Shown here piece after piece: positions 1 to 64,000 of a DNA stretch of 64,000 nucleotides. Positions within the stretch are counted from its first letter, which is position 1. Each line of letters begins with the position of its first letter. Where the stretch lies: the NCBI RefSeq assembly GCF_034087045.1, contig NZ_CP139247.1:930001-994000 (forward strand). The letters run 5' to 3'. The notes under the pieces were generated by a model. It was not told the DNA's origin. It was given only the letters and a program-made list of their open reading frames with translations, and did no database searches. This DNA is from Chitinophaga sancti (GTDB lineage: Bacteria; Bacteroidota; Bacteroidia; Chitinophagales; Chitinophagaceae). A program made the translations under genes and the position numbers.

Positions 1-87
1 AGCAGAAACGTTCAATGCAAGCATGGCCGTCAAGACCAAGTACATGATATTGATCATCTTCTGCCTGGGATCTTTAGGTAGTGCCAT
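1..87 (-). CDS. gldM: GldM, gliding motility/T9SS inner-membrane protein (5' end only)
   Basis: Only the first 29 codons are present; the gene runs off the left edge. The visible N-terminus starts MALPKDPRQKMINIMYLVLT and continues into a hydrophobic helix, which is the typical GldM opening: a short basic cytoplasmic tail with a PRQKMINxMYLV motif, then one membrane helix. In this family GldM forms, with GldL, the proton-driven motor of gliding and type 9 secretion, its large periplasmic part reaching the GldK/GldN ring. It follows gldL by 57 bp on the same strand, the conserved gldK-L-M order; gldN would be expected just outside the window. The call rests on N-terminal motif and gene order. 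Confidence 0.9.
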   Translation of the reverse strand, partial: MALPKDPRQKMINIMYLVLTAMLALNVSA

Positions 88-144
88 AGTTTGTTTTCAG
101 ATTAAATGATTGTCTGTTGTTAATTCCAAAACTATAAGCGTACC

Positions 145-903
145 TTATCTACCTGCACCATGCATAGCGCTGAGCATGTTACCGTAAACGGTGTTCAGAT
201 TGCTCAGATTTTTAGCGAGCTGGGAGATTTGATCCTGAGTTTTACGCGCGTCATCAACGCTGCTGGTCATAGCTGAAGAAACTTTGAGCAGATTTCCGTA
301 GAAATTGTTCATTGCTTTCAGGTGGTTGTTAGTGTCCTGGAGTTCCAGTTCATAGATAGCATTCAGAGAAGCCAGATTCTTGGTCATACCCTGCATTTGC
401 TCATGGAAGTTTCTGGTAGACTCAGAAGCACTGTTGAAAGAAGCAACAGCCGATGCTGCTGTAGTGTAAGCGTGAGCAACGTTTGTAATTGCGCTGGCAG
501 CTTCCCTTGTTTTCTGGGTGTAGTCGCCTGTAGCCGCAACGACGTCGCTAATGTCCCTCATCTTATCGACGGTGGTACCTAATTTCTGGAAGTTCTCGCT
601 CAGGCGTTGTAATGATACAGGAGTGATATCAGCTTCTTCCAGCATCTTGTCCAGGCCAGCCAGTGCAGGGCTACCACCGGCAACAACAGAAACGTGAGTT
701 TCGCCGCCGTGATCTCCGCCACCACTATCTGGTACGAATGCATATACAAAGAAGATTAATGCCTCAGTGCTCAAACCAACGATCAGGGCGATATCCGCGC
801 CTGGCCAGTGTTGCAGTTTGAACAACGCTCCGATAATTACTACTGATGCCGCGATACAAACAAAGAAATTAAGCCATTTCGATGTAGTAGGATTCATAGC
901 CAT
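145..903 (-). CDS. gldL: GldL, gliding motility/T9SS motor protein
   Basis: The 252-residue protein has two membrane helices near the N-terminus (about residues 10-32 and 38-58) with the family stretch FKLQHWPGA between them, followed by a long, Ala/Ser-rich, probably coiled-coil cytoplasmic region. GldL is the transmembrane partner of GldM; together they convert proton-motive force into mechanical work for the gliding adhesin track and the type 9 secretion system. ATG at 903 was kept, although residue 3 is also Met. It lies between gldK and gldM on the same strand, but 253 bp separates it from gldK, so it may have its own promoter or a processed leader. No damage is visible. Confidence 0.93.
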   Translation of the reverse strand: MAMNPTTSKWLNFFVCIAASVVIIGALFKLQHWPGADIALIVGLSTEALIFFVYAFVPDSGGGDHGGETHVSVVAGGSPALAGLDKMLEEADITPVSLQRLSENFQKLGTTVDKMRDISDVVAATGDYTQKTREAASAITNVAHAYTTAASAVASFNSASESTRNFHEQMQGMTKNLASLNAIYELELQDTNNHLKAMNNFYGNLLKVSSAMTSSVDDARKTQDQISQLAKNLSNLNTVYGNMLSAMHGAGR

Positions 904-1156
904 AGGTCAAAATTTACTGGTTAAAGTGTTAAAGGTTAAATTGTTGTTATGGAATAGTTGTTGCTCATCGATGATTTGCGGTTTCACTATGTACATCATA
1001 CGGTTTCTCATGTTGAACATATTTTAAGTTGTTTAACATACACTACATGCCTGTCCCAAAGGCAACCGGAAATAAATTCCCGGTACTGCTTCGATCTGTG
1101 CCTGTGTCCTGCCCATCTATCCGTAATGCTGATTATACTATTGAATACTTGCCAGA
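904..1156. other. gldK-gldL intergenic spacer
   Basis: This 253-bp gap separates gldK from gldL, longer than usual within this operon. Both strands were read; no convincing small gene was found, and short frames here lack family features. On the minus strand a weak AATTTTG stretch lies just before gldL, which does not meet the TAnnTTTG consensus. Confidence 0.5.
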
Positions 1157-2452
1157 TTAATGGTGACCAAAATCATTTTTAGAACGGCTCAGGAATGCAA
1201 TCGTACAACGGAAACCAATGTAAGATTTAGCACTATCCTGATACTCGTAAGAGCGGGTACCTGTTTGAAGGAAATATCCGATGTCTTTCCAGCTACCGCC
1301 TCTTACAGCTTTACGCTTCATTTTTGGTGGTGCATCATCTGGTATGTCCATACGGAGATATGGGTTCATGTCAGATGTGAAGGAGTAGGCATTCTCATAG
1401 AAGATATCCTGTGTCCATTCCGCTACGTTACCAGACATGTTGTACAGTCCGTAGTCGTTAGGCCAATAAGCGTCTGCTCTTACAGTGTAGAAACCACCAT
1501 CTTCAGGATAGTTACCACGACCGGGTTTAAAGTTCGCCAGCAGACAGCCCTTCTTGTTGCGGATATAATAACCACCCCATGGATAAGGAGATTGCTCTCT
1601 ACCACCACGTGCAGCATATTCCCACTGTGCCTCGGAAGGTAACTGGAATTTATCTTCAGTAAACAGATTCTTAGAGATACGGTAGTCTTCCCAGAACTTA
1701 CTACGCCATTCAGCGAAAGCGTTTGCCTGATGCCAGGTCACGCCTACTACCGGATAATTATCAAATGCCGGGTGCCAGAAATACATTCTCGTCATAGGCT
1801 CGTTGTAAGCATAAGAGAAGTCCCTGATCCAACACAATGTGTCAGGATAGATAGCTACATCTTTCTTTACAATGAACTTAGAACGTGGCTTGTTTGCGTT
1901 CTCACGCAGCTTTGCCTGCTCCCAGTTGAAAGTTTCTATATGATACACCAGTTTATGTACGTCGAACTCTTTACGACCGTACAGGCGATCCTCCGGAGCA
2001 TATGTCATTTGCTCCAGCTTATCAATGGTGCCTTTATCCTTGTAATTGATCTTCTGCTTCCAGTCGATCACATCCTGTCCACCATCACTCTTTACATGGC
2101 TCAGCAGAATGTGCGCGATAGAGTCTGTCACCCATTGTACGAACTGACGATACTCGTTATTTGTAATTTCCGTTGCATCCATGTAGAAGCCGGAAATGGA
2201 AATAGACTTGTTACGAGCAGTGTACGCATAGTTAAGATCCTCATCGCTAGGGCCCATATGAAAGGTACCTGACGGTACATACACCATTCCATAGGGTACA
2301 GGAGGGAAATACTTCGGTCTGGGACTAACTCCAATCAGCTGTCCTTGTGCATTTTTGGGGGTTTTACTACCACCGCAGCTGGCTAGCAGGCTAACCAGCA
2401 ATACTGCTAACAGACCACTTGAAAAATTAAGCTTCATAAGGGTAGCTTTCAT
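1157..2452 (-). CDS. gldK: GldK, SUMF1/FGE-fold gliding motility lipoprotein
   Basis: The 431-residue protein starts with a lipoprotein signal (hydrophobic run, lipobox LLASC with the modified Cys at residue 26) and then carries a formylglycine-generating-enzyme (SUMF1) type domain. Motifs include MVYVPSGTFHMGPSDED near the domain start, DATEITNNEYRQF, LPSEAQWEYAARGG, NMSGNVAEWTQD and KAVRGGSWKD before the C-terminus. In GldK this fold is structural, not catalytic: with GldN it forms the outer-membrane-side ring of the type 9 secretion and gliding machine. It heads the visible gldKLM series. A second Met at residue 6 (2437) would give a more standard signal peptide and may be the true start. 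GldJ is a related lipoprotein, but adjacency to gldL and gldM decides for GldK. Confidence 0.92.
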   Translation of the reverse strand: MKATLMKLNFSSGLLAVLLVSLLASCGGSKTPKNAQGQLIGVSPRPKYFPPVPYGMVYVPSGTFHMGPSDEDLNYAYTARNKSISISGFYMDATEITNNEYRQFVQWVTDSIAHILLSHVKSDGGQDVIDWKQKINYKDKGTIDKLEQMTYAPEDRLYGRKEFDVHKLVYHIETFNWEQAKLRENANKPRSKFIVKKDVAIYPDTLCWIRDFSYAYNEPMTRMYFWHPAFDNYPVVGVTWHQANAFAEWRSKFWEDYRISKNLFTEDKFQLPSEAQWEYAARGGREQSPYPWGGYYIRNKKGCLLANFKPGRGNYPEDGGFYTVRADAYWPNDYGLYNMSGNVAEWTQDIFYENAYSFTSDMNPYLRMDIPDDAPPKMKRKAVRGGSWKDIGYFLQTGTRSYEYQDSAKSYIGFRCTIAFLSRSKNDFGHH

Positions 2453-2930
2453 TGAAAATCATTTATTTCGATACTGCGACGCAGTTCCATTGGCCGAAAT
2501 GAGACTGCTTGCCGTCGCTAAGTTCTGAAACATGGCCGAAGTCTTCCCGGAATCTCCCGGTTAGACTGATAAGCCAACCAGCCATTCACATTTTTTGAAT
2601 TTTAAATGACTCTAAAGCTGCTGATTTATAGACAACTCCAGATATAACTGGTTGCTCGCTTGTTGGTTTCTTTAATATCTTGCCCGATCAGGTCGTGTTC
2701 TCAGAATCAGCACCTTTTGCCCATCACTCACCCGTTTGAATCTTAAGTAAGATAACAAATGTAACGATTAATTTTAATCCGTAGTTAGTTTTTAGCCAAC
2801 TTTTTCATTCGCTCATAGGACCGATGACAATTAAATTAAACGTATTTTTTAACATTTTATTATATCTGACGAAAAATCCTTTTTACCGTTACCTTTTTAC
2901 AGAGATATGGTCATGCAAGATACATAAATA
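2453..2930. other. Leader region upstream of gldK, no gene seen
   Basis: This is a 478-bp gap between the 3' end of the DUF255 gene and gldK. No plausible coding frame was found. The minus strand carries a -7 type match TACATTTG (2756-2763, plus-strand CAAATGTA), without a clear -33 partner. If used, it would give gldK a leader of roughly 300 nt. The half nearest the DUF255 gene is strongly AT-rich. Confidence 0.4.
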
Positions 2931-4964
2931 TTATTTCAAATTAATAATTTCGTCTATATAATTCACAGGTTTAATGCAATGATAATCTTCGCAAACATAG
3001 ATCAGCGTCTCATCCGCCCGCTCCCTGTGTGACAGTAAGGGTTTTTCAGGATCATCATGCGTTGCTCCCAACAGTACCTTAAACGGAATATAACGCTTAT
3101 TAGTATCCTCCATTCTCAACTTATAATCCGGCCCTACAATCGCAATTTCCTTTACGCCTTGTACCCTTTGCAACAGCAGCCCTGCCCATACCCCCAATGA
3201 AGTTGGATACCTCACAGTTGTTTGTGCCTGACCGGCCTGCATTTTTATGGATCTTTCCGCCCATTCTTTTTGGTCGAATACTATACTCAGGTACCATAAG
3301 TTGGCTGCCATTACTGCATTGCCACTTGGCGTAGCTCCGTCGTATACTTCCTTCTTTCTGACAATCACATCAGATTGACTCTCAACAGTATAAAAGCAAT
3401 ATACACCGGTTTCGTCAGAAAAATGCTGCAAGACAAAACTTGTTAGGGAAAAAGCCTTGTCCAGCCACGTTTTGTCTCCGGTTACCTCCTGCAGGGCAAT
3501 CAACGCCCTGATCAACCAGGCATAGTCATCCAGAAATGCCGGATATTTTGCCTGTCCATTCTTATAGGTATGGTAAAAGGAGTTCTCACCATCCTTCCGG
3601 AAATGTGTCCAGCAAAAATCTACGGCCTTCAAAGCCATCTTTCTGTAACTTTCTTCTCCTGTGGCGGCAAAAGCTTTACAGCAGGCATGTATCATCAGGG
3701 CATTCCAGCCTAATAAGAGCTTATCGTCCAATCCCGGCCTTATACGTTGGCTTCTTACCTCCATCAGTTTGGCAAGGCCAATGGCCAGCTGCTCGCTCAG
3801 CACTGTCTCATCCAGCTGATTTTCAGCAGCAAAGGCGGACAACGACTGTTTAATCCATAGTATATTGGTCTCCTCCCAGTTTCCCTCTTCACTGATATCG
3901 TAAAAGCGACAAAATACGTCCGCATCTGATCCTAATATTTCATCTACCTCCGCCTTGCTCCAGGTATAAAACTTACCTTCCACACCTTCCGAATCTGCAT
4001 CCAGCGCGGCGTAAAATGCACCACCCGCATCCGTCATTTCCCGCTGTACAAAAGTCAGTGTTTCTGCTATTGTAATGGAATATAATGGATTGCCTGTTAC
4101 CTGGTAAGCTTCACTCATCACATCTACCAGCAATGCATTGTCATATAGCATCTTCTCAAAGTGCGGTGCCAACCATTTGGCATCGGTGCTATAGCGGGCA
4201 AAACCTCCACCGGCCTGGTCATAGATACCACCCTGTATCATTTTGTCCAGCGACAGCAGCGCCTGATCCAGGGCAGCCTGTTCTCCGAAACTATGATAGT
4301 AGCGCAGCAGGTATTGAATGATAAAAGTGCCGGGGAACTTTGGAGCATTTCCAATTCCTCCCCATTCCTTATCTGCCTGTTGCAGTATATTATTGAAAAT
4401 AATATCACATTGATTACGAGTGAATTGTTCTTCTTTGGGGAGCAGGGTGATTGTACTACCAAACTTGCTGGCCTGTGCCAGGTGATCACGCATGTTAATG
4501 GCCTGTGTCTCAATGTCTTCCCGTCTGTTTTTGAACGCATCTGACAGGGCCAGCAGCAGTTCCTGCCAGGAAGGGCGGTTGTAAGCTTTCATAGGAGGGA
4601 AGTAGGTACCTCCATAGAATGGCAGTCGCTCCGGGGTCAGGAACATATTCAGGGGCCAGCCGCCAGATCCGGTCATAGCCTGCAGGGCATCCATATAAAT
4701 ATGGTCAAGGTCTGGTCGTTCCTCTCTATCTATCTTGATATTAATGAAATGTTCGTTCATGATCCGCGCAGTGGCTTCGTCCTCGAAGCTTTCGCGTTCC
4801 ATGACATGGCACCAGTGACAAGCGGCATAGCCAATGCTAACTAATATTGGTTTGTCTTCTGCTATTGCCCTTTGTAAAGCCTCATCGCCCCAGGGGTACC
4901 ACTCTACAGGATTGTGCGCATGCTGTAGGAGATACGGGCTCGTCTCGTTAGATAGTTTGTTCAC
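2931..4964 (-). CDS. DUF255 thioredoxin-domain protein (YyaL/SSP411 family)
   Basis: From the GTG at 4964 the protein is 677 residues. The N-terminal thioredoxin-like domain (about 1-165) has the family opening [20 protein letters not shown] and a CHWC redox motif at residues 49-52. The rest resembles the (alpha/alpha)-barrel found in N-acylglucosamine 2-epimerase-like proteins, with the family signature [16 protein letters not shown]. Members are cytosolic and their biochemical role is not settled. The open frame extends to a TTG at 5015, but that codon sits inside an intrinsic terminator hairpin (5004-5027), so I prefer GTG at 4964, which gives [14 protein letters not shown], the usual start of the family. 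It is probably transcribed separately from the upstream hemD. Confidence 0.85.
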
Positions 4965-5003
4965 GGTTATGGTCTTCCAGTAATTCCTTTTTCCAAAAAT
5001 AAG

Positions 5004-5027
5004 AAGGGACAGCAATTGCTGTCCCTT
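5004..5027 (-). terminator. Intrinsic terminator after hemD
   Basis: A perfect inverted repeat, AAGGGACAGCAA pairing with TTGCTGTCCCTT, is followed on the minus strand by CTTATTTTT. It lies 108 bp past the hemD stop and only 40 bp before the preferred start of the DUF255 gene. Confidence 0.75.
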
Positions 5028-5134
5028 AAGGTATATTAATTTCCTGTTTTTTTTACAGATTATTTTTCTATTTACCCTGATTAACAGGTAGAAAGCTGTT
5101 ATTTTAGGCCTATTCTTCCTGAAATTAGGAAGAT

Positions 5135-5926
5135 TTATTTTTTGTTGGTATTAGCCAGGTATTGTTCCAGGGCAGCTACCATAGAAGGTGCTTGTGGCGC
5201 AGGTGCTTTTACATCCAACCTGAGACCGGCCTCTTCTACCGCGGCAGAAGTGGTAGGACCGAAGGCGCCGATATGGGTGCCGTTCTGTTCAAACTTCGGC
5301 ATATTTTCAAATAGTGACTTCACACCGTAAGGGCTAAAGAACACAATCATGTCGTAATCTTTGCCAGACAATACTTCCTTTACATCGTTTGAAACGGTTT
5401 TGTAAAGGGTAGCAGTTGCGTATTCACATTTGTTGGCTTTAAGCCATTCTTCAATGTCTTTCCGCTGGCTGTCAGAACTTGGGAAAAGGAATTTCTCGTT
5501 ATCACGATGCTTATTCATCACTTCCAGCAGACTTTTGGTAGAACCATCAGCCCCATAGAATACCTTACGCTTACGGTAAAGGATGAATTTTTGGAGATAC
5601 AACGCAATTGCTTCTGTAATGCAGAAATACTTGCAATCCTGCGATACTTTGATTTTCATTTCTTCGCAAATGCGGAAAAAATGGTCTACAGCATTACGGC
5701 TCGTAAAAATCACGGCTGTAAAAAGCTGTATGTCAATCTTCTGTTTCCTGAAATCTTTCGCGGACAGTCCCTCCACCCTTATAAACGGATAAAAATCCAA
5801 CTTCACATTGAATTTTTTCGCTAGTTCAAAGTATGGTGATTTTTCTGTTTCAGGCTTAGGTTGGGAAATTAGAATTGACTGAATCTGTTTCGCTTGCAAA
5901 TCTTTTTTTGGCCCGCCTTTAATCAT
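5135..5926 (-). CDS. hemD: Uroporphyrinogen-III synthase
   Basis: The 263-residue protein has the two-lobed HemD pattern: an N-terminal lobe beginning [12 protein letters not shown], the stretch [16 protein letters not shown] in the first half, [12 protein letters not shown] and [16 protein letters not shown] in the second, and [31 protein letters not shown] at the end. It would close and rearrange hydroxymethylbilane into uroporphyrinogen III, the branch point for heme in the cytosol. It lies 33 bp downstream of the DUF4271 gene on the same strand, a pairing common in Bacteroidota, so the two are likely cotranscribed and end at the 5004-5027 terminator. The heme product is needed by the many cytochromes encoded at 35-52 kb. 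Confidence 0.9.
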
Positions 5927-5959
5927 ACGTTTTTTTGCTCTTGTGTTAACAATAGGAGA

Positions 5960-6991
5960 TCAATGACCGCCAGTTAACCAGACCAGCAGCACCTTTGTAA
6001 TTATTAATACCGGCGCTACTTCGAATGCGCAAAGGTAAAGAAAAAAATGTAATCTGCTGAAAGATAAGTATTGCTTTACCACTGAATAGGACCTGATATA
6101 CCTGTATGCGACCAATATTACTATAAAAAAAACGGATATGTACAGGAAGGCTTTTGCCAGTTCAGGCCCGCAAAAGGCCAGAATAACGAGGAATGGCACA
6201 AGCAGAATTCCCAGTACTTTGTTGATCAGATACAAAATAAAAATATATGCATCTGCCAGCTCCACACTACCGAATAACCAGCCACAAAAACGCAACATCA
6301 CATATTTTATACTATAGACCAGGGCAACCAAAACGATCAATGCCGGTATCACCATCCATGCATTACTACCAGGTATATAGTTTTGGCGATACATGAGCAG
6401 ATATAAGTACATAGCCAGGCTAATCACAAAAAATATATTCAGCAGGAAGTTGGGGAAAGGACTCTGTGACAACTGATCTTTCAGCTGACGCTGGCTCAGG
6501 GTTGGGTTCAGAAAAGCCCTGAACAGGTCTGTGAAATACTTCAGGTAGCTCAACCGTATAATTCCCAGTAATAAAACTACTCCTCCCATTACATATACCA
6601 GCCAGTCAAGGTCTCTGTATGCACGGACTGGATTAAGGTCCAGCCTGTGGGGCTTGTTCAGTTTCAGAAATATATTGCTGGCGGTCAATGTCTTTAGATA
6701 CTTATCATAAGTCGTTTCCTGATGCAAAGGTACGGCCGGTACCTGCGGAATCGAATCAGTACGCAGGGTGTCAGTGCCGGCTACTACAGGAGTAGCAGAC
6801 GCTGCCAGTTTTACACCCACACTATCTTTTTTTATTACAGGCACCTTCTTCTTCACCGGTTGTACGATTCCTGTATCCTTACGGACAGGGCTCTCTGTAG
6901 CCACAGGAGTCGTAGACCTGACTGCCGCACTGTCTTGAGCAGCCATCCGTAAACAGGGTAATATGAACAGGAACAATAACCAGCTTCGCAC
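5960..6991 (-). CDS. DUF4271 domain membrane protein
   Basis: From the GTG at 6991 the product is 343 residues with a clean signal peptide (MRSWLLFLFILPCLRMAAQD), a Pro/Val/Thr/Lys-rich linker to about residue 95, and a C-terminal membrane domain with about six helices matching DUF4271, which characteristically sits beside hemD in Bacteroidota. Its function is unknown. The open frame continues upstream to 7159, inside the AraC gene, and an ATG at 7069 would also be possible, but both bury the signal peptide. A -7 box TATCTTTG on the minus strand (7028-7035) lies about 37 bp before the GTG and supports the shorter start. Start confidence is moderate; family confidence is good. Confidence 0.78.
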   Translation of the reverse strand: MRSWLLFLFILPCLRMAAQDSAAVRSTTPVATESPVRKDTGIVQPVKKKVPVIKKDSVGVKLAASATPVVAGTDTLRTDSIPQVPAVPLHQETTYDKYLKTLTASNIFLKLNKPHRLDLNPVRAYRDLDWLVYVMGGVVLLLGIIRLSYLKYFTDLFRAFLNPTLSQRQLKDQLSQSPFPNFLLNIFFVISLAMYLYLLMYRQNYIPGSNAWMVIPALIVLVALVYSIKYVMLRFCGWLFGSVELADAYIFILYLINKVLGILLVPFLVILAFCGPELAKAFLYISVFFIVILVAYRYIRSYSVVKQYLSFSRLHFFLYLCAFEVAPVLIITKVLLVWLTGGH

Positions 6992-7027
6992 CTCAAATAT
7001 TTTTTTATGCTGAAATATGATTGCTGG

Positions 7028-7035
7028 CAAAGATA
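7028..7035 (-). promoter_or_regulatory. Candidate -7 box for DUF4271-hemD
   Basis: Minus-strand TATCTTTG matches TAnnTTTG. No clear -33 TTTG is present. It overlaps the 3' end of the AraC gene region and would place transcription initiation just upstream of the GTG at 6991. Confidence 0.45.
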
Positions 7036-7052
7036 TAAAATAAGTACATCGT

Positions 7053-7886
7053 CTATAGGTGCTCTGCATCTTTTCTGTATGATCCGGGTTGTATCCCTTT
7101 GCGCTGTTTGAAATAATGTGATAAATGACTGGCATCCGTAAAGCCGAACTCGTCGGCAATCTGCTTCATTGTTATTGTTCCCGAAGCTATCCGGTTTTCT
7201 ATTAGCTTAATCCGGTAGTCGTTTACATAATCCCGGTAGCTGACATCGAAGTTTCGCTTGAAATAAGCACTGAAATAATTAGGGCTTATGTTGAAGTGGC
7301 TGGCGATATGCCTGATCTTAGTTAATGAGGGGTCGTAGATATGCTGGTGAATATATGAGATCATTTCCTCTTTGTCGGGCTGCCCCTGGTCGATCCTCAC
7401 ATTCATACGAATCATTGCTTCCCTGATCAGCCCGAAAACCGACAATACCTGGAAGTACATCAACGGTGAGTTCGATATATCCTTCTCCTGTTTAGAATAA
7501 ATGAGCAGGTTATCGATCGTATTACGCAGTACAGCTTTCCCCGCCTCATCCATCACCGGCTTCATTTCCTTGAGAAGGGTAAGGCGCATGATCTTTTCAG
7601 GAGAAGCAGAAAGTGAAAGATAACTTCGTCCACCGAAATAACTGTCTGTAAATTTTATAAAGATAAACCGGCTCCGCTGGCCGATTTCAAAATAATGCTC
7701 ATCCTCAGGGGAGATCAAAAACAGGTCTCCCGCCTCATATGGAATTCTGTTATTGTTATGCTGGTGAATGCCATCGCCATTATATACATAAATCATTTCG
7801 TAATAAGTATGGCTATGCACCGGTAAATGGTAGACGTCTGTATCCATTTCGTCTAATTCAAGTGGCTCAAACTGTCTCCGTTTCAT
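7053..7886 (-). CDS. AraC family transcriptional regulator
   Basis: The 277-residue protein has an N-terminal cupin-type sensing domain (about 15-130; motifs HSHTYYEMIYVYNGDG and DLFLISPEDEHYFEIG) and a C-terminal double helix-turn-helix AraC domain (about 175-275; IRHIASHFNISPNYFSAYFKR and MKQIADEFGFTDASHLSHYFKQ). Such proteins bind small ligands, often sugars, and activate nearby genes. It is divergent from the MFS transporter gene, with 142 bp between the two starts, so the transporter is the likely target. An imperfect dyad TACACCTGAGTGTA lies in the shared spacer. The ligand cannot be told from sequence. The start ATG at 7886 precedes a normal domain boundary. Confidence 0.88.
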   Translation of the reverse strand: MKRRQFEPLELDEMDTDVYHLPVHSHTYYEMIYVYNGDGIHQHNNNRIPYEAGDLFLISPEDEHYFEIGQRSRFIFIKFTDSYFGGRSYLSLSASPEKIMRLTLLKEMKPVMDEAGKAVLRNTIDNLLIYSKQEKDISNSPLMYFQVLSVFGLIREAMIRMNVRIDQGQPDKEEMISYIHQHIYDPSLTKIRHIASHFNISPNYFSAYFKRNFDVSYRDYVNDYRIKLIENRIASGTITMKQIADEFGFTDASHLSHYFKQRKGIQPGSYRKDAEHL

Positions 7887-7960
7887 CTATTAAATTTACA
7901 ATAATATATCCTACATATACCATTTTCGCCAAAGAATACTACAGGAACTTTGCAGGTGAA

Positions 7961-7974
7961 TACACCTGAGTGTA
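7961..7974. promoter_or_regulatory. Dyad in AraC/MFS divergent spacer, candidate operator
   Basis: TACAC-CTGA-GTGTA is a 5-bp-arm inverted repeat between the divergent AraC and MFS genes, 54 bp before the MFS start. A related half-site, TTACACTCC, follows downstream. Assignment as a regulator site is inference from position only. Confidence 0.3.
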
Positions 7975-8028
7975 ATGATCTTTTAGCCTATACTACTTAC
8001 ACTCCTATTGTTAATTAAATAATTAAAT

Positions 8029-9237
8029 ATGCAAGCAGCACAAAATGCTGGTGTTTCGTTGTCTAAAGTCCGTTCGACCATAGCGGAATTCGTCGCTTTT
8101 ACCTTTATTGGATACTTTACCATTGGTCTTGCACTGGCGGTATTACCATTCTTTATTTATCACGACCTGGGTTTTAGTACGATGACTGCAGGTGTGGTGA
8201 TCAGTCTTCAATACATTACGACTTTCCTTTTCAGAGGGTATGCCGGTAGCATCGTTGACAAAAAAGGACCTAAACCCGCTGTGATAATGGGGATGATTGG
8301 TTTTGCCGTGAGCGGAGCGCTCCTGGTTGTCGCTTATTTGTGTAAGGGTATTCCTGCACTGAGTCTTTCTTTGCTGATTGTGACCCGCCTTACTACTGGT
8401 TTTGCAGAAGGGATGATTGGCGCAAGTCCTATTAACTGGGCCATCCTCGCTGTAGGTGATGAACATACAAGCAAGGCGATTTCTTATAATGGCATTGGTA
8501 GCTATGGCGCATTGGCCATCGGTGCTCCATTTGGTGCTATACTCCACCACAATTTTGGAATGAGCGCTATGGCTGGCCTGATTATGATATGTGGTATCGT
8601 GGGATATTATTATGCCAGGGGTAAAACACCTTTGAAGTCTACATCTACTGCCCCAAGACAACCTTTTATTGATGTGTTCAAAACGGTGACACCGTTTGGT
8701 GTGTGCCTGGCGCTGGGTGGTTTAGGTTTTGGCACCATTTCTACTTTCATCACTTTGTATTATTCTCAACTGGGATGGCAGGGTGCTGTAATGTGCCTTT
8801 CAACCTTCAGTATCAGCTTTATACTGGGTCGTCTGTTCTTCGAAGATTATATCAACCGGTATGGTGGCATGAAGACGGCGATCTTTTGTCTGCTCACAGA
8901 AGCCATTGGTTTAGCCATTCTCTGGCAGGCATATAGTCCGCATATCGCACTGGTAGGCGCTTGTATTGCCGGGTTTGGTTTTTCACTGGTATTCCCTGCT
9001 CTGGGAGTAGAGGCGGTGAAACTGGTCCCAGCATCCAACAAAGGGGCGGCTTTGGGTGGCTATGGCTTATTTATTGACCTTTCTCTGGGTATTACAGGTC
9101 CACTGGTAGGCCTTGTGGAGAGCACTTTTGGCATGGGACATATCTTTATGTTCAGCATGGTGTTGGTGTTCACCGGGTTTATCATTGCCGTGCTCATAAA
9201 TTACTGGCAGCACAAAGGCGAAATTCCTGTGCGCTAA
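8029..9237 (+). CDS. MFS transporter (drug/sugar efflux type)
   Basis: The 402-residue protein has about 12 membrane helices and the MFS loop 2-3 signature GSIVDKKGPKPAV, with the matching second-half loop FEDYINRYGGMKTA. The first helices follow a short cytoplasmic tail. The sequence pattern resembles the arabinose-efflux/YhhS type permeases of the DHA1 branch, exporters that use the proton gradient in the inner membrane. It is divergent from an AraC regulator, which probably controls it. The substrate is not predictable from the sequence. The start at 8029 is an ATG at the end of an AT-rich leader; nothing appears broken. Confidence 0.85.
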   Translation: MQAAQNAGVSLSKVRSTIAEFVAFTFIGYFTIGLALAVLPFFIYHDLGFSTMTAGVVISLQYITTFLFRGYAGSIVDKKGPKPAVIMGMIGFAVSGALLVVAYLCKGIPALSLSLLIVTRLTTGFAEGMIGASPINWAILAVGDEHTSKAISYNGIGSYGALAIGAPFGAILHHNFGMSAMAGLIMICGIVGYYYARGKTPLKSTSTAPRQPFIDVFKTVTPFGVCLALGGLGFGTISTFITLYYSQLGWQGAVMCLSTFSISFILGRLFFEDYINRYGGMKTAIFCLLTEAIGLAILWQAYSPHIALVGACIAGFGFSLVFPALGVEAVKLVPASNKGAALGGYGLFIDLSLGITGPLVGLVESTFGMGHIFMFSMVLVFTGFIIAVLINYWQHKGEIPVR

Positions 9238-9266
9238 AATCGCGGATAAATACCCACCTTTGCAGA

Positions 9267-10391
9267 ATGGCGGGTATTTATTTGCATATTCCTTTTTGTA
9301 AGCAGGCTTGTTACTATTGCAATTTTCATTTTTCTACTTCATTGGCGCAGGAGCCGGCAGTGGTAACAGCCTTATTAAAGGAAATTGAGTTACAAACAGC
9401 ATATCTGTCTGGCGAACCTATTAATACAATCTACTTTGGTGGCGGTACGCCGAGTTTGTTACCTGAAAAAGACCTGCACCGCTTATTAGAAGCAATTCAT
9501 AAAAACTTTACTGTCAATGCTGGTGCCGAAGTGACGCTGGAAGCCAATCCGGATGATCTGACTCCTGAAAAACTGCATATGCTGCAAAGCGCGGGTGTCA
9601 ATAGACTGAGTATTGGTATTCAGTCATTTCACGAGGAAGACCTGAAATGGATGCATCGCGCACATAATGCTAAGCAGGCAAAAGAGTGTATTCTCCACGC
9701 GCAGGATGCAGGATTTGAGAACATGACGATTGACCTGATTTATGGCGGCCCAACCCTGACCGATGCAGGGTGGGAATACAATGTACAACAGGCAGTGAAT
9801 TTAAAAGTTCCTCATCTTTCCTGTTATGCACTGACAGTGGAACCGGGTACCGCATTAGATCATTTTATCAAAAAGAAGAAGATGTCTGCCGTAGATGCAG
9901 ATAAAGCAGCCAGACATTTTGAGCAATTATTGAATTGGACAGGAGAGGCAGGATATGAACAATACGAGATTTCAAACTTCGCCTTAAAAGGATGGCATTC
10001 ACGACACAATAGCAGCTATTGGCAAGGGGCGCCCTATCTGGGTTTAGGCCCTTCAGCACATAGTTTTGACACAAAGTCAAGACAATGGAATGTGGCTAAT
10101 AATGCACTGTATATAAAAAGTCTGGAACACGGAAAATTGAACTTTGAGAAAGAGGAATTGACACCCGTAATGATGTTAAATGAATACTTAATGACATCGT
10201 TAAGAACTTCAGCAGGATGTGATCTAACCATCATTGCCGACCGATTCGGGAATGACAAAAAAGAAAAAATTCAAAAAGAGGTTGCTAAGTATTTGTATAA
10301 AGGCTGGATGCGCCAGGAAGGAGTGAGGTTAATTCTAACACCAGCAGGCCGGCTATTTGCAGATGGTATCGCATCCGAATTATTCTTCTAA
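9267..10391 (+). CDS. hemW: HemW, radical SAM heme chaperone (HemN-like)
   Basis: The 374-residue protein opens with MAGIYLHIPFCKQACYYCNF; cysteines 11, 15 and 18 form the CxxxCxxC site for the radical-SAM [4Fe-4S] cluster. Further family motifs are NTIYFGGGTPSLLP, EANPDDLTPEKL, GVNRLSIGIQSF and LSCYALTVEPGT. The length and the absence of the longer HemN N-terminus fit HemW, a heme-binding chaperone often misnamed coproporphyrinogen III oxidase, which delivers heme to respiratory enzymes. A CACCTTTG box ends only 4 bp before the ATG, so if that is the promoter the mRNA would be nearly leaderless. It follows the MFS gene by 29 bp and converges on galM. Confidence 0.9.
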   Translation: MAGIYLHIPFCKQACYYCNFHFSTSLAQEPAVVTALLKEIELQTAYLSGEPINTIYFGGGTPSLLPEKDLHRLLEAIHKNFTVNAGAEVTLEANPDDLTPEKLHMLQSAGVNRLSIGIQSFHEEDLKWMHRAHNAKQAKECILHAQDAGFENMTIDLIYGGPTLTDAGWEYNVQQAVNLKVPHLSCYALTVEPGTALDHFIKKKKMSAVDADKAARHFEQLLNWTGEAGYEQYEISNFALKGWHSRHNSSYWQGAPYLGLGPSAHSFDTKSRQWNVANNALYIKSLEHGKLNFEKEELTPVMMLNEYLMTSLRTSAGCDLTIIADRFGNDKKEKIQKEVAKYLYKGWMRQEGVRLILTPAGRLFADGIASELFF

Positions 10392-10396
10392 AAAAA

Positions 10397-10416
10397 GCCC
10401 CCCATCTCTGGGGGGC
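10397..10416 (-). terminator. Terminator for galM, between convergent genes
   Basis: GCCCCCC and GGGGGGC arms flank a 6-nt loop. The A-run at 10390-10396 is a T-tract on the minus strand, so the signal is oriented for galM; hemW ends just before it and may use the same hairpin. Confidence 0.75.
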
Positions 10417-10426
10417 GGGAAAAGAT

Positions 10427-11608
10427 TTATTTAACACCAAATTTGTAAATACACTCAGAAGTATAAGTAGCACCTGGTTTCAAGACCACGCTTGGAAACG
10501 CCGGCTGATTCGGAGAATCAGGGAAATGCTGTGTTTCCAGACAGAATGCTCCACGATGTACATACATCTTATCATCCTTACCCTTATCGGTACCATCTAA
10601 GAAGTTACCTCCATAGAACTGTACACCTGGCTCAGTCGTCCATACTTCCAAAGTACGGCCACTGGTAGGATCTTCTACCGTCGCTGCCAGAGACAACTCA
10701 TTCCCTTTCTTGTTAAGTACATAGTTATGATCATAACCACGACCAAATTTCAGCTGCTCAAAGTCAGCATCTACTCTCTCGCCAATCCTGGTTGGAGTAG
10801 TGAAATCCATTGGCGTACCTTTTACTGCTTCTAATTTACCAGTAGGAATCAGTGTGCTGTCTACAGGAGTAAACTTATCTGCATTGATGGTCAGGATCAG
10901 ATCATTGATATCACCATTACCAGCACCATGCAGGTTAAAGAAAGAGTGGTTAGTTAAGTTAACAACTGTTGCTTTATCTGTAGTAGCTGAATAATCGATT
11001 TTCAGTTCATTACTATCAGTCAGCGTGTAGGTGAGGGTAATATCCAGGTTACCAGGATAACCTTCTTCACCATCTTTTGATACGTAGTGGAGTTTCAGTG
11101 AATTAGGAGCAGTTTGTTCAGCATCCCAAACCACATCATTGAAACCTTTTTTACCACCATGCAGGTGATTCTGGTTATTGTTGGTTGCCAGTGTATATTC
11201 TTTACCATCCAGTTTGAACTTTCCCTTTGCAATCCGGTTACCATATCGGCCTACGATACCACCATAGTATCTCTCTTTGGTGCTAACATATCGGGAGATG
11301 TTGTCATACCCGAGTTCTACATCTTCCAGCTTGCCCGATTTATCAGGAGCCAGCAGACTTACGATTTTACCGCCATAGTTTGTAATGGCAACCTGCACAT
11401 TACCTTTACTTTTCAGGTAATACAATTTTGTTTGTTTACCGTCTACCGTGCTGTCAAAACGTGCAGCAGGTATCTTCCCTTCTATTGAAAGGCTGTCTTT
11501 AGTGGTCTGCATACTGTCTACTGAATTATTATTGGATTTTGTACCAGACTGGCAGGCGCTTAAGCTAACAGCGGCTGCCACCGTGAGTAGTGGAATAATG
11601 TTTTTCAT
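10427..11608 (-). CDS. Aldose 1-epimerase (mutarotase) lipoprotein
   Basis: Starting at the ATG at 11608 the product is 393 residues with a lipoprotein signal (MKNIIPLLTVAAAVSLSAC, lipobox LSAC). The mature part is a galactose-mutarotase fold with NRIAKGKFKLDGKEYTLATN, HGGKKGFNDVVWD, NLTNHSFFNLHG (the catalytic His region), LIPTGKLEAVKGTPMDF and a C-terminal ETQHFPDSPNQPAFPS stretch with the conserved FPDSPN. It interconverts alpha and beta anomers of aldoses. The lipid anchor places it in the periplasm or outer membrane, unlike cytosolic GalM, suggesting use in polysaccharide breakdown. A longer frame to 11632 would place eight extra residues before the signal and is rejected. Upstream is TTTG-N18-TATATTGT on the minus strand. 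Confidence 0.9.
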   Translation of the reverse strand: MKNIIPLLTVAAAVSLSACQSGTKSNNNSVDSMQTTKDSLSIEGKIPAARFDSTVDGKQTKLYYLKSKGNVQVAITNYGGKIVSLLAPDKSGKLEDVELGYDNISRYVSTKERYYGGIVGRYGNRIAKGKFKLDGKEYTLATNNNQNHLHGGKKGFNDVVWDAEQTAPNSLKLHYVSKDGEEGYPGNLDITLTYTLTDSNELKIDYSATTDKATVVNLTNHSFFNLHGAGNGDINDLILTINADKFTPVDSTLIPTGKLEAVKGTPMDFTTPTRIGERVDADFEQLKFGRGYDHNYVLNKKGNELSLAATVEDPTSGRTLEVWTTEPGVQFYGGNFLDGTDKGKDDKMYVHRGAFCLETQHFPDSPNQPAFPSVVLKPGATYTSECIYKFGVK

Positions 11609-11628
11609 GCATTGGAAGTTATAAGGGT

Positions 11629-11658
11629 ACAATATACGCTTTTCTGTCTAAAAGCAAA
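11629..11658 (-). promoter_or_regulatory. Promoter candidate for galM
   Basis: On the minus strand, TTTG (11655-11658) is followed after 18 bp by TATATTGT (11629-11636), a near match to the phylum consensus, about 20 bp before the galM ATG. Confidence 0.45.
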
Positions 11659-11660
11659 GA

Positions 11661-11686
11661 GGGCTCGACATCATTATGTCGAGCCC
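11661..11686 (-). terminator. Terminator after the deoxyhypusine synthase-like gene
   Basis: A strong inverted repeat GGGCTCGACAT / ATGTCGAGCCC with a 4-nt loop lies 25 bp beyond the stop of the upstream minus-strand gene and is followed on that strand by CTCTTTGCTTTT. Confidence 0.7.
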
Positions 11687-11710
11687 TTTAACTATTTTTG
11701 AAGGTAGTAA

Positions 11711-12685
11711 TTACCAACCCAGCAAATAAGAGAATATCAGCGGTGCTACGATGGTAGCATCAGATTCCACGATAAATTTCGGTGTATTGATATCCAGTTT
11801 ACCCCATGTGATCTTCTCATTAGGTACAGCACCTGAATATGAACCATAAGAGGTAGTAGAATCAGAAATCTGGCAGAAGTAACCCCAGAAAGGAACATCA
11901 TGCCATTCCAGATCCTGGTACATCATTGGTACCACACAGATTGGGAAGTCACCAGCGATACCACCACCAATCTGGAAGAAACCAACACCTTTACCACCGG
12001 AGTTGTGTTTATACCAGTCAGCCAGCCAGATCATGTATTCAATACCGCTCTTCATGGTAGAAGGCTTCAGTTCACCCTTAATGCAGTAAGAAGCGAAGAT
12101 ATTACCCATGGTGCTATCTTCCCATCCTGGTACTACGATAGGAATATTCTTTTCAGCAGCAGCTAGCATCCAGCTATTCTTTGGATCGATCTCGTAGTGT
12201 TCTTTCATAACACCACTCAGCAGCAGCTTGTACATGTATTCATGAGGGAAGTAACGTTCACCTTTATCTTCCGCATCTTTCCAGATCTTGTGGATATGTT
12301 CCTGGATGCGGCGGAAAGCTTCTTCTTCTGGGATACAGGTGTCAGTTACACGGTTGAAACCATCCTGCAGCAGGTCCCACTCTTCCTGAGGGCTCAGGTC
12401 ACGGTAATGAGGAACTCTCTTATAGTGCGTGTGCGCTACGAGGTTCATGATATCCTCTTCCAGATTCGCGCCGGTGCAGGAGATGATGTCCACTTTCCCC
12501 TGACGGATCATTTCCGCGAAGGAGATACCCAACTCGGCAGTACTCATCGCACCCGCCAGAGATACCAGCATTTTGCCCCCTTCCAATAAGTGAGCTTCAT
12601 ATCCTTTAGCAGCATCCACCAGTGCTGCCGCATTGAAGTGGCGATAGTGGTGCTGGATAAATTGAGAAATTGGACCTTTGTTCAT
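11711..12685 (-). CDS. Deoxyhypusine synthase-like protein
   Basis: The 324-residue protein reads as a bacterial member of the deoxyhypusine synthase family: KMLVSLAGAMSTAELG near the N-terminus, DIISCTGANLEED, a Rossmann-type NAD-binding core, IVVPGWEDSTMGN, FFQIGGGIAGDFPICVVP, and EKITWGKL near the C-terminus. The Lys at residue 296 in WGK aligns with the lysine that forms the enzyme-butylamine intermediate in eukaryotic enzymes. Bacteria lack eIF5A, so the substrate must differ; bacterial relatives have been linked to polyamine chemistry such as homospermidine formation. That is inference here. The gene stands alone with its own TACCTTTG promoter box and terminator. Family assignment is firm; function is open. 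Confidence 0.85.
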   Translation of the reverse strand: MNKGPISQFIQHHYRHFNAAALVDAAKGYEAHLLEGGKMLVSLAGAMSTAELGISFAEMIRQGKVDIISCTGANLEEDIMNLVAHTHYKRVPHYRDLSPQEEWDLLQDGFNRVTDTCIPEEEAFRRIQEHIHKIWKDAEDKGERYFPHEYMYKLLLSGVMKEHYEIDPKNSWMLAAAEKNIPIVVPGWEDSTMGNIFASYCIKGELKPSTMKSGIEYMIWLADWYKHNSGGKGVGFFQIGGGIAGDFPICVVPMMYQDLEWHDVPFWGYFCQISDSTTSYGSYSGAVPNEKITWGKLDINTPKFIVESDATIVAPLIFSYLLGW

Positions 12686-12724
12686 TTCCGTTGTTGAATA
12701 AGTTTAAATCTTGAAACAGAGGGG

Positions 12725-12732
12725 CAAAGGTA
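12725..12732 (-). promoter_or_regulatory. -7 box for the deoxyhypusine synthase-like gene
   Basis: Minus-strand TACCTTTG is a perfect TAnnTTTG match about 40 bp before the ATG. A TTG lies 18 bp further upstream. Confidence 0.6.
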
Positions 12733-12827
12733 AGGATTTTGAAAAGATTTCAATTCAGGCGCAGCAGGGGAGCAGGTTATCATTTTGCTAATGACTGTAA
12801 AAATTTTGCTGGTGACTATAAAAACAA

Positions 12828-12854
12828 AAACCGGGGTAATGAATACCCCGGTTT
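12828..12854 (-). terminator. Terminator after the 173-aa secreted protein
   Basis: AAACCGGGGTA pairs with TACCCCGGTTT and is followed on the minus strand by TTTTGTTTTT. It lies 40 bp past the stop of the upstream gene. Confidence 0.8.
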
Positions 12855-12893
12855 CCAAAAATTAACAATAGTCTTCTTTAACTTAAAAGCAGG

Positions 12894-13415
12894 TTATGCT
12901 TTTTTCAGGCGCTGGTGTACGCTCAGGTCGCCGTTAGCATTTGCTTTGATCACCTTCCAGGTATTGTTACCTTCCAGTGTTACATAATACGCTGTGTTAC
13001 CATCACTCTGGAACTCTACTACCCAACGGATAGTTTCGTTTGGATAACGCTGCGCCAGTTTTGAAGCAACAGACAGCGGGAGGTTGGCTGCGTCAACATA
13101 ACGACGCGTAGCCAGCAGATGACCTTCTCCATCAAAGTAAGCCGTTACGTTACGCTCATTCAGCATGAACTTAGCCATAAAGGTCTTGTTGTCATCACTG
13201 TACCATTTGATGGCGGATGCTCCGTTAAACTCCTTATTCAGTGCGGTTTTCAATGTACTGGATGCTTCCAGCTCATTGGCGCCGGTACCTGCAAAGGAAT
13301 AAATCGAGGTAAATAAAGCGATTGCTACCAGGAGCAACAGCTTTTTGAACTGGCCCAAAGGCCTTACACCCATAGGTGCAATGTGGTTACTGATTTTTGA
13401 ACTGAATTGTTTCAT
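12894..13415 (-). CDS. Small secreted protein, PepSY-like, unknown function
   Basis: The 173-residue protein has a basic N-terminal region and a hydrophobic stretch KKLLLLVAIALFTSIYSFAG (about residues 24-43) that acts as a signal peptide; cleavage near SFAG is plausible. The mature part of about 130 residues has repeated short beta-type segments (AIKWYSDDNKTFMAKF, VTAYFDGEGHLLATRRYV, ETIRWVVEFQSDGNTAYYVTLEG), resembling the small PepSY-like periplasmic proteins common in Bacteroidota. I do not recognise a named family with certainty. It has its own promoter box TACCTTTG (13444-13451, minus strand) and terminator, so it is a single-gene unit. No enzymatic motif is visible. Confidence 0.65.
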   Translation of the reverse strand: MKQFSSKISNHIAPMGVRPLGQFKKLLLLVAIALFTSIYSFAGTGANELEASSTLKTALNKEFNGASAIKWYSDDNKTFMAKFMLNERNVTAYFDGEGHLLATRRYVDAANLPLSVASKLAQRYPNETIRWVVEFQSDGNTAYYVTLEGNNTWKVIKANANGDLSVHQRLKKA

Positions 13416-13443
13416 GGCGGAAACTTTATTTTGTTTGATGAGT

Positions 13444-13451
13444 CAAAGGTA
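13444..13451 (-). promoter_or_regulatory. -7 box for the 173-aa secreted protein
   Basis: Minus-strand TACCTTTG, a perfect TAnnTTTG match, lies 28 bp before the ATG at 13415. Confidence 0.55.
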
Positions 13452-13668
13452 CATGCTTCCTGGCTGGTAGGTCAAGGCTTTTGTTACAAATGGAGAGCCA
13501 CTGGATAAGATGTGCGCAATCTCCTGTAATGTTGGGGCGATATTCCTTTACCGGACACGATATACAAGCGTTACCATTGAAGAGTTGCACCGGAAGAAGG
13601 AAAGTTGCAGGCGTCACCGTTAAGCTTTTGTTAAACTGGACAAGGAAAATAAAATCTATCTTCGCTAT

Positions 13669-14265
13669 ATGAATTTTCTCGCTCATGCATATTTATCATA
13701 TCACCAGCCTTCCATCACTACCGGTAATATGATTGCCGACTTTGTGAAAGGAAAGCACTGGCAGGATTATGATACAGATATACAGCAGGGCATTCAATTG
13801 CATAGACTCATAGATTCTTTCACCGATACACATTCTGTCACACTGGAAGCGAAGAGATTCTTTCAACCCGGCTGTGGCAAGTATAGCGCCGTATTCATTG
13901 ACATTGTCTACGATCATTTCCTGGCCAACGATACAACCCGGTTCCCCGGCAATACACTGGCCGCCTTTGCACAGGAAGTATATACTACACTAAAGGAACG
14001 ACATCACCTGTTACCCGTTGGTTTTCAGGAAGTATTCAGGTATATGAGTCAACAAAACTGGCTGATGGAGTACCAACACAAGGATGGTATTTACAAAACT
14101 TTCAGTGGCATTGTCAGAAGAAGCCGTTACCTGGAGGTAACTGCCGACGTTCCTTTTGCTGCACTGGAAGCAAACTATGATGCACTCGCTGCCAGCTACC
14201 AGGCCTTTTTCCCGGACCTTGTCAACTTTGTGCAAAATGTACCGCCAGCCCTTACATCTGTATAA
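13669..14265 (+). CDS. ACP phosphodiesterase family protein (AcpH/DUF479)
   Basis: The 198-residue protein begins MNFLAHAYLSYHQPSITTGN, followed by MIADFVKGKHW, GIQLHRLIDSFTDTH and FIDIVYDHFLANDT. These His/Asp-rich motifs match the AcpH family, a divergent HD-type metal-dependent fold that removes 4'-phosphopantetheine from acyl carrier protein in Escherichia coli. Length fits the family (about 190 residues). The enzyme would be cytosolic. Many Bacteroidota members are annotated only by similarity, so the activity is an inference. It lies alone on the plus strand, 53 bp before the DUF2911 gene, and could share a transcript with it, although that gene has its own -7 box. Confidence 0.8.
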   Translation: MNFLAHAYLSYHQPSITTGNMIADFVKGKHWQDYDTDIQQGIQLHRLIDSFTDTHSVTLEAKRFFQPGCGKYSAVFIDIVYDHFLANDTTRFPGNTLAAFAQEVYTTLKERHHLLPVGFQEVFRYMSQQNWLMEYQHKDGIYKTFSGIVRRSRYLEVTADVPFAALEANYDALAASYQAFFPDLVNFVQNVPPALTSV

Positions 14266-14274
14266 CTTTAATCG

Positions 14275-14282
14275 TAGGTTTG
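14275..14282 (+). promoter_or_regulatory. -7 box for the DUF2911 gene
   Basis: TAGGTTTG is a perfect TAnnTTTG match 35 bp before the ATG at 14318. No clear -33 TTTG is visible. Confidence 0.5.
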
Positions 14283-14317
14283 CACAACTATATTAATTGA
14301 ACAATTAAGACCTATTA

Positions 14318-14908
14318 ATGAAGCAAGTATTCATCGCCACACTGATCACCCTGTTTAGCTGCAGTGCTTTGTTTGCACAGGACAAAAAACTACCGCCACT
14401 GGATTCCAGCCCTATGGACATGGCTTATTATCCCGTAATGTATCCTTATGTTGTAAGAGTAAAAGGAGAACCGGGTGCCCTCGTGGCCCGCGTAATCTAC
14501 AGCCGGCCACAGAAGAAAGGAAGAAAGATCTTTGGCGATCTGGAACCATATGGTGAACTCTACCGCCTGGGTGCGAACGAAGCCACTGAAGTGGAATTCT
14601 ACCGCCCGGTTACAATCGGTGGCAAACTGGTGCCCAAAGGGCGCTACACCATGTATGCCATTCCTAACGAAACAAAATGGACTATCATCATCAACAGAGA
14701 TACTGACATTTGGGGAGCATTCAAATACAGCGAAGCAAAAGATGTAGTAAGGATCGATGTACCAGTGACCAAAATGGATACCCCGGTAGAACCTTTTACC
14801 ATGGTATTTGAGAAAGCTGATTACGGTGCTAATCTGATTATAGCATGGGATGTAGTGAGTGTGAGCCTGCCTGTAAAGTTTAGCAATGCTGCTCCTGTAA
14901 AAAAATAA
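14318..14908 (+). CDS. DUF2911 domain secreted protein
   Basis: The 196-residue protein has a signal peptide (MKQVFIATLITLFSCSALFAQ, cleavage after FAQ) and a DUF2911 domain: VARVIYSRPQKKGRKIFGDL, PYGELYRLGANEATEVEFYRP, KLVPKGRYTMYAIPNETKWTIIIN and DTDIWGAFKYSEAKDVVRIDVP. DUF2911 proteins are periplasmic or surface proteins of Bacteroidota with no established function. The stop at 14906-14908 lies within the A-rich stretch that is the T-tract of a minus-strand small-RNA terminator (entry at 14904-14960), so the two features overlap at their 3' ends. The same hairpin may help terminate this gene on the plus strand. Confidence 0.85.
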   Translation: MKQVFIATLITLFSCSALFAQDKKLPPLDSSPMDMAYYPVMYPYVVRVKGEPGALVARVIYSRPQKKGRKIFGDLEPYGELYRLGANEATEVEFYRPVTIGGKLVPKGRYTMYAIPNETKWTIIINRDTDIWGAFKYSEAKDVVRIDVPVTKMDTPVEPFTMVFEKADYGANLIIAWDVVSVSLPVKFSNAAPVKK

Positions 14909-14960
14909 AAGGCGGTAAGAATACCGCCCACGAATTTTAACCATATCCTATGAAAAACCT
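14904..14960 (-). ncRNA. Candidate small RNA, copy A of a four-copy family
   Basis: On the minus strand this reads: conserved core with CATAGGATATGGTTAAA (within 14933-14960), a short spacer, a GGCGGTATTCTTACCGCC hairpin (14911-14928) and a T-tract TTTTATTTTTTT. Five nt upstream of the core GG is a -7 like box TAATTTCG (14965-14972, 7 of 8). The inferred RNA is about 57 nt. Both flanking protein genes are on the plus strand, so a hairpin plus T-tract pointing to the minus strand is not a protein-gene terminator. Within the core, CATA and TATG can pair around a GGA loop. Compare copies at 27367, 27606 and 28209. Confidence 0.6.
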
Positions 14961-14964
14961 GAAC

Positions 14965-15055
14965 CGAAATTAGACGGAAATACTACGGGAATACTACGGT
15001 ACCCGCTTAACGTGTAAATTTAGTTCGTGAACGTAGCGAATTCATCCGTGTAAAT
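14965..15055 (-). promoter_or_regulatory. Promoter and phased 9-bp repeats of small RNA copy A
   Basis: The -7 box is TAATTTCG (14965-14972). Upstream on the minus strand lie three 9-bp units spaced exactly 21 bp apart. In plus-strand letters they are GCTTAACGT (15005), CGTGAACGT (15026) and CGTGTAAAT (15047). The nearest begins 33 bp beyond the end of the -7 box, as in the other three copies. Nine-bp repeats with 12-bp spacers resemble LytTR-regulator sites. Confidence 0.5.
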
Positions 15056-15118
15056 GATTCAGATAGCAGTTTTTGACTATATGGCTTTTTAGCATACGTA
15101 GTTCTACGCATTTTGCCG

Positions 15119-15150
15119 TTTGTGGGATGTACTGAGGATCGTTACCTTTG
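15119..15150 (+). promoter_or_regulatory. Promoter of the cystathionine gamma-synthase/lyase gene
   Basis: TTTG (15119-15122), 20 bp, then TACCTTTG (15143-15150) is close to consensus, 35 bp before the ATG at 15185. It excludes the longer frame starting at 15113. Confidence 0.65.
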
Positions 15151-15184
15151 GTCCTTTCCTAATAAACTACAAAATCTTACAGGC

Positions 15185-16324
15185 ATGAAGCTGGGAACTA
15201 AACTCATTCACGCGGGAGTAACGCCGGACCCGTCTACCGGCGCCATTATGACCCCCATATTTCAGACCTCCACATATGTTCAAAGCGCCCCCGGCCAACA
15301 CAAAGGTTATGAGTATGCCCGTACCCAGAACCCAACCCGTGACGCCCTGCAAAATGCACTGGCTGCCATAGAAAATGGGAAATTCGGTATCTCCTTCGGT
15401 AGTGGCCTGGCCGCTACTGATGCAGTCATGAAACTCCTGAACCCCGGTGATGAAGTCATTGCCAGCAATGATCTTTATGGTGGCACCTACCGCATCTTCA
15501 CAAAAATATTTGAGCGATATGGCATCAAATTCCATTTCATAGGTATGCAGGATGCGCAGAACATCCGCAATTATATCAATACCAATACAAAGCTGATCTG
15601 GATAGAAACACCTACCAATCCGCTGCTCAACATCATTGACATTGCCGCCTGTGCACACATTGCCGGCGAACATAAAATATTGCTGGCGGTAGATAATACA
15701 TTCGCCTCTCCATACCTCCAGAATCCACTGGATCTGGGTGCCAACATCGTTGTACACTCTGCTACCAAATACCTGGGGGGCCACAGCGATGTGGTACATG
15801 GCGCCATCATCGTTAAAGATGAAGACCTGGCCAAACAGCTATATTTCATTCAAAATAGTTGCGGTGCAGTACCTGGACCACAGGATTGTTTCCTCGTACT
15901 GCGTGGATTGAAAACCCTGCATGTACGTATGCAAAGGCATTGTGAGAACGGGGCTGCGGTGGCACACTTCCTACGCCAGCACTCTAAAGTAGCCAAGGTA
16001 TACTGGTGCGGTTTTGAAGACCATCCAAATCATGCTATTGCTAAAAAGCAGATGCGTGGCTATGGTGGTATGATCTCATTTACGCTGAAAAATGACAGTA
16101 TAGAAGCTGCGACAAAAGTTTTGAGCGGTACCCACCTGTTCTCCCTGGCGGAATCCCTGGGTGGCGTGGAGTCACTGATAGGGCATCCGGCGTCTATGAC
16201 GCATGCCTCTATTCCCCGTGAAGAGCGTATCAGCAATGGTTTAGTGGATTCGCTGATTCGATTAAGTGTAGGTATTGAAGATGCGGATGACCTGATCGCA
16301 GACCTTTCAAAAGCTATTGGATAA
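15185..16324 (+). CDS. Cystathionine gamma-synthase/gamma-lyase family PLP enzyme
   Basis: From the ATG at 15185 the protein is 379 residues and matches the Cys/Met-metabolism PLP family: YEYARTQNPTRDALQ, FGSGLAATDAVMKLL, LYGGTYRIF, IWIETPTNPLL, VDNTFASPYLQNP, and HSATKYLGGHSD, where Lys195 is expected to hold the PLP. The C-terminal part has SLGGVESLIGHPASMTHASIP and RLSVGIED. The enzyme either builds cystathionine from an activated homoserine and cysteine or cleaves it; the sequence alone does not separate these roles. It is cytosolic and tetrameric in the family. A near-consensus promoter and a following terminator make it a single-gene unit. No SAM riboswitch is visible in the short leader. 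Confidence 0.88.
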   Translation: MKLGTKLIHAGVTPDPSTGAIMTPIFQTSTYVQSAPGQHKGYEYARTQNPTRDALQNALAAIENGKFGISFGSGLAATDAVMKLLNPGDEVIASNDLYGGTYRIFTKIFERYGIKFHFIGMQDAQNIRNYINTNTKLIWIETPTNPLLNIIDIAACAHIAGEHKILLAVDNTFASPYLQNPLDLGANIVVHSATKYLGGHSDVVHGAIIVKDEDLAKQLYFIQNSCGAVPGPQDCFLVLRGLKTLHVRMQRHCENGAAVAHFLRQHSKVAKVYWCGFEDHPNHAIAKKQMRGYGGMISFTLKNDSIEAATKVLSGTHLFSLAESLGGVESLIGHPASMTHASIPREERISNGLVDSLIRLSVGIEDADDLIADLSKAIG

Positions 16325-16328
16325 TTGA

Positions 16329-16364
16329 AATCGCTTCTGCCTCAGGCAGGAGCGATTGTTTTTT
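16329..16364 (+). terminator. Terminator after the cystathionine gamma-synthase/lyase gene
   Basis: AATCGCTTCTGCCT pairs with its complement ending AGCGATT around a short loop, followed by GTTTTTT on the plus strand, directly after the stop codon. Confidence 0.8.
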
Positions 16365-16456
16365 GGGGACATCAGTTTTCACAATTTTACTTACTTTCAA
16401 TGCGTCATGTTGCAATCTTATGCGAGCCTACAGACAAACCTAACCGAATAACCACC

Positions 16457-17230
16457 ATGAAATTCCAGCAACTGAAGGCGTTTTTGGATACCAAAGCGGC
16501 ATATTACAATAATCCGGATTTTATAGCCGGAGATCCTATCACGATCCCGCACAGGTTTTCCAAACTACAGGATATCGAGATCGCAGGACTTTTTGCAGCC
16601 ATACTTGCCTGGGGTAACCGGACCACTATTATCAATAAATGCACTGAAATGATGAAGTTGATGGACAACGAACCCTACGACTTCATCAAAAACCACCAGC
16701 CCGGAGAACGTATAAAGCTCATGCAGTTCTGCCACCGGACATTCAACGGGATAGACCTGCTCTATTTCGTCGAGTTCCTGCAGCATTACTATAGTAACGT
16801 CACCTCCCTGGAATTTGCCTTTAGCGGTCACCTGACCCCTAAAGACGAAACCATTGAAAATGCCCTTATAGGGTTTCATAAGATATTCTTTGCCATGGAG
16901 CACCCGGAAAGGACCAGGAAACACATTTCCACCCCCGCCAGGAACTCCGCCTGTAAACGCCTGAACATGTATTTGCGCTGGATGGTCAGAAAAGATGAAA
17001 ATGGCGTGGATTTTGGACTATGGAAACACATTAGCCCTTCACAACTGGTATGTCCCGTAGATGTGCATGTGGGCAGAGTCGCTACCAGACTGGGATTGAT
17101 CTCAGCAGCCAAATCAGACTGGCGAACTGCACTGGAACTGACAGAAAAGCTAAAGCAGCTGGATCCGGAAGACCCTGCCAAATACGATTTTGCGTTGTTT
17201 GGCCTCGGCGTAATAGAAAAATATGTTTAA
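16457..17230 (+). CDS. TIGR02757 (DUF2400) family protein
   Basis: From the ATG at 16457 the product is 257 residues. It shows PITIPHRFSKLQDIEIAGLFAAILAWGNRTTI near the start, the conserved GND/WGNR-type segment, then RFNMYLRWMVRKDENGVDFGLWKHI-like text ending in LVCPVDVHVGRVATRLGLI, all typical of TIGR02757. The family is widespread in Bacteroidota and some Proteobacteria, looks helical, and has no assigned function; a distant link to helix-hairpin-helix DNA glycosylases has been suggested by the DVHV pattern, which I regard as inference. The frame is open back to 16325, but that stretch includes the preceding terminator, so the later ATG is preferred. The next gene starts 13 bp downstream. 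Confidence 0.82.
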   Translation: MKFQQLKAFLDTKAAYYNNPDFIAGDPITIPHRFSKLQDIEIAGLFAAILAWGNRTTIINKCTEMMKLMDNEPYDFIKNHQPGERIKLMQFCHRTFNGIDLLYFVEFLQHYYSNVTSLEFAFSGHLTPKDETIENALIGFHKIFFAMEHPERTRKHISTPARNSACKRLNMYLRWMVRKDENGVDFGLWKHISPSQLVCPVDVHVGRVATRLGLISAAKSDWRTALELTEKLKQLDPEDPAKYDFALFGLGVIEKYV

Positions 17231-17243
17231 AATATATAGCGTA

Positions 17244-18206
17244 ATGATGAAGCGATTTTTTGTGTCAATGGCTCTGGGCGCTACCATGGCCATGCCGGCA
17301 TTTGCACAACAACAGGATGATAAAAGAGATTATGTAGATCTGAGCTACAATTTTCTCAAAGGCCAACAGTTCGAGCTGAAACAGGAAAGCCGCAGCGAAA
17401 CCTATACGACAGTAGATGATGTCATGCAACGCGTAACACGCGATTTCAATAATACCATTGCTATCGAGGTGACCGAAACTTCAGACGGACATGCTACCCT
17501 GACTTTCAAATACAAAGAGCTGAAGTTCAATTTCAATGCACGTAATCAGAACATCCTCGTGGATGCTGCCGTGCCTAATGAAAAAGAACCTTTCCAGGCT
17601 GCCCTGAAAAGTATTATCGATCAGCCATTCTCTGTCGATATATCGTCCTCAGGATACATCAATAAAGTAATGGGGCTGGACGATCTGCTGGACAAAGCAT
17701 CGGCCACCTTCGCAAACCTGAAACCAGATGAGCAGACTGCTTATAAAAAACTGATGAAAGACCAGTTTGGTGCCAATGCATTCCGTACCTGGTTAGAACA
17801 ACTGCTGGTGATCTATCCGGTGCGTAGTATCAAAACAGGTACCCGCTGGGAAGAGAACGTACCTATCCGTACCGGATTGGTAGGAGACATTTCCCTTTAC
17901 TGGAACCTGCAGACATGGGATAGCCAGACAGCAAAGATCAATGGTACAGGTAAGGTCAACACAAATAAAGTAGAGACCTTTACAACCGATGATGGTATAG
18001 AAGCTACTGCTGAAATCAATGGCGATATCATGACGAATTATCTCATAGATCGTACATCAGGATTTCCTAGTATTGCTTCGCAGAATACAGAGATGAATGG
18101 TACGTATACTTACAAAGCGAATAAAGCGAAGAAGATTAAAAGTGATGTGAAAGTACCGGTGAAGATTGTGACGAATGCGTCTTATAAAATTAAAAGAATG
18201 AAATAA
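17244..18206 (+). CDS. DUF6263 family secreted protein
   Basis: From the ATG at 17244 the protein is 320 residues with a signal peptide (MMKRFFVSMALGATMAMPAFAQ, cleavage after FAQ). The mature part is a soluble, beta-rich domain with FKYKELKFNFNARNQNILVDAA, IIDQPFSVDISSSGYINKVMG and a central PVRSIKTGTRWEENVPI segment, matching DUF6263 proteins of Bacteroidota. The family function is unknown; location should be periplasmic. The C-terminus is Lys-rich (KANKAKKIKSDVKVPVKI). It starts 13 bp after the TIGR02757 stop, so the pair is likely cotranscribed. A longer frame from 17223 would overlap the previous stop and extend the signal peptide, so it is disfavoured. Two strong hairpins follow the stop. 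Confidence 0.75.
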   Translation: MMKRFFVSMALGATMAMPAFAQQQDDKRDYVDLSYNFLKGQQFELKQESRSETYTTVDDVMQRVTRDFNNTIAIEVTETSDGHATLTFKYKELKFNFNARNQNILVDAAVPNEKEPFQAALKSIIDQPFSVDISSSGYINKVMGLDDLLDKASATFANLKPDEQTAYKKLMKDQFGANAFRTWLEQLLVIYPVRSIKTGTRWEENVPIRTGLVGDISLYWNLQTWDSQTAKINGTGKVNTNKVETFTTDDGIEATAEINGDIMTNYLIDRTSGFPSIASQNTEMNGTYTYKANKAKKIKSDVKVPVKIVTNASYKIKRMK

Positions 18207-18227
18207 CTAAATAAAGAAATTAAAGCA

Positions 18228-18269
18228 ATTAGCAGCACTATTTTGCTGAAGCAAAATGGTGCTGCTAAT
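18228..18269. terminator. Hairpin 1 of a two-hairpin structure
   Basis: A 19-bp stem beginning ATTAGCAGCAC, with one T-G wobble and a TGAA loop, closes at 18269. No T-tract follows. It shares the bases AAT (18267-18269) with hairpin 2, so the two cannot form fully at once. Confidence 0.6.
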
Positions 18270-18319
18270 CTTTAAAAAAATTGCTGCTGCCATTGGCAGC
18301 AGCAATTTTTTTAAAGATT
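18267..18319. terminator. Hairpin 2, perfect 25-bp arms, bidirectional terminator
   Basis: The arms AATCTTTAAAAAAATTGC... (18267-18291) and their exact complement (18295-18319) enclose a 3-nt loop ATT. GC-rich core GCTGCTGCC/GGCAGCAGC is flanked by A7 and T7, so it can terminate on either strand. It lies 26 bp before the next plus-strand gene. Confidence 0.75.
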
Positions 18320-18345
18320 AAAATGAATAAATTAATACGGATAAA

Positions 18346-18672
18346 ATGCAGCTTTTACCTGAAACAACATTACAACTTGCCGCAGATACTTCCCTCGCAA
18401 TTCCTGATCACATCACCTACGAACAGTTAATAACACTCCTCGCTGCAAAGCTTGAAACAATGATCAATCAAGACTTTCAGCAGTTCGTACTATTGTTGTA
18501 TAAAATCGATGTCGCAGAAAATAAAATAAGACAGGTACTGGCTGATGATACAACCGGAGAGGTCTATCATAAAATTGCTGCCTTGCTCATAGAGCGTCAG
18601 CAGCAAAAAATTATCTCCCGCAAAACCTTTACCAGGCCGGCCAGCGATGACGATGAAGAAGAAAGATGGTAA
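18346..18672 (+). CDS. Conserved hypothetical protein, 108 aa
   Basis: This small acidic protein has a helical pattern: ITYEQLITLLAAKLETMINQDFQQFVLLLYKIDVAENKIRQVL, then IAALLIERQQQKIISRK, and an acidic tail DDDEEERW. Comparable small proteins with an INxDFxxFVxLLYxIDVxE motif are frequent in Bacteroidota genomes, but I know no function. It lacks a signal peptide or membrane helix, so it is probably cytosolic. It begins 26 bp after a very strong terminator-like hairpin, which suggests either an undetected promoter inside the spacer or expression by read-through. It converges on the fatty acid hydroxylase gene with a 1-bp gap. The codon pattern is normal for the region. Confidence 0.7.
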   Translation: MQLLPETTLQLAADTSLAIPDHITYEQLITLLAAKLETMINQDFQQFVLLLYKIDVAENKIRQVLADDTTGEVYHKIAALLIERQQQKIISRKTFTRPASDDDEEERW

Positions 18673-18673
18673 C

Positions 18674-19336
18674 CTATTTATCAAACATCAGTTCACGTAC
18701 TTTCGCTTTATCTTCTTTCTCCTTTTCTAATTCAAATGATGTTTTGAATACCCAATCCCACAAAGAAGAACTTACACCAAACCCTTTCTCTTCTGCCTTA
18801 TAGTGATGCAGATGATGATTGCGCCACAATGGTTTCATAAATTTAAACGGTGGATTCCATGCATGAATCGCATAGTGCATGCTGCCATAAATCAGGTAAC
18901 CTAACATAAATCCCGGAAAGAACATATAAGTGTACTGTCTCAGGAAAATATACTGCACACCAAATATTGCTGATGCCAGTATAAGACTGGGCACAGGCGG
19001 CATAAACAACCGTTGCTTGTCGCGTGGATATTCATGGTGATTACCATGCATCACATAGATAAACCGTCTTACTCTAGGATTCTCACTACTGAAGTGAAAC
19101 AAGTAGCGGTGCATGATGTATTCAAAAAATGTCCAGAAAAACATTGCACCAAAAAAGATCGTTAATACAGTAGTGATGTTAAATCCTAATGAGGTGTTGC
19201 TGTAGTAAAGGCTATACCCGATAATTGGGATGTACATGCCCCAAATCACCAATGGATGTGTTTTGGTGAGCATTTCTAAATAACTGCTCTCAAAAAGCCT
19301 TGCCTGTCCTTTGTTCTTAATCTTATCAAACTTCAT
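18674..19336 (-). CDS. Fatty acid hydroxylase/sterol desaturase family membrane protein
   Basis: From the ATG at 19336 the protein is 220 residues with about four membrane helices and the histidine clusters of the di-iron membrane hydroxylase family: HRYLFH, HGNHHEYP, HYAIH and HHLHHY. The arrangement closely follows fatty acid 2-hydroxylases. In Bacteroidota, which make sphingolipids, a role in alpha-hydroxylation of ceramide or iso-fatty acids is reasonable but inferred. The longest frame uses TTG at 19360, which is inside the -7 box TAATTTTG (19358-19365), so ATG at 19336 is chosen. It converges on the 108-residue hypothetical gene and shares almost no spacer with it. Confidence 0.85.
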   Translation of the reverse strand: MKFDKIKNKGQARLFESSYLEMLTKTHPLVIWGMYIPIIGYSLYYSNTSLGFNITTVLTIFFGAMFFWTFFEYIMHRYLFHFSSENPRVRRFIYVMHGNHHEYPRDKQRLFMPPVPSLILASAIFGVQYIFLRQYTYMFFPGFMLGYLIYGSMHYAIHAWNPPFKFMKPLWRNHHLHHYKAEEKGFGVSSSLWDWVFKTSFELEKEKEDKAKVRELMFDK

Positions 19337-19357
19337 GACTCCCTTTAGATTTTTTTG

Positions 19358-19365
19358 CAAAATTA
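19358..19365 (-). promoter_or_regulatory. -7 box of the fatty acid hydroxylase gene
   Basis: Minus-strand TAATTTTG is a perfect TAnnTTTG match 21 bp before the ATG. Confidence 0.55.
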
Positions 19366-19823
19366 AAAAGCCTTAAAACCCTTTATTCTTCCCGTTATAT
19401 CATTCGCCAAAAATTCATACCCGCTAATATTATGCCGATATTGCCTTCCCTTTCTGTATGAATTTATGAATTACACAAGTGCCATTTTTCGTCCTTTTCA
19501 TATTGATATTTTTTTTTACCTGTATTTGATAAAAAGTATACATTTTATCTCTATACTTAGTCCCATCGGAGATTATTAAAGATTCTCACATATGACATTG
19601 ATCATTAATTTTTTATCCTTAAAGAAGAAAAACTTAACATTTCTATCAAAATAAACTGCCGTGTCATAATGTGGATTTGCTGCCTCAGCAGCGTAGACGG
19701 ATAAATATGTATACAGCAAAAGATCATCAATTGTTGAGAGATTGTCCTTTCTAAATTTCGATATTCTCACTGAAATCACCTATCAATCCACTGCGGGCAG
19801 ATGACCCATTAAAATGTATAAGC
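19366..19823. other. AT-rich divergent spacer, no gene supported
   Basis: This stretch between divergent promoters holds only short frames. The longest (67 codons, minus strand, 19576-19779) starts with GTG and has no recognisable motif or promoter. I see no RNA gene, repeat or mobile-element trace. Confidence 0.5.
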
Positions 19824-19831
19824 TATATTTA
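19824..19831 (+). promoter_or_regulatory. -7 box candidate for the FAH-flavin reductase operon
   Basis: TATATTTA matches 7 of 8 positions of TAnnTTTG and lies 27 bp before the ATG at 19859. Confidence 0.35.
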
Positions 19832-19858
19832 CAAATCATACAACCAGAACGTTATTTT

Positions 19859-20866
19859 ATGAAACTTGTTACTTACCTCCGGGAAGAGAGCGACCAACTG
19901 GCAATATTAGTAGACAACCAGCTCTACAACACCCAGGATCTTCACCCAAATCTCCCCAGCAGTATGCAAATGTTCCTACTCATGTGGGAAGATGTGATCG
20001 ATATTGCAAAGGAAGCCGACGCACAATTAAAAGCAGGCAAACACGTAGGCATCGCTAGTCCCATTCCACTGGAAAAAGTTACACTGATGGCCCCTGTGCC
20101 ATTCCCCAATTCCTGCCGTGATGGTTACGCATTCCGTCAGCACGTTGCTTCTGCACGTCGCAACCGCAGGGTTGAGATGATCGCAGAATTCGATCAGTTC
20201 CCCGTTTTTTACTTTACCAACCACAATGCTATTCAGGGACCAGGTAATGTATATTGCATGCCTGATCACTTCGAAAAACTGGACTTTGAACTGGAAGCTG
20301 CTATCGTAATCTGTAAAGCAGGCCGCAACATTCCTGCTGAAGAAGCAGATGAATACATCGGCGGTTACATGATCATGAATGATATGAGCGCCCGTACCCT
20401 TCAAATGGATGAAATGAAACTGAACATGGGTCCCTGCAAAGGCAAGGATTTCAGCACCGTGATCGGTCCTATGCTGGTGACACCCGATGAACTGCAACAC
20501 CTGCTCAAAGATCCTAAACCTGGTCATACCGGCAATGCTTATAACCTGAAAATGACCTGTCACGTGAATGGTGTGCAGGTAAGCGAAGGCAATATGGCAG
20601 ATATGGACTGGACCTTTGCCGAAATAGTACAGCGCTGCTCTTATGGAGCGAATATCATGCCCGGTGATGTAATTGGTAGTGGTACAGTAGGTACCGGCTG
20701 CTTCCTGGAACTGAATGGTACCGGCAAACTCAATAATCCAGATTATCCTGAACAATGGCTACAGGCCGGTGATGTGGTAGAACTGGAAATTGAAGGGCTG
20801 GGAAAACTGACCAATACCATCGTTGCTGAAGAATCAGATTTTTCGATCCTCAAACTAAAAAAATAA
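19859..20866 (+). CDS. Fumarylacetoacetate hydrolase family protein
   Basis: From the ATG at 19859 the protein is 335 residues. The C-terminal FAH fold shows FRQHVASARRNR, FYFTNHNAIQGPG, FELEAAIVICKAGRNIPAEEA (E-x-E metal ligands), YMIMNDMSARTLQMDE, GPCKGKDFSTVIGPMLVTPDEL and PGDVIGSGTVGTGCFLELN. Family members cleave or decarboxylate beta-keto acids with Mg2+ or Ca2+ in the cytosol. The stop codon is immediately followed by the ATG of a flavin-reductase-like protein, so they are surely cotranscribed; such pairs occur in aromatic amino-acid degradation (tyrosine or kynurenine routes). The exact substrate is inferred only from this pairing. The longer frame from 19814 overlaps the -7 box and is rejected. 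Confidence 0.85.
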   Translation: MKLVTYLREESDQLAILVDNQLYNTQDLHPNLPSSMQMFLLMWEDVIDIAKEADAQLKAGKHVGIASPIPLEKVTLMAPVPFPNSCRDGYAFRQHVASARRNRRVEMIAEFDQFPVFYFTNHNAIQGPGNVYCMPDHFEKLDFELEAAIVICKAGRNIPAEEADEYIGGYMIMNDMSARTLQMDEMKLNMGPCKGKDFSTVIGPMLVTPDELQHLLKDPKPGHTGNAYNLKMTCHVNGVQVSEGNMADMDWTFAEIVQRCSYGANIMPGDVIGSGTVGTGCFLELNGTGKLNNPDYPEQWLQAGDVVELEIEGLGKLTNTIVAEESDFSILKLKK

Positions 20867-21745
20867 ATGCAGATCATTCCGGGGCAGGTAACCACCGCCG
20901 TACTGCAAGGTTATTTACAGGGTGCCATCGCCCCAAGACCTATCTGTTTTGCAAGCACTGTCGATAAAGAAGGAAGACCTAATTTATCGCCATTTAGCTT
21001 CTTCAATATCTTCGGCACTAATCCTGCTACGTTGATTTTTTCACCTTCGCGCAGGGTCCGGGACAATACGACCAAACATACGCTGGAAAACCTTTACGAG
21101 GTAAAGGAAGTCGTGATCAATATGGTGAATTATGCCATGGTGCAGCAAACCTCTTTGGCCAGTTGTGAATACCCAAAAGAGATCAGTGAATTTGAGAAAG
21201 CGGGGTTTACAGCGATTGCTGCTGAAAAAGTACGGCCTTTCAGGGTAAAGGAAAGCCCGGTGCAGATGGAGTGTATTGTGAGGCAGATTATTGAAACCGG
21301 TACTGAAGGTGGTGCGGGTAACCTGGTGATTTGTGAACCTGTCATGATCCATATTAGTGATGAAGTGCTGAATGAGAAAGGAGGGATTGATCCGCACAAA
21401 CTGGACCTGGTAGCGAGAATGGGAGGAGACTATTATTGCAGGGCTTCCGGCGATGCGGTATTTGAAGTGGCAAAGCCGAATACGGCATTAGGGATTGGGA
21501 TTGATGCCCTGCCTTTGCATATCCGGAATAGTCGCATTCTGACCGGTAATCATTTGGGGCAATTAGCAAATGTGCATGAGCACCCGGTGATAGATCCTGC
21601 ATTTGAGGATGAGCACCTGAAGAATATTTTCCAGTATTATAGTATTACGCCTGATGAGATGGAGCGGGAGTTGCATGCATACGCCCAACGGCTGTTAGAC
21701 AAAGGGAAAGTAGCGGAAGCGTGGCAGATACTACTTGCTGTATAA
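20867..21745 (+). CDS. Flavin reductase-like (FMN-binding split barrel) protein
   Basis: The 292-residue protein has an N-terminal flavin-reductase-like split-barrel domain (about 10-200): AIAPRPICFASTVDKEGRPNLSPFSFFN, TLIFSPSRR and VVINMVNYAMVQQTSLASCEYPKEISEFEKAG. The C-terminal 90 residues carry a LARMGGDYYCRASGDAVFE segment and a helical tail. This fits the DIM6/NTAB-type flavoprotein group, often partners of oxygenases or used as FMN-dependent enzymes. It begins at the base after the FAH stop, so translation is probably coupled. The physiological substrate is not known. Two tandem hairpins follow the stop and end the operon. Confidence 0.82.
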   Translation: MQIIPGQVTTAVLQGYLQGAIAPRPICFASTVDKEGRPNLSPFSFFNIFGTNPATLIFSPSRRVRDNTTKHTLENLYEVKEVVINMVNYAMVQQTSLASCEYPKEISEFEKAGFTAIAAEKVRPFRVKESPVQMECIVRQIIETGTEGGAGNLVICEPVMIHISDEVLNEKGGIDPHKLDLVARMGGDYYCRASGDAVFEVAKPNTALGIGIDALPLHIRNSRILTGNHLGQLANVHEHPVIDPAFEDEHLKNIFQYYSITPDEMERELHAYAQRLLDKGKVAEAWQILLAV

Positions 21746-21747
21746 AA

Positions 21748-21779
21748 AAGCGGTTGCGGCCATCAGCCCCAACCGCTTT
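21748..21779. terminator. Terminator hairpin, shared by convergent genes
   Basis: AAAGCGGTTG pairs with CAACCGCTTT around a 12-nt loop. A poly-A before it is a T-tract for the minus strand (DUF4197 gene). Confidence 0.65.
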
Positions 21780-21781
21780 CC

Positions 21782-21830
21782 AAACTTAAAAGATCAGGGG
21801 TGCCATCGGCGAACCTGATCTTTTAAGTTT
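21782..21830. terminator. Second terminator hairpin with 17-bp arms
   Basis: AAACTTAAAAGATCAGG pairs with CCTGATCTTTTAAGTTT around a 15-nt loop. Its right edge overlaps the DUF4197 stop codon. With the preceding hairpin it separates the convergent genes. Confidence 0.7.
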
Positions 21831-22575
21831 ATTTAGATGTTACACTACCAAACACCTTCTTCAGCAACTCAGAAGTTCTTGCTGCAGGATTTGCCCTGAT
21901 ATTCTTCTCTTCATTCTTAATCTGATCAAACAGCGCATTCACCGCCATACCTGTTACATAATCCTGCAGATCCGGATTTACCTTATTGAAAGTAGTAGGC
22001 AGTTTATTGTAAGAAGTCACGATATCACCATAGTACTTAGTTGCACTTGTACTATCCAGCGCACCTTTCACTACAGGCGAAAACGCAGCCTTCAGCTTTG
22101 CTGTAGTCTTACCTTTAAAGTATACAGTAGCAGAACTATCTGTTCCCTTCAACAGGTTCAGCGCATCTGTAATAGTCATTTCCTTGATCGCATCAACAAA
22201 GATTGGCGCTGCATAACCTACTGCTTTTTCAGCTGCACGGTTGATAGACAGAATTGCCTTATCTACCTGGCTACCCAAACCTACACTTCTCAATGTATTA
22301 CCAATCTTCACCGCATCAGGAGGTAATAACAATTTGTACACTTCACTGCCAAAGAAACCATCCGTCTTATTCAGAGAAGCAATACCTTTTTGCACACCAT
22401 TTGACAATGCCTCCTTGATCGCATTCCCCGCATCTGTCTGCGAAACACCAGAAGTACCGGTTGCACTGCTGGTTGCACTACTTACAGCTTTACTCAAATT
22501 CTTCAGTATCTGGGCCTGAGATACCGTCCCTACAGAAATACCTGCCAAAAACAGAAGACATAGTTTCTTGTACAT
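21829..22575 (-). CDS. DUF4197 domain secreted protein
   Basis: The 248-residue protein has a signal peptide (MYKKLCLLFLAGISVGTVSQAQ) followed by a Ser/Ala/Thr-rich linker and a DUF4197 domain: GNAIKEALSNGVQKGIASLNKTDGFFG, YKLLLPPDAVKIGNTLRSVGLG, INRAAEKAVGYAAPIFVDAIKEMTITDAL and LQDYVTGMAVNALFDQIKNEEKNIR. DUF4197 proteins are predicted periplasmic helical proteins of unknown role, present in Bacteroidota and Proteobacteria. The gene ends in overlapping terminator hairpins and stands alone on the minus strand. There are no catalytic motifs I can name. Confidence 0.85.
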   Translation of the reverse strand: MYKKLCLLFLAGISVGTVSQAQILKNLSKAVSSATSSATGTSGVSQTDAGNAIKEALSNGVQKGIASLNKTDGFFGSEVYKLLLPPDAVKIGNTLRSVGLGSQVDKAILSINRAAEKAVGYAAPIFVDAIKEMTITDALNLLKGTDSSATVYFKGKTTAKLKAAFSPVVKGALDSTSATKYYGDIVTSYNKLPTTFNKVNPDLQDYVTGMAVNALFDQIKNEEKNIRANPAARTSELLKKVFGSVTSK

Positions 22576-22661
22576 ATTGATTGAAGTTGTGGTTTACATG
22601 CAAATTAGTAACAATATTTAATCTACCAATTCAATTAGTGATGAAGGGTAGCTCATCGCAC

Positions 22662-22696
22662 AGCAGCCCCGGATCGCAATGCGATCCGGGGCTGCT
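22662..22696. repeat. 35-bp near-perfect palindrome, strong hairpin
   Basis: Arms of 17 bp (AGCAGCCCCGGATCGCA and its complement) surround a single A. It lies 26 bp past the stop of the universal stress gene and upstream of the DUF4197 gene. Neither side has a T-tract, so a standard intrinsic terminator is not certain. Confidence 0.55.
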
Positions 22697-22722
22697 ACAG
22701 GCTATAAATGTAACGTATTTTC

Positions 22723-23556
22723 CTATTCGTGTATTGCCAGCAATGGGATATGACTGTGAAAAGCCAGCTGAGTAGTCCGGCTCCTTCTGAACATCCCTTC
22801 AAAAAGCCCGTGTTTCCGCGGGATGATAAAGATCAGATCGGCGCCTTCCTTTTCTGAAAAATCCATGATCCCATTCACCACATTCTCATTGTCTACAAAA
22901 TGGTAAATTGGATTATGCCCCTCCAACAGGGTATCCAGCAGTAAACTCTCCATAGGAGTTTCACCTGCCAGCCCTTTCCCGGAATGATCGATGTTTAACA
23001 CATGCAGCTCTGCATTAAAGATGGTGAGCAAACTCTTCAGGGTTCCAATGGGCGTATTTTCCCCTATATGTTTAAAATCACACGCGAATACGATCTTCTT
23101 AATAGGATGGTACACGGCATCTGCTGGTACAATGATCACCGGACAAGCGGTATGCCTGGCCACATCTACCGAATTGGAACCAATGAGAATCTCTTCGAAC
23201 TGACTCCCCCCTTCTGTACCCATTATAATCAGATCGGCCTGCTGATCAATGCAAAATCCATTAATATTTGCTGCCAACAGGTGATTTTCTGCCCGCAGAT
23301 CCAGTATTACATTAGCAGGAATTTCGGTCGCCAGCTCTCTTTGCATCTTTTCCAGCCCTTCTTCACTGGCCGCCTTCAAGTCCTCAGGATCTACCATCGG
23401 AATAGCCGAAGGCATATCCGGCACAGGTACTACCAGCTCATATGCGTGGTACAAAACAACCCGGGAAGCCCCCATCTGGCTTGCCAGTCCCAACGCATAG
23501 CGGGCGGCATTATATGCTGCTGCTGAAAAGTCTGTAGGAACAATAATAGTTTTCAT
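22723..23556 (-). CDS. Universal stress protein, tandem UspA domains
   Basis: The 277-residue protein holds two UspA-type domains. The first (about 1-145) begins MKTIIVPTDFSAAAYNAARYAL and ends with DLIIMGTEGG...SNSVDVARHTACPVIIVPA, close to the ATP-binding G-2x-G-9x-G pattern. The second (about 150-277) begins KKIVFACDFKHIG and ends GADLIFIIPRKHGLFEGMFRRSRTTQLAFHSHIPLLAIHE. Such cytosolic proteins respond to stress and in many cases bind nucleotides. Tandem-domain forms are the norm in Bacteroidota. The gene is divergent from lysS. No operon partner is adjacent, and the regulator is not evident from sequence. Confidence 0.9.
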   Translation of the reverse strand: MKTIIVPTDFSAAAYNAARYALGLASQMGASRVVLYHAYELVVPVPDMPSAIPMVDPEDLKAASEEGLEKMQRELATEIPANVILDLRAENHLLAANINGFCIDQQADLIIMGTEGGSQFEEILIGSNSVDVARHTACPVIIVPADAVYHPIKKIVFACDFKHIGENTPIGTLKSLLTIFNAELHVLNIDHSGKGLAGETPMESLLLDTLLEGHNPIYHFVDNENVVNGIMDFSEKEGADLIFIIPRKHGLFEGMFRRSRTTQLAFHSHIPLLAIHE

Positions 23557-23635
23557 CTCATTACTGTTTTTAGTGTGGAATATGTAGAACCTATGGAATA
23601 AAGAGAAAAATTAATGCCAAAGGGGAGAAAACAGT

Positions 23636-23643
23636 TATTTTTG
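23636..23643 (+). promoter_or_regulatory. -7 box of lysS
   Basis: TATTTTTG is a perfect TAnnTTTG match 27 bp before the lysS ATG and rules out the longer frame starting at 23614. Confidence 0.6.
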
Positions 23644-23670
23644 CACTCCATTATTGTAATCAGTACTTAC

Positions 23671-25185
23671 ATGACATCACTATCTGAGCAAGAGATCATA
23701 CGCAGGGAAAAACTGCAGGAACTGGAAAATGCGGGCATCAACCCCTATCCAGCGGAGGAATATCCCATTAATAATACTGCAGCAAATATTAAAGCAGTAT
23801 ATAGTGAAGAAACAAAAGACCAACTGCAAAACATTTGCGTTGCAGGCCGTGTCATGAAGAAACGGGACATGGGGAAGGCGGCTTTCATAAGCCTCCAGGA
23901 CCATACCGGCACTATTCAGTTGTATATTCGCCGCGATGATATCTGCCCTGGTGAGGATAAGACCATGTTCGATACTGTATTCAAAAAACTGATCGATCTG
24001 GGGGATATTTTAGGTGCTAAAGGCTATGCTTTTGTTACCAAAACAGGCGAATTGTCTATCCACGTTACCCAACTGGATTTTCTCGCTAAATCTCTGCGCG
24101 TACTACCAAACGTAGCTGAAAAAGATGGTGAAACCTTCGATGCCGTAACCGATCCTGAATTCAGGTATCGCCAGCGCTACGTAGACCTGATCATCAACCC
24201 GTCTGTAAAGGATACCTTTATCAAGCGTACGAAGATCATGCAGACCATCCGTGATTTCTACAACGACCTGGGTTACCTGGAAGTAGAAACACCGATCCTT
24301 CAGCCTATTCCTGGTGGCGCCACTGCACGTCCGTTCAAGACTCATCACAATGCACTGGATATTCCATTATACATGCGTATCGCCAATGAGCTGTACCTGA
24401 AACGTTTGATCGTAGGTGGTTTCGATGGGGTGTACGAGTTTGCCAAAGACTTCCGCAACGAAGGTATGGACCGCACCCACAACCCGGAATTTACCGTAAT
24501 GGAAATGTACGCTGCTTACAAAGACTACGAGTGGATGATGCGTACCACAGAAACCTTGCTGGAAAAAATCGCCCTCGCCCTGCACGGTACCACCCAGGTA
24601 CAGGTAGGAGAGAAGGTGATCGACTTCAAAGCACCTTTCCGCCGTGTCACTATGTTTGATGCAATTAAAGAACATACCGGTATCGACATTTCCGAAATGG
24701 ACGAAGCACAGCTGCGCGATACCTGCAAACAACTCGGTATAGGCGTTGCACCTAGCATGGGTAAGGGTAAACTGATAGACGAGATCTTTGGTGAAAAAGC
24801 TGAACACAACTATGTACAGCCTACCTTCATCATTGACTATCCTGTGGAAATGAGCCCGCTCACCAAGAAACACCGTAGCAAACCAGGTCTGGTAGAACGC
24901 TTTGAACTGATGGTAAACGGTAAGGAACTGGCCAACGCTTACAGCGAGCTGAATGATCCTATCGACCAGCGCCAACGCTTCGAAGACCAGGTGAAACTGA
25001 TGGAAAGAGGTGATGACGAAGCGATGTACATAGACTACGACTTCCTTCGTGCCCTGGAATACGGTATGCCGCCAACCTCCGGTATCGGTATTGGTATCGA
25101 CCGTTTGACTATGATCATGACAAACAACCTATCCATCCAGGATGTGCTGTTCTTCCCACAAATGAAACCAGAGAAGCTCCAATAG
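23671..25185 (+). CDS. lysS: Lysyl-tRNA synthetase, class II
   Basis: From the ATG at 23671 the protein is 504 residues. The N-terminal OB-fold anticodon-binding domain (about 50-150) has VAGRVMKKRDMGKAAFISLQD. The class II catalytic core includes motif 1 around RTKIMQTIRDFYNDLGYLEVETPIL, motif 2 as FRNEGMDRTHNPEFT, and motif 3 as GIGIGIDRLTMIM. It charges tRNA-Lys in the cytosol. The final LFFPQMKPE is typical of bacterial LysRS. An ATP-dependent HIGH/KMSKS pair is absent, confirming class II. The start is fixed by the promoter box and by a standard N-terminal length. A terminator follows within 25 bp. Confidence 0.97.
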   Translation: MTSLSEQEIIRREKLQELENAGINPYPAEEYPINNTAANIKAVYSEETKDQLQNICVAGRVMKKRDMGKAAFISLQDHTGTIQLYIRRDDICPGEDKTMFDTVFKKLIDLGDILGAKGYAFVTKTGELSIHVTQLDFLAKSLRVLPNVAEKDGETFDAVTDPEFRYRQRYVDLIINPSVKDTFIKRTKIMQTIRDFYNDLGYLEVETPILQPIPGGATARPFKTHHNALDIPLYMRIANELYLKRLIVGGFDGVYEFAKDFRNEGMDRTHNPEFTVMEMYAAYKDYEWMMRTTETLLEKIALALHGTTQVQVGEKVIDFKAPFRRVTMFDAIKEHTGIDISEMDEAQLRDTCKQLGIGVAPSMGKGKLIDEIFGEKAEHNYVQPTFIIDYPVEMSPLTKKHRSKPGLVERFELMVNGKELANAYSELNDPIDQRQRFEDQVKLMERGDDEAMYIDYDFLRALEYGMPPTSGIGIGIDRLTMIMTNNLSIQDVLFFPQMKPEKLQ

Positions 25186-25210
25186 TCTTCTCTTTCAACC
25201 TTATATCCAA

Positions 25211-25240
25211 AAAAATCCGGCTCTTAATGGCCGGATTTTT
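25211..25240 (+). terminator. Terminator after lysS
   Basis: AAAAATCCGG and CCGGATTTTT arms with a 10-nt loop; the T-run completes it on the plus strand. Confidence 0.8.
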
Positions 25241-25261
25241 AATTTACAACAAATCCGATCT

Positions 25262-27367
25262 ATGCAATTACGTCACTTTACCCACTACATGGCAGCCCTG
25301 GGGCTGTTATCCGCTCCACTATGCGCCCAGGATAAAAAAGACCTTACCTACGAACAGATCTGGAAAAATGCCCCTTCCGGCATTTCCCAGCCACTACCCA
25401 ACATAACCGGTTGGGCGGATGACACACATTATATCGAAGTGCGCAATGGCAAGTCTTACACAGTAGATGTAAAGACCAGTGCAGCGACCGACTATTCCCA
25501 GGCCGGCATTGCCGTATCTGTAAAGGATCACGACATTATCTACACAGCTGCTGATGGTACTACTACACAACTTACAAACGATACGCTCACAGAAAAGAAT
25601 CCTACGATCTCTCCTGATGGGAAATATGTAGCGTTTACCCGTCACAATGACCTATATAGCGTAGAAATAGCCACCAAAAAGGAAACCCGCTATACCAGCG
25701 ACGCTTCTGACGTAGTATACAATGGTTACGCCTCCTGGATCTATTATGAAGAAATCCTGGGCCGGGCCTCCCGCTACCGTGCTTTCTGGTGGAGCCCCAA
25801 TAGCCGCTACCTGGCTTACATGCGTTTTGACGACTCACAGGTACCCGTATTCCCTATTTACAGCGAAAAAGGGCAGCACGGCTTCACAGAAAATACCCGT
25901 TATCCAAAAGCCGGTGATAAAAACCCGGAAGTGAAAGTAGGCGTGGTACCCGTAGCTGGTGGTGCTACCACCTGGGCAGCTTTTGACGAAAAGGCAGATC
26001 AATACTTCGGTACCCCATACTGGACAACCGACAACCATCTATGGATGCAATGGATGAACAGGGGACAGGATAACCTGAAGATTTACGATATCAACCTGGC
26101 CACCGGCGCTAAAAAGGAAGTGTACGATGAAAAACAGCCAACCTGGATCGACTGGAAGGATGGAATGACTATTCTTGAGAAAGGCAAAGGATTTATTATG
26201 AGAAGTGATAAAACAGGCTGGTCACACCTGTACTGGTACAATATGGATGGCTCTCTCAAAAAGCAACTGACTTCCGGCAACTGGACGGTGAACTATACCG
26301 TGGCCCTGGATGTAAAACAGGAACAACTCTACTTCGTAGCAAGAAAAGAAGCTTCTACCCGCACAGATCTTTATAAGGTAAACCTGAATACAGGGGCAAT
26401 TACCCGCCTCACCTTCGGCGAATACTACCATGCTACGACTGTAAGCCCGCATGGCGACTACTTCATTACCACCTATTCCAACCTTAATACACCTGCCCGC
26501 ATTGCGCTGGTAGACAACAAAGGCAGGGTAATCCGTGAATTGGGTGATAGCAAAGGCGCTCAATTAGCCAGTTACAACCTGGCCCTGCCCAAATTAATGA
26601 CTTATACTACCCGCGACGGGTTGACCCTGCCCATGACGGTGACCATGCCACTACATATGCAGGAAGGCAAAAAATATCCTGTACTCATCAGTATCTATGG
26701 AGGGCCTAATGCAGGCACCGTATACGATCGCTGGAATGGCAACCTGACCGCACAATGGTGGGCCGAAAAAGGTATTATCCAGGTGGTAATTGATAATCGT
26801 AGCTCTGGCCAGCTGGGTAAAATGGGCATGAACTACATCCATCGCAAAACGGGTATCTATGAAATCGAGGATTATATGGATGCTACCAAATGGCTCCGTT
26901 CCCAGGCGTATGTAGATACAAACAAGGTTTGCATCACAGGTGGCAGCTTTGGGGGTTATATGACCTGTATGGCGCTGACCTATGGCGCTTCCGTATTCAA
27001 CTATGGTATGGCGAACTATTCGGTGACCGACTGGCAGCTCTACGATAGCCATTATACTGAAAGATATATGGATACCCCTGCCGAGAACCCTGAAGGTTAT
27101 AAAATCACTTCGCCTATGCACTACCTGGACCGTTATAAGGGATTAATCAGGATCGTACATGGCACCATGGACGATAACGTACATATGCAGAACAGTATCC
27201 AGTTAATAAATATGCTGGAAGACATGAATAAGCATTTTGAATTTATGTTAGTTCCGGGAGAGCGTCATGGGTGGAGAACCAGTATCAAGATGAAGCATAG
27301 TGATATGGAGATGTACCGGTTTATCTATCGCTATTTACTGGAAGAGCCGTTTCCGGCAGAGTTATAA
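25262..27367 (+). CDS. S9 family peptidase, dipeptidyl peptidase IV type
   Basis: The 701-residue protein has a signal peptide (cleavage near LCAQ), a DPP IV N-terminal beta-propeller (about 60-440; e.g. TISPDGKYVAFTRHNDLY, YNGYASWIYYEEILGR, RYRAFWWSPNSRYLAYMRFDDSQVP) and a C-terminal alpha/beta-hydrolase domain. The catalytic triad is visible: Ser562 in GGSFGGY, Asp637 in HGTMDDNVH and His669 in GERHGW. The EE pair in YYEEILGR matches the double-Glu motif that anchors the substrate N-terminus in DPP IV. It would remove Xaa-Pro or Xaa-Ala dipeptides from peptides in the periplasm. It stands alone, after the lysS terminator and before the two small-RNA copies. Confidence 0.92.
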   Translation: MQLRHFTHYMAALGLLSAPLCAQDKKDLTYEQIWKNAPSGISQPLPNITGWADDTHYIEVRNGKSYTVDVKTSAATDYSQAGIAVSVKDHDIIYTAADGTTTQLTNDTLTEKNPTISPDGKYVAFTRHNDLYSVEIATKKETRYTSDASDVVYNGYASWIYYEEILGRASRYRAFWWSPNSRYLAYMRFDDSQVPVFPIYSEKGQHGFTENTRYPKAGDKNPEVKVGVVPVAGGATTWAAFDEKADQYFGTPYWTTDNHLWMQWMNRGQDNLKIYDINLATGAKKEVYDEKQPTWIDWKDGMTILEKGKGFIMRSDKTGWSHLYWYNMDGSLKKQLTSGNWTVNYTVALDVKQEQLYFVARKEASTRTDLYKVNLNTGAITRLTFGEYYHATTVSPHGDYFITTYSNLNTPARIALVDNKGRVIRELGDSKGAQLASYNLALPKLMTYTTRDGLTLPMTVTMPLHMQEGKKYPVLISIYGGPNAGTVYDRWNGNLTAQWWAEKGIIQVVIDNRSSGQLGKMGMNYIHRKTGIYEIEDYMDATKWLRSQAYVDTNKVCITGGSFGGYMTCMALTYGASVFNYGMANYSVTDWQLYDSHYTERYMDTPAENPEGYKITSPMHYLDRYKGLIRIVHGTMDDNVHMQNSIQLINMLEDMNKHFEFMLVPGERHGWRTSIKMKHSDMEMYRFIYRYLLEEPFPAEL

Positions 27368-27433
27368 AAAAAGAAACGGGGCTGCAAGACTACAGCCCCG
27401 AAAAATTTTAACCATATCTTTATTGAAAAACCT
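27367..27433 (-). ncRNA. Candidate small RNA, copy B of a four-copy family
   Basis: On the minus strand: conserved core (27403-27433, with GATATGGTTAAAATT), a CGGGGCTGTAGTCTTGCAGCCCCG hairpin described by its ends CGGGGCTG and CAGCCCCG (27377-27400), and T-tract TTTCTTTTTT. The core loop differs from the other copies (CAATAAAGATATG instead of CATAGGATATG) but still pairs, with one bulged A. The terminator stem sequence also differs from the other copies while keeping all pairs. The spacing from -7 box to core is again 5 nt. The DPP IV gene ends at the 3' edge of this unit on the other strand. Confidence 0.6.
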
Positions 27434-27437
27434 ATAC

Positions 27438-27528
27438 CAAAGGTGCACGTATTTTGAATACAGGCAAAACCCATTCTGGTGAATGCTATATTTTTGTTTG
27501 GGAACGTAATAAAAAGGAAGTTAAACGT
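27438..27528 (-). promoter_or_regulatory. Promoter and phased 9-bp repeats of small RNA copy B
   Basis: On the minus strand TTTG (27465-27468), exactly 19 bp, then CACCTTTG (27438-27445). Upstream, in plus-strand letters, GGTGAATGC (27478), TGGGAACGT (27499) and GTTAAACGT (27520) follow a strict 21-bp period. The first starts 33 bp beyond the end of the -7 box. Confidence 0.55.
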
Positions 27529-27605
27529 ACCGGCTTTTGAAGGGGAAAATCAGTTTTTGAGGGGGGAACGTAACAGATGAGCCGTTAATGGTTGTACCTG
27601 CCTAA

Positions 27606-27669
27606 AATATAGAAGGGCGGTAAGAATACCGCCCTTGTAATAATTTTAACCATATCCTATGAAAAACCT
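27606..27669 (-). ncRNA. Candidate small RNA, copy C of a four-copy family
   Basis: The minus strand reads conserved core with CATAGGATATGGTTAAA (within 27642-27669), then a hairpin with arms AAGGGCGGTA/TACCGCCCTT (27613-27636) and a weaker T-rich tail CTATATTTT. A perfect -7 box TATCTTTG is 5 nt upstream of the core GG. Core and terminator are nearly identical to copy A. It lies downstream of csaA on the same strand, so csaA transcription could also run into it; the internal promoter argues for independent synthesis. Confidence 0.6.
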
Positions 27670-27673
27670 AAGT

Positions 27674-27743
27674 CAAAGATATAGTCTACAAAAATGAGTT
27701 ATCTTCCTATTTCCGTGAACGTTATAAAATAGTTCGTAAAACA
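27674..27743 (-). promoter_or_regulatory. Promoter and phased 9-bp repeats of small RNA copy C
   Basis: -7 box TATCTTTG (27674-27681, minus strand, perfect). In plus-strand letters CGTGAACGT (27714) starts 33 bp beyond the end of the -7 box, and CGTAAAACA (27735), a weaker match, follows 21 bp later. Confidence 0.5.
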
Positions 27744-27840
27744 GTAAGAATGAAGAGGTCAGCTGATATATATCAAATAAGATAATATTAATTAATTTTT
27801 AAATTGTAAATATTCTTAATTACTAATCAATACACCATTA

Positions 27841-28179
27841 TCATCCTACTTGCAGGCCATTCCGGACCGCCCTGTCTGGCTGTAACAACACTACTTCTTT
27901 ATCTGCACCCACTACACCGAGTACCAGGCATTCAGAGAAGAAATTAGCCACCTGCTTCACTGGAAAATTCACTACAGCAACCACCTGTTTGCCGATCAAC
28001 GTCTCTTCACTATATAATTTGGTGATCTGGGCAGATGAACGCTTAATGCCCACCTCAGGGCCAAAGTCAATTAATAACTGGTAAGCGGGATTCTTTGCCT
28101 TGGGAAAATCGGCTACTTCTATAATGGTTCCTACCCGAATGGCTACCTTTTCAAAATCCTGCCACGTAATCTGTTCCAT
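27841..28179 (-). CDS. csaA: CsaA-like tRNA-binding-domain protein
   Basis: The 112-residue protein is a single OB-fold EMAP/tRNA-binding domain: FEKVAIRVGTIIEVADFPKAKNPAYQLLIDFGPEVGIKRSSAQIT, then IGKQVVAVVNFPVKQVANFFSECLVLG and the end VVLLQPDRAVRNGLQVG. Length and motifs match CsaA, described as a dimeric export-related chaperone in Bacillus subtilis and a tRNA-binding protein structurally. It is cytosolic. No promoter box is obvious immediately upstream; instead small-RNA copy D ends about 30 bp before the ATG, so csaA may be expressed by read-through from that unit. Copy C lies downstream on the same strand. Confidence 0.9.
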   Translation of the reverse strand: MEQITWQDFEKVAIRVGTIIEVADFPKAKNPAYQLLIDFGPEVGIKRSSAQITKLYSEETLIGKQVVAVVNFPVKQVANFFSECLVLGVVGADKEVVLLQPDRAVRNGLQVG

Positions 28180-28208
28180 ATTGTTTTGATATTGAGGTAT
28201 TAAGATAA

Positions 28209-28265
28209 TGAAAAAAGGCGGTAAGATTACCGCCTAATAATTTAACCATATCCTATGAAAAACCT
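28209..28265 (-). ncRNA. Candidate small RNA, copy D of a four-copy family, upstream of csaA
   Basis: The minus strand has the conserved core (28239-28265, CATAGGATATGGTTAAA), hairpin AGGCGGTA/TACCGCCT (28216-28235) and a T-tract of six. The -7 box is TATATTTA (28270-28277, 7 of 8), 5 nt before the core GG. Its T-tract ends about 30 bp upstream of the csaA start on the same strand, so here the unit could be either a free small RNA or an attenuating leader. Confidence 0.6.
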
Positions 28266-28269
28266 ATTG

Positions 28270-28339
28270 TAAATATATACTGACCGTTTTGTAGAAAAAC
28301 CTGCCATTTAGTGAATGTTATAATATTGCCGGTGAATGC
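28270..28339 (-). promoter_or_regulatory. Promoter and phased 9-bp repeats of small RNA copy D
   Basis: -7 box TATATTTA (28270-28277, minus strand). In plus-strand letters AGTGAATGT (28310) begins 33 bp beyond the end of the -7 box, and GGTGAATGC (28331) follows exactly 21 bp later. Confidence 0.5.
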
Positions 28340-28475
28340 ACGATTTAGTGATTATTCGAACATATGCCAGAGTATCATTATATTATAAAATAGATGGCTA
28401 CGTGCACATACTTAATGGCATGGTTCTTGCGTTTTATAAGTACAAAATTTTAGGTTAAAAAATAGGTTAAAGCGA

Positions 28476-28511
28476 AACGGCCCATCATTGCATACGCAAT
28501 GATGGGCCGTT
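28476..28511 (-). terminator. Terminator after lptC
   Basis: AACGGCCCATCATTGC pairs perfectly with GCAATGATGGGCCGTT around a 4-nt loop. The following minus-strand sequence is only partly T-rich. Confidence 0.65.
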
Positions 28512-28529
28512 CTCGTTGAGTGAATATCT

Positions 28530-29084
28530 TTAGTCCAGCATGGTGGTGTCCTGTACCACAAACGGACCGGTAGGATGCAAGATGGTGTAGTTTGTAAAGT
28601 CCTGGTTGGAAATCAGACCGGTACCATATAGGGTATCTGTTTCCGTACTGATCCTCACCGGCGTATTGGAAATAAACTGTTGCTTTTTAGAATCCCAGTT
28701 CAGCTCCTCGCAGTCCAGCCTTTCTCCTTTCTTGTTGATAACTACCACATGATCTTTCAGAAAGATATTGGCATCATTCTCAAAATATTTGCCATAGCGG
28801 GCTGTCAGGGTACTCTCTACGCTCAGGGTATCGTTGTAAAACAATACCTTCAGTCCGTTATTAAACTCCACATAGATAGGTACTGCCAGGTGGCGCAGCA
28901 TTGTGGGGGCTGTCAGATTGGCTTTTACATGACCATCCTGACTGTACAGGGAGTTAATATTCTTCCCTTCCTCTACAGCGGCGGCTTTTTTATCGAGGTT
29001 CATCACAGCCTCCATATCGTTTTCGCACGATACGGCAGCTATCAGGACCCACAGGAACGCTAAACGCGTAATTATTTTCTTCAT
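28530..29084 (-). CDS. lptC: LptC, LPS export periplasmic lipoprotein
   Basis: From the ATG at 29084 the protein is 184 residues. It has a lipoprotein signal with lipobox AAVSC, then an LptC-type beta-jellyroll: NSLYSQDGHVKANLTAPTMLRHL, VEFNNGLKVLFYNDTLSVESTLTARYGKYFENDANIFLKDHVVVINKKGERLDCEELNWDSKKQQFISNTPVRI and DTLYGTGLISNQDFTNYTI. LptC passes lipopolysaccharide from LptBFG to LptA across the periplasm; Bacteroidota members are frequently lipoproteins, as here. The frame to 29114 adds ten residues before the signal and is rejected. It follows the Lon-substrate-domain gene closely on the same strand. Confidence 0.85.
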   Translation of the reverse strand: MKKIITRLAFLWVLIAAVSCENDMEAVMNLDKKAAAVEEGKNINSLYSQDGHVKANLTAPTMLRHLAVPIYVEFNNGLKVLFYNDTLSVESTLTARYGKYFENDANIFLKDHVVVINKKGERLDCEELNWDSKKQQFISNTPVRISTETDTLYGTGLISNQDFTNYTILHPTGPFVVQDTTMLD

Positions 29085-29117
29085 ATATGTGCTTCGGGCA
29101 GCAAAATTATGCAATTC

Positions 29118-29753
29118 CTAAATATCACCTGCCGACAGGTTTCGAAAATGCCCATTCAAATTCACCCGGTCCTTCAACCGTTCCATTTCCGCCATAACAG
29201 GCACGACCTTTAGCAGGTGTCGCTTCAGGTATTCCAGCCGCTGCATTTCCTGGAACAGGTGAAGCAATTCGTACTCCTCATGCAGCGACAATCCCGCATG
29301 GTGGGCCATATCGTAAGAAAGCAGGTCAGCGTCTTCTTTCTTAAAGCTTTTATTCACCTGTAGCAGGTTGTGTAGCTCTCTTACAGCCTGTAATACCTGC
29401 TTTTGTAAGCGCTCGTTCGAGTTAAATTGATTCTCCGGGTAGTTGACTATAGCACCTGAGTATAACTTGTCTGGAATGGATTTGATCACTTCCAGTACGC
29501 GAAACACCTTTGTTCCCCTTGTTACGACATCCAGCTCTCCACTTTCATAAGACTTTTCCACTCGAACTACCTCTACCAATGTACCGTACTCTACTATCTT
29601 ATTGTTAATCACTGCGGGAATTCCAAAAGTTTTCTGCTCGGCTATACATTCCCGGATAAGCTGTTTATATCTCGGCTCAAATATATGCAGGTTTAGCTGC
29701 TCTTCAGGATAAACCACAATACCAAGCGGAAATATTGGAATGAAATTCGTCAT
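29118..29753 (-). CDS. LON peptidase substrate-binding domain protein
   Basis: The 211-residue protein starts MTNFIPIFPLGIVVYPEEQL, continues LHIFEPRYKQLIRECIAEQKTFGI and EYGTLVEVVRVEKSYESGELDVVTRGTKVFRV, and ends with helical segments. This is the N-terminal (LAN/PUA-like) domain of Lon proteases without the ATPase and protease parts. Stand-alone forms are common; their role in cells is unclear, perhaps substrate recognition or quality control. It is cytosolic and sits 33 bp upstream of lptC on the same strand, so they are probably cotranscribed. The length is normal for stand-alone forms, not a truncation. Confidence 0.88.
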   Translation of the reverse strand: MTNFIPIFPLGIVVYPEEQLNLHIFEPRYKQLIRECIAEQKTFGIPAVINNKIVEYGTLVEVVRVEKSYESGELDVVTRGTKVFRVLEVIKSIPDKLYSGAIVNYPENQFNSNERLQKQVLQAVRELHNLLQVNKSFKKEDADLLSYDMAHHAGLSLHEEYELLHLFQEMQRLEYLKRHLLKVVPVMAEMERLKDRVNLNGHFRNLSAGDI

Positions 29754-29812
29754 GGTTTCTAAATTATAGAATATATCTTTAACCCCAAATTATTCGCAAC
29801 AGCTTAACTTAT

Positions 29813-30862
29813 ATGCCACAACTATTATTCGACTGTGAGAAAATGAAATACCCCAATACAGGACTCTTTGAATTCTGCAAACAACTGGGATTTGCTCTAC
29901 ATAATAATAAAATGGCAGATGAGGAAATGGTCTATTATGTTCCGGCACAGTATACCGGTTACTTTGGAGAGAATGCGACTTATATCAAAAAGAATTCCCT
30001 CCATAAGCACTGGATGCCGACCTACTTTAAGCCAACTATATGGCATACCACTTTTCAGACGTCAAGATACATGCCATCAACAGGTAGAGCTAAAAAAGTA
30101 TTGACTATCCATGACCTAAACTGCATTCATGAAAAGATCCATCCAAAACAAATAAAAAGCACCTTAAAGGCTATCCAGGAAAACATTAACCGGGCAGATC
30201 ATGTTGTAACAATTTCTCAATTTGTCATGAATGATGTGAAAACACACTTGCATTTGAAAGACAAATCTGCAAGTGTAGTGCTGAATGGATGCCACTTAGA
30301 AGAATATCCTGACTTTAATGCACCGGCTTATCATCCTACTAAACCATTTCTCTTTACCATTGGAGGCGTCAATGCCAAAAAGAATTTTCATGTATTGCCA
30401 GCGTTACTGGTTGGCAATGATTATGAATTGATCATAGCAGGACCTATTTTCGATGACAATTATAAGCAGCATATCCTGATGACAGCACAGGCACACGGTG
30501 TTGCCAGCAGGGTAAAAATAATAGGTGCCATATCCTATCCCGATAAATACTGGTATCTTCGTTATTGTGTCGGTTTTCTATTCCCTTCTATTGCTGAAGG
30601 TTTTGGTCTTCCCGTCATAGAAGCTATGACCTTGGGTAAGCCATGCTTTCTTTCTGACAAAACAAGTTTGCCTGAAATAGGAGGACCTCTTAGTTACTAT
30701 TTTCACGATTTTGAACCAACCACTATGCAGGAAGTTTTCAGGAATGGCATACAGGATTACCTGAAAAATAATCCTTCCGAAGCTATAAAGGCACATGCAG
30801 CTCTGCTAAGCTATGATAATACGGCCAAAAACTATCTGAGTATATATCGCAGCCTTTATTAA
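29813..30862 (+). CDS. Glycosyltransferase family 4 protein, first of a tandem pair
   Basis: The 349-residue protein is a GT-B glycosyltransferase. The N-terminal half begins MPQLLFDCEKMKYPNTGLFE and has KKVLTIHDLNCIHE; the C-terminal half has the donor-binding GT4 signature: PFLFTIGGVNAKKNFHVLPALL, GAISYPDKYWYLRYCVGFLFPSIAEGFGLPVIEAMTLGKPCFLSDKTSLPEIGG, including the E-x7-E pattern. It would transfer a sugar from a nucleotide donor in the cytosol during cell-envelope or exopolysaccharide synthesis; the sugar is not predictable. The next gene, 17 bp downstream, is a clear paralog. It is divergent from the Lon-domain gene. Confidence 0.88.
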   Translation: MPQLLFDCEKMKYPNTGLFEFCKQLGFALHNNKMADEEMVYYVPAQYTGYFGENATYIKKNSLHKHWMPTYFKPTIWHTTFQTSRYMPSTGRAKKVLTIHDLNCIHEKIHPKQIKSTLKAIQENINRADHVVTISQFVMNDVKTHLHLKDKSASVVLNGCHLEEYPDFNAPAYHPTKPFLFTIGGVNAKKNFHVLPALLVGNDYELIIAGPIFDDNYKQHILMTAQAHGVASRVKIIGAISYPDKYWYLRYCVGFLFPSIAEGFGLPVIEAMTLGKPCFLSDKTSLPEIGGPLSYYFHDFEPTTMQEVFRNGIQDYLKNNPSEAIKAHAALLSYDNTAKNYLSIYRSLY

Positions 30863-30879
30863 ACTCAACTTTCATTTTT

Positions 30880-31923
30880 ATGCACCGCATCGGTCTGGAT
30901 TTCGAGAAATTAAAGTATCCACACAACGGTCTTTATACCTTCTGTTTACAATTAGGACAACGACTATTGAACCTGCAGCAGCAGAATGAACAACTGCTGT
31001 ATTATATGCCCGAATCTTTCACTGGATTCAATGGCAGATTTGCAACCATTCCTTATAAATGGTATGACAGATATGCCTTCTTTACTGAAAAGATGGACGT
31101 ATTTCATGCTGTGCACCAGACAGGGAATGTGTGGCCCAGAAGGCAGGCAAAAAAAGCACTGGTCACTATTCATGATCTGAACTTCCTGTTTGATCAACGG
31201 CTCAGGAACTGGCAGAAACAGCATCACCTGCGCCAGTTGCAGAAACAGGTAGATGAAACGGATATAGTCGTTTCTATCTCAAAGTTTACATTGAGCGTGA
31301 TCAGAGAACATATCAAAGTGCCGGAAAGTAAATGTCATATCGTATACCAGGGCTCTGAAGTAAAACAGTTTCCTGGGTTCGATACTCCTTCTTATAAACC
31401 ACAAAAGCCTTTCCTGTTTACTATCGGTATGCTGACAGCCAAGAAGAATTTTCATGTACTGCCTGCATTGCTGATGGGGAATGATTATGAACTGATCATA
31501 GCCGGCAGACAACAGGGTGATTACATCAAAAAGATTGAAGCAGCAGCAGCAGAATTAGGTGTGAGCAACAGGTTGAAACTGGTAGGAGGTATTACAGATG
31601 AAGAGAAATACTGGTATTATAGCCAGTGTCTGGCATTCCTGTTTCCTTCACTGGCAGAAGGTTTTGGCGCACCTGTGGTAGAAGCCATGCACTTTGGCAA
31701 ACCGGTGTTTTTGTCTGACAAAACGAGTTTACCTGAAGTAGGAGGGGCCGTCGCTTATTACTTCCGTGATTTTGCACCCGATGCTATGCAGGATGTTTTT
31801 GCGAAAGGGCTGGACCACTTTGCCGGCAATGATCGTGCAGATGCCATAAAAAAACATGCCCTGCAATTTAGCTGGGATGCTAATGCAAAGGCATATTTTG
31901 AATTATATCGAAGCTTGTATTAA
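30880..31923 (+). CDS. Glycosyltransferase family 4 protein, second of a tandem pair
   Basis: The 347-residue protein aligns along its whole length with the previous one: MHRIGLDFEKLKYPHNGLYTFC at the start, ALVTIHDLNFLFD, KPFLFTIGMLTAKKNFHVLPALLMGNDYELIIAG and FLFPSLAEGFGAPVVEAMHFGKPVFLSDKTSLPEVGG. It is a GT-B, GT4 enzyme with the E-x7-E pattern. The pair arose by tandem duplication and most likely adds successive or alternative sugars to one glycan. It is in one operon with the first copy (17 bp gap). Its stop codon overlaps the stop region of the convergent GT2 gene (31920-31923). Confidence 0.88.
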   Translation: MHRIGLDFEKLKYPHNGLYTFCLQLGQRLLNLQQQNEQLLYYMPESFTGFNGRFATIPYKWYDRYAFFTEKMDVFHAVHQTGNVWPRRQAKKALVTIHDLNFLFDQRLRNWQKQHHLRQLQKQVDETDIVVSISKFTLSVIREHIKVPESKCHIVYQGSEVKQFPGFDTPSYKPQKPFLFTIGMLTAKKNFHVLPALLMGNDYELIIAGRQQGDYIKKIEAAAAELGVSNRLKLVGGITDEEKYWYYSQCLAFLFPSLAEGFGAPVVEAMHFGKPVFLSDKTSLPEVGGAVAYYFRDFAPDAMQDVFAKGLDHFAGNDRADAIKKHALQFSWDANAKAYFELYRSLY

Positions 31924-32792
31924 ATCTTTATATAGTTCCGGTAATCGAACAAACGCTTACCGGTTCTTTTTTCTATCCAATACAGGATACTATCCTTGAA
32001 ACCAAATTTCTTCCTGCTGATATCGTGCTCAAACTTCCACCCCTTCTCATCAATCCTTGACTGCATCACAGCTGGATGTGTACCCCTGAATAGTTCCAGA
32101 CTATCTACCACTCCATAATCAAACTCCTGGATATTCACCCTCTTCTTCATCTTCTCATTATTCCCACCATGATACAACTGGTATGAATTATTCAGCTTCC
32201 TTGCCTGTGCTTCCGGATCCTTTACCCATCCATAATGATAGATGTTGGCATCAATCTGTTTTACATGCAATTTCTCTCCTTCTTTTCTGAAACCCTGTGC
32301 ATCGCGGTAAGAAGAAATCTTCTTATCATTTCTAATCACCCTGATCTCATACTTATACCACACTCTTGAATCACCAATATAATCGTAGCTGCCAAAGAAG
32401 TGCATGTATTCAAACAACAAACCTTCTACTTTAGGATCATCTTTATACTTTTCCATTGCAGCCTTTATTGCCGCATAATCTCTTTCATGCACCACCTCAT
32501 CGGCCTGGATGTAAAAACACCAGTCTGCATCCGGACTTACATGTGCAAATGCCTTGTCTGTTTCTACAGCCAGAATACGTCCACCTTCTTTCAGCGAATC
32601 ATCCCATACAGAATGTGTAATCTTAATTTTAGGAGAATCGATTGACTGAATGAGTTCCAATGTTCCATCGTCAGAATCACCTACACTGACAATCACCTCA
32701 TCGCACAGTGGCAGGATCGACCTGATAGATGCCAATACAGGATAGTCATATTTAACGGCATTGCGAACAAAAGTGAATCCGGCTACTTTCAT
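31920..32792 (-). CDS. Glycosyltransferase family 2 protein
   Basis: From the ATG at 32792 the product is 290 residues and opens MKVAGFTFVRNAVKYDYPVL, followed by LPLCDEVIVSVGDSDDGTLELIQ, typical of the GT2 (GT-A fold) nucleotide-binding part. FYIQADEVVHERDY carries the D-x-D-like acidic position (QADE) seen in waaE/KdtX-like and other Bacteroidota GT2 proteins. The C-terminal 130 residues are less typical. It likely acts on an envelope glycan with the two GT4 enzymes it converges on, with which it shares a 4-bp overlap. The frame to 32888 runs into the meaB gene on the other strand and is rejected. Confidence 0.85.
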   Translation of the reverse strand: MKVAGFTFVRNAVKYDYPVLASIRSILPLCDEVIVSVGDSDDGTLELIQSIDSPKIKITHSVWDDSLKEGGRILAVETDKAFAHVSPDADWCFYIQADEVVHERDYAAIKAAMEKYKDDPKVEGLLFEYMHFFGSYDYIGDSRVWYKYEIRVIRNDKKISSYRDAQGFRKEGEKLHVKQIDANIYHYGWVKDPEAQARKLNNSYQLYHGGNNEKMKKRVNIQEFDYGVVDSLELFRGTHPAVMQSRIDEKGWKFEHDISRKKFGFKDSILYWIEKRTGKRLFDYRNYIKI

Positions 32793-32842
32793 ATAATAGT
32801 TATATTGGCTGCGAAGATAATCCGTTATTCGTAATTTAGAAG

Positions 32843-33739
32843 ATGCGTTCTCTATTGACAGCCCTATTACAGGGCTCACCCAGGGCATTGGCCCGATGTA
32901 TAACCCTGGTGGAAAATGAAGCCAGCGGGTACGAAGGACTGTTGGCAGACCTTCCTGCCAATAATCATACCCGGGTGATCGGCATTACCGGCCCTCCCGG
33001 CGCTGGCAAAAGTACGCTTGTGAATGGCTTAATTGAACTGCTACTGAAACAGGGGAAAAAGGTAGGCATCATTGCCGTTGACCCCAGTTCTCCCTTTAAT
33101 TACGGCGCATTACTGGGAGATCGGGTACGTATGGCCCAGCATTTTAACAACGACCATGTTTTTATCCGCTCTATGGCAAGCAGAGGGGCATTGGGAGGAT
33201 TAAGCCCAAGGATCATTGAAGTGAGCGACCTGATGAAAGCCGCTGGTTTTGATTATCTCTTTATAGAAACAGTTGGAGTGGGGCAGAGTGAAGTGGAAAT
33301 AGCCGGAATTGCTACCACCACGGTAGTAGTGGTCGTACCGGAAGCAGGCGATGAAATACAAACCATGAAAGCAGGGTTGATGGAAATCGCAGACATCTTC
33401 GTGGTAAATAAAGCGGATAGAGATAATGCAGATGCATTTGTAAAAAACCTGCGCATACTGGCTCATAGCCGTGTTCAGGAAACAGCCGTTTTAAAAACAG
33501 TCGCTACTACCAACGAAGGCTTAACTGCATTGATAGCCGCCATCGACCATCATCAACAACAACTGACCCAGCATCCGGAAAAACACGCACAATTACTTAC
33601 AGAGAAAGCCTGGCAACTCATACAACGCCAACGTATGCGTACCTTTAACAGGCAGGACTTGTTTCAGCAAATAAAAGCAGGACTTGAAAAAGGAGATTTT
33701 AATTTGTACCGTTTCTTACAATCAGTTTACGGAGTATAA
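32843..33739 (+). CDS. meaB: MeaB/ArgK-type GTPase, methylmalonyl-CoA mutase chaperone
   Basis: The 298-residue G3E-family GTPase has a P-loop GPPGAGKST at residues 50-58, VAVDPSS-type segment IIAVDPSSPFNYGALLGDRVRM, the switch-like RGALGGLSPRIIEV, FIETVGVGQSEVEIAG and NKADRDNAD (specificity loop), and a C-terminal dimerisation arm. MeaB protects and reloads the B12-dependent methylmalonyl-CoA mutase in the cytosol. The mutase genes are not in this window, which is usual. It is somewhat short for the family because the N-terminal arm is brief. It starts 50 bp from the divergent GT2 gene and its last 41 bp overlap the 3' end of the ClC-like gene on the opposite strand. Confidence 0.92.
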   Translation: MRSLLTALLQGSPRALARCITLVENEASGYEGLLADLPANNHTRVIGITGPPGAGKSTLVNGLIELLLKQGKKVGIIAVDPSSPFNYGALLGDRVRMAQHFNNDHVFIRSMASRGALGGLSPRIIEVSDLMKAAGFDYLFIETVGVGQSEVEIAGIATTTVVVVVPEAGDEIQTMKAGLMEIADIFVVNKADRDNADAFVKNLRILAHSRVQETAVLKTVATTNEGLTALIAAIDHHQQQLTQHPEKHAQLLTEKAWQLIQRQRMRTFNRQDLFQQIKAGLEKGDFNLYRFLQSVYGV

Positions 33740-34808
33740 AAGCAGGTATTACAGCTACTATAACAGGTAGAATGACCATCCATTGATGTGTCATTTCTAT
33801 GGATAGTATAATTGCTGCCAGTATGATGGGGAGTCTTCCCGTGAGCATTGCTGCGATACCCACCATGGCAGCCACTCCGAATGTCGTATCATGCACACCA
33901 AATAACATCGCAAACAGCAATATACAGCCCGTTCCCAGTGCACCACCTATTAACACCAAAGGTGTAATCATCAACGCATGGCCAGGTGCGCCTGAACCAG
34001 CAGCCAACGCAAGCATTGCAAAACGCACCAATGATAATCCCAGGCAGATCTCCAGATTCATCTGACCGGTATACAGCACTTCTAAAAAGTTATTTCCCGT
34101 ACCCAATCCTTCAGGTCGTAGCCAACCCAAATAACCAATGATCACAGCAGCAATGACCGGCAACCATTCCCGTTTGTAAGTGATCTTTCCCATCATCTTT
34201 ATCAACCCTGTTAGTGAGATGCCAAATAGCGATACGACTATACCCGTAATAAAGTATACAGTTAATCCTGAAATCGTATTACCGCCTGATTCATGTATAG
34301 GAAAAACAGCTCCCCAGCCATAAAACAAAAAACAGCACAATGCACCTGTTGCAGCCGACAATAATATGGCAACGACATTCAATAAGGTAAACGCTATAAA
34401 ACCCAGTTCAAAGATCAATACTGTCGCTGCCAGCGGTGCGTGCATCATATATGCCAATGCACCTGCAAGTGCCGCTGCTTTGAGCAACTTCCTTTCACCC
34501 AATACAAATAACCCACTTACAAAAGTACCTTCCACTCCAAACGGAAAACCTGTGCCGGTCATCAACAGGGCACTAAAAGGAACCAGCTTTTTCTTTCCGG
34601 ACTTTGCAATCAGGGCACCAGCCAAAGCACCTGCTATTGGAATAAGGATGATCCACCCACCTAATCCGGAATCAGTAATATCAGGTATATCCGTTTTGAA
34701 TGCTCCTAAAAAGCAGACCCAGGTGATGAAGTTAATCAGCCGTGCGAGTCCTTCAAACACCAATGCGGCGAGTACAGCAAACAATACAGCTAGCCCAATG
34801 CTTTTCAT
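33699..34808 (-). CDS. ClC-like chloride channel/antiporter
   Basis: The 369-residue protein has about ten membrane helices with relics of the ClC motifs: GTGFPFGVEGTFVSGL occupies the place of the GxGxE(G/K)xP-type loops, and GSGAPGHALMITPLVLIGGALG that of GSGxxGGxFxPxLxxGAxxG. It is shorter than classical ClC proteins (about 450-700 residues) and has no CBS domains, so it represents the compact ClC branch. It would move chloride or a related anion, possibly in exchange for protons, through the inner membrane. The gating glutamate position appears as GVEG. Its 3' end overlaps meaB by 41 bp tail to tail. The anion is not predictable. Confidence 0.78.
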   Translation of the reverse strand: MKSIGLAVLFAVLAALVFEGLARLINFITWVCFLGAFKTDIPDITDSGLGGWIILIPIAGALAGALIAKSGKKKLVPFSALLMTGTGFPFGVEGTFVSGLFVLGERKLLKAAALAGALAYMMHAPLAATVLIFELGFIAFTLLNVVAILLSAATGALCCFLFYGWGAVFPIHESGGNTISGLTVYFITGIVVSLFGISLTGLIKMMGKITYKREWLPVIAAVIIGYLGWLRPEGLGTGNNFLEVLYTGQMNLEICLGLSLVRFAMLALAAGSGAPGHALMITPLVLIGGALGTGCILLFAMLFGVHDTTFGVAAMVGIAAMLTGRLPIILAAIILSIEMTHQWMVILPVIVAVIPAFILRKLIVRNGTN

Positions 34809-34993
34809 ATTCTTAACTTCCGGTTATGTTAATGATTCGTTAACAGAAAAGAGTATATCTGTAAAATCAATTTAATTCCTCATTTATTACAATCTAATAA
34901 TAAAATTATTAACCTGACAATCACTACTTCATTTTCGTGAGTAATCGTTCGTCAATAGCATGTTAAAAATTTCATGCCGTATACCCCCCGCCA

Positions 34994-35001
34994 TACATTT
35001 G
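34994..35001 (+). promoter_or_regulatory. -7 box of the DUF2024 gene
   Basis: TACATTTG is a perfect TAnnTTTG match about 50 bp before the ATG at 35052. Confidence 0.5.
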
Positions 35002-35051
35002 TGTCAACCTAGATTACTGTTATTGATAAATTGATAATTAACCACATATCC

Positions 35052-35312
35052 ATGGAAGTTGCTATTTTCGACACCTATGTGAAACGCCGTGAAGGAGGCT
35101 ATATGCATTTTGACATAATCGTCTCCGTTGACACTAATTACGAAAGCGTTCTCACATTTGGTAATGCTTACCTCAAATCCCGCTCATTGACTTCGCCAGT
35201 TATTTCGTCCCGTGATTGCAGGTTCTGCCATATGCAGGAAACTGTTCCTTCATGGGAAAAGAATATCCAGCAGCAAGGCTATCATATTTACGAACTGGAA
35301 GGTTGCAGGTAA
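35052..35312 (+). CDS. DUF2024 family protein
   Basis: From the ATG at 35052 the product is 86 residues: MEVAIFDTYVKRREGGYMHFDIIV, then SVLTFGNAYLKSRSL and SRDCRFCHMQETVPSWEKNIQQQGYHIYELEGC. This matches DUF2024, small cytosolic proteins of Bacteroidota and Proteobacteria with a conserved CRFCH pair and no known activity. The frame is open to 35031, but the second Met gives the standard family start. It is a single-gene unit with its own promoter box and a perfect terminator. The ClC-like gene lies divergently upstream. Confidence 0.85.
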   Translation: MEVAIFDTYVKRREGGYMHFDIIVSVDTNYESVLTFGNAYLKSRSLTSPVISSRDCRFCHMQETVPSWEKNIQQQGYHIYELEGCR

Positions 35313-35325
35313 AATCTTTAACTAC

Positions 35326-35355
35326 AAAGGGCTGATCATTGCTGATCAGCCCTTT
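35326..35355. terminator. Bidirectional terminator between DUF2024 and the 70-aa gene
   Basis: AAAGGGCTGATCA and TGATCAGCCCTTT form perfect 13-bp arms with loop TTGC. It can serve both convergent genes. Confidence 0.75.
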
Positions 35356-35377
35356 GCTTATTATGATTTGTAATAGT

Positions 35378-35590
35378 TTAAGCCTGTTGTCTGTTATTCC
35401 TGTAATAACGGAAGCCCAGAAATGCAATGATGATAAGTGGCGTTACTGCCAGCATCAGGATACCCGCATTCAATCCTTTCGCAGGTCCTTCTCCCAGTTG
35501 CTGTGCCGTCTTGGTACAAAGAGAACACTGTGCCATGGTTTGTGTGCTCAGGGCAAGGAGTATTGATGCTATTTGTCCAATCTTTTTCAT
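35378..35590 (-). CDS. Small CxxC membrane protein of the oxidase cluster
   Basis: The 70-residue protein has a signal-like hydrophobic start (MKKIGQIASILLALSTQTMAQ), a CSLC pair followed by TKTAQQLGEGPAKGLNAG, and one membrane helix (GILMLAVTPLIIIAFLGFRYY) near the C-terminus. Small proteins with this layout are often found at the end of cytochrome oxidase clusters in Bacteroidota. The CxxC in a periplasmic loop suggests metal or disulfide chemistry in oxidase assembly, which is inference. It is the last gene of the minus-strand respiratory block and ends before a bidirectional terminator. Confidence 0.72.
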   Translation of the reverse strand: MKKIGQIASILLALSTQTMAQCSLCTKTAQQLGEGPAKGLNAGILMLAVTPLIIIAFLGFRYYRNNRQQA

Positions 35591-35655
35591 ACTACGAATT
35601 TAATTATAATAGAGGGATTTTCATTTTATAAGAATTAATTCCCGTCCTGATATCA

Positions 35656-36225
35656 TCAATAATATGGCGCGATCATTACATACACAATCACACCGGTTAC
35701 CGCTACATAAAACCAGATCGGCCATGTAATTCTCGCAATCTTCTTATGCTTCTCAAAGTCATTCTGAAACCCACGCAGCAAGGTAAACAATACCAGCGGA
35801 ACTATAATACCAGCCAGGATAATATGCGTAATCAGGATAAAGAAATACACATACCTCAATCCGCCTGCCGCTGCTTTCTCTGCTTCTGTTACAATATAGT
35901 TATGATCTACATCACCATACATAGTAGACTTCACAAAGAAGTGATACGTTACATACGATACCAGGAAAATAGCTGACAGCGCCACCGCAACCAGGTTCGC
36001 CACCTTGTGTGCTTTAATCTGCTTCATCTTGATAAAATACAGACTCGCCAACAACAACACTGCTGTAGCTGAATTCAGTGCCGCATGAAACAACGGCAAT
36101 ACTGAAACATTAAACCCCGCTTCCATATGCTGGCGCGGCAAATACATCAGGAGCGCCACGACTACCGGTATCGCTATGGATACAATCGTAATAGGCAGGT
36201 TCAGATTTTTGTTTGTAAGACTCAT
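35656..36225 (-). CDS. DUF420 membrane protein (CtaM-like)
   Basis: The 189-residue protein has about five membrane helices; conserved elements are LPLFHAALNSATAVLLLASLYFIKMKQIKAHKVANL, SYVTYHFFVKSTMYGD, VYFFILITHIILAGIIVPLVLFTLLRGF and HKKIARITWPIWFYVAVTGVIVYVMI. These match DUF420, whose Bacillus member CtaM is needed for caa3 oxidase biogenesis. Several membrane His residues (HAALN, THI) could bind heme. It lies within the oxidase cluster, between the SCO gene and the small CxxC protein gene, so an assembly role here is likely. Confidence 0.88.
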   Translation of the reverse strand: MSLTNKNLNLPITIVSIAIPVVVALLMYLPRQHMEAGFNVSVLPLFHAALNSATAVLLLASLYFIKMKQIKAHKVANLVAVALSAIFLVSYVTYHFFVKSTMYGDVDHNYIVTEAEKAAAGGLRYVYFFILITHIILAGIIVPLVLFTLLRGFQNDFEKHKKIARITWPIWFYVAVTGVIVYVMIAPYY

Positions 36226-36320
36226 ATCAGGATATTTAAAGCAAAAAGTGAAACGGCAACGCTACACCTTAGCGTCTACACATTTCACTTTTATGCTTAC
36301 TTTTCATTTTCTTAATTTTC

Positions 36321-37001
36321 TTATTCAGTACCTGGATTCAGAATCCTTTGCAGGAAAGGAGGACGATGCTTTGCCTTCTCCAGGTGCAATACAGCGATAT
36401 CATTTGCGACCTGACGAATTACATTGCTGTCTGTTCCATCATAATACCCCCTGATCTGGCGGTCCTTGTCCAGTAAGATCAGTTTCTCTGTATGGATAAA
36501 ATCATCCGGTCCGCCATCTCCCTCTGTCACGCTTACAAAAAACTCGTGTCGGGCCAGATCATAAATATCCTTCTTACTACCGGTTAGTAACCACCAGTTA
36601 TCAGGATTAATATTGCGTTTTAAACCATATTGGCGCAAAGTCTCAGATGAATCTCTTTCCGGATCTACTGTCAGCGACAGCAGTTGCAGTAAGGTATCAC
36701 TCTTGATATACGCTTTTTGTAGCTTTTCCAGATTTGCCATCATCTTTGGGCAAATGCTGGGACAGGAAGTAAAAAAGAAATTTACCAGCACCATTTTGTT
36801 TGGCAGGTCATGTAAGGATACCTGCTGGCCCATCTGGTTGGTAAATGTAAAATCCTTTACCGTATGATACACCGTATCATACGTTTGCTTCCCATCTTTC
36901 ATCACAGTATCTACACGCTCCGCTATATAATGGCGGGGGAGTGGTACTGCATCCTCCCGATAGTGATCTACTATCAGGTAGCCCACCAATGGCAACAGCA
37001 C
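36321..37001 (-). CDS. SCO1/SenC family copper-delivery protein
   Basis: From the GTG at 37001 the protein is 226 residues. A short N-terminal hydrophobic segment anchors it, and the thioredoxin-like SCO domain has the copper-binding TSCPSICPKM (Cys80, Cys84) and a downstream His in DDFIHTEKLILLDK. SCO proteins deliver copper to the CuA site of oxidase subunit II, facing the periplasm. The reading frame continues upstream for about 20 codons without ATG, GTG or TTG and would extend the anchor (AITQKGLLGLVLA), so either the protein has a short anchor or a non-standard start is used. It lies just after the terminator of the subunit IV gene. Confidence 0.88.
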   Translation of the reverse strand: MLLPLVGYLIVDHYREDAVPLPRHYIAERVDTVMKDGKQTYDTVYHTVKDFTFTNQMGQQVSLHDLPNKMVLVNFFFTSCPSICPKMMANLEKLQKAYIKSDTLLQLLSLTVDPERDSSETLRQYGLKRNINPDNWWLLTGSKKDIYDLARHEFFVSVTEGDGGPDDFIHTEKLILLDKDRQIRGYYDGTDSNVIRQVANDIAVLHLEKAKHRPPFLQRILNPGTE

Positions 37002-37068
37002 GGCGAGTACTAGTCCTAAAAGTCCTTTCTGTGTGATGGCGTATGGTATTAATTGTGAACAAAAAATT

Positions 37069-37110
37069 ACGCTTTACAATATCCGCATCGCTGGGGACAA
37101 TGTAAAGCGT
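37069..37110 (-). terminator. Terminator after oxidase subunit IV gene
   Basis: ACGCTTTACA pairs with TGTAAAGCGT around a 22-nt loop, followed on the minus strand by AATTTTTTG. It separates the oxidase structural genes from the downstream SCO-DUF420 genes. Confidence 0.65.
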
Positions 37111-37130
37111 AATAGTATAAAAGTAATGAA

Positions 37131-37547
37131 TTATTCGTGGTGTCCCTCTCCGCCTTCGATAACCTGTACTTTCTCAACTGGTTTTGGAGTACCAGGAGCC
37201 AGGTTCTTACGCATGTTCTTCCATGAATCACCATCAGCCAGGAAGGCGATGATAAACCAGACAAACAGCAGCAGTGGCATGAGGATAGTCATGATCAGGT
37301 TCTTGATCTCATGACCAAGGTGCATGAACTCAGCTACGATAAAGAATGCCTTCACAATGGTCAGACCAATGAAGATAGAGTTTACCAGCAGCTTAGGAGG
37401 AAACCCTGTGTTCAGGTGAATCAAAGCCAGCGCGATTTCAACAACTGTGATCGCTAATAAAATCCAAAACGTTTTCCAGATGCTCTTGGTAGAGCTATCA
37501 GCTACATGAACATCGTGACCCGCGTCTGTATATGTTGTATTTGACAT
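37131..37547 (-). CDS. Cytochrome c oxidase subunit IV family protein
   Basis: The 138-residue protein has three membrane helices with a conserved KAFFIVAEFMHLGHEIKN segment between helices two and three, typical of prokaryotic subunit IV (COX4_pro/CyoD) proteins. N-terminal and C-terminal tails are polar (the latter ends KPVEKVQVIEGGEGHHE). Subunit IV supports assembly of the heme-copper oxidase in the inner membrane and has no redox centre. It follows subunit III (37593-38267) by 45 bp on the same strand and ends at a terminator. Confidence 0.88.
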   Translation of the reverse strand: MSNTTYTDAGHDVHVADSSTKSIWKTFWILLAITVVEIALALIHLNTGFPPKLLVNSIFIGLTIVKAFFIVAEFMHLGHEIKNLIMTILMPLLLFVWFIIAFLADGDSWKNMRKNLAPGTPKPVEKVQVIEGGEGHHE

Positions 37548-37592
37548 GTGTTCTCTTTTTAAAATTCCAATTTACTAAATTCCCAATTCCGA

Positions 37593-38267
37593 TTAGAGCA
37601 GGTAGAAACAGGTGAATACGAATACCCAAACCAGATCCACAAAGTGCCAGTACAGACCTACTTTTTCAACCATTTCATAGTGACCTCTGTCTTCGTAAGT
37701 ACCTTTCAGTACGTTAGCCAGGATAAGGATGTTCAATATCACACCAGAAGTTACGTGCAAACCGTGGAAACCGGTGATGGTAAAGAAAAAGTTAGTAAAG
37801 TTAGGAGAACCAGCAGTACCATCAGCATTTGCAAAAGGATTACGACCCCACCATGCACCTTCGTGCCACAGATGTGTCCACTCCCATGCCTGACAGCTCA
37901 GGAACGCGATACCACCGATGATCGTCCAGACGAGCCATTTAGCTACATCCTGCTGACGACGCTGGTGACCGGCATGTACAGCCAATACCATAGTTACAGA
38001 ACTCATGATCAGAATGAATGTCATCAAGCTCACAAATCCCATTGGAACATTTGCATGTCCCAAACCTGGGAACGAACGGAACACCTCGTTAGGGTCAGGC
38101 CATGAAGTACTCATGAAGCGGATCGTTCCATATGATATCAACAATGCTCCAAAAGTGAAGGCATCTGACAACAGGAAGTACCACATCATCAACTTTCCGT
38201 AACTCACATTAAAAGGAGAATGTCCCCCGGACCACCATTTTTTCTTCGCTGTAACTGCTGTATCCAT
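37593..38267 (-). CDS. ctaE: Cytochrome c oxidase subunit III
   Basis: The 224-residue protein has about five membrane helices and subunit III hallmarks: WYFLLSDAFTFGALLISYG, SVTMVLAVHAGHQRRQQDVAKWL, FFFTITGFHGLHVTSGVILNI and KVGLYWHFVDLVWVFVFTCFYLL, the last being the signature WHFVDxVW. It stabilises the aa3 oxidase and proton uptake. It is shorter than mitochondrial subunit III (no first two helices), as usual in Bacteroidota. A second, shorter relative lies directly upstream (38299-38868). All are on the minus strand in one likely operon. Confidence 0.92.
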   Translation of the reverse strand: MDTAVTAKKKWWSGGHSPFNVSYGKLMMWYFLLSDAFTFGALLISYGTIRFMSTSWPDPNEVFRSFPGLGHANVPMGFVSLMTFILIMSSVTMVLAVHAGHQRRQQDVAKWLVWTIIGGIAFLSCQAWEWTHLWHEGAWWGRNPFANADGTAGSPNFTNFFFTITGFHGLHVTSGVILNILILANVLKGTYEDRGHYEMVEKVGLYWHFVDLVWVFVFTCFYLL

Positions 38268-38298
38268 TGTTTGTTTTGTAAATTAATTTTTAGAAAGT

Positions 38299-38868
38299 TT
38301 ATCTGGCGATACTCAGAAAAATCAAAAGGTAAATCCACAGAATGTCTACAAAGTGCCAGTAAGTAGAGGCTACTTCAATCGGAACTGAACTGTAGCTTAA
38401 TACTTTGGTTCTAAAGGCTCTTCCAAACAAAACCAGCAAAACGACTACTCCACCCAGTACGTGCAGCAGGTGTACACCTACAATCACATAAATAAAAGAA
38501 GCAGATGCCGGACCATTTAAAGGTAGCCCATTATGTGCCATCTGTGAAAATCCAATCCACTGACATACCGCAAATGCTATTCCTAACAGAGCGGTCAGCG
38601 TGATCAGCTGTTTGTATGCCTGCATATGTCTGTTTCTGAATTGCTTTACAGCTATCTGAACAGTTACACTACTGGCCAGGATTACTGCGGTGCTCACCCA
38701 AAAGATCATAGGCAGCTCGAAAGTGACCCAGTTTGCTTGCGATCGCTTTACTACATACGCACTGGTGAAACCAATAAACATCATCGTAATACTCCCCATA
38801 GCTATCCATAGGGAATATTTGTGTGGATGTATCTTTTTGCGTTGTTGTAAACTCATCGCCTGCATCAC
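38299..38868 (-). CDS. Cytochrome c oxidase subunit III family protein, second copy
   Basis: The 189-residue protein has five membrane helices: SLWIAMGSITMMFIGFTSAYVVKR, PMIFWVSTAVILASSVTVQIAVK, ITLTALLGIAFAVCQWIGF, IYVIVGVHLLHVLGGVVVLLVLF and PIEVASTYWHFVDILWIYLLIFLSI. The YWHFVDILW end is the subunit III signature. Bacteroidota commonly encode two such proteins in this cluster. It lies 21 bp downstream of cyoE. Whether it joins the same oxidase or has a distinct role cannot be seen from the sequence. The start could be Met1 or Met2. Confidence 0.88.
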   Translation of the reverse strand: MMQAMSLQQRKKIHPHKYSLWIAMGSITMMFIGFTSAYVVKRSQANWVTFELPMIFWVSTAVILASSVTVQIAVKQFRNRHMQAYKQLITLTALLGIAFAVCQWIGFSQMAHNGLPLNGPASASFIYVIVGVHLLHVLGGVVVLLVLFGRAFRTKVLSYSSVPIEVASTYWHFVDILWIYLLIFLSIAR

Positions 38869-38889
38869 TATTTATTCTTTAAAACCTTA

Positions 38890-39798
38890 TTAAATGTTAT
38901 GCACTTTGTCAGCTAATAATGCCAACTGCATGATTGTAAGATAAATGTAAGATCCGAACATCAGCTTACGTGCTGCTGCAGCATCACATTTTCTATACAA
39001 GTTAACCGCACGGTAAAGGAAGAAAAGCGTAGCCAGAAATACGATCACTGCTGAAATGGCACCGCTGATCCTAAACAGATAAGGAAGACCACCCAGTGGA
39101 ATCAGGAGGAATGTATACATTACAGCCTGAATAGCGATCATCCTGTTTGGTTCTGAACCGTTTGGTAATAATTTGAAACCGGCGTTTTTATAATCCTTAT
39201 GTCCAACCCATGCAATCGCCCAGAAGTGAGGGAACTGCCATACGAATTGAAGTGCATATAAAGACCATCCGCCAGCGCCCAGTTCATCCGCTCCTGCTGC
39301 CCAGCCTATCAACAGTGGCATCGCTCCCGGGATTGCACCCACCAGCACCGCCAGTGAATTCCATCTTTTCCAGGGTGTATAGATAAATGCATACACTACC
39401 AGCGATAACAGGCTCAACCCAGCACTCAGCCAGTTGAATGCCCATGCCATGATCAATACACCGGAGATAGCTGTTGCAAAAGCCAGGATCCTGGCTTCTG
39501 TTTCAGAAACACGGCCGGAGGGCAGGGGCCTTACAGCCGTCCGTGCCATCAGCTTGTCTGTTTCTACTTCCAGTAACTGATTGATTGTATTTGCTGAGCC
39601 GGATACTAATAAACCACCGGCAAATAATTCAACGATTTTTATCAACGAAAACTCCACCCCAGGAACGAGTAAGTAACCCACTACACTGGAAAACACCACC
39701 ATAAAGGTTAGGTTAAACTTCATCAGCTGAGAATAATCCTTCACCTTACTGGCTACAGCATACGACAACGACAATTTTATGGAGTTTGCTCTTATCAT
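38890..39798 (-). CDS. cyoE: Protoheme IX farnesyltransferase (heme O synthase)
   Basis: The 302-residue UbiA-family prenyltransferase has about eight membrane helices. The first Asp-rich region reads NTINQLLEVETDKLMARTAVRPLPSG, matching the family NxxxDxxxDxxMxRTxxRPLP pattern with Glu in place of the first Asp. The second is HFWAIAWVGHKDYKNAGFKLLPN. It attaches farnesyl to heme B to make heme O, precursor of heme A for the aa3 oxidase encoded next door. The symbol ctaB is equally used. No heme A synthase gene was found in the window. Confidence 0.92.
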   Translation of the reverse strand: MIRANSIKLSLSYAVASKVKDYSQLMKFNLTFMVVFSSVVGYLLVPGVEFSLIKIVELFAGGLLVSGSANTINQLLEVETDKLMARTAVRPLPSGRVSETEARILAFATAISGVLIMAWAFNWLSAGLSLLSLVVYAFIYTPWKRWNSLAVLVGAIPGAMPLLIGWAAGADELGAGGWSLYALQFVWQFPHFWAIAWVGHKDYKNAGFKLLPNGSEPNRMIAIQAVMYTFLLIPLGGLPYLFRISGAISAVIVFLATLFFLYRAVNLYRKCDAAAARKLMFGSYIYLTIMQLALLADKVHNI

Positions 39799-39873
39799 TT
39801 CTTAGTCCAAATCTGTGAGGTGCGTGCTCACAGGGGTCCAAAAATATCAATCTTCACTTTCGTTTTTTTGAGC

Positions 39874-39900
39874 TGCCCTCCCTTTTAGCGGGGGAGGGCA
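39874..39900. other. Hairpin in the ctaD-cyoE spacer
   Basis: TGCCCTCCC and GGGAGGGCA arms with a 9-nt loop lie between the ctaD stop and cyoE. There is no T-tract on the minus strand, so it is more likely an mRNA-stability or partial termination structure that lowers downstream expression. Confidence 0.4.
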
Positions 39901-39915
39901 ACCGGCAGGTCAGGA

Positions 39916-41751
39916 TTAGTGACCGCCGTTAGCTTGTTCTTCCGGAGACAGTGGAACGACCTGAGGAATGAAATCCTGGCCATCCTTGCTGTAATCGTAA
40001 GCCCAACGGTGAACTTCAGGGATCTCACCAGGCCAGTTACCGTGACCAGGATTAATCGGAGTAGTCCATTCCAGGGTAGTCGCATTCCATGGGTTCTGAG
40101 TTGTTAACTTACGACCCTTGAAGATGCTATAGAAGAAGTTGAATACAAACAGGAGCTGAGTAGCAAATACCAGGATCACCACGATAGAGATGAAGTGGTT
40201 CAGATCAGCGAACTGTTTGAAAGACTCCCAGTTTGAGTAGTCATAATACCTCCTTGGCATACCCACCAGACCTTCATAGTGCATTGGCCAGAAGATCAGG
40301 TAAGCACCACACAGGGTGATCCAGAAGTGGATGTAAGAAAGGGTATTGTTCATGTAACGGCCAAACATTTTCGGGAACCAGTGATATACACCGGCGAAAG
40401 TACCGAAGAAGGCAGATACACCCATTACTATATGGAAGTGCGCGATTACGAAATATGTATCGTGCAGGTGAATATCGATAGAGGAGTTACCCAGCCAGAT
40501 ACCAGTCAGACCACCAGAGATGAATGTGCTCACGAAACCGATAGAGAACAGCATACCAGGAGTAAAACGGATGTTACCTCTCCAGATCGTAGTGATCCAG
40601 TTGAACACCTTGATCGCAGACGGTACCGCAATCAGCAATGTTAACAGTACGAAGAAGGCACCAAGGAATGGGTTCAGACCAGTTACGAACATGTGGTGCG
40701 CCCATACCAGGAAAGCCAGGATAACAATCGCGAACATGGAACCAACCATCGCCAGGTAACCGAAGATAGGTTTGCGGGAGTTAACCGCCATTACTTCAGA
40801 TACCATACCCATTGCCGGGAGGATGATGATGTATACCTCAGGGTGACCCAGGAACCAGAACAAGTGCTGGTACAGGATAGCAGAACCCCCTTCGTTGCTC
40901 AATGCTTTACCATTTACGAACAGTTCGCTCAGGTAGAAGCTGGTACCACCATGGCGGTCGAACAGCAGCAGGATAAACCCTGACAGTAATACAGGGAAGG
41001 AAAGTACACCCAGTACAGCTGTGAAGAAGAAGCCCCAGATAGTCAGTGGCATCTTGGTCATAGTCATACCTTTGGTACGCATGTTCAGAATAGTAGAGAT
41101 ATAGTTCAGACCACCCAGCAGCTGAGACACTACGAACAGTGCCATTGCCGATAACCAGAGGTCCATACCTATTTTAGAACCAATTGACGCATCGCCCAGC
41201 GCACTCAATGGCGGATAAGCAGTCCAACCTCCAGATGCAGGACCAGTCTGTACAAACAGAGAGGTCATCATCACCACGCTAGCCAGGAAGAAGAACCAAT
41301 AGCTCATCATGTTCATGAGAGGAGAAGCCATATCGCGGGCACCTACCTGCAAAGGAATCAGCAGGTTGGAGAAAGTACCGCTCAAACCGGCTGTTAATAC
41401 AAAGAATACGAGGATTGTACCGTGCATTGTTACCAATGCATAGTAAGCTTCGTCAGTAATACGGCCACCTTTAGCCCATTTTCCCAGTATGCTTTCCATC
41501 CAGGGGAAAGTAGCATCAGGGAAACCCAGTTGCAAACGGAACAGTACAGAGAAGAAGGCACCTATGATAGCCCAGATAATACCGGTAATCAGAAACTGCT
41601 TAGCGATAGTTTTGTGATCCAGACTAAAAACATACTTCGAAATGAAGCCGCCCTCATGGTGCTCATGGTCATCGTGACCGTGGCCATGATCGTGCCCGTG
41701 GGCGCCGTGCATTAGCTCCTGTTGACTGTGCAATGTTGCTTCGTTACTCAT
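39916..41751 (-). CDS. ctaD: Cytochrome c oxidase subunit I
   Basis: The 611-residue protein has at least 12 membrane helices. Metal ligands are visible: HGTILVFF (low-spin heme a His), FWFLGHPEVYIIILP (CuB His with cross-linked Tyr), VWAHHMF (two CuB His), and HDTYFVIAHFHIVMGVSAFFGTFAG (heme a3 and heme a His). PLMNMMSYWFFFLAS and the K-channel region are conserved. The N-terminus carries an unusual His/Asp-rich tail, about residues 15-35 (GAHGHDHGHGHDDHEHHEG). It is the catalytic subunit of the aa3-type oxidase, reducing O2 and pumping protons. It is preceded by ctaC and followed by cyoE on the minus strand. Confidence 0.97.
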   Translation of the reverse strand: MSNEATLHSQQELMHGAHGHDHGHGHDDHEHHEGGFISKYVFSLDHKTIAKQFLITGIIWAIIGAFFSVLFRLQLGFPDATFPWMESILGKWAKGGRITDEAYYALVTMHGTILVFFVLTAGLSGTFSNLLIPLQVGARDMASPLMNMMSYWFFFLASVVMMTSLFVQTGPASGGWTAYPPLSALGDASIGSKIGMDLWLSAMALFVVSQLLGGLNYISTILNMRTKGMTMTKMPLTIWGFFFTAVLGVLSFPVLLSGFILLLFDRHGGTSFYLSELFVNGKALSNEGGSAILYQHLFWFLGHPEVYIIILPAMGMVSEVMAVNSRKPIFGYLAMVGSMFAIVILAFLVWAHHMFVTGLNPFLGAFFVLLTLLIAVPSAIKVFNWITTIWRGNIRFTPGMLFSIGFVSTFISGGLTGIWLGNSSIDIHLHDTYFVIAHFHIVMGVSAFFGTFAGVYHWFPKMFGRYMNNTLSYIHFWITLCGAYLIFWPMHYEGLVGMPRRYYDYSNWESFKQFADLNHFISIVVILVFATQLLFVFNFFYSIFKGRKLTTQNPWNATTLEWTTPINPGHGNWPGEIPEVHRWAYDYSKDGQDFIPQVVPLSPEEQANGGH

Positions 41752-41866
41752 AATCGGTGCTATTTATATAAAACTGATGTGCGTTCAGTTTTTCTTATAA
41801 TTATTTAATGTCCTGTGCGTCTTGTGCGTCTAAAAATTTTTCTCTGGCTACAAAGTTACTATTTCA

Positions 41867-42901
41867 CTAGTTTTTAGCCACTGCCTTTTGGGTGCTGTCA
41901 GCAGCTGCTGCTGCAGGAGCCGGAGTCGCGCTTTCATGAGCAAGATCATACTGAGCTTTCTGCTTAGCAGCCCAGGCATCGAATTCTTCCTGAGTTTCTA
42001 CCACGATGTTAGCCTTCATAGAGTAGTGACCTTTACCACACATCTGATCGCAGGAAAGTTCGTACACATAATCAGGATTGTCCATCTTCTGTCTCATTTC
42101 CTTTGTGGTGAACTTTGGAGTTACCCACAGCGTAGTAGGGATACCTGGAACAGCATCCATCTTCATACGGAAAGCAGACAGACCTACGTCATGGATTACA
42201 TCGCGGGAACCGATGATGAATTTCACTGGTTTGTTTACTACCAGGTGAATGTCGGTTGTCATGAAGTCATCCTTATTCAGCTGATCGTCCCAATCCTGAC
42301 CTACAGGATTGTTGGCTTCGTTGATGTTTTTGAAGAACTTACGGCCCAGCTGACCATCTTTACCTGGGTAACGAACCAGCCAGTTGAACTGCTTACCAGT
42401 TACTTCAACTACCATTGCATCTTTCGGCGCATCGGAAGTGAGGCGGAACCAGTGTCTTAAACCGAATGCAACCAGGATTGTCAAGGTGATAGCAGGTATT
42501 ACGGTCCAGATTAATTCCAGTTTATTATTATGTGGAAAATAGAAGGCTTTCTGACCTTCTTTTTCCTGGTATTTAAATGCGAACCAGAAAAGGAGGATCT
42601 GGGTGATAATGAATACGATACCAGTGATAACCAGTGTCCATTTAATCATGCTGTCGATACCTTCACCCTGTACAGAGGCGGATTCAACACCAATTTTACC
42701 TTTCAGTAACTCATTACAGTAGTAAACACCTATCAGGCCCACCACCAGGAACACGATCATCAGGAAGCCGTTCACCTTGTTAGATTGCTGGCGCGACTTC
42801 TTTTCTCCCTTTAATATCGACACATATTCGCTGGCCTTCGCAATCTGGAAGATGACTACGAATATGAGCACAACTACTAAGACTGCTAAATATCCTGACA
42901 T
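41867..42901 (-). CDS. ctaC: Cytochrome c oxidase subunit II
   Basis: The 344-residue protein has an extra N-terminal helix, the two usual subunit II membrane helices (about 45-65 and 90-112), and a cupredoxin domain. CuA ligands appear as HDVGLSAFRMKMDAVPG (His) and YELSCDQMCGKGHYSM (Cys-x3-Cys-x3-His-x2-Met). It accepts electrons from a cytochrome c domain and passes them to subunit I. The C-terminus is an Ala/Pro tail, PAPAAAAADSTQKAV. No CxxCH is present, so the covalent cytochrome must come from ActA/ActE. It lies between actF and ctaD. Confidence 0.95.
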   Translation of the reverse strand: MSGYLAVLVVVLIFVVIFQIAKASEYVSILKGEKKSRQQSNKVNGFLMIVFLVVGLIGVYYCNELLKGKIGVESASVQGEGIDSMIKWTLVITGIVFIITQILLFWFAFKYQEKEGQKAFYFPHNNKLELIWTVIPAITLTILVAFGLRHWFRLTSDAPKDAMVVEVTGKQFNWLVRYPGKDGQLGRKFFKNINEANNPVGQDWDDQLNKDDFMTTDIHLVVNKPVKFIIGSRDVIHDVGLSAFRMKMDAVPGIPTTLWVTPKFTTKEMRQKMDNPDYVYELSCDQMCGKGHYSMKANIVVETQEEFDAWAAKQKAQYDLAHESATPAPAAAAADSTQKAVAKN

Positions 42902-42973
42902 TGCTATTTTGAATAATTAAGTTATCTAATGCTTTACGATTTACCTAAATCTATCTCTCAGTATTAATGCCAA

Positions 42974-44182
42974 TTAAACCTGGTGTATAATACTTTCTTT
43001 CAGATAAGGGTGGTTCTTTGGAACCAGCGGAGCCTTAGTCAGATTTCTTGACACGAGGAAGATGATCAGACCAACAAAACCTACGCCCAGACCAAGCTCA
43101 TACCAAGGGAACACCAGGTGCTGATAAGTACCAGGACCCACCATCTGCCAGAAGTCCATCCAGTGACCAGCGATGATCAGCACAGTGATGAAAGTCATAG
43201 AAGACCAGTTACGTTTGTTATCTCTGCTCATCAGGAACAACAGCGGAGTGATGAAGTTGATGATCAGGTTCAGGAAGAAGATAGGTCTCCACTCACCCCA
43301 CAGACGTGGTTTGAAGTAAATAATTTCTTCAGGCATGTTAGCATACCAGATCAGCATGTACTGGGAGAACCAGAGGTAAGTCCAGAAGATACTGAAACCG
43401 AAAGCGAATTTACCCAGGTCATGCAGGTGTTCTTCATTCACATTAGGCAGGTAGCCATTACGTTTCAGATAGATAACCCACAATGCGATCAGGGAGATAC
43501 CAGATACCCAGCTACTCACGAAGGTATACCAGCTATACATAGTAGAGTACCAATGTGCATCGATACTCATTAACCATAACCAGGGAGATGTAGAACCAAC
43601 GCTCAGTGCGTAGATTACTACGAAACCACCGCACATCACAGTATTTCTCCAGAGGATGCGTTTACCGCTTTCTTTAGAGAGATCCCATCCATCTTCTTCG
43701 ATGGACATGTTGCGGAGTTTAACAGTGAACAGTATCCAGAGACCAATTGTCAGGATAGCTGCTACTGTAAAGAAAGTAGGATTCAGGAATGCCTCTTTCC
43801 ATTTCAGGATTGGATCGTGTTGCACATGCTCTTTGTCAAGCCAGTGGTAAATATGACCAGCTTTACCATAGACCAGGCACATCAGAATTACGAAAAAGAC
43901 ACCACCTAATACAGGAACAGCCATTGAGATGGCTTCCGGTACGCGACGGAAACCAACCTGCCATGCACCATGTGCCAGGGTAGTGGCACCAATAAAGAAG
44001 GTACTGGCTAATACTACAAGTAGAAAGAAAGAGCTGTTCTGCAGGAGGCCAGCCCAGAAACGTGTGGAGCCATGCTCACCACTAAATGCGAAAAATCCGA
44101 TCAACAAAGTCAGCAAGCCAATCCCCATTAACACGAAGCTGGTCGTCTTTAATCTTGCCGGTACTACAAATTGGTCCTTCAT
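42974..44182 (-). CDS. actF: ActF, Alternative Complex III membrane subunit
   Basis: The 402-residue protein has about ten membrane helices and belongs to the NrfD-like family, the smaller of the two in this complex. Motifs include LVVLASTFFIGATTLAHGAWQVGFRRVPEAIS, HIYHWLDKEHVQHDPILKWKEAFLNP, IYALSVGSTSPWLWLMSIDAHWYSTMYSWYTFVSSWVSGIS and FAFGFSIFWTYLWFSQYMLIWYANMPEE. In ACIII (established in Rhodothermus and Flavobacterium), ActC and ActF form the membrane core for quinol oxidation and possible proton transfer. It is followed by ctaC, consistent with a physical ACIII-aa3 supercomplex. Confidence 0.92.
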   Translation of the reverse strand: MKDQFVVPARLKTTSFVLMGIGLLTLLIGFFAFSGEHGSTRFWAGLLQNSSFFLLVVLASTFFIGATTLAHGAWQVGFRRVPEAISMAVPVLGGVFFVILMCLVYGKAGHIYHWLDKEHVQHDPILKWKEAFLNPTFFTVAAILTIGLWILFTVKLRNMSIEEDGWDLSKESGKRILWRNTVMCGGFVVIYALSVGSTSPWLWLMSIDAHWYSTMYSWYTFVSSWVSGISLIALWVIYLKRNGYLPNVNEEHLHDLGKFAFGFSIFWTYLWFSQYMLIWYANMPEEIIYFKPRLWGEWRPIFFLNLIINFITPLLFLMSRDNKRNWSSMTFITVLIIAGHWMDFWQMVGPGTYQHLVFPWYELGLGVGFVGLIIFLVSRNLTKAPLVPKNHPYLKESIIHQV

Positions 44183-44223
44183 TACTGTATATTAAAATAC
44201 TTAATTAATGCTATTATATTCAA

Positions 44224-44880
44224 TTACTTATGTGTAGTGCTGTCCGAAGTAGGAGCTGCTGCTGCAGGAGCAGGAGTTGCAGCTGGTGTACCAGCGTCAC
44301 CATCTACCAGGGTAGGAGGGTTCGCACCACCGTTCTGCACGCTGCGGATATATGCAGCTATTTTCCAACGCTGTGTTCTATCCAGCTGGCTGGCGTAGCT
44401 ACCCATCACGTTGTAACCATAAGTCATTACGTGGAACAGGCGACCTTCGCTGTAGCTGGCTTTCGCACCGCTGGCCAGGTTGGCAGGAGCTGCTACATAA
44501 GGACCATTACCATCCTTATACAACGGACCGTTACCATCCAGCTTAGTGCCATGGCAAATACCACAATAAATATTGAATAAACGTTTTCCTTCCTCCAGAT
44601 CCGCTTTCGCCAGAATCAGTGGATTTTTAACACCGTTAGCTAACGCAGTATCTTCTGCTTTCAGATGGTAAGGCAATAACTCTCCTCTCTTCACGGTGCC
44701 ATCTACAGGTTTCATAGATGATACCTTCTCATTATAGAACTCATAAGCACGGGATTCATACATGTCAGGCATGTAAATCCTTCCGGGCTTTCTGTTATTC
44801 TCTCCCCTGTTGCATGATACCGATACCAAAGCTCCACTTACCAAAGCAGCTGCGATCAATATGTTGGAAGTCCTTTTCAT
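44224..44880 (-). CDS. actE: ActE, monoheme cytochrome c lipoprotein of ACIII
   Basis: From the ATG at 44880 the protein is 218 residues. It has a lipobox VSVSC, then RIYMPDMYESRAYEFYNE and a cytochrome c domain with the heme site YCGICHG and a distal YGYNVMGSYASQL Met region. The C-terminal tail is Ala/Pro-rich (TPAATPAPAAAAPTSD), strikingly like the tail of CtaC. In ACIII, ActE is the membrane-anchored monoheme subunit that can pass electrons on to the oxidase. It lies between actD and actF with short spacers. Confidence 0.92.
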   Translation of the reverse strand: MKRTSNILIAAALVSGALVSVSCNRGENNRKPGRIYMPDMYESRAYEFYNEKVSSMKPVDGTVKRGELLPYHLKAEDTALANGVKNPLILAKADLEEGKRLFNIYCGICHGTKLDGNGPLYKDGNGPYVAAPANLASGAKASYSEGRLFHVMTYGYNVMGSYASQLDRTQRWKIAAYIRSVQNGGANPPTLVDGDAGTPAATPAPAAAAPTSDSTTHK

Positions 44881-44958
44881 CTGTTTATTATAATTCAAGC
44901 TTATATTCTGTATACTTCTCTGTAAGTCTGCTTTACAGCGAAGTTTTAAAATCGTTGT

Positions 44959-45561
44959 TTACGCGTTTACAGGTGCAGTCTGTGCGTTCTTGTACAGGGT
45001 AGGTTCATCATCCTCATCGAAACGACCGTACCACCATCCTGCTTCCGCACGCTGTTCGTTGATTTCCAGTCCACCAGCTTTTGCCAGCAGGGCTTTCACT
45101 TCTTCAGCGTTTGTTTTAGCAGTTACCTCGATAGCCATTACAAACAGATCGTCTGTCTGACGTGGATGGAAGATGTGTTTCTTCACACCAGGCATCAGGT
45201 TACACAGGTAGCAGAAGGTCATTACCATACCTACCGCAGCGAACAGTACTGTCAACTCGAAGGTAATAGGTATGAACGCCGGTAACGGGAAGTGTGGCTT
45301 ACCACCGATGTTCAAAGGCCAGTCTGATGTAAAGATCCAGCTCATGCAGGATAATGCTGTCGTAGTACCACAAACACCATATATGAAACCGGCAGTGTGC
45401 AGGCTGGTTTCACGAAGGCCCATTGCATGATCAAGACCATGTACTGGAAATGGTGTGTATACATCATGGATTTTGTAGCCCGCAGTTCTTACTTTTTTAA
45501 CTGCCGGAAATAATACCGCCTCATCATCAAAACTTGCTACAACGAAATTTTTAACCGCCAT
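44959..45561 (-). CDS. actD: ActD, DUF3341 subunit of ACIII
   Basis: The 200-residue protein has an N-terminal soluble domain (MAVKNFVVASFDDEAVLFPAVKKVR), the motif YTPFPVHGLDHAMGLRETSL, and two membrane helices joined by a short loop (GFIYGVCGTTTALSCMSWIF and FIPITFELTVLFAAVGMVMTF). A C-terminal soluble domain follows with EEVKALLAKAGGLEINEQRAE. This is the DUF3341 family, ActD of Alternative Complex III, a structural membrane subunit with no cofactor. It sits between actC and actE. Confidence 0.93.
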   Translation of the reverse strand: MAVKNFVVASFDDEAVLFPAVKKVRTAGYKIHDVYTPFPVHGLDHAMGLRETSLHTAGFIYGVCGTTTALSCMSWIFTSDWPLNIGGKPHFPLPAFIPITFELTVLFAAVGMVMTFCYLCNLMPGVKKHIFHPRQTDDLFVMAIEVTAKTNAEEVKALLAKAGGLEINEQRAEAGWWYGRFDEDDEPTLYKNAQTAPVNA

Positions 45562-45619
45562 ATGTTTAAAAAAATTCTAAGTCTAAAATGTCTTTGTCCA
45601 GATTTCTTACAGCTAACAA

Positions 45620-47107
45620 TTAATTGTGAGCGTGTGCTACGGCATGACCTGCATGTCCGTGGTCGTCATCATGATGACCATGAGCGATGTGCTCAAATTC
45701 CTCAGCGGAAAGTGGCTCCAGTTTCTCCATGTTGTCTCTCTTGAAGCTCTCACCGGAAGTTTTCAGTACGAACTTGATTTCCGATACTGCAATTACCGGG
45801 AAGTATTTAGCAAACAGGAAGAAGCAGGTGAAGAACAGACCGAAGGTACCCATATAGAAACCAACTTCTGGCCAGGATGGACGATAGTAGCTCCAGCTGG
45901 ATGGCAGATAGTCACGATACAGGGAAGTACAGATGATTACGAAACGCTCGAACCACATACCGATGTTCACTATGATTGACATTACGAATGTTACTACGAT
46001 GTTTCTTCTCATTTTACGGAACCAGAACACCTGCGGCGTAATTACGTTACAAGTCATCATGATCCAGTAAGACCAACCCAGCGGACCAGCTGCGCGATAT
46101 TTATAGAATGTTGCAAACTCGTAAGGTACAGCTGCATACCATGCCATGAAGAGCTCAGTCAGGTAAGCACAACCTACTACAGAACCGGTCAGTACGATCA
46201 CTTTGTTCATGGCTTCCATGTGGCCCATGGTGATGTAGTCTTCCAGTCCTAATACTTTACGTACGATAATCAGCAGTGTATTTACCATCGCAAATCCGGA
46301 GAAGATCGCACCCGCTACGAAGTAGGGAGGGAAGATGGTAGTATGCCAACCAGGTATTACTGAAGTTGCAAAGTCAAAAGATACAATGGTGTGTACAGAA
46401 AGTACAAGTGGGGTAGACAGACCTGCCAGTACCAAAGACAGGGCCTCATGACGCTGCCAGTGTTTTGCAGAACCGGTCCAACCGAAAGATGCTACACCAT
46501 ACAGCAGTTTACGCAGTTTGGTCTTTGCCCTGTCACGCACAGTTGCAAAGTCAGGCAGCAAACCTGAATACCAGAACAGCAGAGATACTGTGAAGTAAGT
46601 AGAGATCGCAAATACGTCCCAGAGGAGTGGAGAGTTAAAGTTCACCCACAGTGGACCACGGGTATTTGGATAAGGCAATACAAAGAAGGCCATCCATACA
46701 CGACCCATGTGGAAGATTGGGAACTGACCGGCACACATTACCGCGAAGATCGTCATCGCTTCTGCCGCACGGTTTACCCCTGTACGCCATCCCTGACGGA
46801 ACAGCAGGAGGATCGCAGAGATCAGCGTACCCGCGTGACCAATACCTACCCACCATACGAAGTTGGTGATATCCCAACCCCATCCAATTGTTTTATTCAG
46901 GTTCCACACACCTGTTCCATAATAAACTTCCCAGGTCACGGAGAAAACACCCCATAACAACAACGCTACGGAAATGAAAAAGCCTACATACCACAGTTTA
47001 CCAGGTTTCCCTTCAATAGGGCTGATGATATCTTCTGTTACCTGGTGGTAATTCTTCTCCCCATCAACTAATGGTTCTCTTAGTGTGGATTCGTACTTTA
47101 AATGCAT
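45620..47107 (-). CDS. actC: ActC, NrfD-like quinol-oxidising membrane subunit of ACIII
   Basis: The 495-residue protein of the NrfD/PsrC family has about ten membrane helices. The start YESTLREPLVDGEKNYHQVTEDI is typical for ActC, and motifs include GWGWDITNFVWWVGIGHAGTLISAILLLFRQGWRTGVNRAAEAMTIF, FPPYFVAGAIFSGFAMVNTLLII and MWFERFVIICTSL. It is the larger membrane core subunit, near the iron-sulfur part of ActB, and the likely quinol site. The C-terminus ends in a His/Asp-rich tail (GHHDDDHGHAGHAVAHAHN). It is 129 bp downstream of actB and 58 bp upstream of actD. Confidence 0.94.
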   Translation of the reverse strand: MHLKYESTLREPLVDGEKNYHQVTEDIISPIEGKPGKLWYVGFFISVALLLWGVFSVTWEVYYGTGVWNLNKTIGWGWDITNFVWWVGIGHAGTLISAILLLFRQGWRTGVNRAAEAMTIFAVMCAGQFPIFHMGRVWMAFFVLPYPNTRGPLWVNFNSPLLWDVFAISTYFTVSLLFWYSGLLPDFATVRDRAKTKLRKLLYGVASFGWTGSAKHWQRHEALSLVLAGLSTPLVLSVHTIVSFDFATSVIPGWHTTIFPPYFVAGAIFSGFAMVNTLLIIVRKVLGLEDYITMGHMEAMNKVIVLTGSVVGCAYLTELFMAWYAAVPYEFATFYKYRAAGPLGWSYWIMMTCNVITPQVFWFRKMRRNIVVTFVMSIIVNIGMWFERFVIICTSLYRDYLPSSWSYYRPSWPEVGFYMGTFGLFFTCFFLFAKYFPVIAVSEIKFVLKTSGESFKRDNMEKLEPLSAEEFEHIAHGHHDDDHGHAGHAVAHAHN

Positions 47108-47236
47108 AATTCTTTAAGCTTTAACCCCTAACCTTTACTTGCGCTTCAGAATAAGGAGCTTTTATTGTTCTAAACTTAAAACTTTATCTCTCTGTTAATC
47201 TTTCGTTCTCGTTAGCAAAAAGCCAGCTTTCGCTGA

Positions 47237-50200
47237 CTATGCTTCATGATGAGCAGCTTCTTCCTTCTTACCTTCTGCCTTAGGCTCAGCATCTTTGTTT
47301 CTGATCTTAGCCAGGTAGTTGATGGAAGGCAGCACGTGCAGCTGTTCCAGTACATAGTACATTCTGCTCTTCTGCTCTTCGTTACGCACTTTATAGATAC
47401 GGCTTTCCTTATCGTTCACGTTACCGAATACGATTGCATCTGCGGAACAAGCCAGTTGACAGGCAGTTCTTGCTTCACCATCCTTCATTGGACGACCAGC
47501 TTTCTTTGCAGTCAGTTTAGCATCCTGTAATTTCTGTACGCAGAAAGAACATTTTTCCATTACACCACGGCTACGAACCACTACATCAGGGTTCAGTACC
47601 ATACGTGTCAGATCATCATTCATACCACCTACATCGTACAGGTTGTTCTCGAAGCTATCTGCACCATTCCAGTCTCTCCAGTTGAAGCGACGTACTTTGA
47701 ACGGACAGTTGTTAGCGCAATAACGAGTACCGATACAACGGTTGTAAGCCATCTGGTTAATACCTTCAGAGCTGTGGTTGGTAGCTGCAACCGGACAAAC
47801 GTTTTCACAAGGAGCGTTGTCACAGTGTTGACACAGCATAGGCTGGAACACTACTTCCGGATTGTTCTCATCACCGCTGAAATAACGGTCGATACGGATC
47901 CAGTGCATTTCGTGCGCCTTGATCACCTGTTCTTTACCAACTACAGATACGTTATTTTCAGCCTGGCAGGCAATGGTACAAGCACCACAACCGAAACAGG
48001 TGTTCAGGTCAATTGACATACCCCATTTGATACCCTGGTACTGGTGAACATCCGGGTAGAGGGTACCATGCTTAACGAAATTGCTGGTAGTGTCGGTAGT
48101 ACCAGGAGTCGGATCGTAACCGAACTGATCCAGTTCTCTTCTATCTTCGTTCACTTCCTCTGGGTTCTTGATGAACTCTTCCAGGGTAGTTTCCTTAACG
48201 ATAGGACGACCTTCGTAGCTATTATGGGTCTGGGTTACACCAATCTCATAAGTCTGACTGGTTTTTTCAACACCCACTTCAGGAGCGTAATAATCGCGGG
48301 TTGTACCGTTGAAGCTTACAAAGTTGTAAACGTTCTTACCTACACCAGCAGCAGCTTTACCTGCGTTAGCGTTACGGCCATAACCAACTGCGATCGCGAT
48401 CACTTCAGGATGGATACCTGGCAGGATCAGCAATGGTAACAGAACCTCTTTACCATTTGCTTTTATTTTAAGAACGGTCTTATCATTGTTGATTTCGTAA
48501 TCATCACCCAGCTCACTACCGAAAGTTTTAGCCAGTTTGTTGGAGATTACAGCGTAGTTATCCCATGTAGAACGGGTGATAGGGTCAGGCATTTCCTGCA
48601 ACCATGGGTTGTTGGCTTCCTTACCGTTACCAATTGCTACTTTTTCATACAGTACCAGTTCCAGACCGTCTTTGCTGCTTTTCTTAACGCTACCGATTTT
48701 AGCAGCTGCATCAGCTACATTGCCAGCGAAAGATGCACCACCTAATGCAGGAGCAGTAGCTGGTTCGATCACACCATCCTGCAGCGCTTTGTCCCATGCT
48801 TCCTGGCTACCCAGTTTAGCAATCCACTCATTCTTCAGGAAATCTTCCCAGGTAGTTGTGTTGCCACTCCATGCCAGGAGGGTAGATTCAAATGCACGTG
48901 TTTTGAACAGCGGCGCAATGGTTGGTTGTATGAAGGAGAAATATCCGGTGCGGCCTTCAGCATCACCCCAGCTTTCGAGGAAGTGGTGAGCAGGAGCAGC
49001 GAACTTAACGTTCTCGGAAGTTTCGTCTTTGTGAGAGTTGAAAGAAACAGTCAGCTTCGTTTTCTTCAGACCTTCTGTGAAAGCGGCTGCGTTGTAGTAA
49101 TCGTAGCTAGGATTCACACCGTAGATGAACAGACCGCCCACAGTACCTGCGTTCAGATCCTTCACCAGTGTTTCCATTTCGCTATCGATACCCTGACGGT
49201 AACCAACAGTAGAGTTCCAGTCGATAGTCGTACCGTTAGCGCCGATCTGGCTGTTGATCGCATTTACGATAACCTGTACATTAACATCGTTGGAACCTGC
49301 TACTACGATGGATTTACCATTGTTTGCCTGCAGGGCTTTCGCAGCTTTCTGAATACCTTCTGCCAGACGTTTGTCAGTGATGGCAGGAGCGCTAACGTTA
49401 CCACCCAATGCATTCAGCAGGGCCAGCGCAACGTCACCAGTTTGAGAAGGCTTGTGTGTATATCTTTCGTCAGCATTTGCACCGGTTACACTCATCATGC
49501 TCTCGAAGTGGAAATGTTTGCTCATTTCCGGCTTCTTCTCATCGATCTTACGAGTAGAACCGTATTGCTTAGCATATTCAACAGGGTTTAACCAGGTACC
49601 CAGGAAGTCAGCATTCAGGCTCACGATCACTTTGGCATTTTCAAAGTGGTAAGCAGGAAGTGCACGCTTGCCATAAGAAGCTTCGTTAGCCAGCAACATA
49701 CCGGAGTATGAAACTGCATCGTAAGTTACATGGCGGAAGCCTGGATATTTAGCCTGGAAACCAGCGATTACTTTTTTAGTAGAAGGGCTGATGATTGTAG
49801 AAGTCAGCAGTACTACCGGTGCACCAGCCAGACCCGCGAGGGCAGCGCCTACCTGTTTGTCCAGTTCGGACCAGGTAGTCTCAACGCCTGCGATAGTCGG
49901 GAAACGCAGACGGGCCGCATCGTACAGGCTCAGAACAGAACCCTGTACTCTTGCAGTAGAGGAAGTACCAGTGATAGAAGACAATTCGTTACCATCCACT
50001 TTAATTGGACGACCTTCACGGGTTTTCACCACTAAAGGCACGAACTCACCATCAACAGCGTATGTAGAAGCGTAGTAGTTAGGTACACCTGGAGTAATTT
50101 CCTCAGGCTTATTTACATAAGGTATTGCTTTCTTCACAGGTATCTCACAACTGGCAGCGATAGTAGCAGCTGCAGTAGTGAACCCCAGGTACTTCAGGAA

Positions 50201-50344
50201 GTCCCTGCGCGGGGTAGTAGCATTCAACAGGCTTTCACTCTCCTCAAAAGGCAGATCCTCTCTAAATTCGTTATTCACAATCTCCTGATGTTCCTTGGTA
50301 TTGTGCAACTCCTCCAAGCCTTTCCAATACTTTTTTTGCTCCAT
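47237..50344 (-). CDS. actB: ActB, molybdopterin-like/iron-sulfur subunit of ACIII
   Basis: The 1035-residue protein combines a Tat-type signal (RRDFLKYLGFTTAAATIAAS, after about 45 residues, the TAT-variant layout), a molybdopterin-oxidoreductase-like part (about 100-740) that has lost the cofactor-binding residues in this family, and a ferredoxin-type C-terminal part. The latter carries CFGCGACTIACQAENN, CQHCDNAPCENVCPVAAT, CIGTRYCANNCPFKVRRF and CSFCVQKLQ...ACQLACS, compatible with three [4Fe-4S] and one [3Fe-4S] cluster. It passes electrons from the quinol site to ActA in the periplasm. It lies between actA and actC. The long Tat leader and length match ACIII members. Confidence 0.95.
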   Translation of the reverse strand: MEQKKYWKGLEELHNTKEHQEIVNNEFREDLPFEESESLLNATTPRRDFLKYLGFTTAAATIAASCEIPVKKAIPYVNKPEEITPGVPNYYASTYAVDGEFVPLVVKTREGRPIKVDGNELSSITGTSSTARVQGSVLSLYDAARLRFPTIAGVETTWSELDKQVGAALAGLAGAPVVLLTSTIISPSTKKVIAGFQAKYPGFRHVTYDAVSYSGMLLANEASYGKRALPAYHFENAKVIVSLNADFLGTWLNPVEYAKQYGSTRKIDEKKPEMSKHFHFESMMSVTGANADERYTHKPSQTGDVALALLNALGGNVSAPAITDKRLAEGIQKAAKALQANNGKSIVVAGSNDVNVQVIVNAINSQIGANGTTIDWNSTVGYRQGIDSEMETLVKDLNAGTVGGLFIYGVNPSYDYYNAAAFTEGLKKTKLTVSFNSHKDETSENVKFAAPAHHFLESWGDAEGRTGYFSFIQPTIAPLFKTRAFESTLLAWSGNTTTWEDFLKNEWIAKLGSQEAWDKALQDGVIEPATAPALGGASFAGNVADAAAKIGSVKKSSKDGLELVLYEKVAIGNGKEANNPWLQEMPDPITRSTWDNYAVISNKLAKTFGSELGDDYEINNDKTVLKIKANGKEVLLPLLILPGIHPEVIAIAVGYGRNANAGKAAAGVGKNVYNFVSFNGTTRDYYAPEVGVEKTSQTYEIGVTQTHNSYEGRPIVKETTLEEFIKNPEEVNEDRRELDQFGYDPTPGTTDTTSNFVKHGTLYPDVHQYQGIKWGMSIDLNTCFGCGACTIACQAENNVSVVGKEQVIKAHEMHWIRIDRYFSGDENNPEVVFQPMLCQHCDNAPCENVCPVAATNHSSEGINQMAYNRCIGTRYCANNCPFKVRRFNWRDWNGADSFENNLYDVGGMNDDLTRMVLNPDVVVRSRGVMEKCSFCVQKLQDAKLTAKKAGRPMKDGEARTACQLACSADAIVFGNVNDKESRIYKVRNEEQKSRMYYVLEQLHVLPSINYLAKIRNKDAEPKAEGKKEEAAHHEA

Positions 50345-50473
50345 GTTATTTATACTAACGAGTTACGGATTATAATTAGCATTATGAAGAACGATGTATG
50401 AAGCTGGTATGATAACGATCTGTTTTACGCTACTACTTTGCTTCCTCCACCAGATTTATCTTCACTTATTATA

Positions 50474-51724
50474 TTAATAGTGACATTTCTGACATTCAGT
50501 ACCACCGACCATTTCAACAGTCACGCTGTCGATCTTGCCATCTTTCACATCCTGGTGGAACTTCTCGAAAATGCTATAGTATTTGTTGTCTGCAAACTGC
50601 ACCTTGGTAGTACGGTGACAGTTGATACACCAACCCATTGACAGATCTGCGAACTGATGAACTTCATCTTCTTCGGTGATCGGACCGTGACAAGTCTGAC
50701 ACTGTTGCTTACCAGCTACTACGTGTTGAGAGTGGTTGAAGTAAACGTGGTCAGGCAGGTTGTGAATCTTAGTCCATGGAATTGGTTTGCCTGGTTTAGT
50801 GTAAGCTTTCGCTGTAGCATCCCAACCTACGTATTCGTATAATTTGGCGATTTCAGCTGTACCATTGATCTTCTTGCCTTCAGCATTGAACAGATCACCA
50901 CCACTGTATTCACTGATCACTTTGTGACAGTTCATACAAATGTTCTCAGAAGGAATCATTGCATGCTTACTCTTCTCAGCACCAGCGTGGCAGTACAGAC
51001 AGTTGATCTGGTTCATACCCGGGTGAACTTTGTGAGAGAAGAAGATTGGCTGCTCAGGCATGTAATCCTTTTGACGACCCAGACCAATTGCACCATTGAT
51101 AGTGAAATAACCACCAACCATGAACAGGAGCAGGATCACCAGCGCGATGTATGCTTTGTTTTTGTAGAATGGAACAGGTTCTGCCACCGCTACGCCTTCT
51201 TTGTCAGCAGCAAGTTTGTTCAGGTTGCTGTTGATCTGGAGGAGAATTAATGCAACTACTGCGAGGATCAGGGTAATAATACCGAAAAGGAGGCTGTTGT
51301 TAGCGCTTCCTTCTTCAGGGTTAGTACCTGGGGTGCCAGTTGGATTGGTAGCTTTATCAGTAGTACCACCTTTAGCTTCTTCCTGCGCAATAAACGCCAG
51401 GATATCATCGATATCGGCGTCAGAGAAAGAAGGGAAAGCAGGCATCGCAATATTGTACTCTTTGTACAGAGCATTTGCATATTGGTCTCCAGAAGCCAGT
51501 ACAGATGCTGAATTATGGATCCACTGGTGTAATAATTTCTTATCACTCCAACGGCCTTCAACACCCGCCAGGGCAGGACCAGTTAGTTTCTTTTGGACAT
51601 TGTGGCAAGATGCGCAGTTATCCTTAAACAATGCTTTCCCTTTGGAAGGATCAGCCGCCTTTACAGAGAAGGAAGCAATCAGACCAACGCATAGGACAAG
51701 AACACTCACAAAATGCTTACGCAT
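50474..51724 (-). CDS. actA: ActA, multiheme cytochrome c of ACIII (six CxxCH)
   Basis: From the ATG at 51724 the protein is 416 residues with a signal peptide (ending SVKAADP). I count six heme-c sites: CASCH in an N-terminal cytochrome c domain, then CLYCH, CMNCH, CQTCH, CINCH and CQKCH in the C-terminal five-heme part. A Pro/Thr/Gly-rich linker and one membrane helix (FYKNKAYIALVILLLFMVGGY region, preceded by another hydrophobic segment) separate them. The pentaheme part is the classical ActA; the N-terminal monoheme domain is an addition. It is the first gene of the block and has its own -7 box TATTTTTG (51797-51804). The longer GTG start at 51748 is disfavoured. Confidence 0.93.
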   Translation of the reverse strand: MRKHFVSVLVLCVGLIASFSVKAADPSKGKALFKDNCASCHNVQKKLTGPALAGVEGRWSDKKLLHQWIHNSASVLASGDQYANALYKEYNIAMPAFPSFSDADIDDILAFIAQEEAKGGTTDKATNPTGTPGTNPEEGSANNSLLFGIITLILAVVALILLQINSNLNKLAADKEGVAVAEPVPFYKNKAYIALVILLLFMVGGYFTINGAIGLGRQKDYMPEQPIFFSHKVHPGMNQINCLYCHAGAEKSKHAMIPSENICMNCHKVISEYSGGDLFNAEGKKINGTAEIAKLYEYVGWDATAKAYTKPGKPIPWTKIHNLPDHVYFNHSQHVVAGKQQCQTCHGPITEEDEVHQFADLSMGWCINCHRTTKVQFADNKYYSIFEKFHQDVKDGKIDSVTVEMVGGTECQKCHY

Positions 51725-51796
51725 ACGGATGGAAACACGACGATACACAGCCTATTTAGTTTAGATTTGACCTTAAGTTTCTTTAAAAAGTGCCAG

Positions 51797-51804
51797 CAAA
51801 AATA
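51797..51804 (-). promoter_or_regulatory. -7 box of the act-cta operon
   Basis: Minus-strand TATTTTTG, a perfect TAnnTTTG match, lies 72 bp before the actA ATG; likely the main promoter of the respiratory block. Confidence 0.55.
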
Positions 51805-52134
51805 AGACACAATATTGACAATTTATCAACAATTATAAAAAAATCTTACTTGCTTCACTAATTCCTTTTCCCTATATATAACGCGGCAAAGCGCGTATTG
51901 ATCAGATACTTTTACATGAGGAAAAACATGATAAATGTCATAAACTACACATTGGGTTCTTAGCTTCCTTGCAAACCTATATATTATCATGTATTGTAAT
52001 ATGGAATTGAGAGGGGATAAACTCCAGAGTTGTGTCTTGCCTTAATTAACCTCTTTTCCCCGTGAATGGTTCAAATATACTCCGAAAATTTTGGGATCAA
52101 AACAGGCCCTGCCAGACATCTGCCGATATTTATC
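51805..52134. other. Divergent spacer actA-purN, no gene seen
   Basis: This AT-rich stretch holds the divergent promoters of the respiratory block and purN at its two edges. No coding frame, RNA gene or repeat is supported inside it. Confidence 0.5.
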
Positions 52135-52142
52135 TAATTTTG
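52135..52142 (+). promoter_or_regulatory. -7 box of purN
   Basis: TAATTTTG is a perfect TAnnTTTG match 35 bp before the TTG start at 52178 and lies inside the longer open frame, excluding its upstream start. Confidence 0.6.
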
Positions 52143-52177
52143 CAGCTTCTTCCTTTAAAAAGAAAACAAACTTCAAC

Positions 52178-52744
52178 TTGAAAAATATAGCCATCTTCGC
52201 TTCCGGTGCAGGTAGTAACGCGCAAAAGATCATCGACCACTTCAGAGGCTCCGACAAAGCCGCCGTTACACTCATCCTGTGCAATAAACCAGGAGCCGGT
52301 GTTTTTACAATAGCAGAGAACGAACACATTCCTTCTATATTAATAGATAAAGAAAGATTTTTCAAAAGTGATGACTATATTCAGATATTAAAGGAAGCAA
52401 ACATCGACCTGATCGTACTGGCTGGTTTCCTCTGGAAAGTACCCGGCAACCTGGTACAGGCATTTCCAGAGCATATTATTAATATACATCCGGCATTACT
52501 ACCTAAATATGGAGGCAAAGGCATGTATGGTCACTTTGTGCACGACGCCGTGATCTCCGCTAAGGAACCTGAAAGTGGTATTACTATCCATTTTGTCAAT
52601 GAAAAATATGATGATGGAGCTACTATCTTACAGGAACGTTGTACTATCACCCCGGACGATACCCCGGAGACCCTCGCAAAGAAGGTACAGGTGCTGGAAC
52701 ACAAGTTTTATCCACTAATTGTGGAACGATTATTGACTTTATAA
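52178..52744 (+). CDS. purN: Phosphoribosylglycinamide formyltransferase
   Basis: From the TTG at 52178 the protein is 188 residues and begins MKNIAIFASGAGSNAQKI, the standard PurN start with the GSGSN-type phosphate loop. The catalytic part reads IVLAGFLWKVPGNLVQAFPEHIINIHPALLPKYGGKGMYG (His of the HPALLP motif) and ESGITIHFVNEKYDDGATILQ with the conserved Asp. It transfers a formyl group from N10-formyl-THF to GAR in purine synthesis, in the cytosol. The TTG start is chosen because the -7 box lies downstream of the alternative TTG at 52091. It precedes a small barrel-protein gene by 40 bp. Confidence 0.93.
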   Translation: MKNIAIFASGAGSNAQKIIDHFRGSDKAAVTLILCNKPGAGVFTIAENEHIPSILIDKERFFKSDDYIQILKEANIDLIVLAGFLWKVPGNLVQAFPEHIINIHPALLPKYGGKGMYGHFVHDAVISAKEPESGITIHFVNEKYDDGATILQERCTITPDDTPETLAKKVQVLEHKFYPLIVERLLTL

Positions 52745-52784
52745 TCAGTCATACTTTCAGCTAAGAAGCTGGTAACTAAACTTT

Positions 52785-53450
52785 ATGAAACGACCACTGC
52801 TTGTTACATGCCTGTTACTCCTGGGGATGCTTTCAGCTATTGCCCAGGATAGTAAATCCCCTTTTCGCAGGTCTACCTACATCAAGGTAAACCCAACTAC
52901 GCTTATTAATGAACTGGATGTATCGATCGAGCAGGAACTGAGCGAAAAGCTGAGCCTCGAAGTCGGTGTATCAGCTATCTATACCGATTATCCGGATTAT
53001 CTCCTGTCTAAAAAAATAGACGTCGGGCAGAAAAAACCGGATATCAGTACCGAGCAGTTTGTGGATGGGAGAGGACTGGGATTCAGGGCTGGACTGAAGT
53101 TGTACCTGTTTTCTGCAAGAGATGGTTTATACAGGGCCATGGGTACCTACTTCGAACCCGTCTTTCTATATAAGAAGGTATTTTATCCCAACCAGGATGT
53201 AGCCATCAATGACAATAATTATCAACGCTCTGCTACCAAAAATGTATATGGCTTCCAGATCCTGCTGGGCCGGCAGATGACAAAAGATAAAATCGTCTTT
53301 GATCCATACATAGGATTGGGGATCCGTACCAAAGTCTATCGCTACCAGAATTTTTCAGATAATAATGGAGCAACCGAGACGAATGATGGCAGGCTGGTGA
53401 GCGTACTGCCAAGCATTCAGCTGGGTATTAAAATTGGACTGAAACTTTAA
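52785..53450 (+). CDS. Outer-membrane barrel-like protein (DUF3575-like)
   Basis: The 221-residue protein has a signal peptide (MKRPLLVTCLLLLGMLSAIAQD) and alternating beta-strand segments such as STYIKVNPTTLINELDVSIEQELSEKLSLEVGVSAIYTDYP, FRAGLKLYLFSARDGLYRAMGTYFEPVFLYKKVF and FDPYIGLGIRTKVYRYQNF, ending SVLPSIQLGIKIGLKL. This resembles the small DUF3575-type outer-membrane proteins of Bacteroidota. No specific function can be assigned. It is probably expressed with purN. Its last 23 bp overlap the 3' end of the TonB receptor gene on the other strand. Confidence 0.65.
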   Translation: MKRPLLVTCLLLLGMLSAIAQDSKSPFRRSTYIKVNPTTLINELDVSIEQELSEKLSLEVGVSAIYTDYPDYLLSKKIDVGQKKPDISTEQFVDGRGLGFRAGLKLYLFSARDGLYRAMGTYFEPVFLYKKVFYPNQDVAINDNNYQRSATKNVYGFQILLGRQMTKDKIVFDPYIGLGIRTKVYRYQNFSDNNGATETNDGRLVSVLPSIQLGIKIGLKL

Positions 53451-55533
53451 GACTACAATTCCTACCTATATTATATATACCTGATCGCCCATTCGGCGAG
53501 GCAGCGAAATACTCGAAATATTTTAAACGGTTCATATTGGCCTGGTAAACCGTATTCAATACATTGTCTACCTGGAAAAACAGGTCAAACTTTTTTGCTA
53601 CGGTGCCGCCTGCCCCTAAATTTAATAATACATACCCATCCGTCGCCGTCTCCGTATGATCTACGCCGTAAAAGTGGTTTTGTCTGGCGTAACCGTCTAC
53701 TTCTATTTTGCCATACATGTTGGGGAACACCGCTTTCCATTCTGAACGCGCATGCAACGGGGGAATAAAAGGAAGATACTTTGCCTGATCACCATGCTCC
53801 CTGATAGATGCTGCATTTTGGTTTAAACCAACTATATAGGCGAGACTATTGTTGATTTTTAACCAGTTAATAGCGCGGGGGTGAAGGTTAAGGCTGAATT
53901 CTCCACCATACAGCCTTGCTTTTGACTGCTGGTATTGGTAGGTCGCATTGCCAGGTACGATCACCACGTCATTGAGACGGGCCTGATAGATGTAATTGGT
54001 AATATTATTATTAAACAACTCTACACTGATGTCCAGATCCCCCAGGTAAGCGAGAAAACCGATATCTTCCTGTAAATTGAATTCAGGGTTGAAGCTGCGA
54101 TTTCCTAAATATACAATGTGTGCACCCGGGTCAAGGCCATTTGAGCCAATCTCGGTAATGTTGGGAGCACGGTACCCCCTGGCGATATTCGCTTTTAGCA
54201 ATAACCGCTCGCTGAGATTATAGGTAGCACCTACGCTGCCGGAGATACCATCATAACTATGCGCAAATGCGGTAAACTGGCGGAAATCATCCCAGTGAAT
54301 ATGGCGATGGTCATATCTTATACCTCCGGATACATCCACAGGTCCGAAAGATTTTCTGAGGAAATAAAAGCCCCCGATGTCAAAGAGGTTGTAGTCCGGG
54401 ATAGGGAAGTCCGTGGCATTCTGGCTACGGTTGGTCTGGTACATACCATTGGCGCCGGCTGTCATTTCTATACCATGTATAGTTGGGAGATTATAGCGAA
54501 AGTCGTAATTCAGGGTATTTAATATCAGGTCAAGACCGGGTTGTTTGGGAGTGAGAGGGTGGTTGTATTCCTGACGAACACTTTGTTGCAAGGCGATGTT
54601 AGAAAAGAAATTACCGATTTTAGTACGATTGTATAGTCTGTAATGACGAATGTGCTGATGCAAATCGTTGATGGTATAGGTTTTTAGCAAATGATCCGGA
54701 ACGATCGGACGATTTTTGATATCATCGTCTTCACCTTCGGTTACCTGCATGGTGAATTTGCGGGTGAGGGAGTCGCGGCTACCGTCAGGGATTTCCTGTA
54801 GGTTATTATATAGGGTTGTGGCAAGCAGCGAATAACCCCATTTTTTATCTACCCTGGCCATAGCCGTACCATTCAATTCGCGGAAGGCCGTGCCATATAC
54901 ATATCCATCGGCGGCGTTGCGGTAATTATGCGCCATCTTACCGCTGAGGCGGAAAACATAGTGCCAGTCATTTTTGTGATAGGAGAGGCCGAGGGAGGAA
55001 CCGATCATACCATTGTTTGTCTGGTATTCTGAAATGAAGTTGCCTTTGAGCCTACCGTCTTCCCCGGTAGGGAGGTCGGGGATCATGTTTATCACGCCCG
55101 CTATGGCATCAGAGCCGTAAGTAAGACTTGCCGGGCCTTTTACGACTTCAACTCTGCCTATACCATATTGATCTACTTCAATACCATGCTCATCTCCCCA
55201 TTGCTGACCTTCCTGGCGAACCCCATCGTATAAGGTTAATACCCTGTTATAACCGAGTCCCCTGATAAAAGGTTTGGAAATATTGGGACCGGTGGTCACT
55301 GCGGACACCCCGGGTATGGATTTCGTAATTGCATCGATGAGATTGGTATTCAAATGAGTGGTCATCTCTTTTTTGGTAATAACAGAGATAGGGACGGGGT
55401 TCTTCCTAACAGTGGTGGCACGGGTCACACCGGTCACGATCACCTCATTGAGGTGAGTGGTCTGGAGCGAATCCGTTTGGGCAAAAGAAGCCGTGCTACA
55501 GAGTATGAGCACTGCAGTTAGAAATCTAAGCAT
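53428..55533 (-). CDS. TonB-dependent receptor, possibly for a metal
   Basis: The 701-residue protein has a signal peptide (SFAQ), a TonB-box-like NEVIVTGVTRAT, a plug domain (about 45-160: PVPISVITKKEMTTHLNTNLIDAITKSIPGV, IRGLGYNRVLTLYDGVRQEGQQWGDEHGIEVDQYGIGRVEVVKGPASLTYGSDAIAGVINM) and a 22-strand barrel ending GRNCSLKVSVQF with terminal Phe. The QQWGDEHG plug motif is like that of ZnuD-type zinc/heme receptors. Its neighbours are SCO and Fur-family genes, supporting metal uptake; this is inference. It has no SusD partner and no CarboxypepD-like N-terminal extension, so it is not a SusC. The gene is divergent from SCO. Confidence 0.88.
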   Translation of the reverse strand: MLRFLTAVLILCSTASFAQTDSLQTTHLNEVIVTGVTRATTVRKNPVPISVITKKEMTTHLNTNLIDAITKSIPGVSAVTTGPNISKPFIRGLGYNRVLTLYDGVRQEGQQWGDEHGIEVDQYGIGRVEVVKGPASLTYGSDAIAGVINMIPDLPTGEDGRLKGNFISEYQTNNGMIGSSLGLSYHKNDWHYVFRLSGKMAHNYRNAADGYVYGTAFRELNGTAMARVDKKWGYSLLATTLYNNLQEIPDGSRDSLTRKFTMQVTEGEDDDIKNRPIVPDHLLKTYTINDLHQHIRHYRLYNRTKIGNFFSNIALQQSVRQEYNHPLTPKQPGLDLILNTLNYDFRYNLPTIHGIEMTAGANGMYQTNRSQNATDFPIPDYNLFDIGGFYFLRKSFGPVDVSGGIRYDHRHIHWDDFRQFTAFAHSYDGISGSVGATYNLSERLLLKANIARGYRAPNITEIGSNGLDPGAHIVYLGNRSFNPEFNLQEDIGFLAYLGDLDISVELFNNNITNYIYQARLNDVVIVPGNATYQYQQSKARLYGGEFSLNLHPRAINWLKINNSLAYIVGLNQNAASIREHGDQAKYLPFIPPLHARSEWKAVFPNMYGKIEVDGYARQNHFYGVDHTETATDGYVLLNLGAGGTVAKKFDLFFQVDNVLNTVYQANMNRLKYFEYFAASPNGRSGIYNIGRNCSLKVSVQF

Positions 55534-55628
55534 CTATATTTAATTTTCACGAATGTATTTTTTTAATTTTTCATTTCAAGAATTAATTTTTAGACCAGAC
55601 TAAATTATAGGGTAATAAAGAAAACACC

Positions 55629-55636
55629 TACCTTTG
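55629..55636 (+). promoter_or_regulatory. -7 box of the SCO-fur pair
   Basis: TACCTTTG is a perfect TAnnTTTG match 27 bp before the SCO ATG at 55664; it overlaps the alternative upstream start. Confidence 0.6.
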
Positions 55637-55663
55637 CATTATACAAATAACAGATCGGCGATT

Positions 55664-56290
55664 ATGTCTAAGAAGAACGTCTTTTTAATCACCTTTTTCG
55701 TGCTTTTGGCCATAGCCTTTATGGGATACTCCGGCTACGTGATCAGAGGAGAACAGGGTGATTTCTTCGGCAGAGAAAAACTGCCAGTACTGGGAACAAA
55801 CGGCCATATTGTGGGGGGCTTTTCATTTACCAATCAGGAGGGCCGTACCATCACAGCCAAAGATGTGGAAGGCAAAATATATGTAGCAGAATACTTTTTT
55901 ACCACCTGTACCGGCATCTGCCCAAAGATGAACAAGAACATGGAGAAAGTATATGCTAAATATAAAAACGAACCTAAGTTCAGAATCCTCTCCCACACAG
56001 TAGATCCTGAGAATGATAGTGTCCCTGTGTTAAAGAAATATGCTGAAGAACACGGCGCCGACCCATCTAACTGGTGGTTTCTGACCGGTTCTAAAAAAGA
56101 ATTATACAAACTTGCGAGGCAAGGTTATCTTGTAGATGACGGTACCTATGCCGGAGACGAAGACTTTGTGCATACTCAATGGTTCGCTCTCGTAGATGGC
56201 GATGGTCGCATACGGGGATTATACGAAGGCACAAAAGCCAATGACGTAGACAAGCTGATCGTCGATATCGACAGACTGCTAAAGGAATAA
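55664..56290 (+). CDS. SCO1/SenC family protein, second copy
   Basis: From the ATG at 55664 the protein is 208 residues with one N-terminal membrane helix (NVFLITFFVLLAIAFMGYSGYVI) and an SCO thioredoxin-like domain: KIYVAEYFFTTCTGICPKMNKNM (Cys-x3-Cys), FRILSHTVDPENDSVPVLKKYAEEHGADPSNWWFLTGSKKEL and a His in EDFVHTQWFALVDGDGRIRG. The role is copper handling for oxidase assembly or redox signalling in the periplasm. It is a clear paralog of the SCO protein at 36321. It is followed after 2 bp by a Fur-family regulator, an unusual partner, suggesting metal-controlled expression. Confidence 0.9.
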   Translation: MSKKNVFLITFFVLLAIAFMGYSGYVIRGEQGDFFGREKLPVLGTNGHIVGGFSFTNQEGRTITAKDVEGKIYVAEYFFTTCTGICPKMNKNMEKVYAKYKNEPKFRILSHTVDPENDSVPVLKKYAEEHGADPSNWWFLTGSKKELYKLARQGYLVDDGTYAGDEDFVHTQWFALVDGDGRIRGLYEGTKANDVDKLIVDIDRLLKE

Positions 56291-56292
56291 TT

Positions 56293-56721
56293 ATGGACAT
56301 CACGCACAAAACACATATTACAGAACTGCTGAGATCGAGCAAACTCAGCATCACAGATACGCGGTTAAAGATCCTGGAACTGTTCATGGAGAGTAATGGC
56401 GCACTGGAACATAGTAGTTTTGAAAAACTGGCCGGTCAGTCTTTTGACCGTGTGACCGTGTATCGCACTTTGCAAACTTTTCTTGATAAGGGATTGATCC
56501 ATACCATTCCCACTACCGATACCAGTATTAGGTATGCCCTGTGCAAATCTGATTGTTCAGAACATGATCATCACGATCACCATATCCATTTCAGATGTGA
56601 GAATTGTGGGACTACGATCTGCCTGGATGAAACGGAGATCCCCGTGATACAGCTACCAAAAGGATATACTGCGCATAACGTAGATGTGGTGGTAAGTGGG
56701 GTATGTAAAGAATGTAAATAG
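56293..56721 (+). CDS. Fur family metalloregulator
   Basis: The 142-residue protein has an N-terminal winged helix (SSKLSITDTRLKILELFMESNGALEHSSFEKL, FDRVTVYRTLQTFLDKGLIHTI) and a C-terminal metal/dimer domain with HDHHDHHIHFRCENCGTTICLDE and the final CKECK, giving two CxxC structural zinc sites. The abundance of His before the first CxxC is normal for Fur and Zur. Which metal it senses cannot be read from the sequence; its position beside an SCO gene and opposite a metal-type TonB receptor suggests zinc or iron/copper homeostasis. It shares an operon with SCO. A strong terminator follows. Confidence 0.9.
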   Translation: MDITHKTHITELLRSSKLSITDTRLKILELFMESNGALEHSSFEKLAGQSFDRVTVYRTLQTFLDKGLIHTIPTTDTSIRYALCKSDCSEHDHHDHHIHFRCENCGTTICLDETEIPVIQLPKGYTAHNVDVVVSGVCKECK

Positions 56722-56743
56722 CCAGCCGCAGGCCAGCTATTAA

Positions 56744-56783
56744 TAAAAAAAACGCTAATGCTTCAGGCATTAGCGTTTTTTTT
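56744..56783. terminator. Bidirectional terminator between fur and the M3 peptidase
   Basis: A-rich arm ending AACGCTAATGC pairs with GCATTAGCGTT plus T8; loop is about 6 nt. It works for both convergent genes. Confidence 0.85.
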
Positions 56784-56790
56784 ATTTGAT

Positions 56791-58512
56791 TTAAATCTTT
56801 TCGATCTCGGACTGTACAAAATCTGCCAGTTCCTTCACATAAGCAGGAGAGAAGTCGAACTTTATCCCCGCCGCCTTATACAACTCCGGCAATGTCCGGG
56901 TACTACCCAGGCTCAACGCCTTCACATAGTTATCAAGTGCCTGCTGCTTATTTTCCTTGTATTGTTTCCACATCGCAATCGCACCCAGCTGCGCAATTCC
57001 ATATTCAATATAATAGAAAGGTACTTCGAACAGGTGTAACTGACGCTGCCAGCTAGCTGCCCTGGATTCTTCCAGTCCGGTGAAGTCAACTGTATGGGTT
57101 GAGAACTCTTCCAGTATAGACACCCAGGCTGCTGTTCGCTCTTCTACAGTATGCTGCGGATGCTCATACACCCAGTGCTGGAACTTATCGATGGTGGCAA
57201 TCCATGGGAAAATCACAATCGCTCTTTCCAGCTGTTGCAGTTTTGCACGGCGCAGTTCATCCGGATTACTGAAGAAGATATTCCAGTGATCCATAGTAAA
57301 CAGTTCCATACTCATACTGGCTACCTCGGCAATTTCCATTGGATATTCCTTGAAGAAGCTCATTTTCAGGTTATGGCTCAGGAAGGAATGGACCGCATGG
57401 CCACCTTCGTGAACCATGGTTGTCAGGTCCTTCATTTGTCCGGCGGCATTCATAAAGATAAAAGGCACGCCGGTTTCAGCCAGCGGACAGTTATATCCGC
57501 CTGGTGCTTTTCCTTTGCGACTTTCCAGGTCCAGGCGGCCCATTTTCTGCATTACACGCAGGCAGTTGCCAAAGAAAGGACCCAGTTCATCGAAAGTTTC
57601 AATGGCTTTATTGATCAGTTCTTCCCCTGTGTGGAAAGGTTCCAGTGGTTTCACACCTGCTGGTTCAGCCTCACCATCCCATGGTTTTAGCACATCAAGA
57701 CCCAGTTTCTGGCGTTGTTTCTCCTGGAAGTTCTTAACCAGTGGCAGGATGTGCTCCTTTACAGCTGCGTGGAACTGGAAACAATCTTCCTTGGTATAAT
57801 CGAATCTGCCCAGGTCTTCGAACTTATAATCCCGGTAGTTTGCAAAACCGGCATTCTTCGCTACCTGGTCGCGCTTTTGTACCAGGGTAGTATACAGCTG
57901 GTCCAGCTGATCCTTGTCCTGTAGGCGACGGGTAGAAGTTTTACGGTATACTTCTTCCCTGAGGGCGCGGTCGCTGCTTTCCAGAAAACGGGCTGCCTGC
58001 TGCAGGGTATACTCCTGGTCATTTACATTGATGGTCATTTTGCCTACAATCGGACCATATTGCTGAGATTGTACGCTTAGTTCGGCCAGCAGGGGTACGT
58101 TTTCCTCACGGAAAAGTTTTACCTGTTTCTTTACGGAGCGCAGGTAGGTGGCATAGAGTTCCTGGTCCAGTTGGTCCAGGTATTCACTTGCCAGCAGCTT
58201 TTTGTTCAGGGCATCCGTATAAGGTTGTAACTGAGGTTGTATTTCCATGCAGAAGTAGGCGAAAGCTTCTTCCAGGGATTTATCTGTAGTGTCGCAGGTC
58301 ATGCGGATCTGGCGCCAGGCGACGTCTTCGCTGATCACTGCATCCAGTTCGCTGATGTCTTTCAGCCATTTCTCCAGCGTAGCCACACTATCTATCGGTC
58401 TTTCTAACAATTCGTCATAATATGGCTTCAATGCTTCCCACGTAGTCACCTTAAAGTCTTCAGACAGGAGTGTACGTGGCTGTTTATCAATGTTTGCGTC
58501 TAATGTATTCAT
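56791..58512 (-). CDS. M3 family oligoendopeptidase (PepF type)
   Basis: The 573-residue protein is an M3 metallopeptidase. The zinc-binding HExxH is in TTMVHEGGHAVHSFLSH, with a downstream acidic ligand in YPMEIAEVASMSMELFTMDHW. Other family text is GKAPGGYNCPLAETGVPFIFMNAAG and the N-terminal helical domain. Such enzymes cut oligopeptides of about 5-20 residues in the cytosol. It has no signal peptide. The -7 box is weak (TATTTTAG, 12 bp before the ATG on the minus strand). The upstream region is the 11-bp repeat structure (58560-58730), and the gene ends in the bidirectional terminator. Confidence 0.92.
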   Translation of the reverse strand: MNTLDANIDKQPRTLLSEDFKVTTWEALKPYYDELLERPIDSVATLEKWLKDISELDAVISEDVAWRQIRMTCDTTDKSLEEAFAYFCMEIQPQLQPYTDALNKKLLASEYLDQLDQELYATYLRSVKKQVKLFREENVPLLAELSVQSQQYGPIVGKMTINVNDQEYTLQQAARFLESSDRALREEVYRKTSTRRLQDKDQLDQLYTTLVQKRDQVAKNAGFANYRDYKFEDLGRFDYTKEDCFQFHAAVKEHILPLVKNFQEKQRQKLGLDVLKPWDGEAEPAGVKPLEPFHTGEELINKAIETFDELGPFFGNCLRVMQKMGRLDLESRKGKAPGGYNCPLAETGVPFIFMNAAGQMKDLTTMVHEGGHAVHSFLSHNLKMSFFKEYPMEIAEVASMSMELFTMDHWNIFFSNPDELRRAKLQQLERAIVIFPWIATIDKFQHWVYEHPQHTVEERTAAWVSILEEFSTHTVDFTGLEESRAASWQRQLHLFEVPFYYIEYGIAQLGAIAMWKQYKENKQQALDNYVKALSLGSTRTLPELYKAAGIKFDFSPAYVKELADFVQSEIEKI

Positions 58513-58559
58513 AATACTAAAATAAGAAATTAATGTCAGAGCGATAGTGTGTCTTTACC

Positions 58560-58685
58560 ATAGCTTCGCTGCTGAAAGTTCACTATAAGGTCACTAAAAG
58601 GTCACTTCAATATCCCCGGGATAATGAGGTGACCTGTTGGTGATCTCTTGGTGGCCTTTTGGTGATCTGTTGGTATCGAAGCTAT
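58560..58685. repeat. 126-bp imperfect palindrome built of 11-bp tandem units
   Basis: Outer arms ATAGCTTCG (58560) and CGAAGCTAT (58677) bracket two tandem arrays. The left has three 11-bp units starting at 58576, 58587 and 58598 (AAGTTCACTAT, AAGGTCACTAA, AAGGTCACTTC). The right has five starting at 58628, 58639, 58650, 58661 and 58672 (GGTGACCTGTT, GGTGATCTCTT, GGTGGCCTTTT, GGTGATCTGTT, then a degenerate GGTATCGAAGC). The arrays are inverted copies around TATCCCCGGGATA (58611-58623). It lies upstream of the M3 peptidase gene. Confidence 0.75.
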
Positions 58686-58697
58686 AGTATAGCTTAG

Positions 58698-58730
58698 TCG
58701 AACAAGCATCGAACTAGCGTCGAACAAGAC
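58698..58730. repeat. Third 11-bp tandem array, TCGAAC units
   Basis: Three exact-length units TCGAACAAGCA, TCGAACTAGCG and TCGAACAAGAC follow each other. TCGAAGCTATA at 58676-58686 is in the same phase, 22 bp before, so the array extends into the palindrome arm. Confidence 0.7.
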
Positions 58731-58752
58731 GTGGACCTATACCAATAAAAAT

Positions 58753-58788
58753 GCCTGGCGGAAAACGCGATTGCGCTTTCCGCCAGGC
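58753..58788 (-). terminator. Terminator after the DUF5606 gene
   Basis: GCCTGGCGGAAA pairs with TTTCCGCCAGGC (inner pairs GCG/CGC too), and the minus strand continues ATTTTTATT. Confidence 0.8.
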
Positions 58789-58814
58789 AATATTTTATTC
58801 CTGAAAGGAAAATA

Positions 58815-59465
58815 CTATTCCTCGGTCTTCTTCTTCTTAGGAGCAGCCTTCTTTTTAGGTGCTTCTTCGCCTTCAGCAGCAGGAGTTTCTTCCTTCTTAG
58901 CCTTAGTTGCTTTTTTAGGTTTAGCAGCTGGTGCTTCTTCACCTTCAGCAGCAGGCGCATCGTCCTTAGCTGCAGCTTTTTTAGGCTTAGCTGCCTTTTT
59001 AGCAGGTTTTGCTGCTTCTTCTTCAACTGCTGCGGTTTCGGCAGCTACTTCTTCAGCAACTGCTTCTTCTGCCTGCTCGTCGAATCTTAGCAGGTCATTG
59101 CTTTTGAGGATGGTATACCATTTTACCATCTTCTTCATATCACTCACATACACCCTTTCTTCATCGAATTCAGGGAATACGCTTTTGAAGTAAGCTTTTA
59201 TCGCATTATTGTCAGCCTTAGCATCCACCAGGGCAGTTTTACCATCTTGCTCCTGCATAGCCTTGAATACTTCCGCCAGGTTTACGTTTTCGCCTGTGGT
59301 AAATACTTCAATGCTTTCCAGGGGGGTAAAATTATGGATGCGCGAACTCACAAAACGCGTACTCTTGTCTTCCAGAGATCTTACAATGGCACCATCCTGT
59401 TTGCTGGCGATCAACTGAAATAAACCGCCCAAACCGGTTACTGCAACTATTTCTCTATACTGCAT
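58815..59465 (-). CDS. DUF5606 domain protein with Lys/Ala/Glu-rich tail
   Basis: From the ATG at 59465 the protein is 216 residues. Residues 1-125 form the DUF5606 domain: MQYREIVAVTGLGGLFQLIASKQDGAIVRSL, STRFVSSRIHNFTPLESIEVFT and VYVSDMKKMVKWYTIL. The last 85 residues are low complexity, Lys/Ala/Glu/Pro-rich (AKPAKKAAKPKKAAAK-like), resembling histone H1-type tails, and could bind nucleic acid or be flexible. The family is restricted to Bacteroidota and its function is unknown. It has the best promoter in the window (59486-59516). The frame from TTG at 59471 adds two residues only and is disfavoured. Confidence 0.8.
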   Translation of the reverse strand: MQYREIVAVTGLGGLFQLIASKQDGAIVRSLEDKSTRFVSSRIHNFTPLESIEVFTTGENVNLAEVFKAMQEQDGKTALVDAKADNNAIKAYFKSVFPEFDEERVYVSDMKKMVKWYTILKSNDLLRFDEQAEEAVAEEVAAETAAVEEEAAKPAKKAAKPKKAAAKDDAPAAEGEEAPAAKPKKATKAKKEETPAAEGEEAPKKKAAPKKKKTEE

Positions 59466-59485
59466 GTTCAAATTTTTAAGAAGCG

Positions 59486-59516
59486 CAAATATAAAAAATC
59501 GTTTCTATCCGACAAA
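59486..59516 (-). promoter_or_regulatory. Consensus promoter of the DUF5606 gene
   Basis: On the minus strand TTTG (59513-59516), exactly 19 bp, then TATATTTG (59486-59493). This is a complete match to TTTG-N19-TAnnTTTG and is 20 bp before the ATG. Confidence 0.8.
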
Positions 59517-59619
59517 TTGATCCTCCGTATACTTTCATTTTCTTCTTAATGATCAACTTCCCTGACTATTAATATATTGAAAAATTATTTGCCATTAGCA
59601 ACTATAAATGTTGACAAAA

Positions 59620-61095
59620 TCAGGCATTTTTTCTCTTTGCCAATACCAACGGGAGCTTCCAGCGTTGCACATCTCCTTCAGGATCAAGGAGAGAAGCAAA
59701 TACGACATATATGCCAGTTGGGGCTATATTGTGTAGATCATCTGTACCATCCCAGGTAAAAAACCCTTTTGGCGGGAGTAAAAAATTGTTGCAAATGGTT
59801 TTGACTAATCTGCCCGTAGCACTATATATAAGAATATCTGCTACTGATCCGGGGCCAGTTAGTGTATAACTGATTACTGCCACATCATCCATTCCATCAT
59901 TATCGGGTGAAAACACTTCAGGGGTCAGGGTCAACTTGCGGGTCAAATCTACTGCGTTTAACTGCTGGGAATTTGCAATTCCCGGTGTCGCATATCCCAC
60001 CGTGGAGGATGCAGAATGCCAATTAGAAATTTGTTGTGTAGGTGCATTTACATCGAGTCGTTCTAACGATACACCTTTAGTATTTTTTGCTAAAGGGAAA
60101 TGCATGGCATCTGAGTAATGTAATGCATCGATGGTATCACCTTTGCTATCTATTATAAAGATGGCTCCTTTTTCATTTGTCAATGCAGGCAGCGATATTT
60201 TATAAATATATTCAGGATGCGTACAATGATATTGTCTGCACAATGCATCGGGGTCACTCGTAAATGCAGCATAACTACCAGGGGCCAATGTGCCTGAAGA
60301 AAATGTAACAGGATCAGTAAGCCCACCATTTGTTTTCTCTCTTATAATAGATAATTGTGAAAGTGACACAGGTTGTACACCATTATTATACAACTCAACA
60401 AATTCAACATCACTATCGTATAATATTTCATTGATCACTACATGTATATTTTCAGTATCTGCAGGAGCATTACCAACAATGACATTATCAAAAATATGCT
60501 TGCCTGCAAATGAAGCAATGGATTGCCGCACTACAAATCCCATCACAGTTGCAGCAGGATAAGTACTATCTGTTGCAGTTCCTTCTACTACATCATTTAC
60601 CTGTAGTGTCCATTTATATTGTTCACTACATGTAACCCGTACATTTAAAATATTAGTTGTATGGTCAGTGATACCATCTCTGCCATCTATGAGTAATACA
60701 GGTGTTTTATGCGGATCTTTCCGGTATAAACAGACTTCATCTTTCGTGTTACCTACCCTTACGAAATACCCGCTGAGCAAGGAATCCAGCAGGTCACGTT
60801 TATCTGCACATAAATATGCATCTACATAGTTTAAAGATGAAGTATTGAAGTTAAGTTGCATCCACCATTGCCAGCTATTGTCTGCAGGTAGTGTTGAAAT
60901 TGTCGACATATAGAAATTACTATTAATTTGTTCGAAGCTACTTTTTAATTGTCCATTTTGAATTATCCATGCTGAGTCGGTGCCGCGCCATCGCGTAGCA
61001 TCATTCATATCTTGATAATTAAAATATTCTTCGAATTGGGCGTGAGAAGAAAAGGCATGCAAAAGCATGCAAACACAAACAATGGAAAACCTCAT
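59620..61095 (-). CDS. Secreted lamin-tail-domain protein with FlgD-like C-terminus
   Basis: The 491-residue protein has a signal peptide (MRFSIVCVCMLLHAFSSHAQ), an N-terminal beta-rich region (about 20-220), a lamin-tail domain (about 225-350; VINEILYDSDVEFVELYNNGVQPVSLSQLSI, GTLAPGSYAAFTSDP, YSDAMHFPLAKNTKGVSLERLD) and a FlgD Ig-like C-terminal domain (LTPEVFSPDNDGMDDVAVISYTLTGPGSVADILIYSATGRLV, ending TGIYVVFASLLDPEGDVQRWKL). Such proteins are exported and may be cell-surface or extracellular. The SPDNDGMDD segment with its Ig-like fold resembles domains C-terminal in type 9 secreted proteins. The function is not known. It is alone on the minus strand, divergent from asd. Confidence 0.8.
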   Translation of the reverse strand: MRFSIVCVCMLLHAFSSHAQFEEYFNYQDMNDATRWRGTDSAWIIQNGQLKSSFEQINSNFYMSTISTLPADNSWQWWMQLNFNTSSLNYVDAYLCADKRDLLDSLLSGYFVRVGNTKDEVCLYRKDPHKTPVLLIDGRDGITDHTTNILNVRVTCSEQYKWTLQVNDVVEGTATDSTYPAATVMGFVVRQSIASFAGKHIFDNVIVGNAPADTENIHVVINEILYDSDVEFVELYNNGVQPVSLSQLSIIREKTNGGLTDPVTFSSGTLAPGSYAAFTSDPDALCRQYHCTHPEYIYKISLPALTNEKGAIFIIDSKGDTIDALHYSDAMHFPLAKNTKGVSLERLDVNAPTQQISNWHSASSTVGYATPGIANSQQLNAVDLTRKLTLTPEVFSPDNDGMDDVAVISYTLTGPGSVADILIYSATGRLVKTICNNFLLPPKGFFTWDGTDDLHNIAPTGIYVVFASLLDPEGDVQRWKLPLVLAKRKNA

Positions 61096-61160
61096 TTCTT
61101 AACAATTTACTAATGATAAGTAGTTAAAATTAGTGATTTTCTATGATTCATAGACATACA

Positions 61161-61190
61161 TTGAAAACCGATAAGGTTGTAGTAAATTCG
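61161..61190 (+). promoter_or_regulatory. Promoter of asd
   Basis: TTG (61161), 19 bp, then TAAATTCG (61183-61190, 7 of 8 to TAnnTTTG), 29 bp before the ATG at 61220. Confidence 0.5.
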
Positions 61191-61219
61191 CATCTCCAAA
61201 AAATTAAAATGTTAATACA

Positions 61220-62209
61220 ATGAAAGTTGCCGTAGTAGGAGCTACCGGACTGGTAGGCTCAAAAATGTTACAAGTGTTGGCGGAAAGAAATTTCCCGGTT
61301 ACAGAACTCATACCAGTAGCCTCTGAAAAGTCAGTAGGTAAGGAAGTAACATTTAAGGGCAAGCAGTATAAGGTAGTCAGTGCAGATACGGCAATTGCCA
61401 TGAAGCCAGCAGTAGCACTGTTTTCCGCAGGTGGTAGCACATCTACAGAGTGGGCACCTAAATTTGCCGAAGCAGGTATTACTGTTATTGACAACTCTTC
61501 TGCATGGAGAATGGATCCTACCAAAAAACTGGTAGTACCAGAGATCAATGGTAAAACACTGACTCCTGAAGATAAGATCATTGCCAATCCGAACTGTTCT
61601 ACCATACAGATGGTACTGGCATTAAACCCACTGCATGAGAAGTATAAGATCAATCGTGTAGTAGTATCTACTTATCAGTCAGTAACCGGTACTGGTGTAA
61701 AAGCAGTAGAGCAGTTAATGAATGAACGTAAAGGTGTAGAAGGACCTAAAGCTTACGCTCACCAGATAGATCTGAATGTGATTCCTCAAATCGATGTATT
61801 CCTCGAAAACGGATATACGAAAGAAGAGATGAAGATGGTGAAGGAGACTGTAAAGATCATGGGGGATAGTAACATTCGTGTCACTGCTACAACTGTTCGT
61901 ATCCCTGTAATGGGTGGACACAGTGAATCTGTGAACGTTGCATTCGATAATGAGTATGAATTGAGTGAAGTACGCAGCATTTTAGAGCATACTCCGGGTA
62001 TAATAGTAGTAGATGATCCTACAAATGCAAAATATCCGATGCCAAAAGATGCACATGAGAGAGATGAAGTGTTTGTAGGTCGTTTGCGTCGTGATGAGAC
62101 CCAGGAGAAGACTTTAAACATGTGGATTGTCGCAGACAATCTGCGTAAAGGCGCAGCTACCAATGCGGTGCAAATAGCAGAATTTTTACATGCACAGAAA
62201 TGGATCTAA
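61220..62209 (+). CDS. asd: Aspartate-semialdehyde dehydrogenase
   Basis: The 329-residue protein starts MKVAVVGATGLVGSKMLQVL (NADP-binding GATGxVG) and has VALFSAGGSTSTEWAPKFAEAG, IDNSSAWRM, VPEINGKTL, and the active-site Cys126 in NPNCSTIQM, with QSVTGTGVKAVEQL and RIPVMGGHSESVNV. It reduces aspartyl phosphate to the semialdehyde for lysine/diaminopimelate, threonine and methionine synthesis in the cytosol. It is a single-gene unit with its own promoter and terminator. Length and motifs are standard for the family. Confidence 0.96.
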   Translation: MKVAVVGATGLVGSKMLQVLAERNFPVTELIPVASEKSVGKEVTFKGKQYKVVSADTAIAMKPAVALFSAGGSTSTEWAPKFAEAGITVIDNSSAWRMDPTKKLVVPEINGKTLTPEDKIIANPNCSTIQMVLALNPLHEKYKINRVVVSTYQSVTGTGVKAVEQLMNERKGVEGPKAYAHQIDLNVIPQIDVFLENGYTKEEMKMVKETVKIMGDSNIRVTATTVRIPVMGGHSESVNVAFDNEYELSEVRSILEHTPGIIVVDDPTNAKYPMPKDAHERDEVFVGRLRRDETQEKTLNMWIVADNLRKGAATNAVQIAEFLHAQKWI

Positions 62210-62231
62210 TTAATCCATCCGTGATATTCGC

Positions 62232-62247
62232 TAACGTATATACGTTA
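62232..62247. repeat. 16-bp perfect palindrome after asd
   Basis: TAACGTATATACGTTA is fully self-complementary, 22 bp past the asd stop. It may be an operator-like site or a cruciform; there is no nearby promoter evidence. Confidence 0.3.
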
Positions 62248-62262
62248 TAACATAAACTATTG

Positions 62263-62292
62263 AGAGCAAGTGACCTATCACTTGCTCTTTTT
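62263..62292 (+). terminator. Terminator after asd
   Basis: AGAGCAAGTGA pairs with TCACTTGCTCT around a CCTA loop and is followed by TTTT. Confidence 0.8.
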
Positions 62293-62497
62293 GTATCAAT
62301 TAGTATTATTCTGATGAGAAATTTGTATCACTACAACAAAAATTACACAGAAGTAGTATTGATTAATGAAGGATAAAATTCAATTTTGGTACTAATAATC
62401 CTATGCCAACTTACTTCTGCCAAAAAAGTTCAAACTTAAAGAAAGTAAGGTGCTGACAGAACTAAAATTCACAAATCCGTAAACACCCTTAAGTCCT

Positions 62498-62749
62498 ATG
62501 AAAACCAACGCCAATCGTGAGCTTTTATTGATGCACAAATTTACTGAGGAGTGGAGCAACAACTTTTCTTCACAGGTATCACGCATCATGAACATTGTGG
62601 ATCAACACGATACACTGGATGGCATTATCCCAATCATTGAGGTAGCCAACGTGTATAACCAACGTTTTGCGCATACTAAAACAGACAAAGAAAACCTGTT
62701 GAAGAATCGCAAGGCAAGGCCATTTGAGTTCCTGATCCACAAAAACTAG
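62498..62749 (+). CDS. Hypothetical protein, 83 aa
   Basis: This small, basic protein has no signal peptide or membrane helix: it starts MKTNANRELLLMHKFTEEW and includes SRIMNIVDQHDTLDGIIPIIEVANVYNQRFAHTKTDKENLLKNRKARPFEF. It is predicted mainly helical. I do not recognise a family. The reading frame has an ATG start and a codon pattern similar to neighbours, and no overlapping frame competes, so it is probably real. No TAnnTTTG box is evident directly upstream. An apparent terminator lies about 155 bp past its stop (62905-62928). Confidence 0.55.
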   Translation: MKTNANRELLLMHKFTEEWSNNFSSQVSRIMNIVDQHDTLDGIIPIIEVANVYNQRFAHTKTDKENLLKNRKARPFEFLIHKN

Positions 62750-62904
62750 CCAGCAAAGTATTCGTCCCGTATTTATCTGTTGGCCGTATTAACATGTGTA
62801 TATGTCAGGTATACATATCCGGCAGATAGGACTACAGACGAGTCTATTTTGTGGTGGAGATTGTCTAAGAAATCGAAGAGTTTATTGTAGAAGAACGTTA
62901 ATTG

Positions 62905-62941
62905 CCTGTGCCTCAAGTCTTGCACAGGGTTAGAATTTTTT
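62905..62941 (+). terminator. Plus-strand terminator downstream of the 83-aa gene
   Basis: CCTGTGC pairs with GCACAGG around a 10-nt loop, followed by GTTAGAATTTTTTG. Confidence 0.6.
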
Positions 62942-62974
62942 GTCCTACTGAAGACGGTGTTGAAAACGGAAAAA

Positions 62975-63044
62975 GGGCTGACTAAAAAGCCTATAAAGAG
63001 TCATTGCACTACAAGTGCAGCAACCATAGCTTTTTAGTCAGCCC
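62975..63044 (-). terminator. Long-stem hairpin, terminator of the DUF2461 gene
   Basis: 16-bp outer arms, GGGCTGACTAAAAAGC and its complement (63029-63044), enclose an inner TGCACT-ACA-AGTGCA hairpin. On the minus strand TTTTTCCGTTTTC follows. It lies 24 bp past the DUF2461 stop. Confidence 0.65.
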
Positions 63045-63068
63045 GGAGATTGGGTTAAGATGGAACCA

Positions 63069-63734
63069 TTATTCCAGGTCCAGTGCCCGATCCATGAATT
63101 TTACAAAAGGCTGCATGACAGCAAAGATTTTCAGAATTTCTCTAACAAGTGCAGGCTGTAAGGCAGCATCGTCCGAGATGTGGTGCCATACTGTGAAGCT
63201 TTTTAGTTTCAGGTAAGCTATGGCCGGATTGTCCGGCTGGTATCCCTGCGGCGCAGTTTTGAGTGCTTCTCCCTCTATTTTACCAAAGTAGCGGATGAAA
63301 TCCTTATTGGATATAATCTGCTGGAATTCCTCAAAATTGTAGTCTATTTCCTGTCTTACTTTCTTTAATACGGATGCTTCAGGCATCCAGAGGCCACCGC
63401 CTGCAAAGCTATTTCCACCTGGTTCCAGGTGGAAATAATAGCCCGGACGAGGTGTTTTGCGACCACCGGGAGCAAAGGCAGCGCCCATATTCGTCTTGTA
63501 AGGTGTCTTGTCTTTTGAGAACCTTACATCTTTGTAAATACGGAATGTACAGTCCTTTACCTGTAGTCCGATCAGTGCAGGATCCTGTTTGCACAGGCCA
63601 TCCAGTATCTGCTGTACTACACTATCAAAGTCGGATTTGGCCTGTTGATAGTCCCCTTTATGGTCATCGAACCATGGCTTATTGTTATTCTTGCTCAGTG
63701 ATTTCAAAAATTTCAACGTGGTGGGCTGTAACAT
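63069..63734 (-). CDS. DUF2461 domain protein
   Basis: The 221-residue protein reads MLQPTTLKFLKSLSKNNNKPWFDDHKGDYQQAKSDF, then DCTFRIYKDVRFSKDKTPYKTNMGAAFAPGGRKTPRPGYYFHLEPGGNSFAGGGLWMP, the hallmark of DUF2461 (TIGR02453) proteins. These are cytosolic proteins found in bacteria and fungi with unproven function. The conserved RxYxDxRFSKDKTPYK stretch is present in full. It is followed by a long hairpin. The upstream gene (63770-64000, cut by the edge) is on the same strand 35 bp away. Confidence 0.9.
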   Translation of the reverse strand: MLQPTTLKFLKSLSKNNNKPWFDDHKGDYQQAKSDFDSVVQQILDGLCKQDPALIGLQVKDCTFRIYKDVRFSKDKTPYKTNMGAAFAPGGRKTPRPGYYFHLEPGGNSFAGGGLWMPEASVLKKVRQEIDYNFEEFQQIISNKDFIRYFGKIEGEALKTAPQGYQPDNPAIAYLKLKSFTVWHHISDDAALQPALVREILKIFAVMQPFVKFMDRALDLE

Positions 63735-63769
63735 GCATCAGAATTTGTACACAAAATATAAAATAGCTT

Positions 63770-64000
63770 TTAGAAATGGTACGTTGCAGCCACTAAAACG
63801 TTGGGAGAGGTGCTTACAGGCGCACCGTCGTGTTTGTTGAAAATGTCTACTGATGCTTTGTCGAGTCTGAATTCAGGGATAATAGTCAGGTTGCCGACTT
63901 TATAGTTCACAGATACCGTACCTGCCATTACATGACCACCGGTAGTACCAGCAAAGGTCTTAAGGCCATCGGCATCGTCAAAGTATTCCCCCCTTAACGT
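63770..64000 (-). CDS. Outer-membrane porin, C-terminal fragment (BBP2/OmpL-like)
   Basis: The last 76 codons of a minus-strand gene are visible; its start lies past the right edge. The translation includes LRGEYFDDADGLKTFAGTTGG, VSVNYKVGNLTIIPEFRLDKAS and ends NVLVAATYHF, with a C-terminal Phe as in barrel proteins exported by the BAM machinery. The LRGEYF and PEFRLD segments fit the putative beta-barrel porin-2 type of Bacteroidota. Its substrate is unknown. The product should be an outer-membrane protein. Only the frame and C-terminal signature support the call, so confidence is moderate. Confidence 0.6.
   Translation of the reverse strand, partial: TLRGEYFDDADGLKTFAGTTGGHVMAGTVSVNYKVGNLTIIPEFRLDKASVDIFNKHDGAPVSTSPNVLVAATYHF

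What the first reader, a model, noticed from the sequence alone, without database searches (positions are those of the whole stretch)
14904..28339. Four-copy tiny small-RNA family with shared promoter, core and terminator
Copies at 14904-14960, 27367-27433, 27606-27669 and 28209-28265, all on the minus strand, share the same order: a -7 box, exactly 5 nt, a core starting GGTTTTTCA and including GATATGGTTAAA, then a GC-rich hairpin and T-tract. The products would be about 57-67 nt. Copy A sits between two plus-strand genes, so its minus-strand terminator does not belong to any protein gene. I know of no named family with this core; the Flavo-1 RNA motif of Bacteroidota should be compared. Being multicopy and tiny, it may act as a sponge, regulator or abundant structural RNA.
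Basis: partly seen in the sequence, partly recalled or inferred. Interest (0 to 1): 0.85.

Follow-up and report, generated by a model that had tools for sequence, protein, structure and literature searches.

The report
FopS-like multicopy small RNA family
The window holds four copies of a previously uncatalogued small RNA gene that most sampled genera of one family of soil and water bacteria carry, often several times per genome, and whose front end resembles that of an sRNA family which gut Bacteroides use to switch off sugar-import genes.

Summary
Four minus-strand units (RNA about 14902-14959, 27367-27432, 27606-27668, 28209-28264) share a -7 box ending 5 nt before GG, a 5' core and a terminator hairpin. 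A fifth exact copy and four divergent relatives lie elsewhere in the 8.32-Mb genome. The exact core is in 36 of 36 genus genomes (3-17 copies) and 0 of 23 genomes from other families of the order; reversed control 0. A covariance model matches 210 of 244 family genomes at E<=0.1; loci read in other genera mostly hold a sister type (GGUUUUUCAUAGGAUAUUGGAUUU). The hairpin covaries; no reading frame is conserved. No Rfam family reaches its cut-off. FopS is the best Rfam match of copy A but at half its cut-off, not distinctive genome-wide; the family model in turn picks FopS genes out of their loci. I read it as a FopS-like base-pairing sRNA family. Genus promoters carry 21-bp-phased repeats of LytTR layout. 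Target pairing is weakly supported: the 5' 12 nt fit AUGAAAAA starts; longer pairing is not enriched. Function is inferred.

The parts
14902..14959 (-). sRNA copy A: core 14959-14936, terminator stem 14929-14910, T-tract
14965..14972 (-). -7 box TAATTTCG of copy A, 5 nt before +1
   Evidence: position profile of 56 copies
14995..15033 (-). upstream direct-repeat region of copy A (TT of the sites at about -71 and -50; the downstream one is TTAAGC)
27367..27432 (-). sRNA copy B (variant core GGTTTTTCAATAAAGATATGGTTAAA), terminator stem 27400-27377
27438..27445 (-). -7 box CACCTTTG of copy B
27469..27507 (-). upstream direct-repeat region of copy B
27606..27668 (-). sRNA copy C, terminator stem 27636-27613
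27674..27681 (-). -7 box TATCTTTG of copy C
27711..27740 (-). 21-bp-phased direct repeats of copy C (TTTACGAAC...CGTTCACGGAA)
   Evidence: G000:957711-957740
28209..28264 (-). sRNA copy D, terminator stem 28235-28216, upstream of a tRNA_bind-domain gene on the same strand
28270..28277 (-). -7 box TATATTTA of copy D
28300..28339 (-). 21-bp-phased direct repeats of copy D

Best explanation
These are genes for a family of roughly 57-67 nt intergenic small RNAs. Each is transcribed from its own Bacteroidota sigma-type promoter, starts at the conserved GG and ends at its own intrinsic terminator (supported by sequence and comparison; transcription itself is not shown). The conserved, largely single-stranded 5' end is the working part, as in FopS of Bacteroides: its first 12 nt (GGUUUUUCAUAG) can pair with start regions of the form (U)AUGAAAAA(C), common in exported and lipoprotein genes, so the likeliest action is to block translation initiation of a set of such mRNAs (inferred). 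The following GAUAUGGUUAAA is probably a contact for an RRM protein or a second seed (inferred). In the genus of the window, by its named records Chitinophaga, a regulator of LytTR type probably acts on the copies through two 21-bp-phased direct repeats at about -72 and -51 (repeats shown, regulator inferred). Copy number and tandem arrays would raise the dose.
For: Exact core in 36 of 36 genus genomes, 3-17 copies, reversed control 0. R1 model in 210 of 244 family genomes and 94 of 101 genera at E<=0.1. Of 81 usable core sites from 80 fetched genome-contig loci, 78 have a terminator against 7 of 480 random sites and 48 a strict -7 box against 41 of 2000. Hairpin covariation: 8 of 10 pairs with two-sided changes in 44 genus copies and 10 of 10 in a 40-sequence family set; slid registers give at most 3 and 8. 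FopS: best Rfam hit of copy A (28 bits, E 0.0066 for 96 bases); R2, built from family sequences only, run on 21 of the 30 loci, gives 20 hits at E<=1, of which 18 lie at the FopS-model hit on the right strand (17 in two genomes of family f30, one in a family member), E 0.007-0.22 for the 17; consensus alignment to FopS beats dinucleotide shuffles for the sister type (1 and 0 of 5000). 34 of 300 gene starts hold an 8-mer complement of the core against 9 of 900 interior windows, and a mean of 8.1 for shuffled complements (0 of 200 reach 34). The genome has 6 RRM_1 matches in separate open frames, one partial. Repeats: of 76 copies, 74 have a TTNNC site at about -50, and 58 of these have another exactly 21 bp upstream; the repeat pattern gives 131 matches against 23 reversed in 40 genus genomes and led to an sRNA copy with a variant core that the core pattern had missed (L567, L568).
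Against: No RNA data. In a FopS search of the whole genome the 11 matches listed at E<=10 (best 28 bits, E 0.14; 150 of 892 candidates scored) include none of the five copies, so 28 bits is not distinctive; in a search of the five copies' loci at E<=1 FopS was not listed. Duplex energies at 300 gene starts are no better than in gene interiors (mean -9.91 against -9.86), though better than for 30 shuffled seeds (-8.54, sd 0.62). The longer complement TCCTATGAAAAAD is not enriched in 40 genus genomes (100 against 167 reversed). SusC starts with ATGAAAAA: 5 of the 30 loci read (of 56 found; by eye, any of the printed ATGs) against 19 of 300, p 0.054. The enrichment at starts comes mostly from the common ATGAAAAA start and could exist without any sRNA. 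Copy B loses the anti-AUG letters (CAA for CAU). FopS alignment is modest for the genus's own type (48 and 26 of 5000 shuffles) and for the copy-B type (104 and 123).
Confidence: 0.52

Rival explanations
1. The RNA is a protein-titrating sponge: the conserved core is a binding site for an RRM protein and sequesters it; it does not pair with mRNAs.
For: Core more invariant than one would expect from pairing with varied targets alone; extended pairing not enriched; RRM_1 genes present; multicopy with tandem arrays.
Against: The 5' end is kept as UUUUUCAU in FopS, for which start-region pairing is published (passages of PMC11697453); the first 12 nt fit gene starts.
Confidence: 0.25
2. Similarity to FopS is convergence: two unrelated sRNA families both evolved a 5' end complementary to AUGAAAAA starts. 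(This concerns descent and can hold together with the best explanation.)
For: FopS cut-off not met and 28 bits not distinctive in the genome; other families sampled gave no convincing intermediate in the matches that I read; terminators differ.
Against: Similarity goes beyond UUUUUCAUAG in the sister type (UAUU.GAUUU); L156, in a family genome, hits both models; same 5' position and architecture; 17 FopS-model hits recovered by the family model.
Confidence: 0.35
3. The units are small peptide genes (MVK...) with a leader and terminator.
For: ATGGTTAAA lies in the genus's core.
Against: Peptides differ in frame and length between the 60 copies translated; the sister type has no ATG there; stem changes are compensatory.
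Confidence: 0.02
4. The units are a mobile repeat or stand-alone terminators rather than sRNA genes.
For: Multicopy, tandem arrays; one unit on a viral-labelled contig.
Against: Promoter and 5' core are kept with the terminator; flanks of the five copies are dissimilar beyond the promoter elements; many listed genus genomes have one copy about 10-17 kb from a cluster holding the copy-B variant, as in the window (capped list); no match of 501 bases around copy A in 72,556 plasmid records.
Confidence: 0.04

Closest known systems
FopS (Rfam RF04319, family of paralogous sRNAs, Bacteroidaceae)
   Same: Multicopy short sRNAs, canonical -7 box, single-stranded 5' end with GUUUUUCAUAG, hairpin terminator, sORF excluded (paper's passages; sequences).
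   Different: No UUAGAUUUAAGGUUAACAAA block in full; different terminators; below Rfam cut-off (28 of 56 bits); direct repeats upstream in the window's genus; other taxa.
GibS (Bacteroides thetaiotaomicron)
   Same: According to the FopS paper it shares the R1 seed with FopS, hence distantly the 5' end.
   Different: Has an R2 seed and a PM2 promoter (same paper); not compared directly here.
DapZ (RF02551)
   Same: Short, ends in an intrinsic terminator; GAU.UGGUUA in common.
   Different: 30.1 of 56 bits, E 0.07; its first hairpin is not formed.
Flavo-1 RNA motif
   Different: Not among the Rfam hits of copy A at E<=10.
LytTR direct repeats
   Same: Two short direct repeats with 21 bp period just upstream of the promoter, as listed for S. 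mutans (9 bp repeats, 12 bp spacer; Table 2 passage of PMC6193735).
   Different: The Bacteroides examples in the same paper have 11 bp repeats with 11 bp spacer (22 bp period); no regulator identified here.

Membership tests
FopS (RF04319) | Score above Rfam gathering cut-off of 56 bits | tested here: not met
   28 bits for copy A; 0 over cut-off in the genome
FopS (RF04319) | R1' consensus GTGTTTTTCATAGTATTAGATTTAAGGTTAACAAA (paper's text) | tested here: not met
   Only GTTTTTCATAG plus fragments shared
FopS (RF04319) | Canonical -7 box just before the 5' end | tested here: met
   Strict TANNTT[TC] in 59 of 76 genus copies; of the four window copies one is exactly TATCTTTG and three deviate
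FopS (RF04319) | Multicopy paralogs of about 65-70 nt with terminator and no sORF | tested here: met
   Slightly shorter, 57-67 nt; 3-17 exact-core copies per genus genome (59 of 62 genus copies with hairpin and T-tract)
FopS (RF04319) | Binds an RRM protein (RbpB) | not testable with these tools
   Only that 6 RRM_1 matches exist
FopS (RF04319) | Represses susC-type mRNAs at the start codon | tested here: inconclusive
   Sequence proxy only: 5 of 30 against 19 of 300, p 0.054; duplex energies no better than interiors
Flavo-1 | Rfam match | tested here: not met
   copy A only, E<=10; window, cut-off
DapZ (RF02551) | Score above cut-off | tested here: not met
   30.1 of 56
LytTR-controlled promoter | Direct repeats of 21 bp period upstream of the promoter | tested here: met
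   58 of 74 copies that have the downstream site, 76 examined; period per Table 2 passage of PMC6193735
LytTR-controlled promoter | Binding by a LytTR protein | not testable with these tools
   none; LytTR genes were not searched for

The most novel reading that the evidence does not exclude
FopS and this family are two branches of an old Bacteroidota class of 'anti-start-codon' sRNAs: an unstructured 5' end reading UUUUUCAU targets the AUGAAAAA starts typical of exported proteins, multiplied to a dozen or more copies in some lineages with very large surface-protein repertoires, and in Chitinophaga placed under a LytTR-type signalling regulator, so that one signal throttles a broad set of surface proteins.
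Probability: 0.32. Interest if true: 0.8.

Novelty: new variant of a known kind. Interest (0 to 1): 0.62.

Why it matters
Little is known of sRNAs in environmental Bacteroidota (recalled; my searches, listed nothing on point). A family matched in 94 of 101 sampled genera at E<=0.1, with no Rfam family over cut-off, gives a defined set of genes, promoters and a seed to test, and could extend a gut-Bacteroides control circuit to soil and water bacteria.

Tried and rejected
Whole-core antisense to start codons: TCCTATGAAAAAD gave 100 matches against 167 for the reversed control in 40 genus genomes. Duplex-energy screen of 300 starts showed no excess over interiors. Peptide gene: no conserved frame. 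DapZ, MicX and L20-leader hits rest largely on the terminator and lie far below cut-off. In the genome search with R1 (31 matches at E<=10) I counted 9 members; of the 22 others I read three (E 0.028 to 0.22; 4078859, 1812776 and 7394647) and dropped them as not having the core; the other 19 were not read. R2 over 395 phylum genomes matches 150 at E<=0.05; of those outside the family I read 14 loci, which look like ordinary terminators or chance, two of them with a partial core (L135, L136). Class-wide promoter-plus-seed pattern: 93 of 395 genomes match, controls not summed; of 28 matches that I read, 4 are family units, 6 are FopS-type in f30, 1 each in f130 and f140, 1 is a candidate in f99, and 15 are not units; the rest were not read. 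Viral scan: of 80 loci given (120 stretches, scan stopped at its limit), 3 have an extended core and 1 of them a full unit. My first stem finder missed bulged stems (31 of 81) and was replaced by an RNAfold test (78 of 81); of the three misses, two have a hairpin by eye and one (L228) has none. Alignments of L155 and L156 to FopS also beat all 5000 shuffles, but both were found with the FopS model, so I do not count that as evidence. Literature: the FopS search found 2 papers; the sequence search found only the FopS paper; two topic searches listed nothing on point. I saw passages, not whole texts, of PMC11697453 and PMC6193735. LytTR and RbpB proteins were not compared; no protein was folded; the third RNA model was not used.
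Full report
WHAT IS THERE. The four units are confirmed on the minus strand. Their cores start at 14959, 27432, 27668 and 28264; each has a -7 box ending 5 nt upstream and a terminator. Three copies carry the identical 22-mer, absent from 100 shuffles. Copy B carries a variant (CAATAAAGATATGG). The genome (8.32 Mb, one contig) has a fifth exact copy at 5812405 and four divergent relatives at 2171386, 811340, 8290276 and 5039198 (E 4.5e-5 to 0.13 with the genus model), which on reading start GGTTTTTATTAGGATATGG, GGGTTTTCATAGGATAGTAA (twice) and GGTTTTCATAGGATAGATAA. That makes nine. Three other matches with E 0.028 to 0.22 do not have the core on reading; weaker ones were not read.

SURROUNDINGS. 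Copy A lies between a DUF2911 gene and a Cys/Met-metabolism enzyme gene, both on the plus strand. Copy B ends at the 3' end of a dipeptidyl-peptidase-IV-like gene. Copies C and D flank a tRNA_bind-domain gene (CsaA-like, name recalled) on the same strand. Many listed genus genomes have one copy about 10-17 kb from a cluster with the copy-B variant, for example G007, G012, G003 and G001; others, such as G008 and G005, do not show it in the list, which is capped.

DISTRIBUTION. The exact core pattern occurs in 36 of 36 genus genomes and 0 of 23 genomes from other families of the order; reversed control 0 in all 59. Since that search required the core, its invariance there is partly by selection; the model search does not have this flaw. 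Model R1, from 44 distinct RNA sequences among 56 distinct genus copies, matches 210 of 244 family genomes at E<=0.1; weak matches may include plain terminators, which I did not sort out genome by genome. Of the 25 non-genus loci read, 7 have the genus-like core and 18 the sister type GGUUUUUCAUAGGAUAUUGGA or close to it; the 16 further non-genus loci also hold the sister type, except L084, which has a different one (GG replaced; AATTTTCATAGGATAAGG). By title, 49 of the 80 name Chitinophagaceae or a genus that I place there (placing partly recalled; one search lists some), 30 bear wider Bacteroidota names, and 1 is an alphaproteobacterial MAG whose site has no terminator. Of the 82 sites, 68 continue with TGG (sister type) and 10 with GGT (genus type); those 10 are all in records titled Chitinophaga, from which I infer that the window's unnamed genus is Chitinophaga; two records titled Chitinophaga pinensis MAG carry the sister type instead.

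ANATOMY. In 56 genus copies the upstream profile shows a -7 box (T fixed at -8; A in 80 percent at -12; G in 71 percent at -6), no clear -33 element (at most 0.43 bits per position between -40 and -14), and two TTNAC-type elements at about -71 and -50. A strict TANNTT[TC] box is in 59 of 76 copies. Of 76 copies, 74 have the downstream site and 58 of these a TTNNC site exactly 21 bp above it; the next commonest distance has 12. The pattern TTYAC-N15-GTTYAC-NRAA gives 131 matches against 23 for the reversed control in 40 genus genomes. Two matches lead to a copy with a variant core (GGTTTTCATAGGATAGTTTAAAA) in G018 and G019, so promoter and RNA form a unit; three of the nine regions fetched are not sRNA promoters (L570, L572, L573). 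In a 464-kb sample of the genome a looser pair pattern gave 14 matches against 4 reversed, two of them window copies. A period of 21 bp just above the promoter is the layout given for LytTR regulators of S. mutans in passages of PMC6193735; its Bacteroides examples have 22 bp. The reading frame at the core's ATG is not conserved in the 60 copies translated. The terminator stem covaries (structure drawn by me, so the slid registers are the fairer control: at most 3 and 8 two-sided pairs against 8 and 10) with a mostly kept NUCU loop.

RELATION TO FOPS. Rfam finds nothing at gathering level in the window. For copy A the best match is FopS, 28 bits, end to end, E 0.021 in 301 bases and 0.0066 in 96. 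In the five copies' loci at E<=1 FopS was not listed and DapZ led with 30 bits; in the FopS search of the genome none of the five copies is among the 11 matches and other places also reach 28 and 27.5 bits. So the Rfam score alone proves little. FopS itself is over cut-off in 2 of 296 phylum genomes, both family f30, and its genes read GTGTTTTTCATAGTATTAGATTTAAGGTTAACAAAGG plus hairpin after TATCTTTGCA or similar. R2, built from 40 of 99 collected family units, was run on 21 of the 30 loci; of 20 hits at E<=1, 18 lie at the FopS-model hit on the right strand (17 in f30, E 0.007-0.22; one is L156, a family locus, E 7e-8) and 2 on the opposite strand; L155, L177 and L179 gave none. The 17 are paralogs and not independent. 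Consensus alignments to FopS beat dinucleotide shuffles for the sister type (1 and 0 of 5000) and type III (5 and 8), less so for the genus type (48 and 26) and the copy-B type (104 and 123); L155 and L156 (0 and 0) were found with the FopS model and so do not count. L156 scores with both models (E 0.0015 FopS; 4e-6 R2). I call it FopS-like and do not file it as FopS.

FUNCTION. From passages of PMC11697453: FopS sRNAs, 14 in B. thetaiotaomicron, repress susC-type translation by pairing near the start codon, and RbpB, an RRM protein, counteracts this. Here 34 of 300 gene starts (simple ORF caller on 464 kb) hold an 8-mer complement of the core, against 9 of 900 interior windows and 5 of 299 upstream windows; the signal sits in core positions 1-12. 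The same sample shows no gain in duplex energy at starts over interiors, and the longer complement is fewer than its reversed control in 40 genomes. SusC: 5 of 30 read starts have ATGAAAAA against 19 of 300 (p 0.054; 56 SusC found; counted by eye, which favours SusC). Six RRM_1 matches exist. So a short 5' seed is plausible, long pairing is not supported, and the second half of the core needs another role.

VERDICT. A widespread sRNA gene family with no Rfam family over cut-off; FopS-like in layout and 5' end; transcription and function inferred.

Noticed in passing
L358 (IMGVR_UViG_3300037418_003161, contig of 236 kb): A viral-labelled contig carries a complete sister-type unit with -7-like box and terminator; it could be phage-borne or a mislabelled host contig.
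   Followed up: partly
L521 (G918, family f99): TTTGAGCAGTTTTTCATAGTAGGTTGG followed by a GC-rich hairpin and T-tract: possible FopS-like sRNA in another family.
   Followed up: no
L575, L574, L567, L568: Tandem arrays of four to six sRNA copies at about 190-260 bp spacing; in L567, L568 and L574 promoters with the repeats were seen before several copies.
   Followed up: partly
L084, L086, L074 and L156: A further type in other genera: TTTTCATAGGATAAGGTTTAA(T/G)GG, with a longer linker in L086, L074 and L156; in L086 and L074 it lies beside a sister-type copy.
   Followed up: partly
G000:C1:719132-719908: Three RRM_1 matches lie side by side in the window's genome.
   Followed up: no
29813-31923: Two tandem, related glycosyltransferase-like genes on the plus strand (name from reading the translations, not from a family search).
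   Followed up: no
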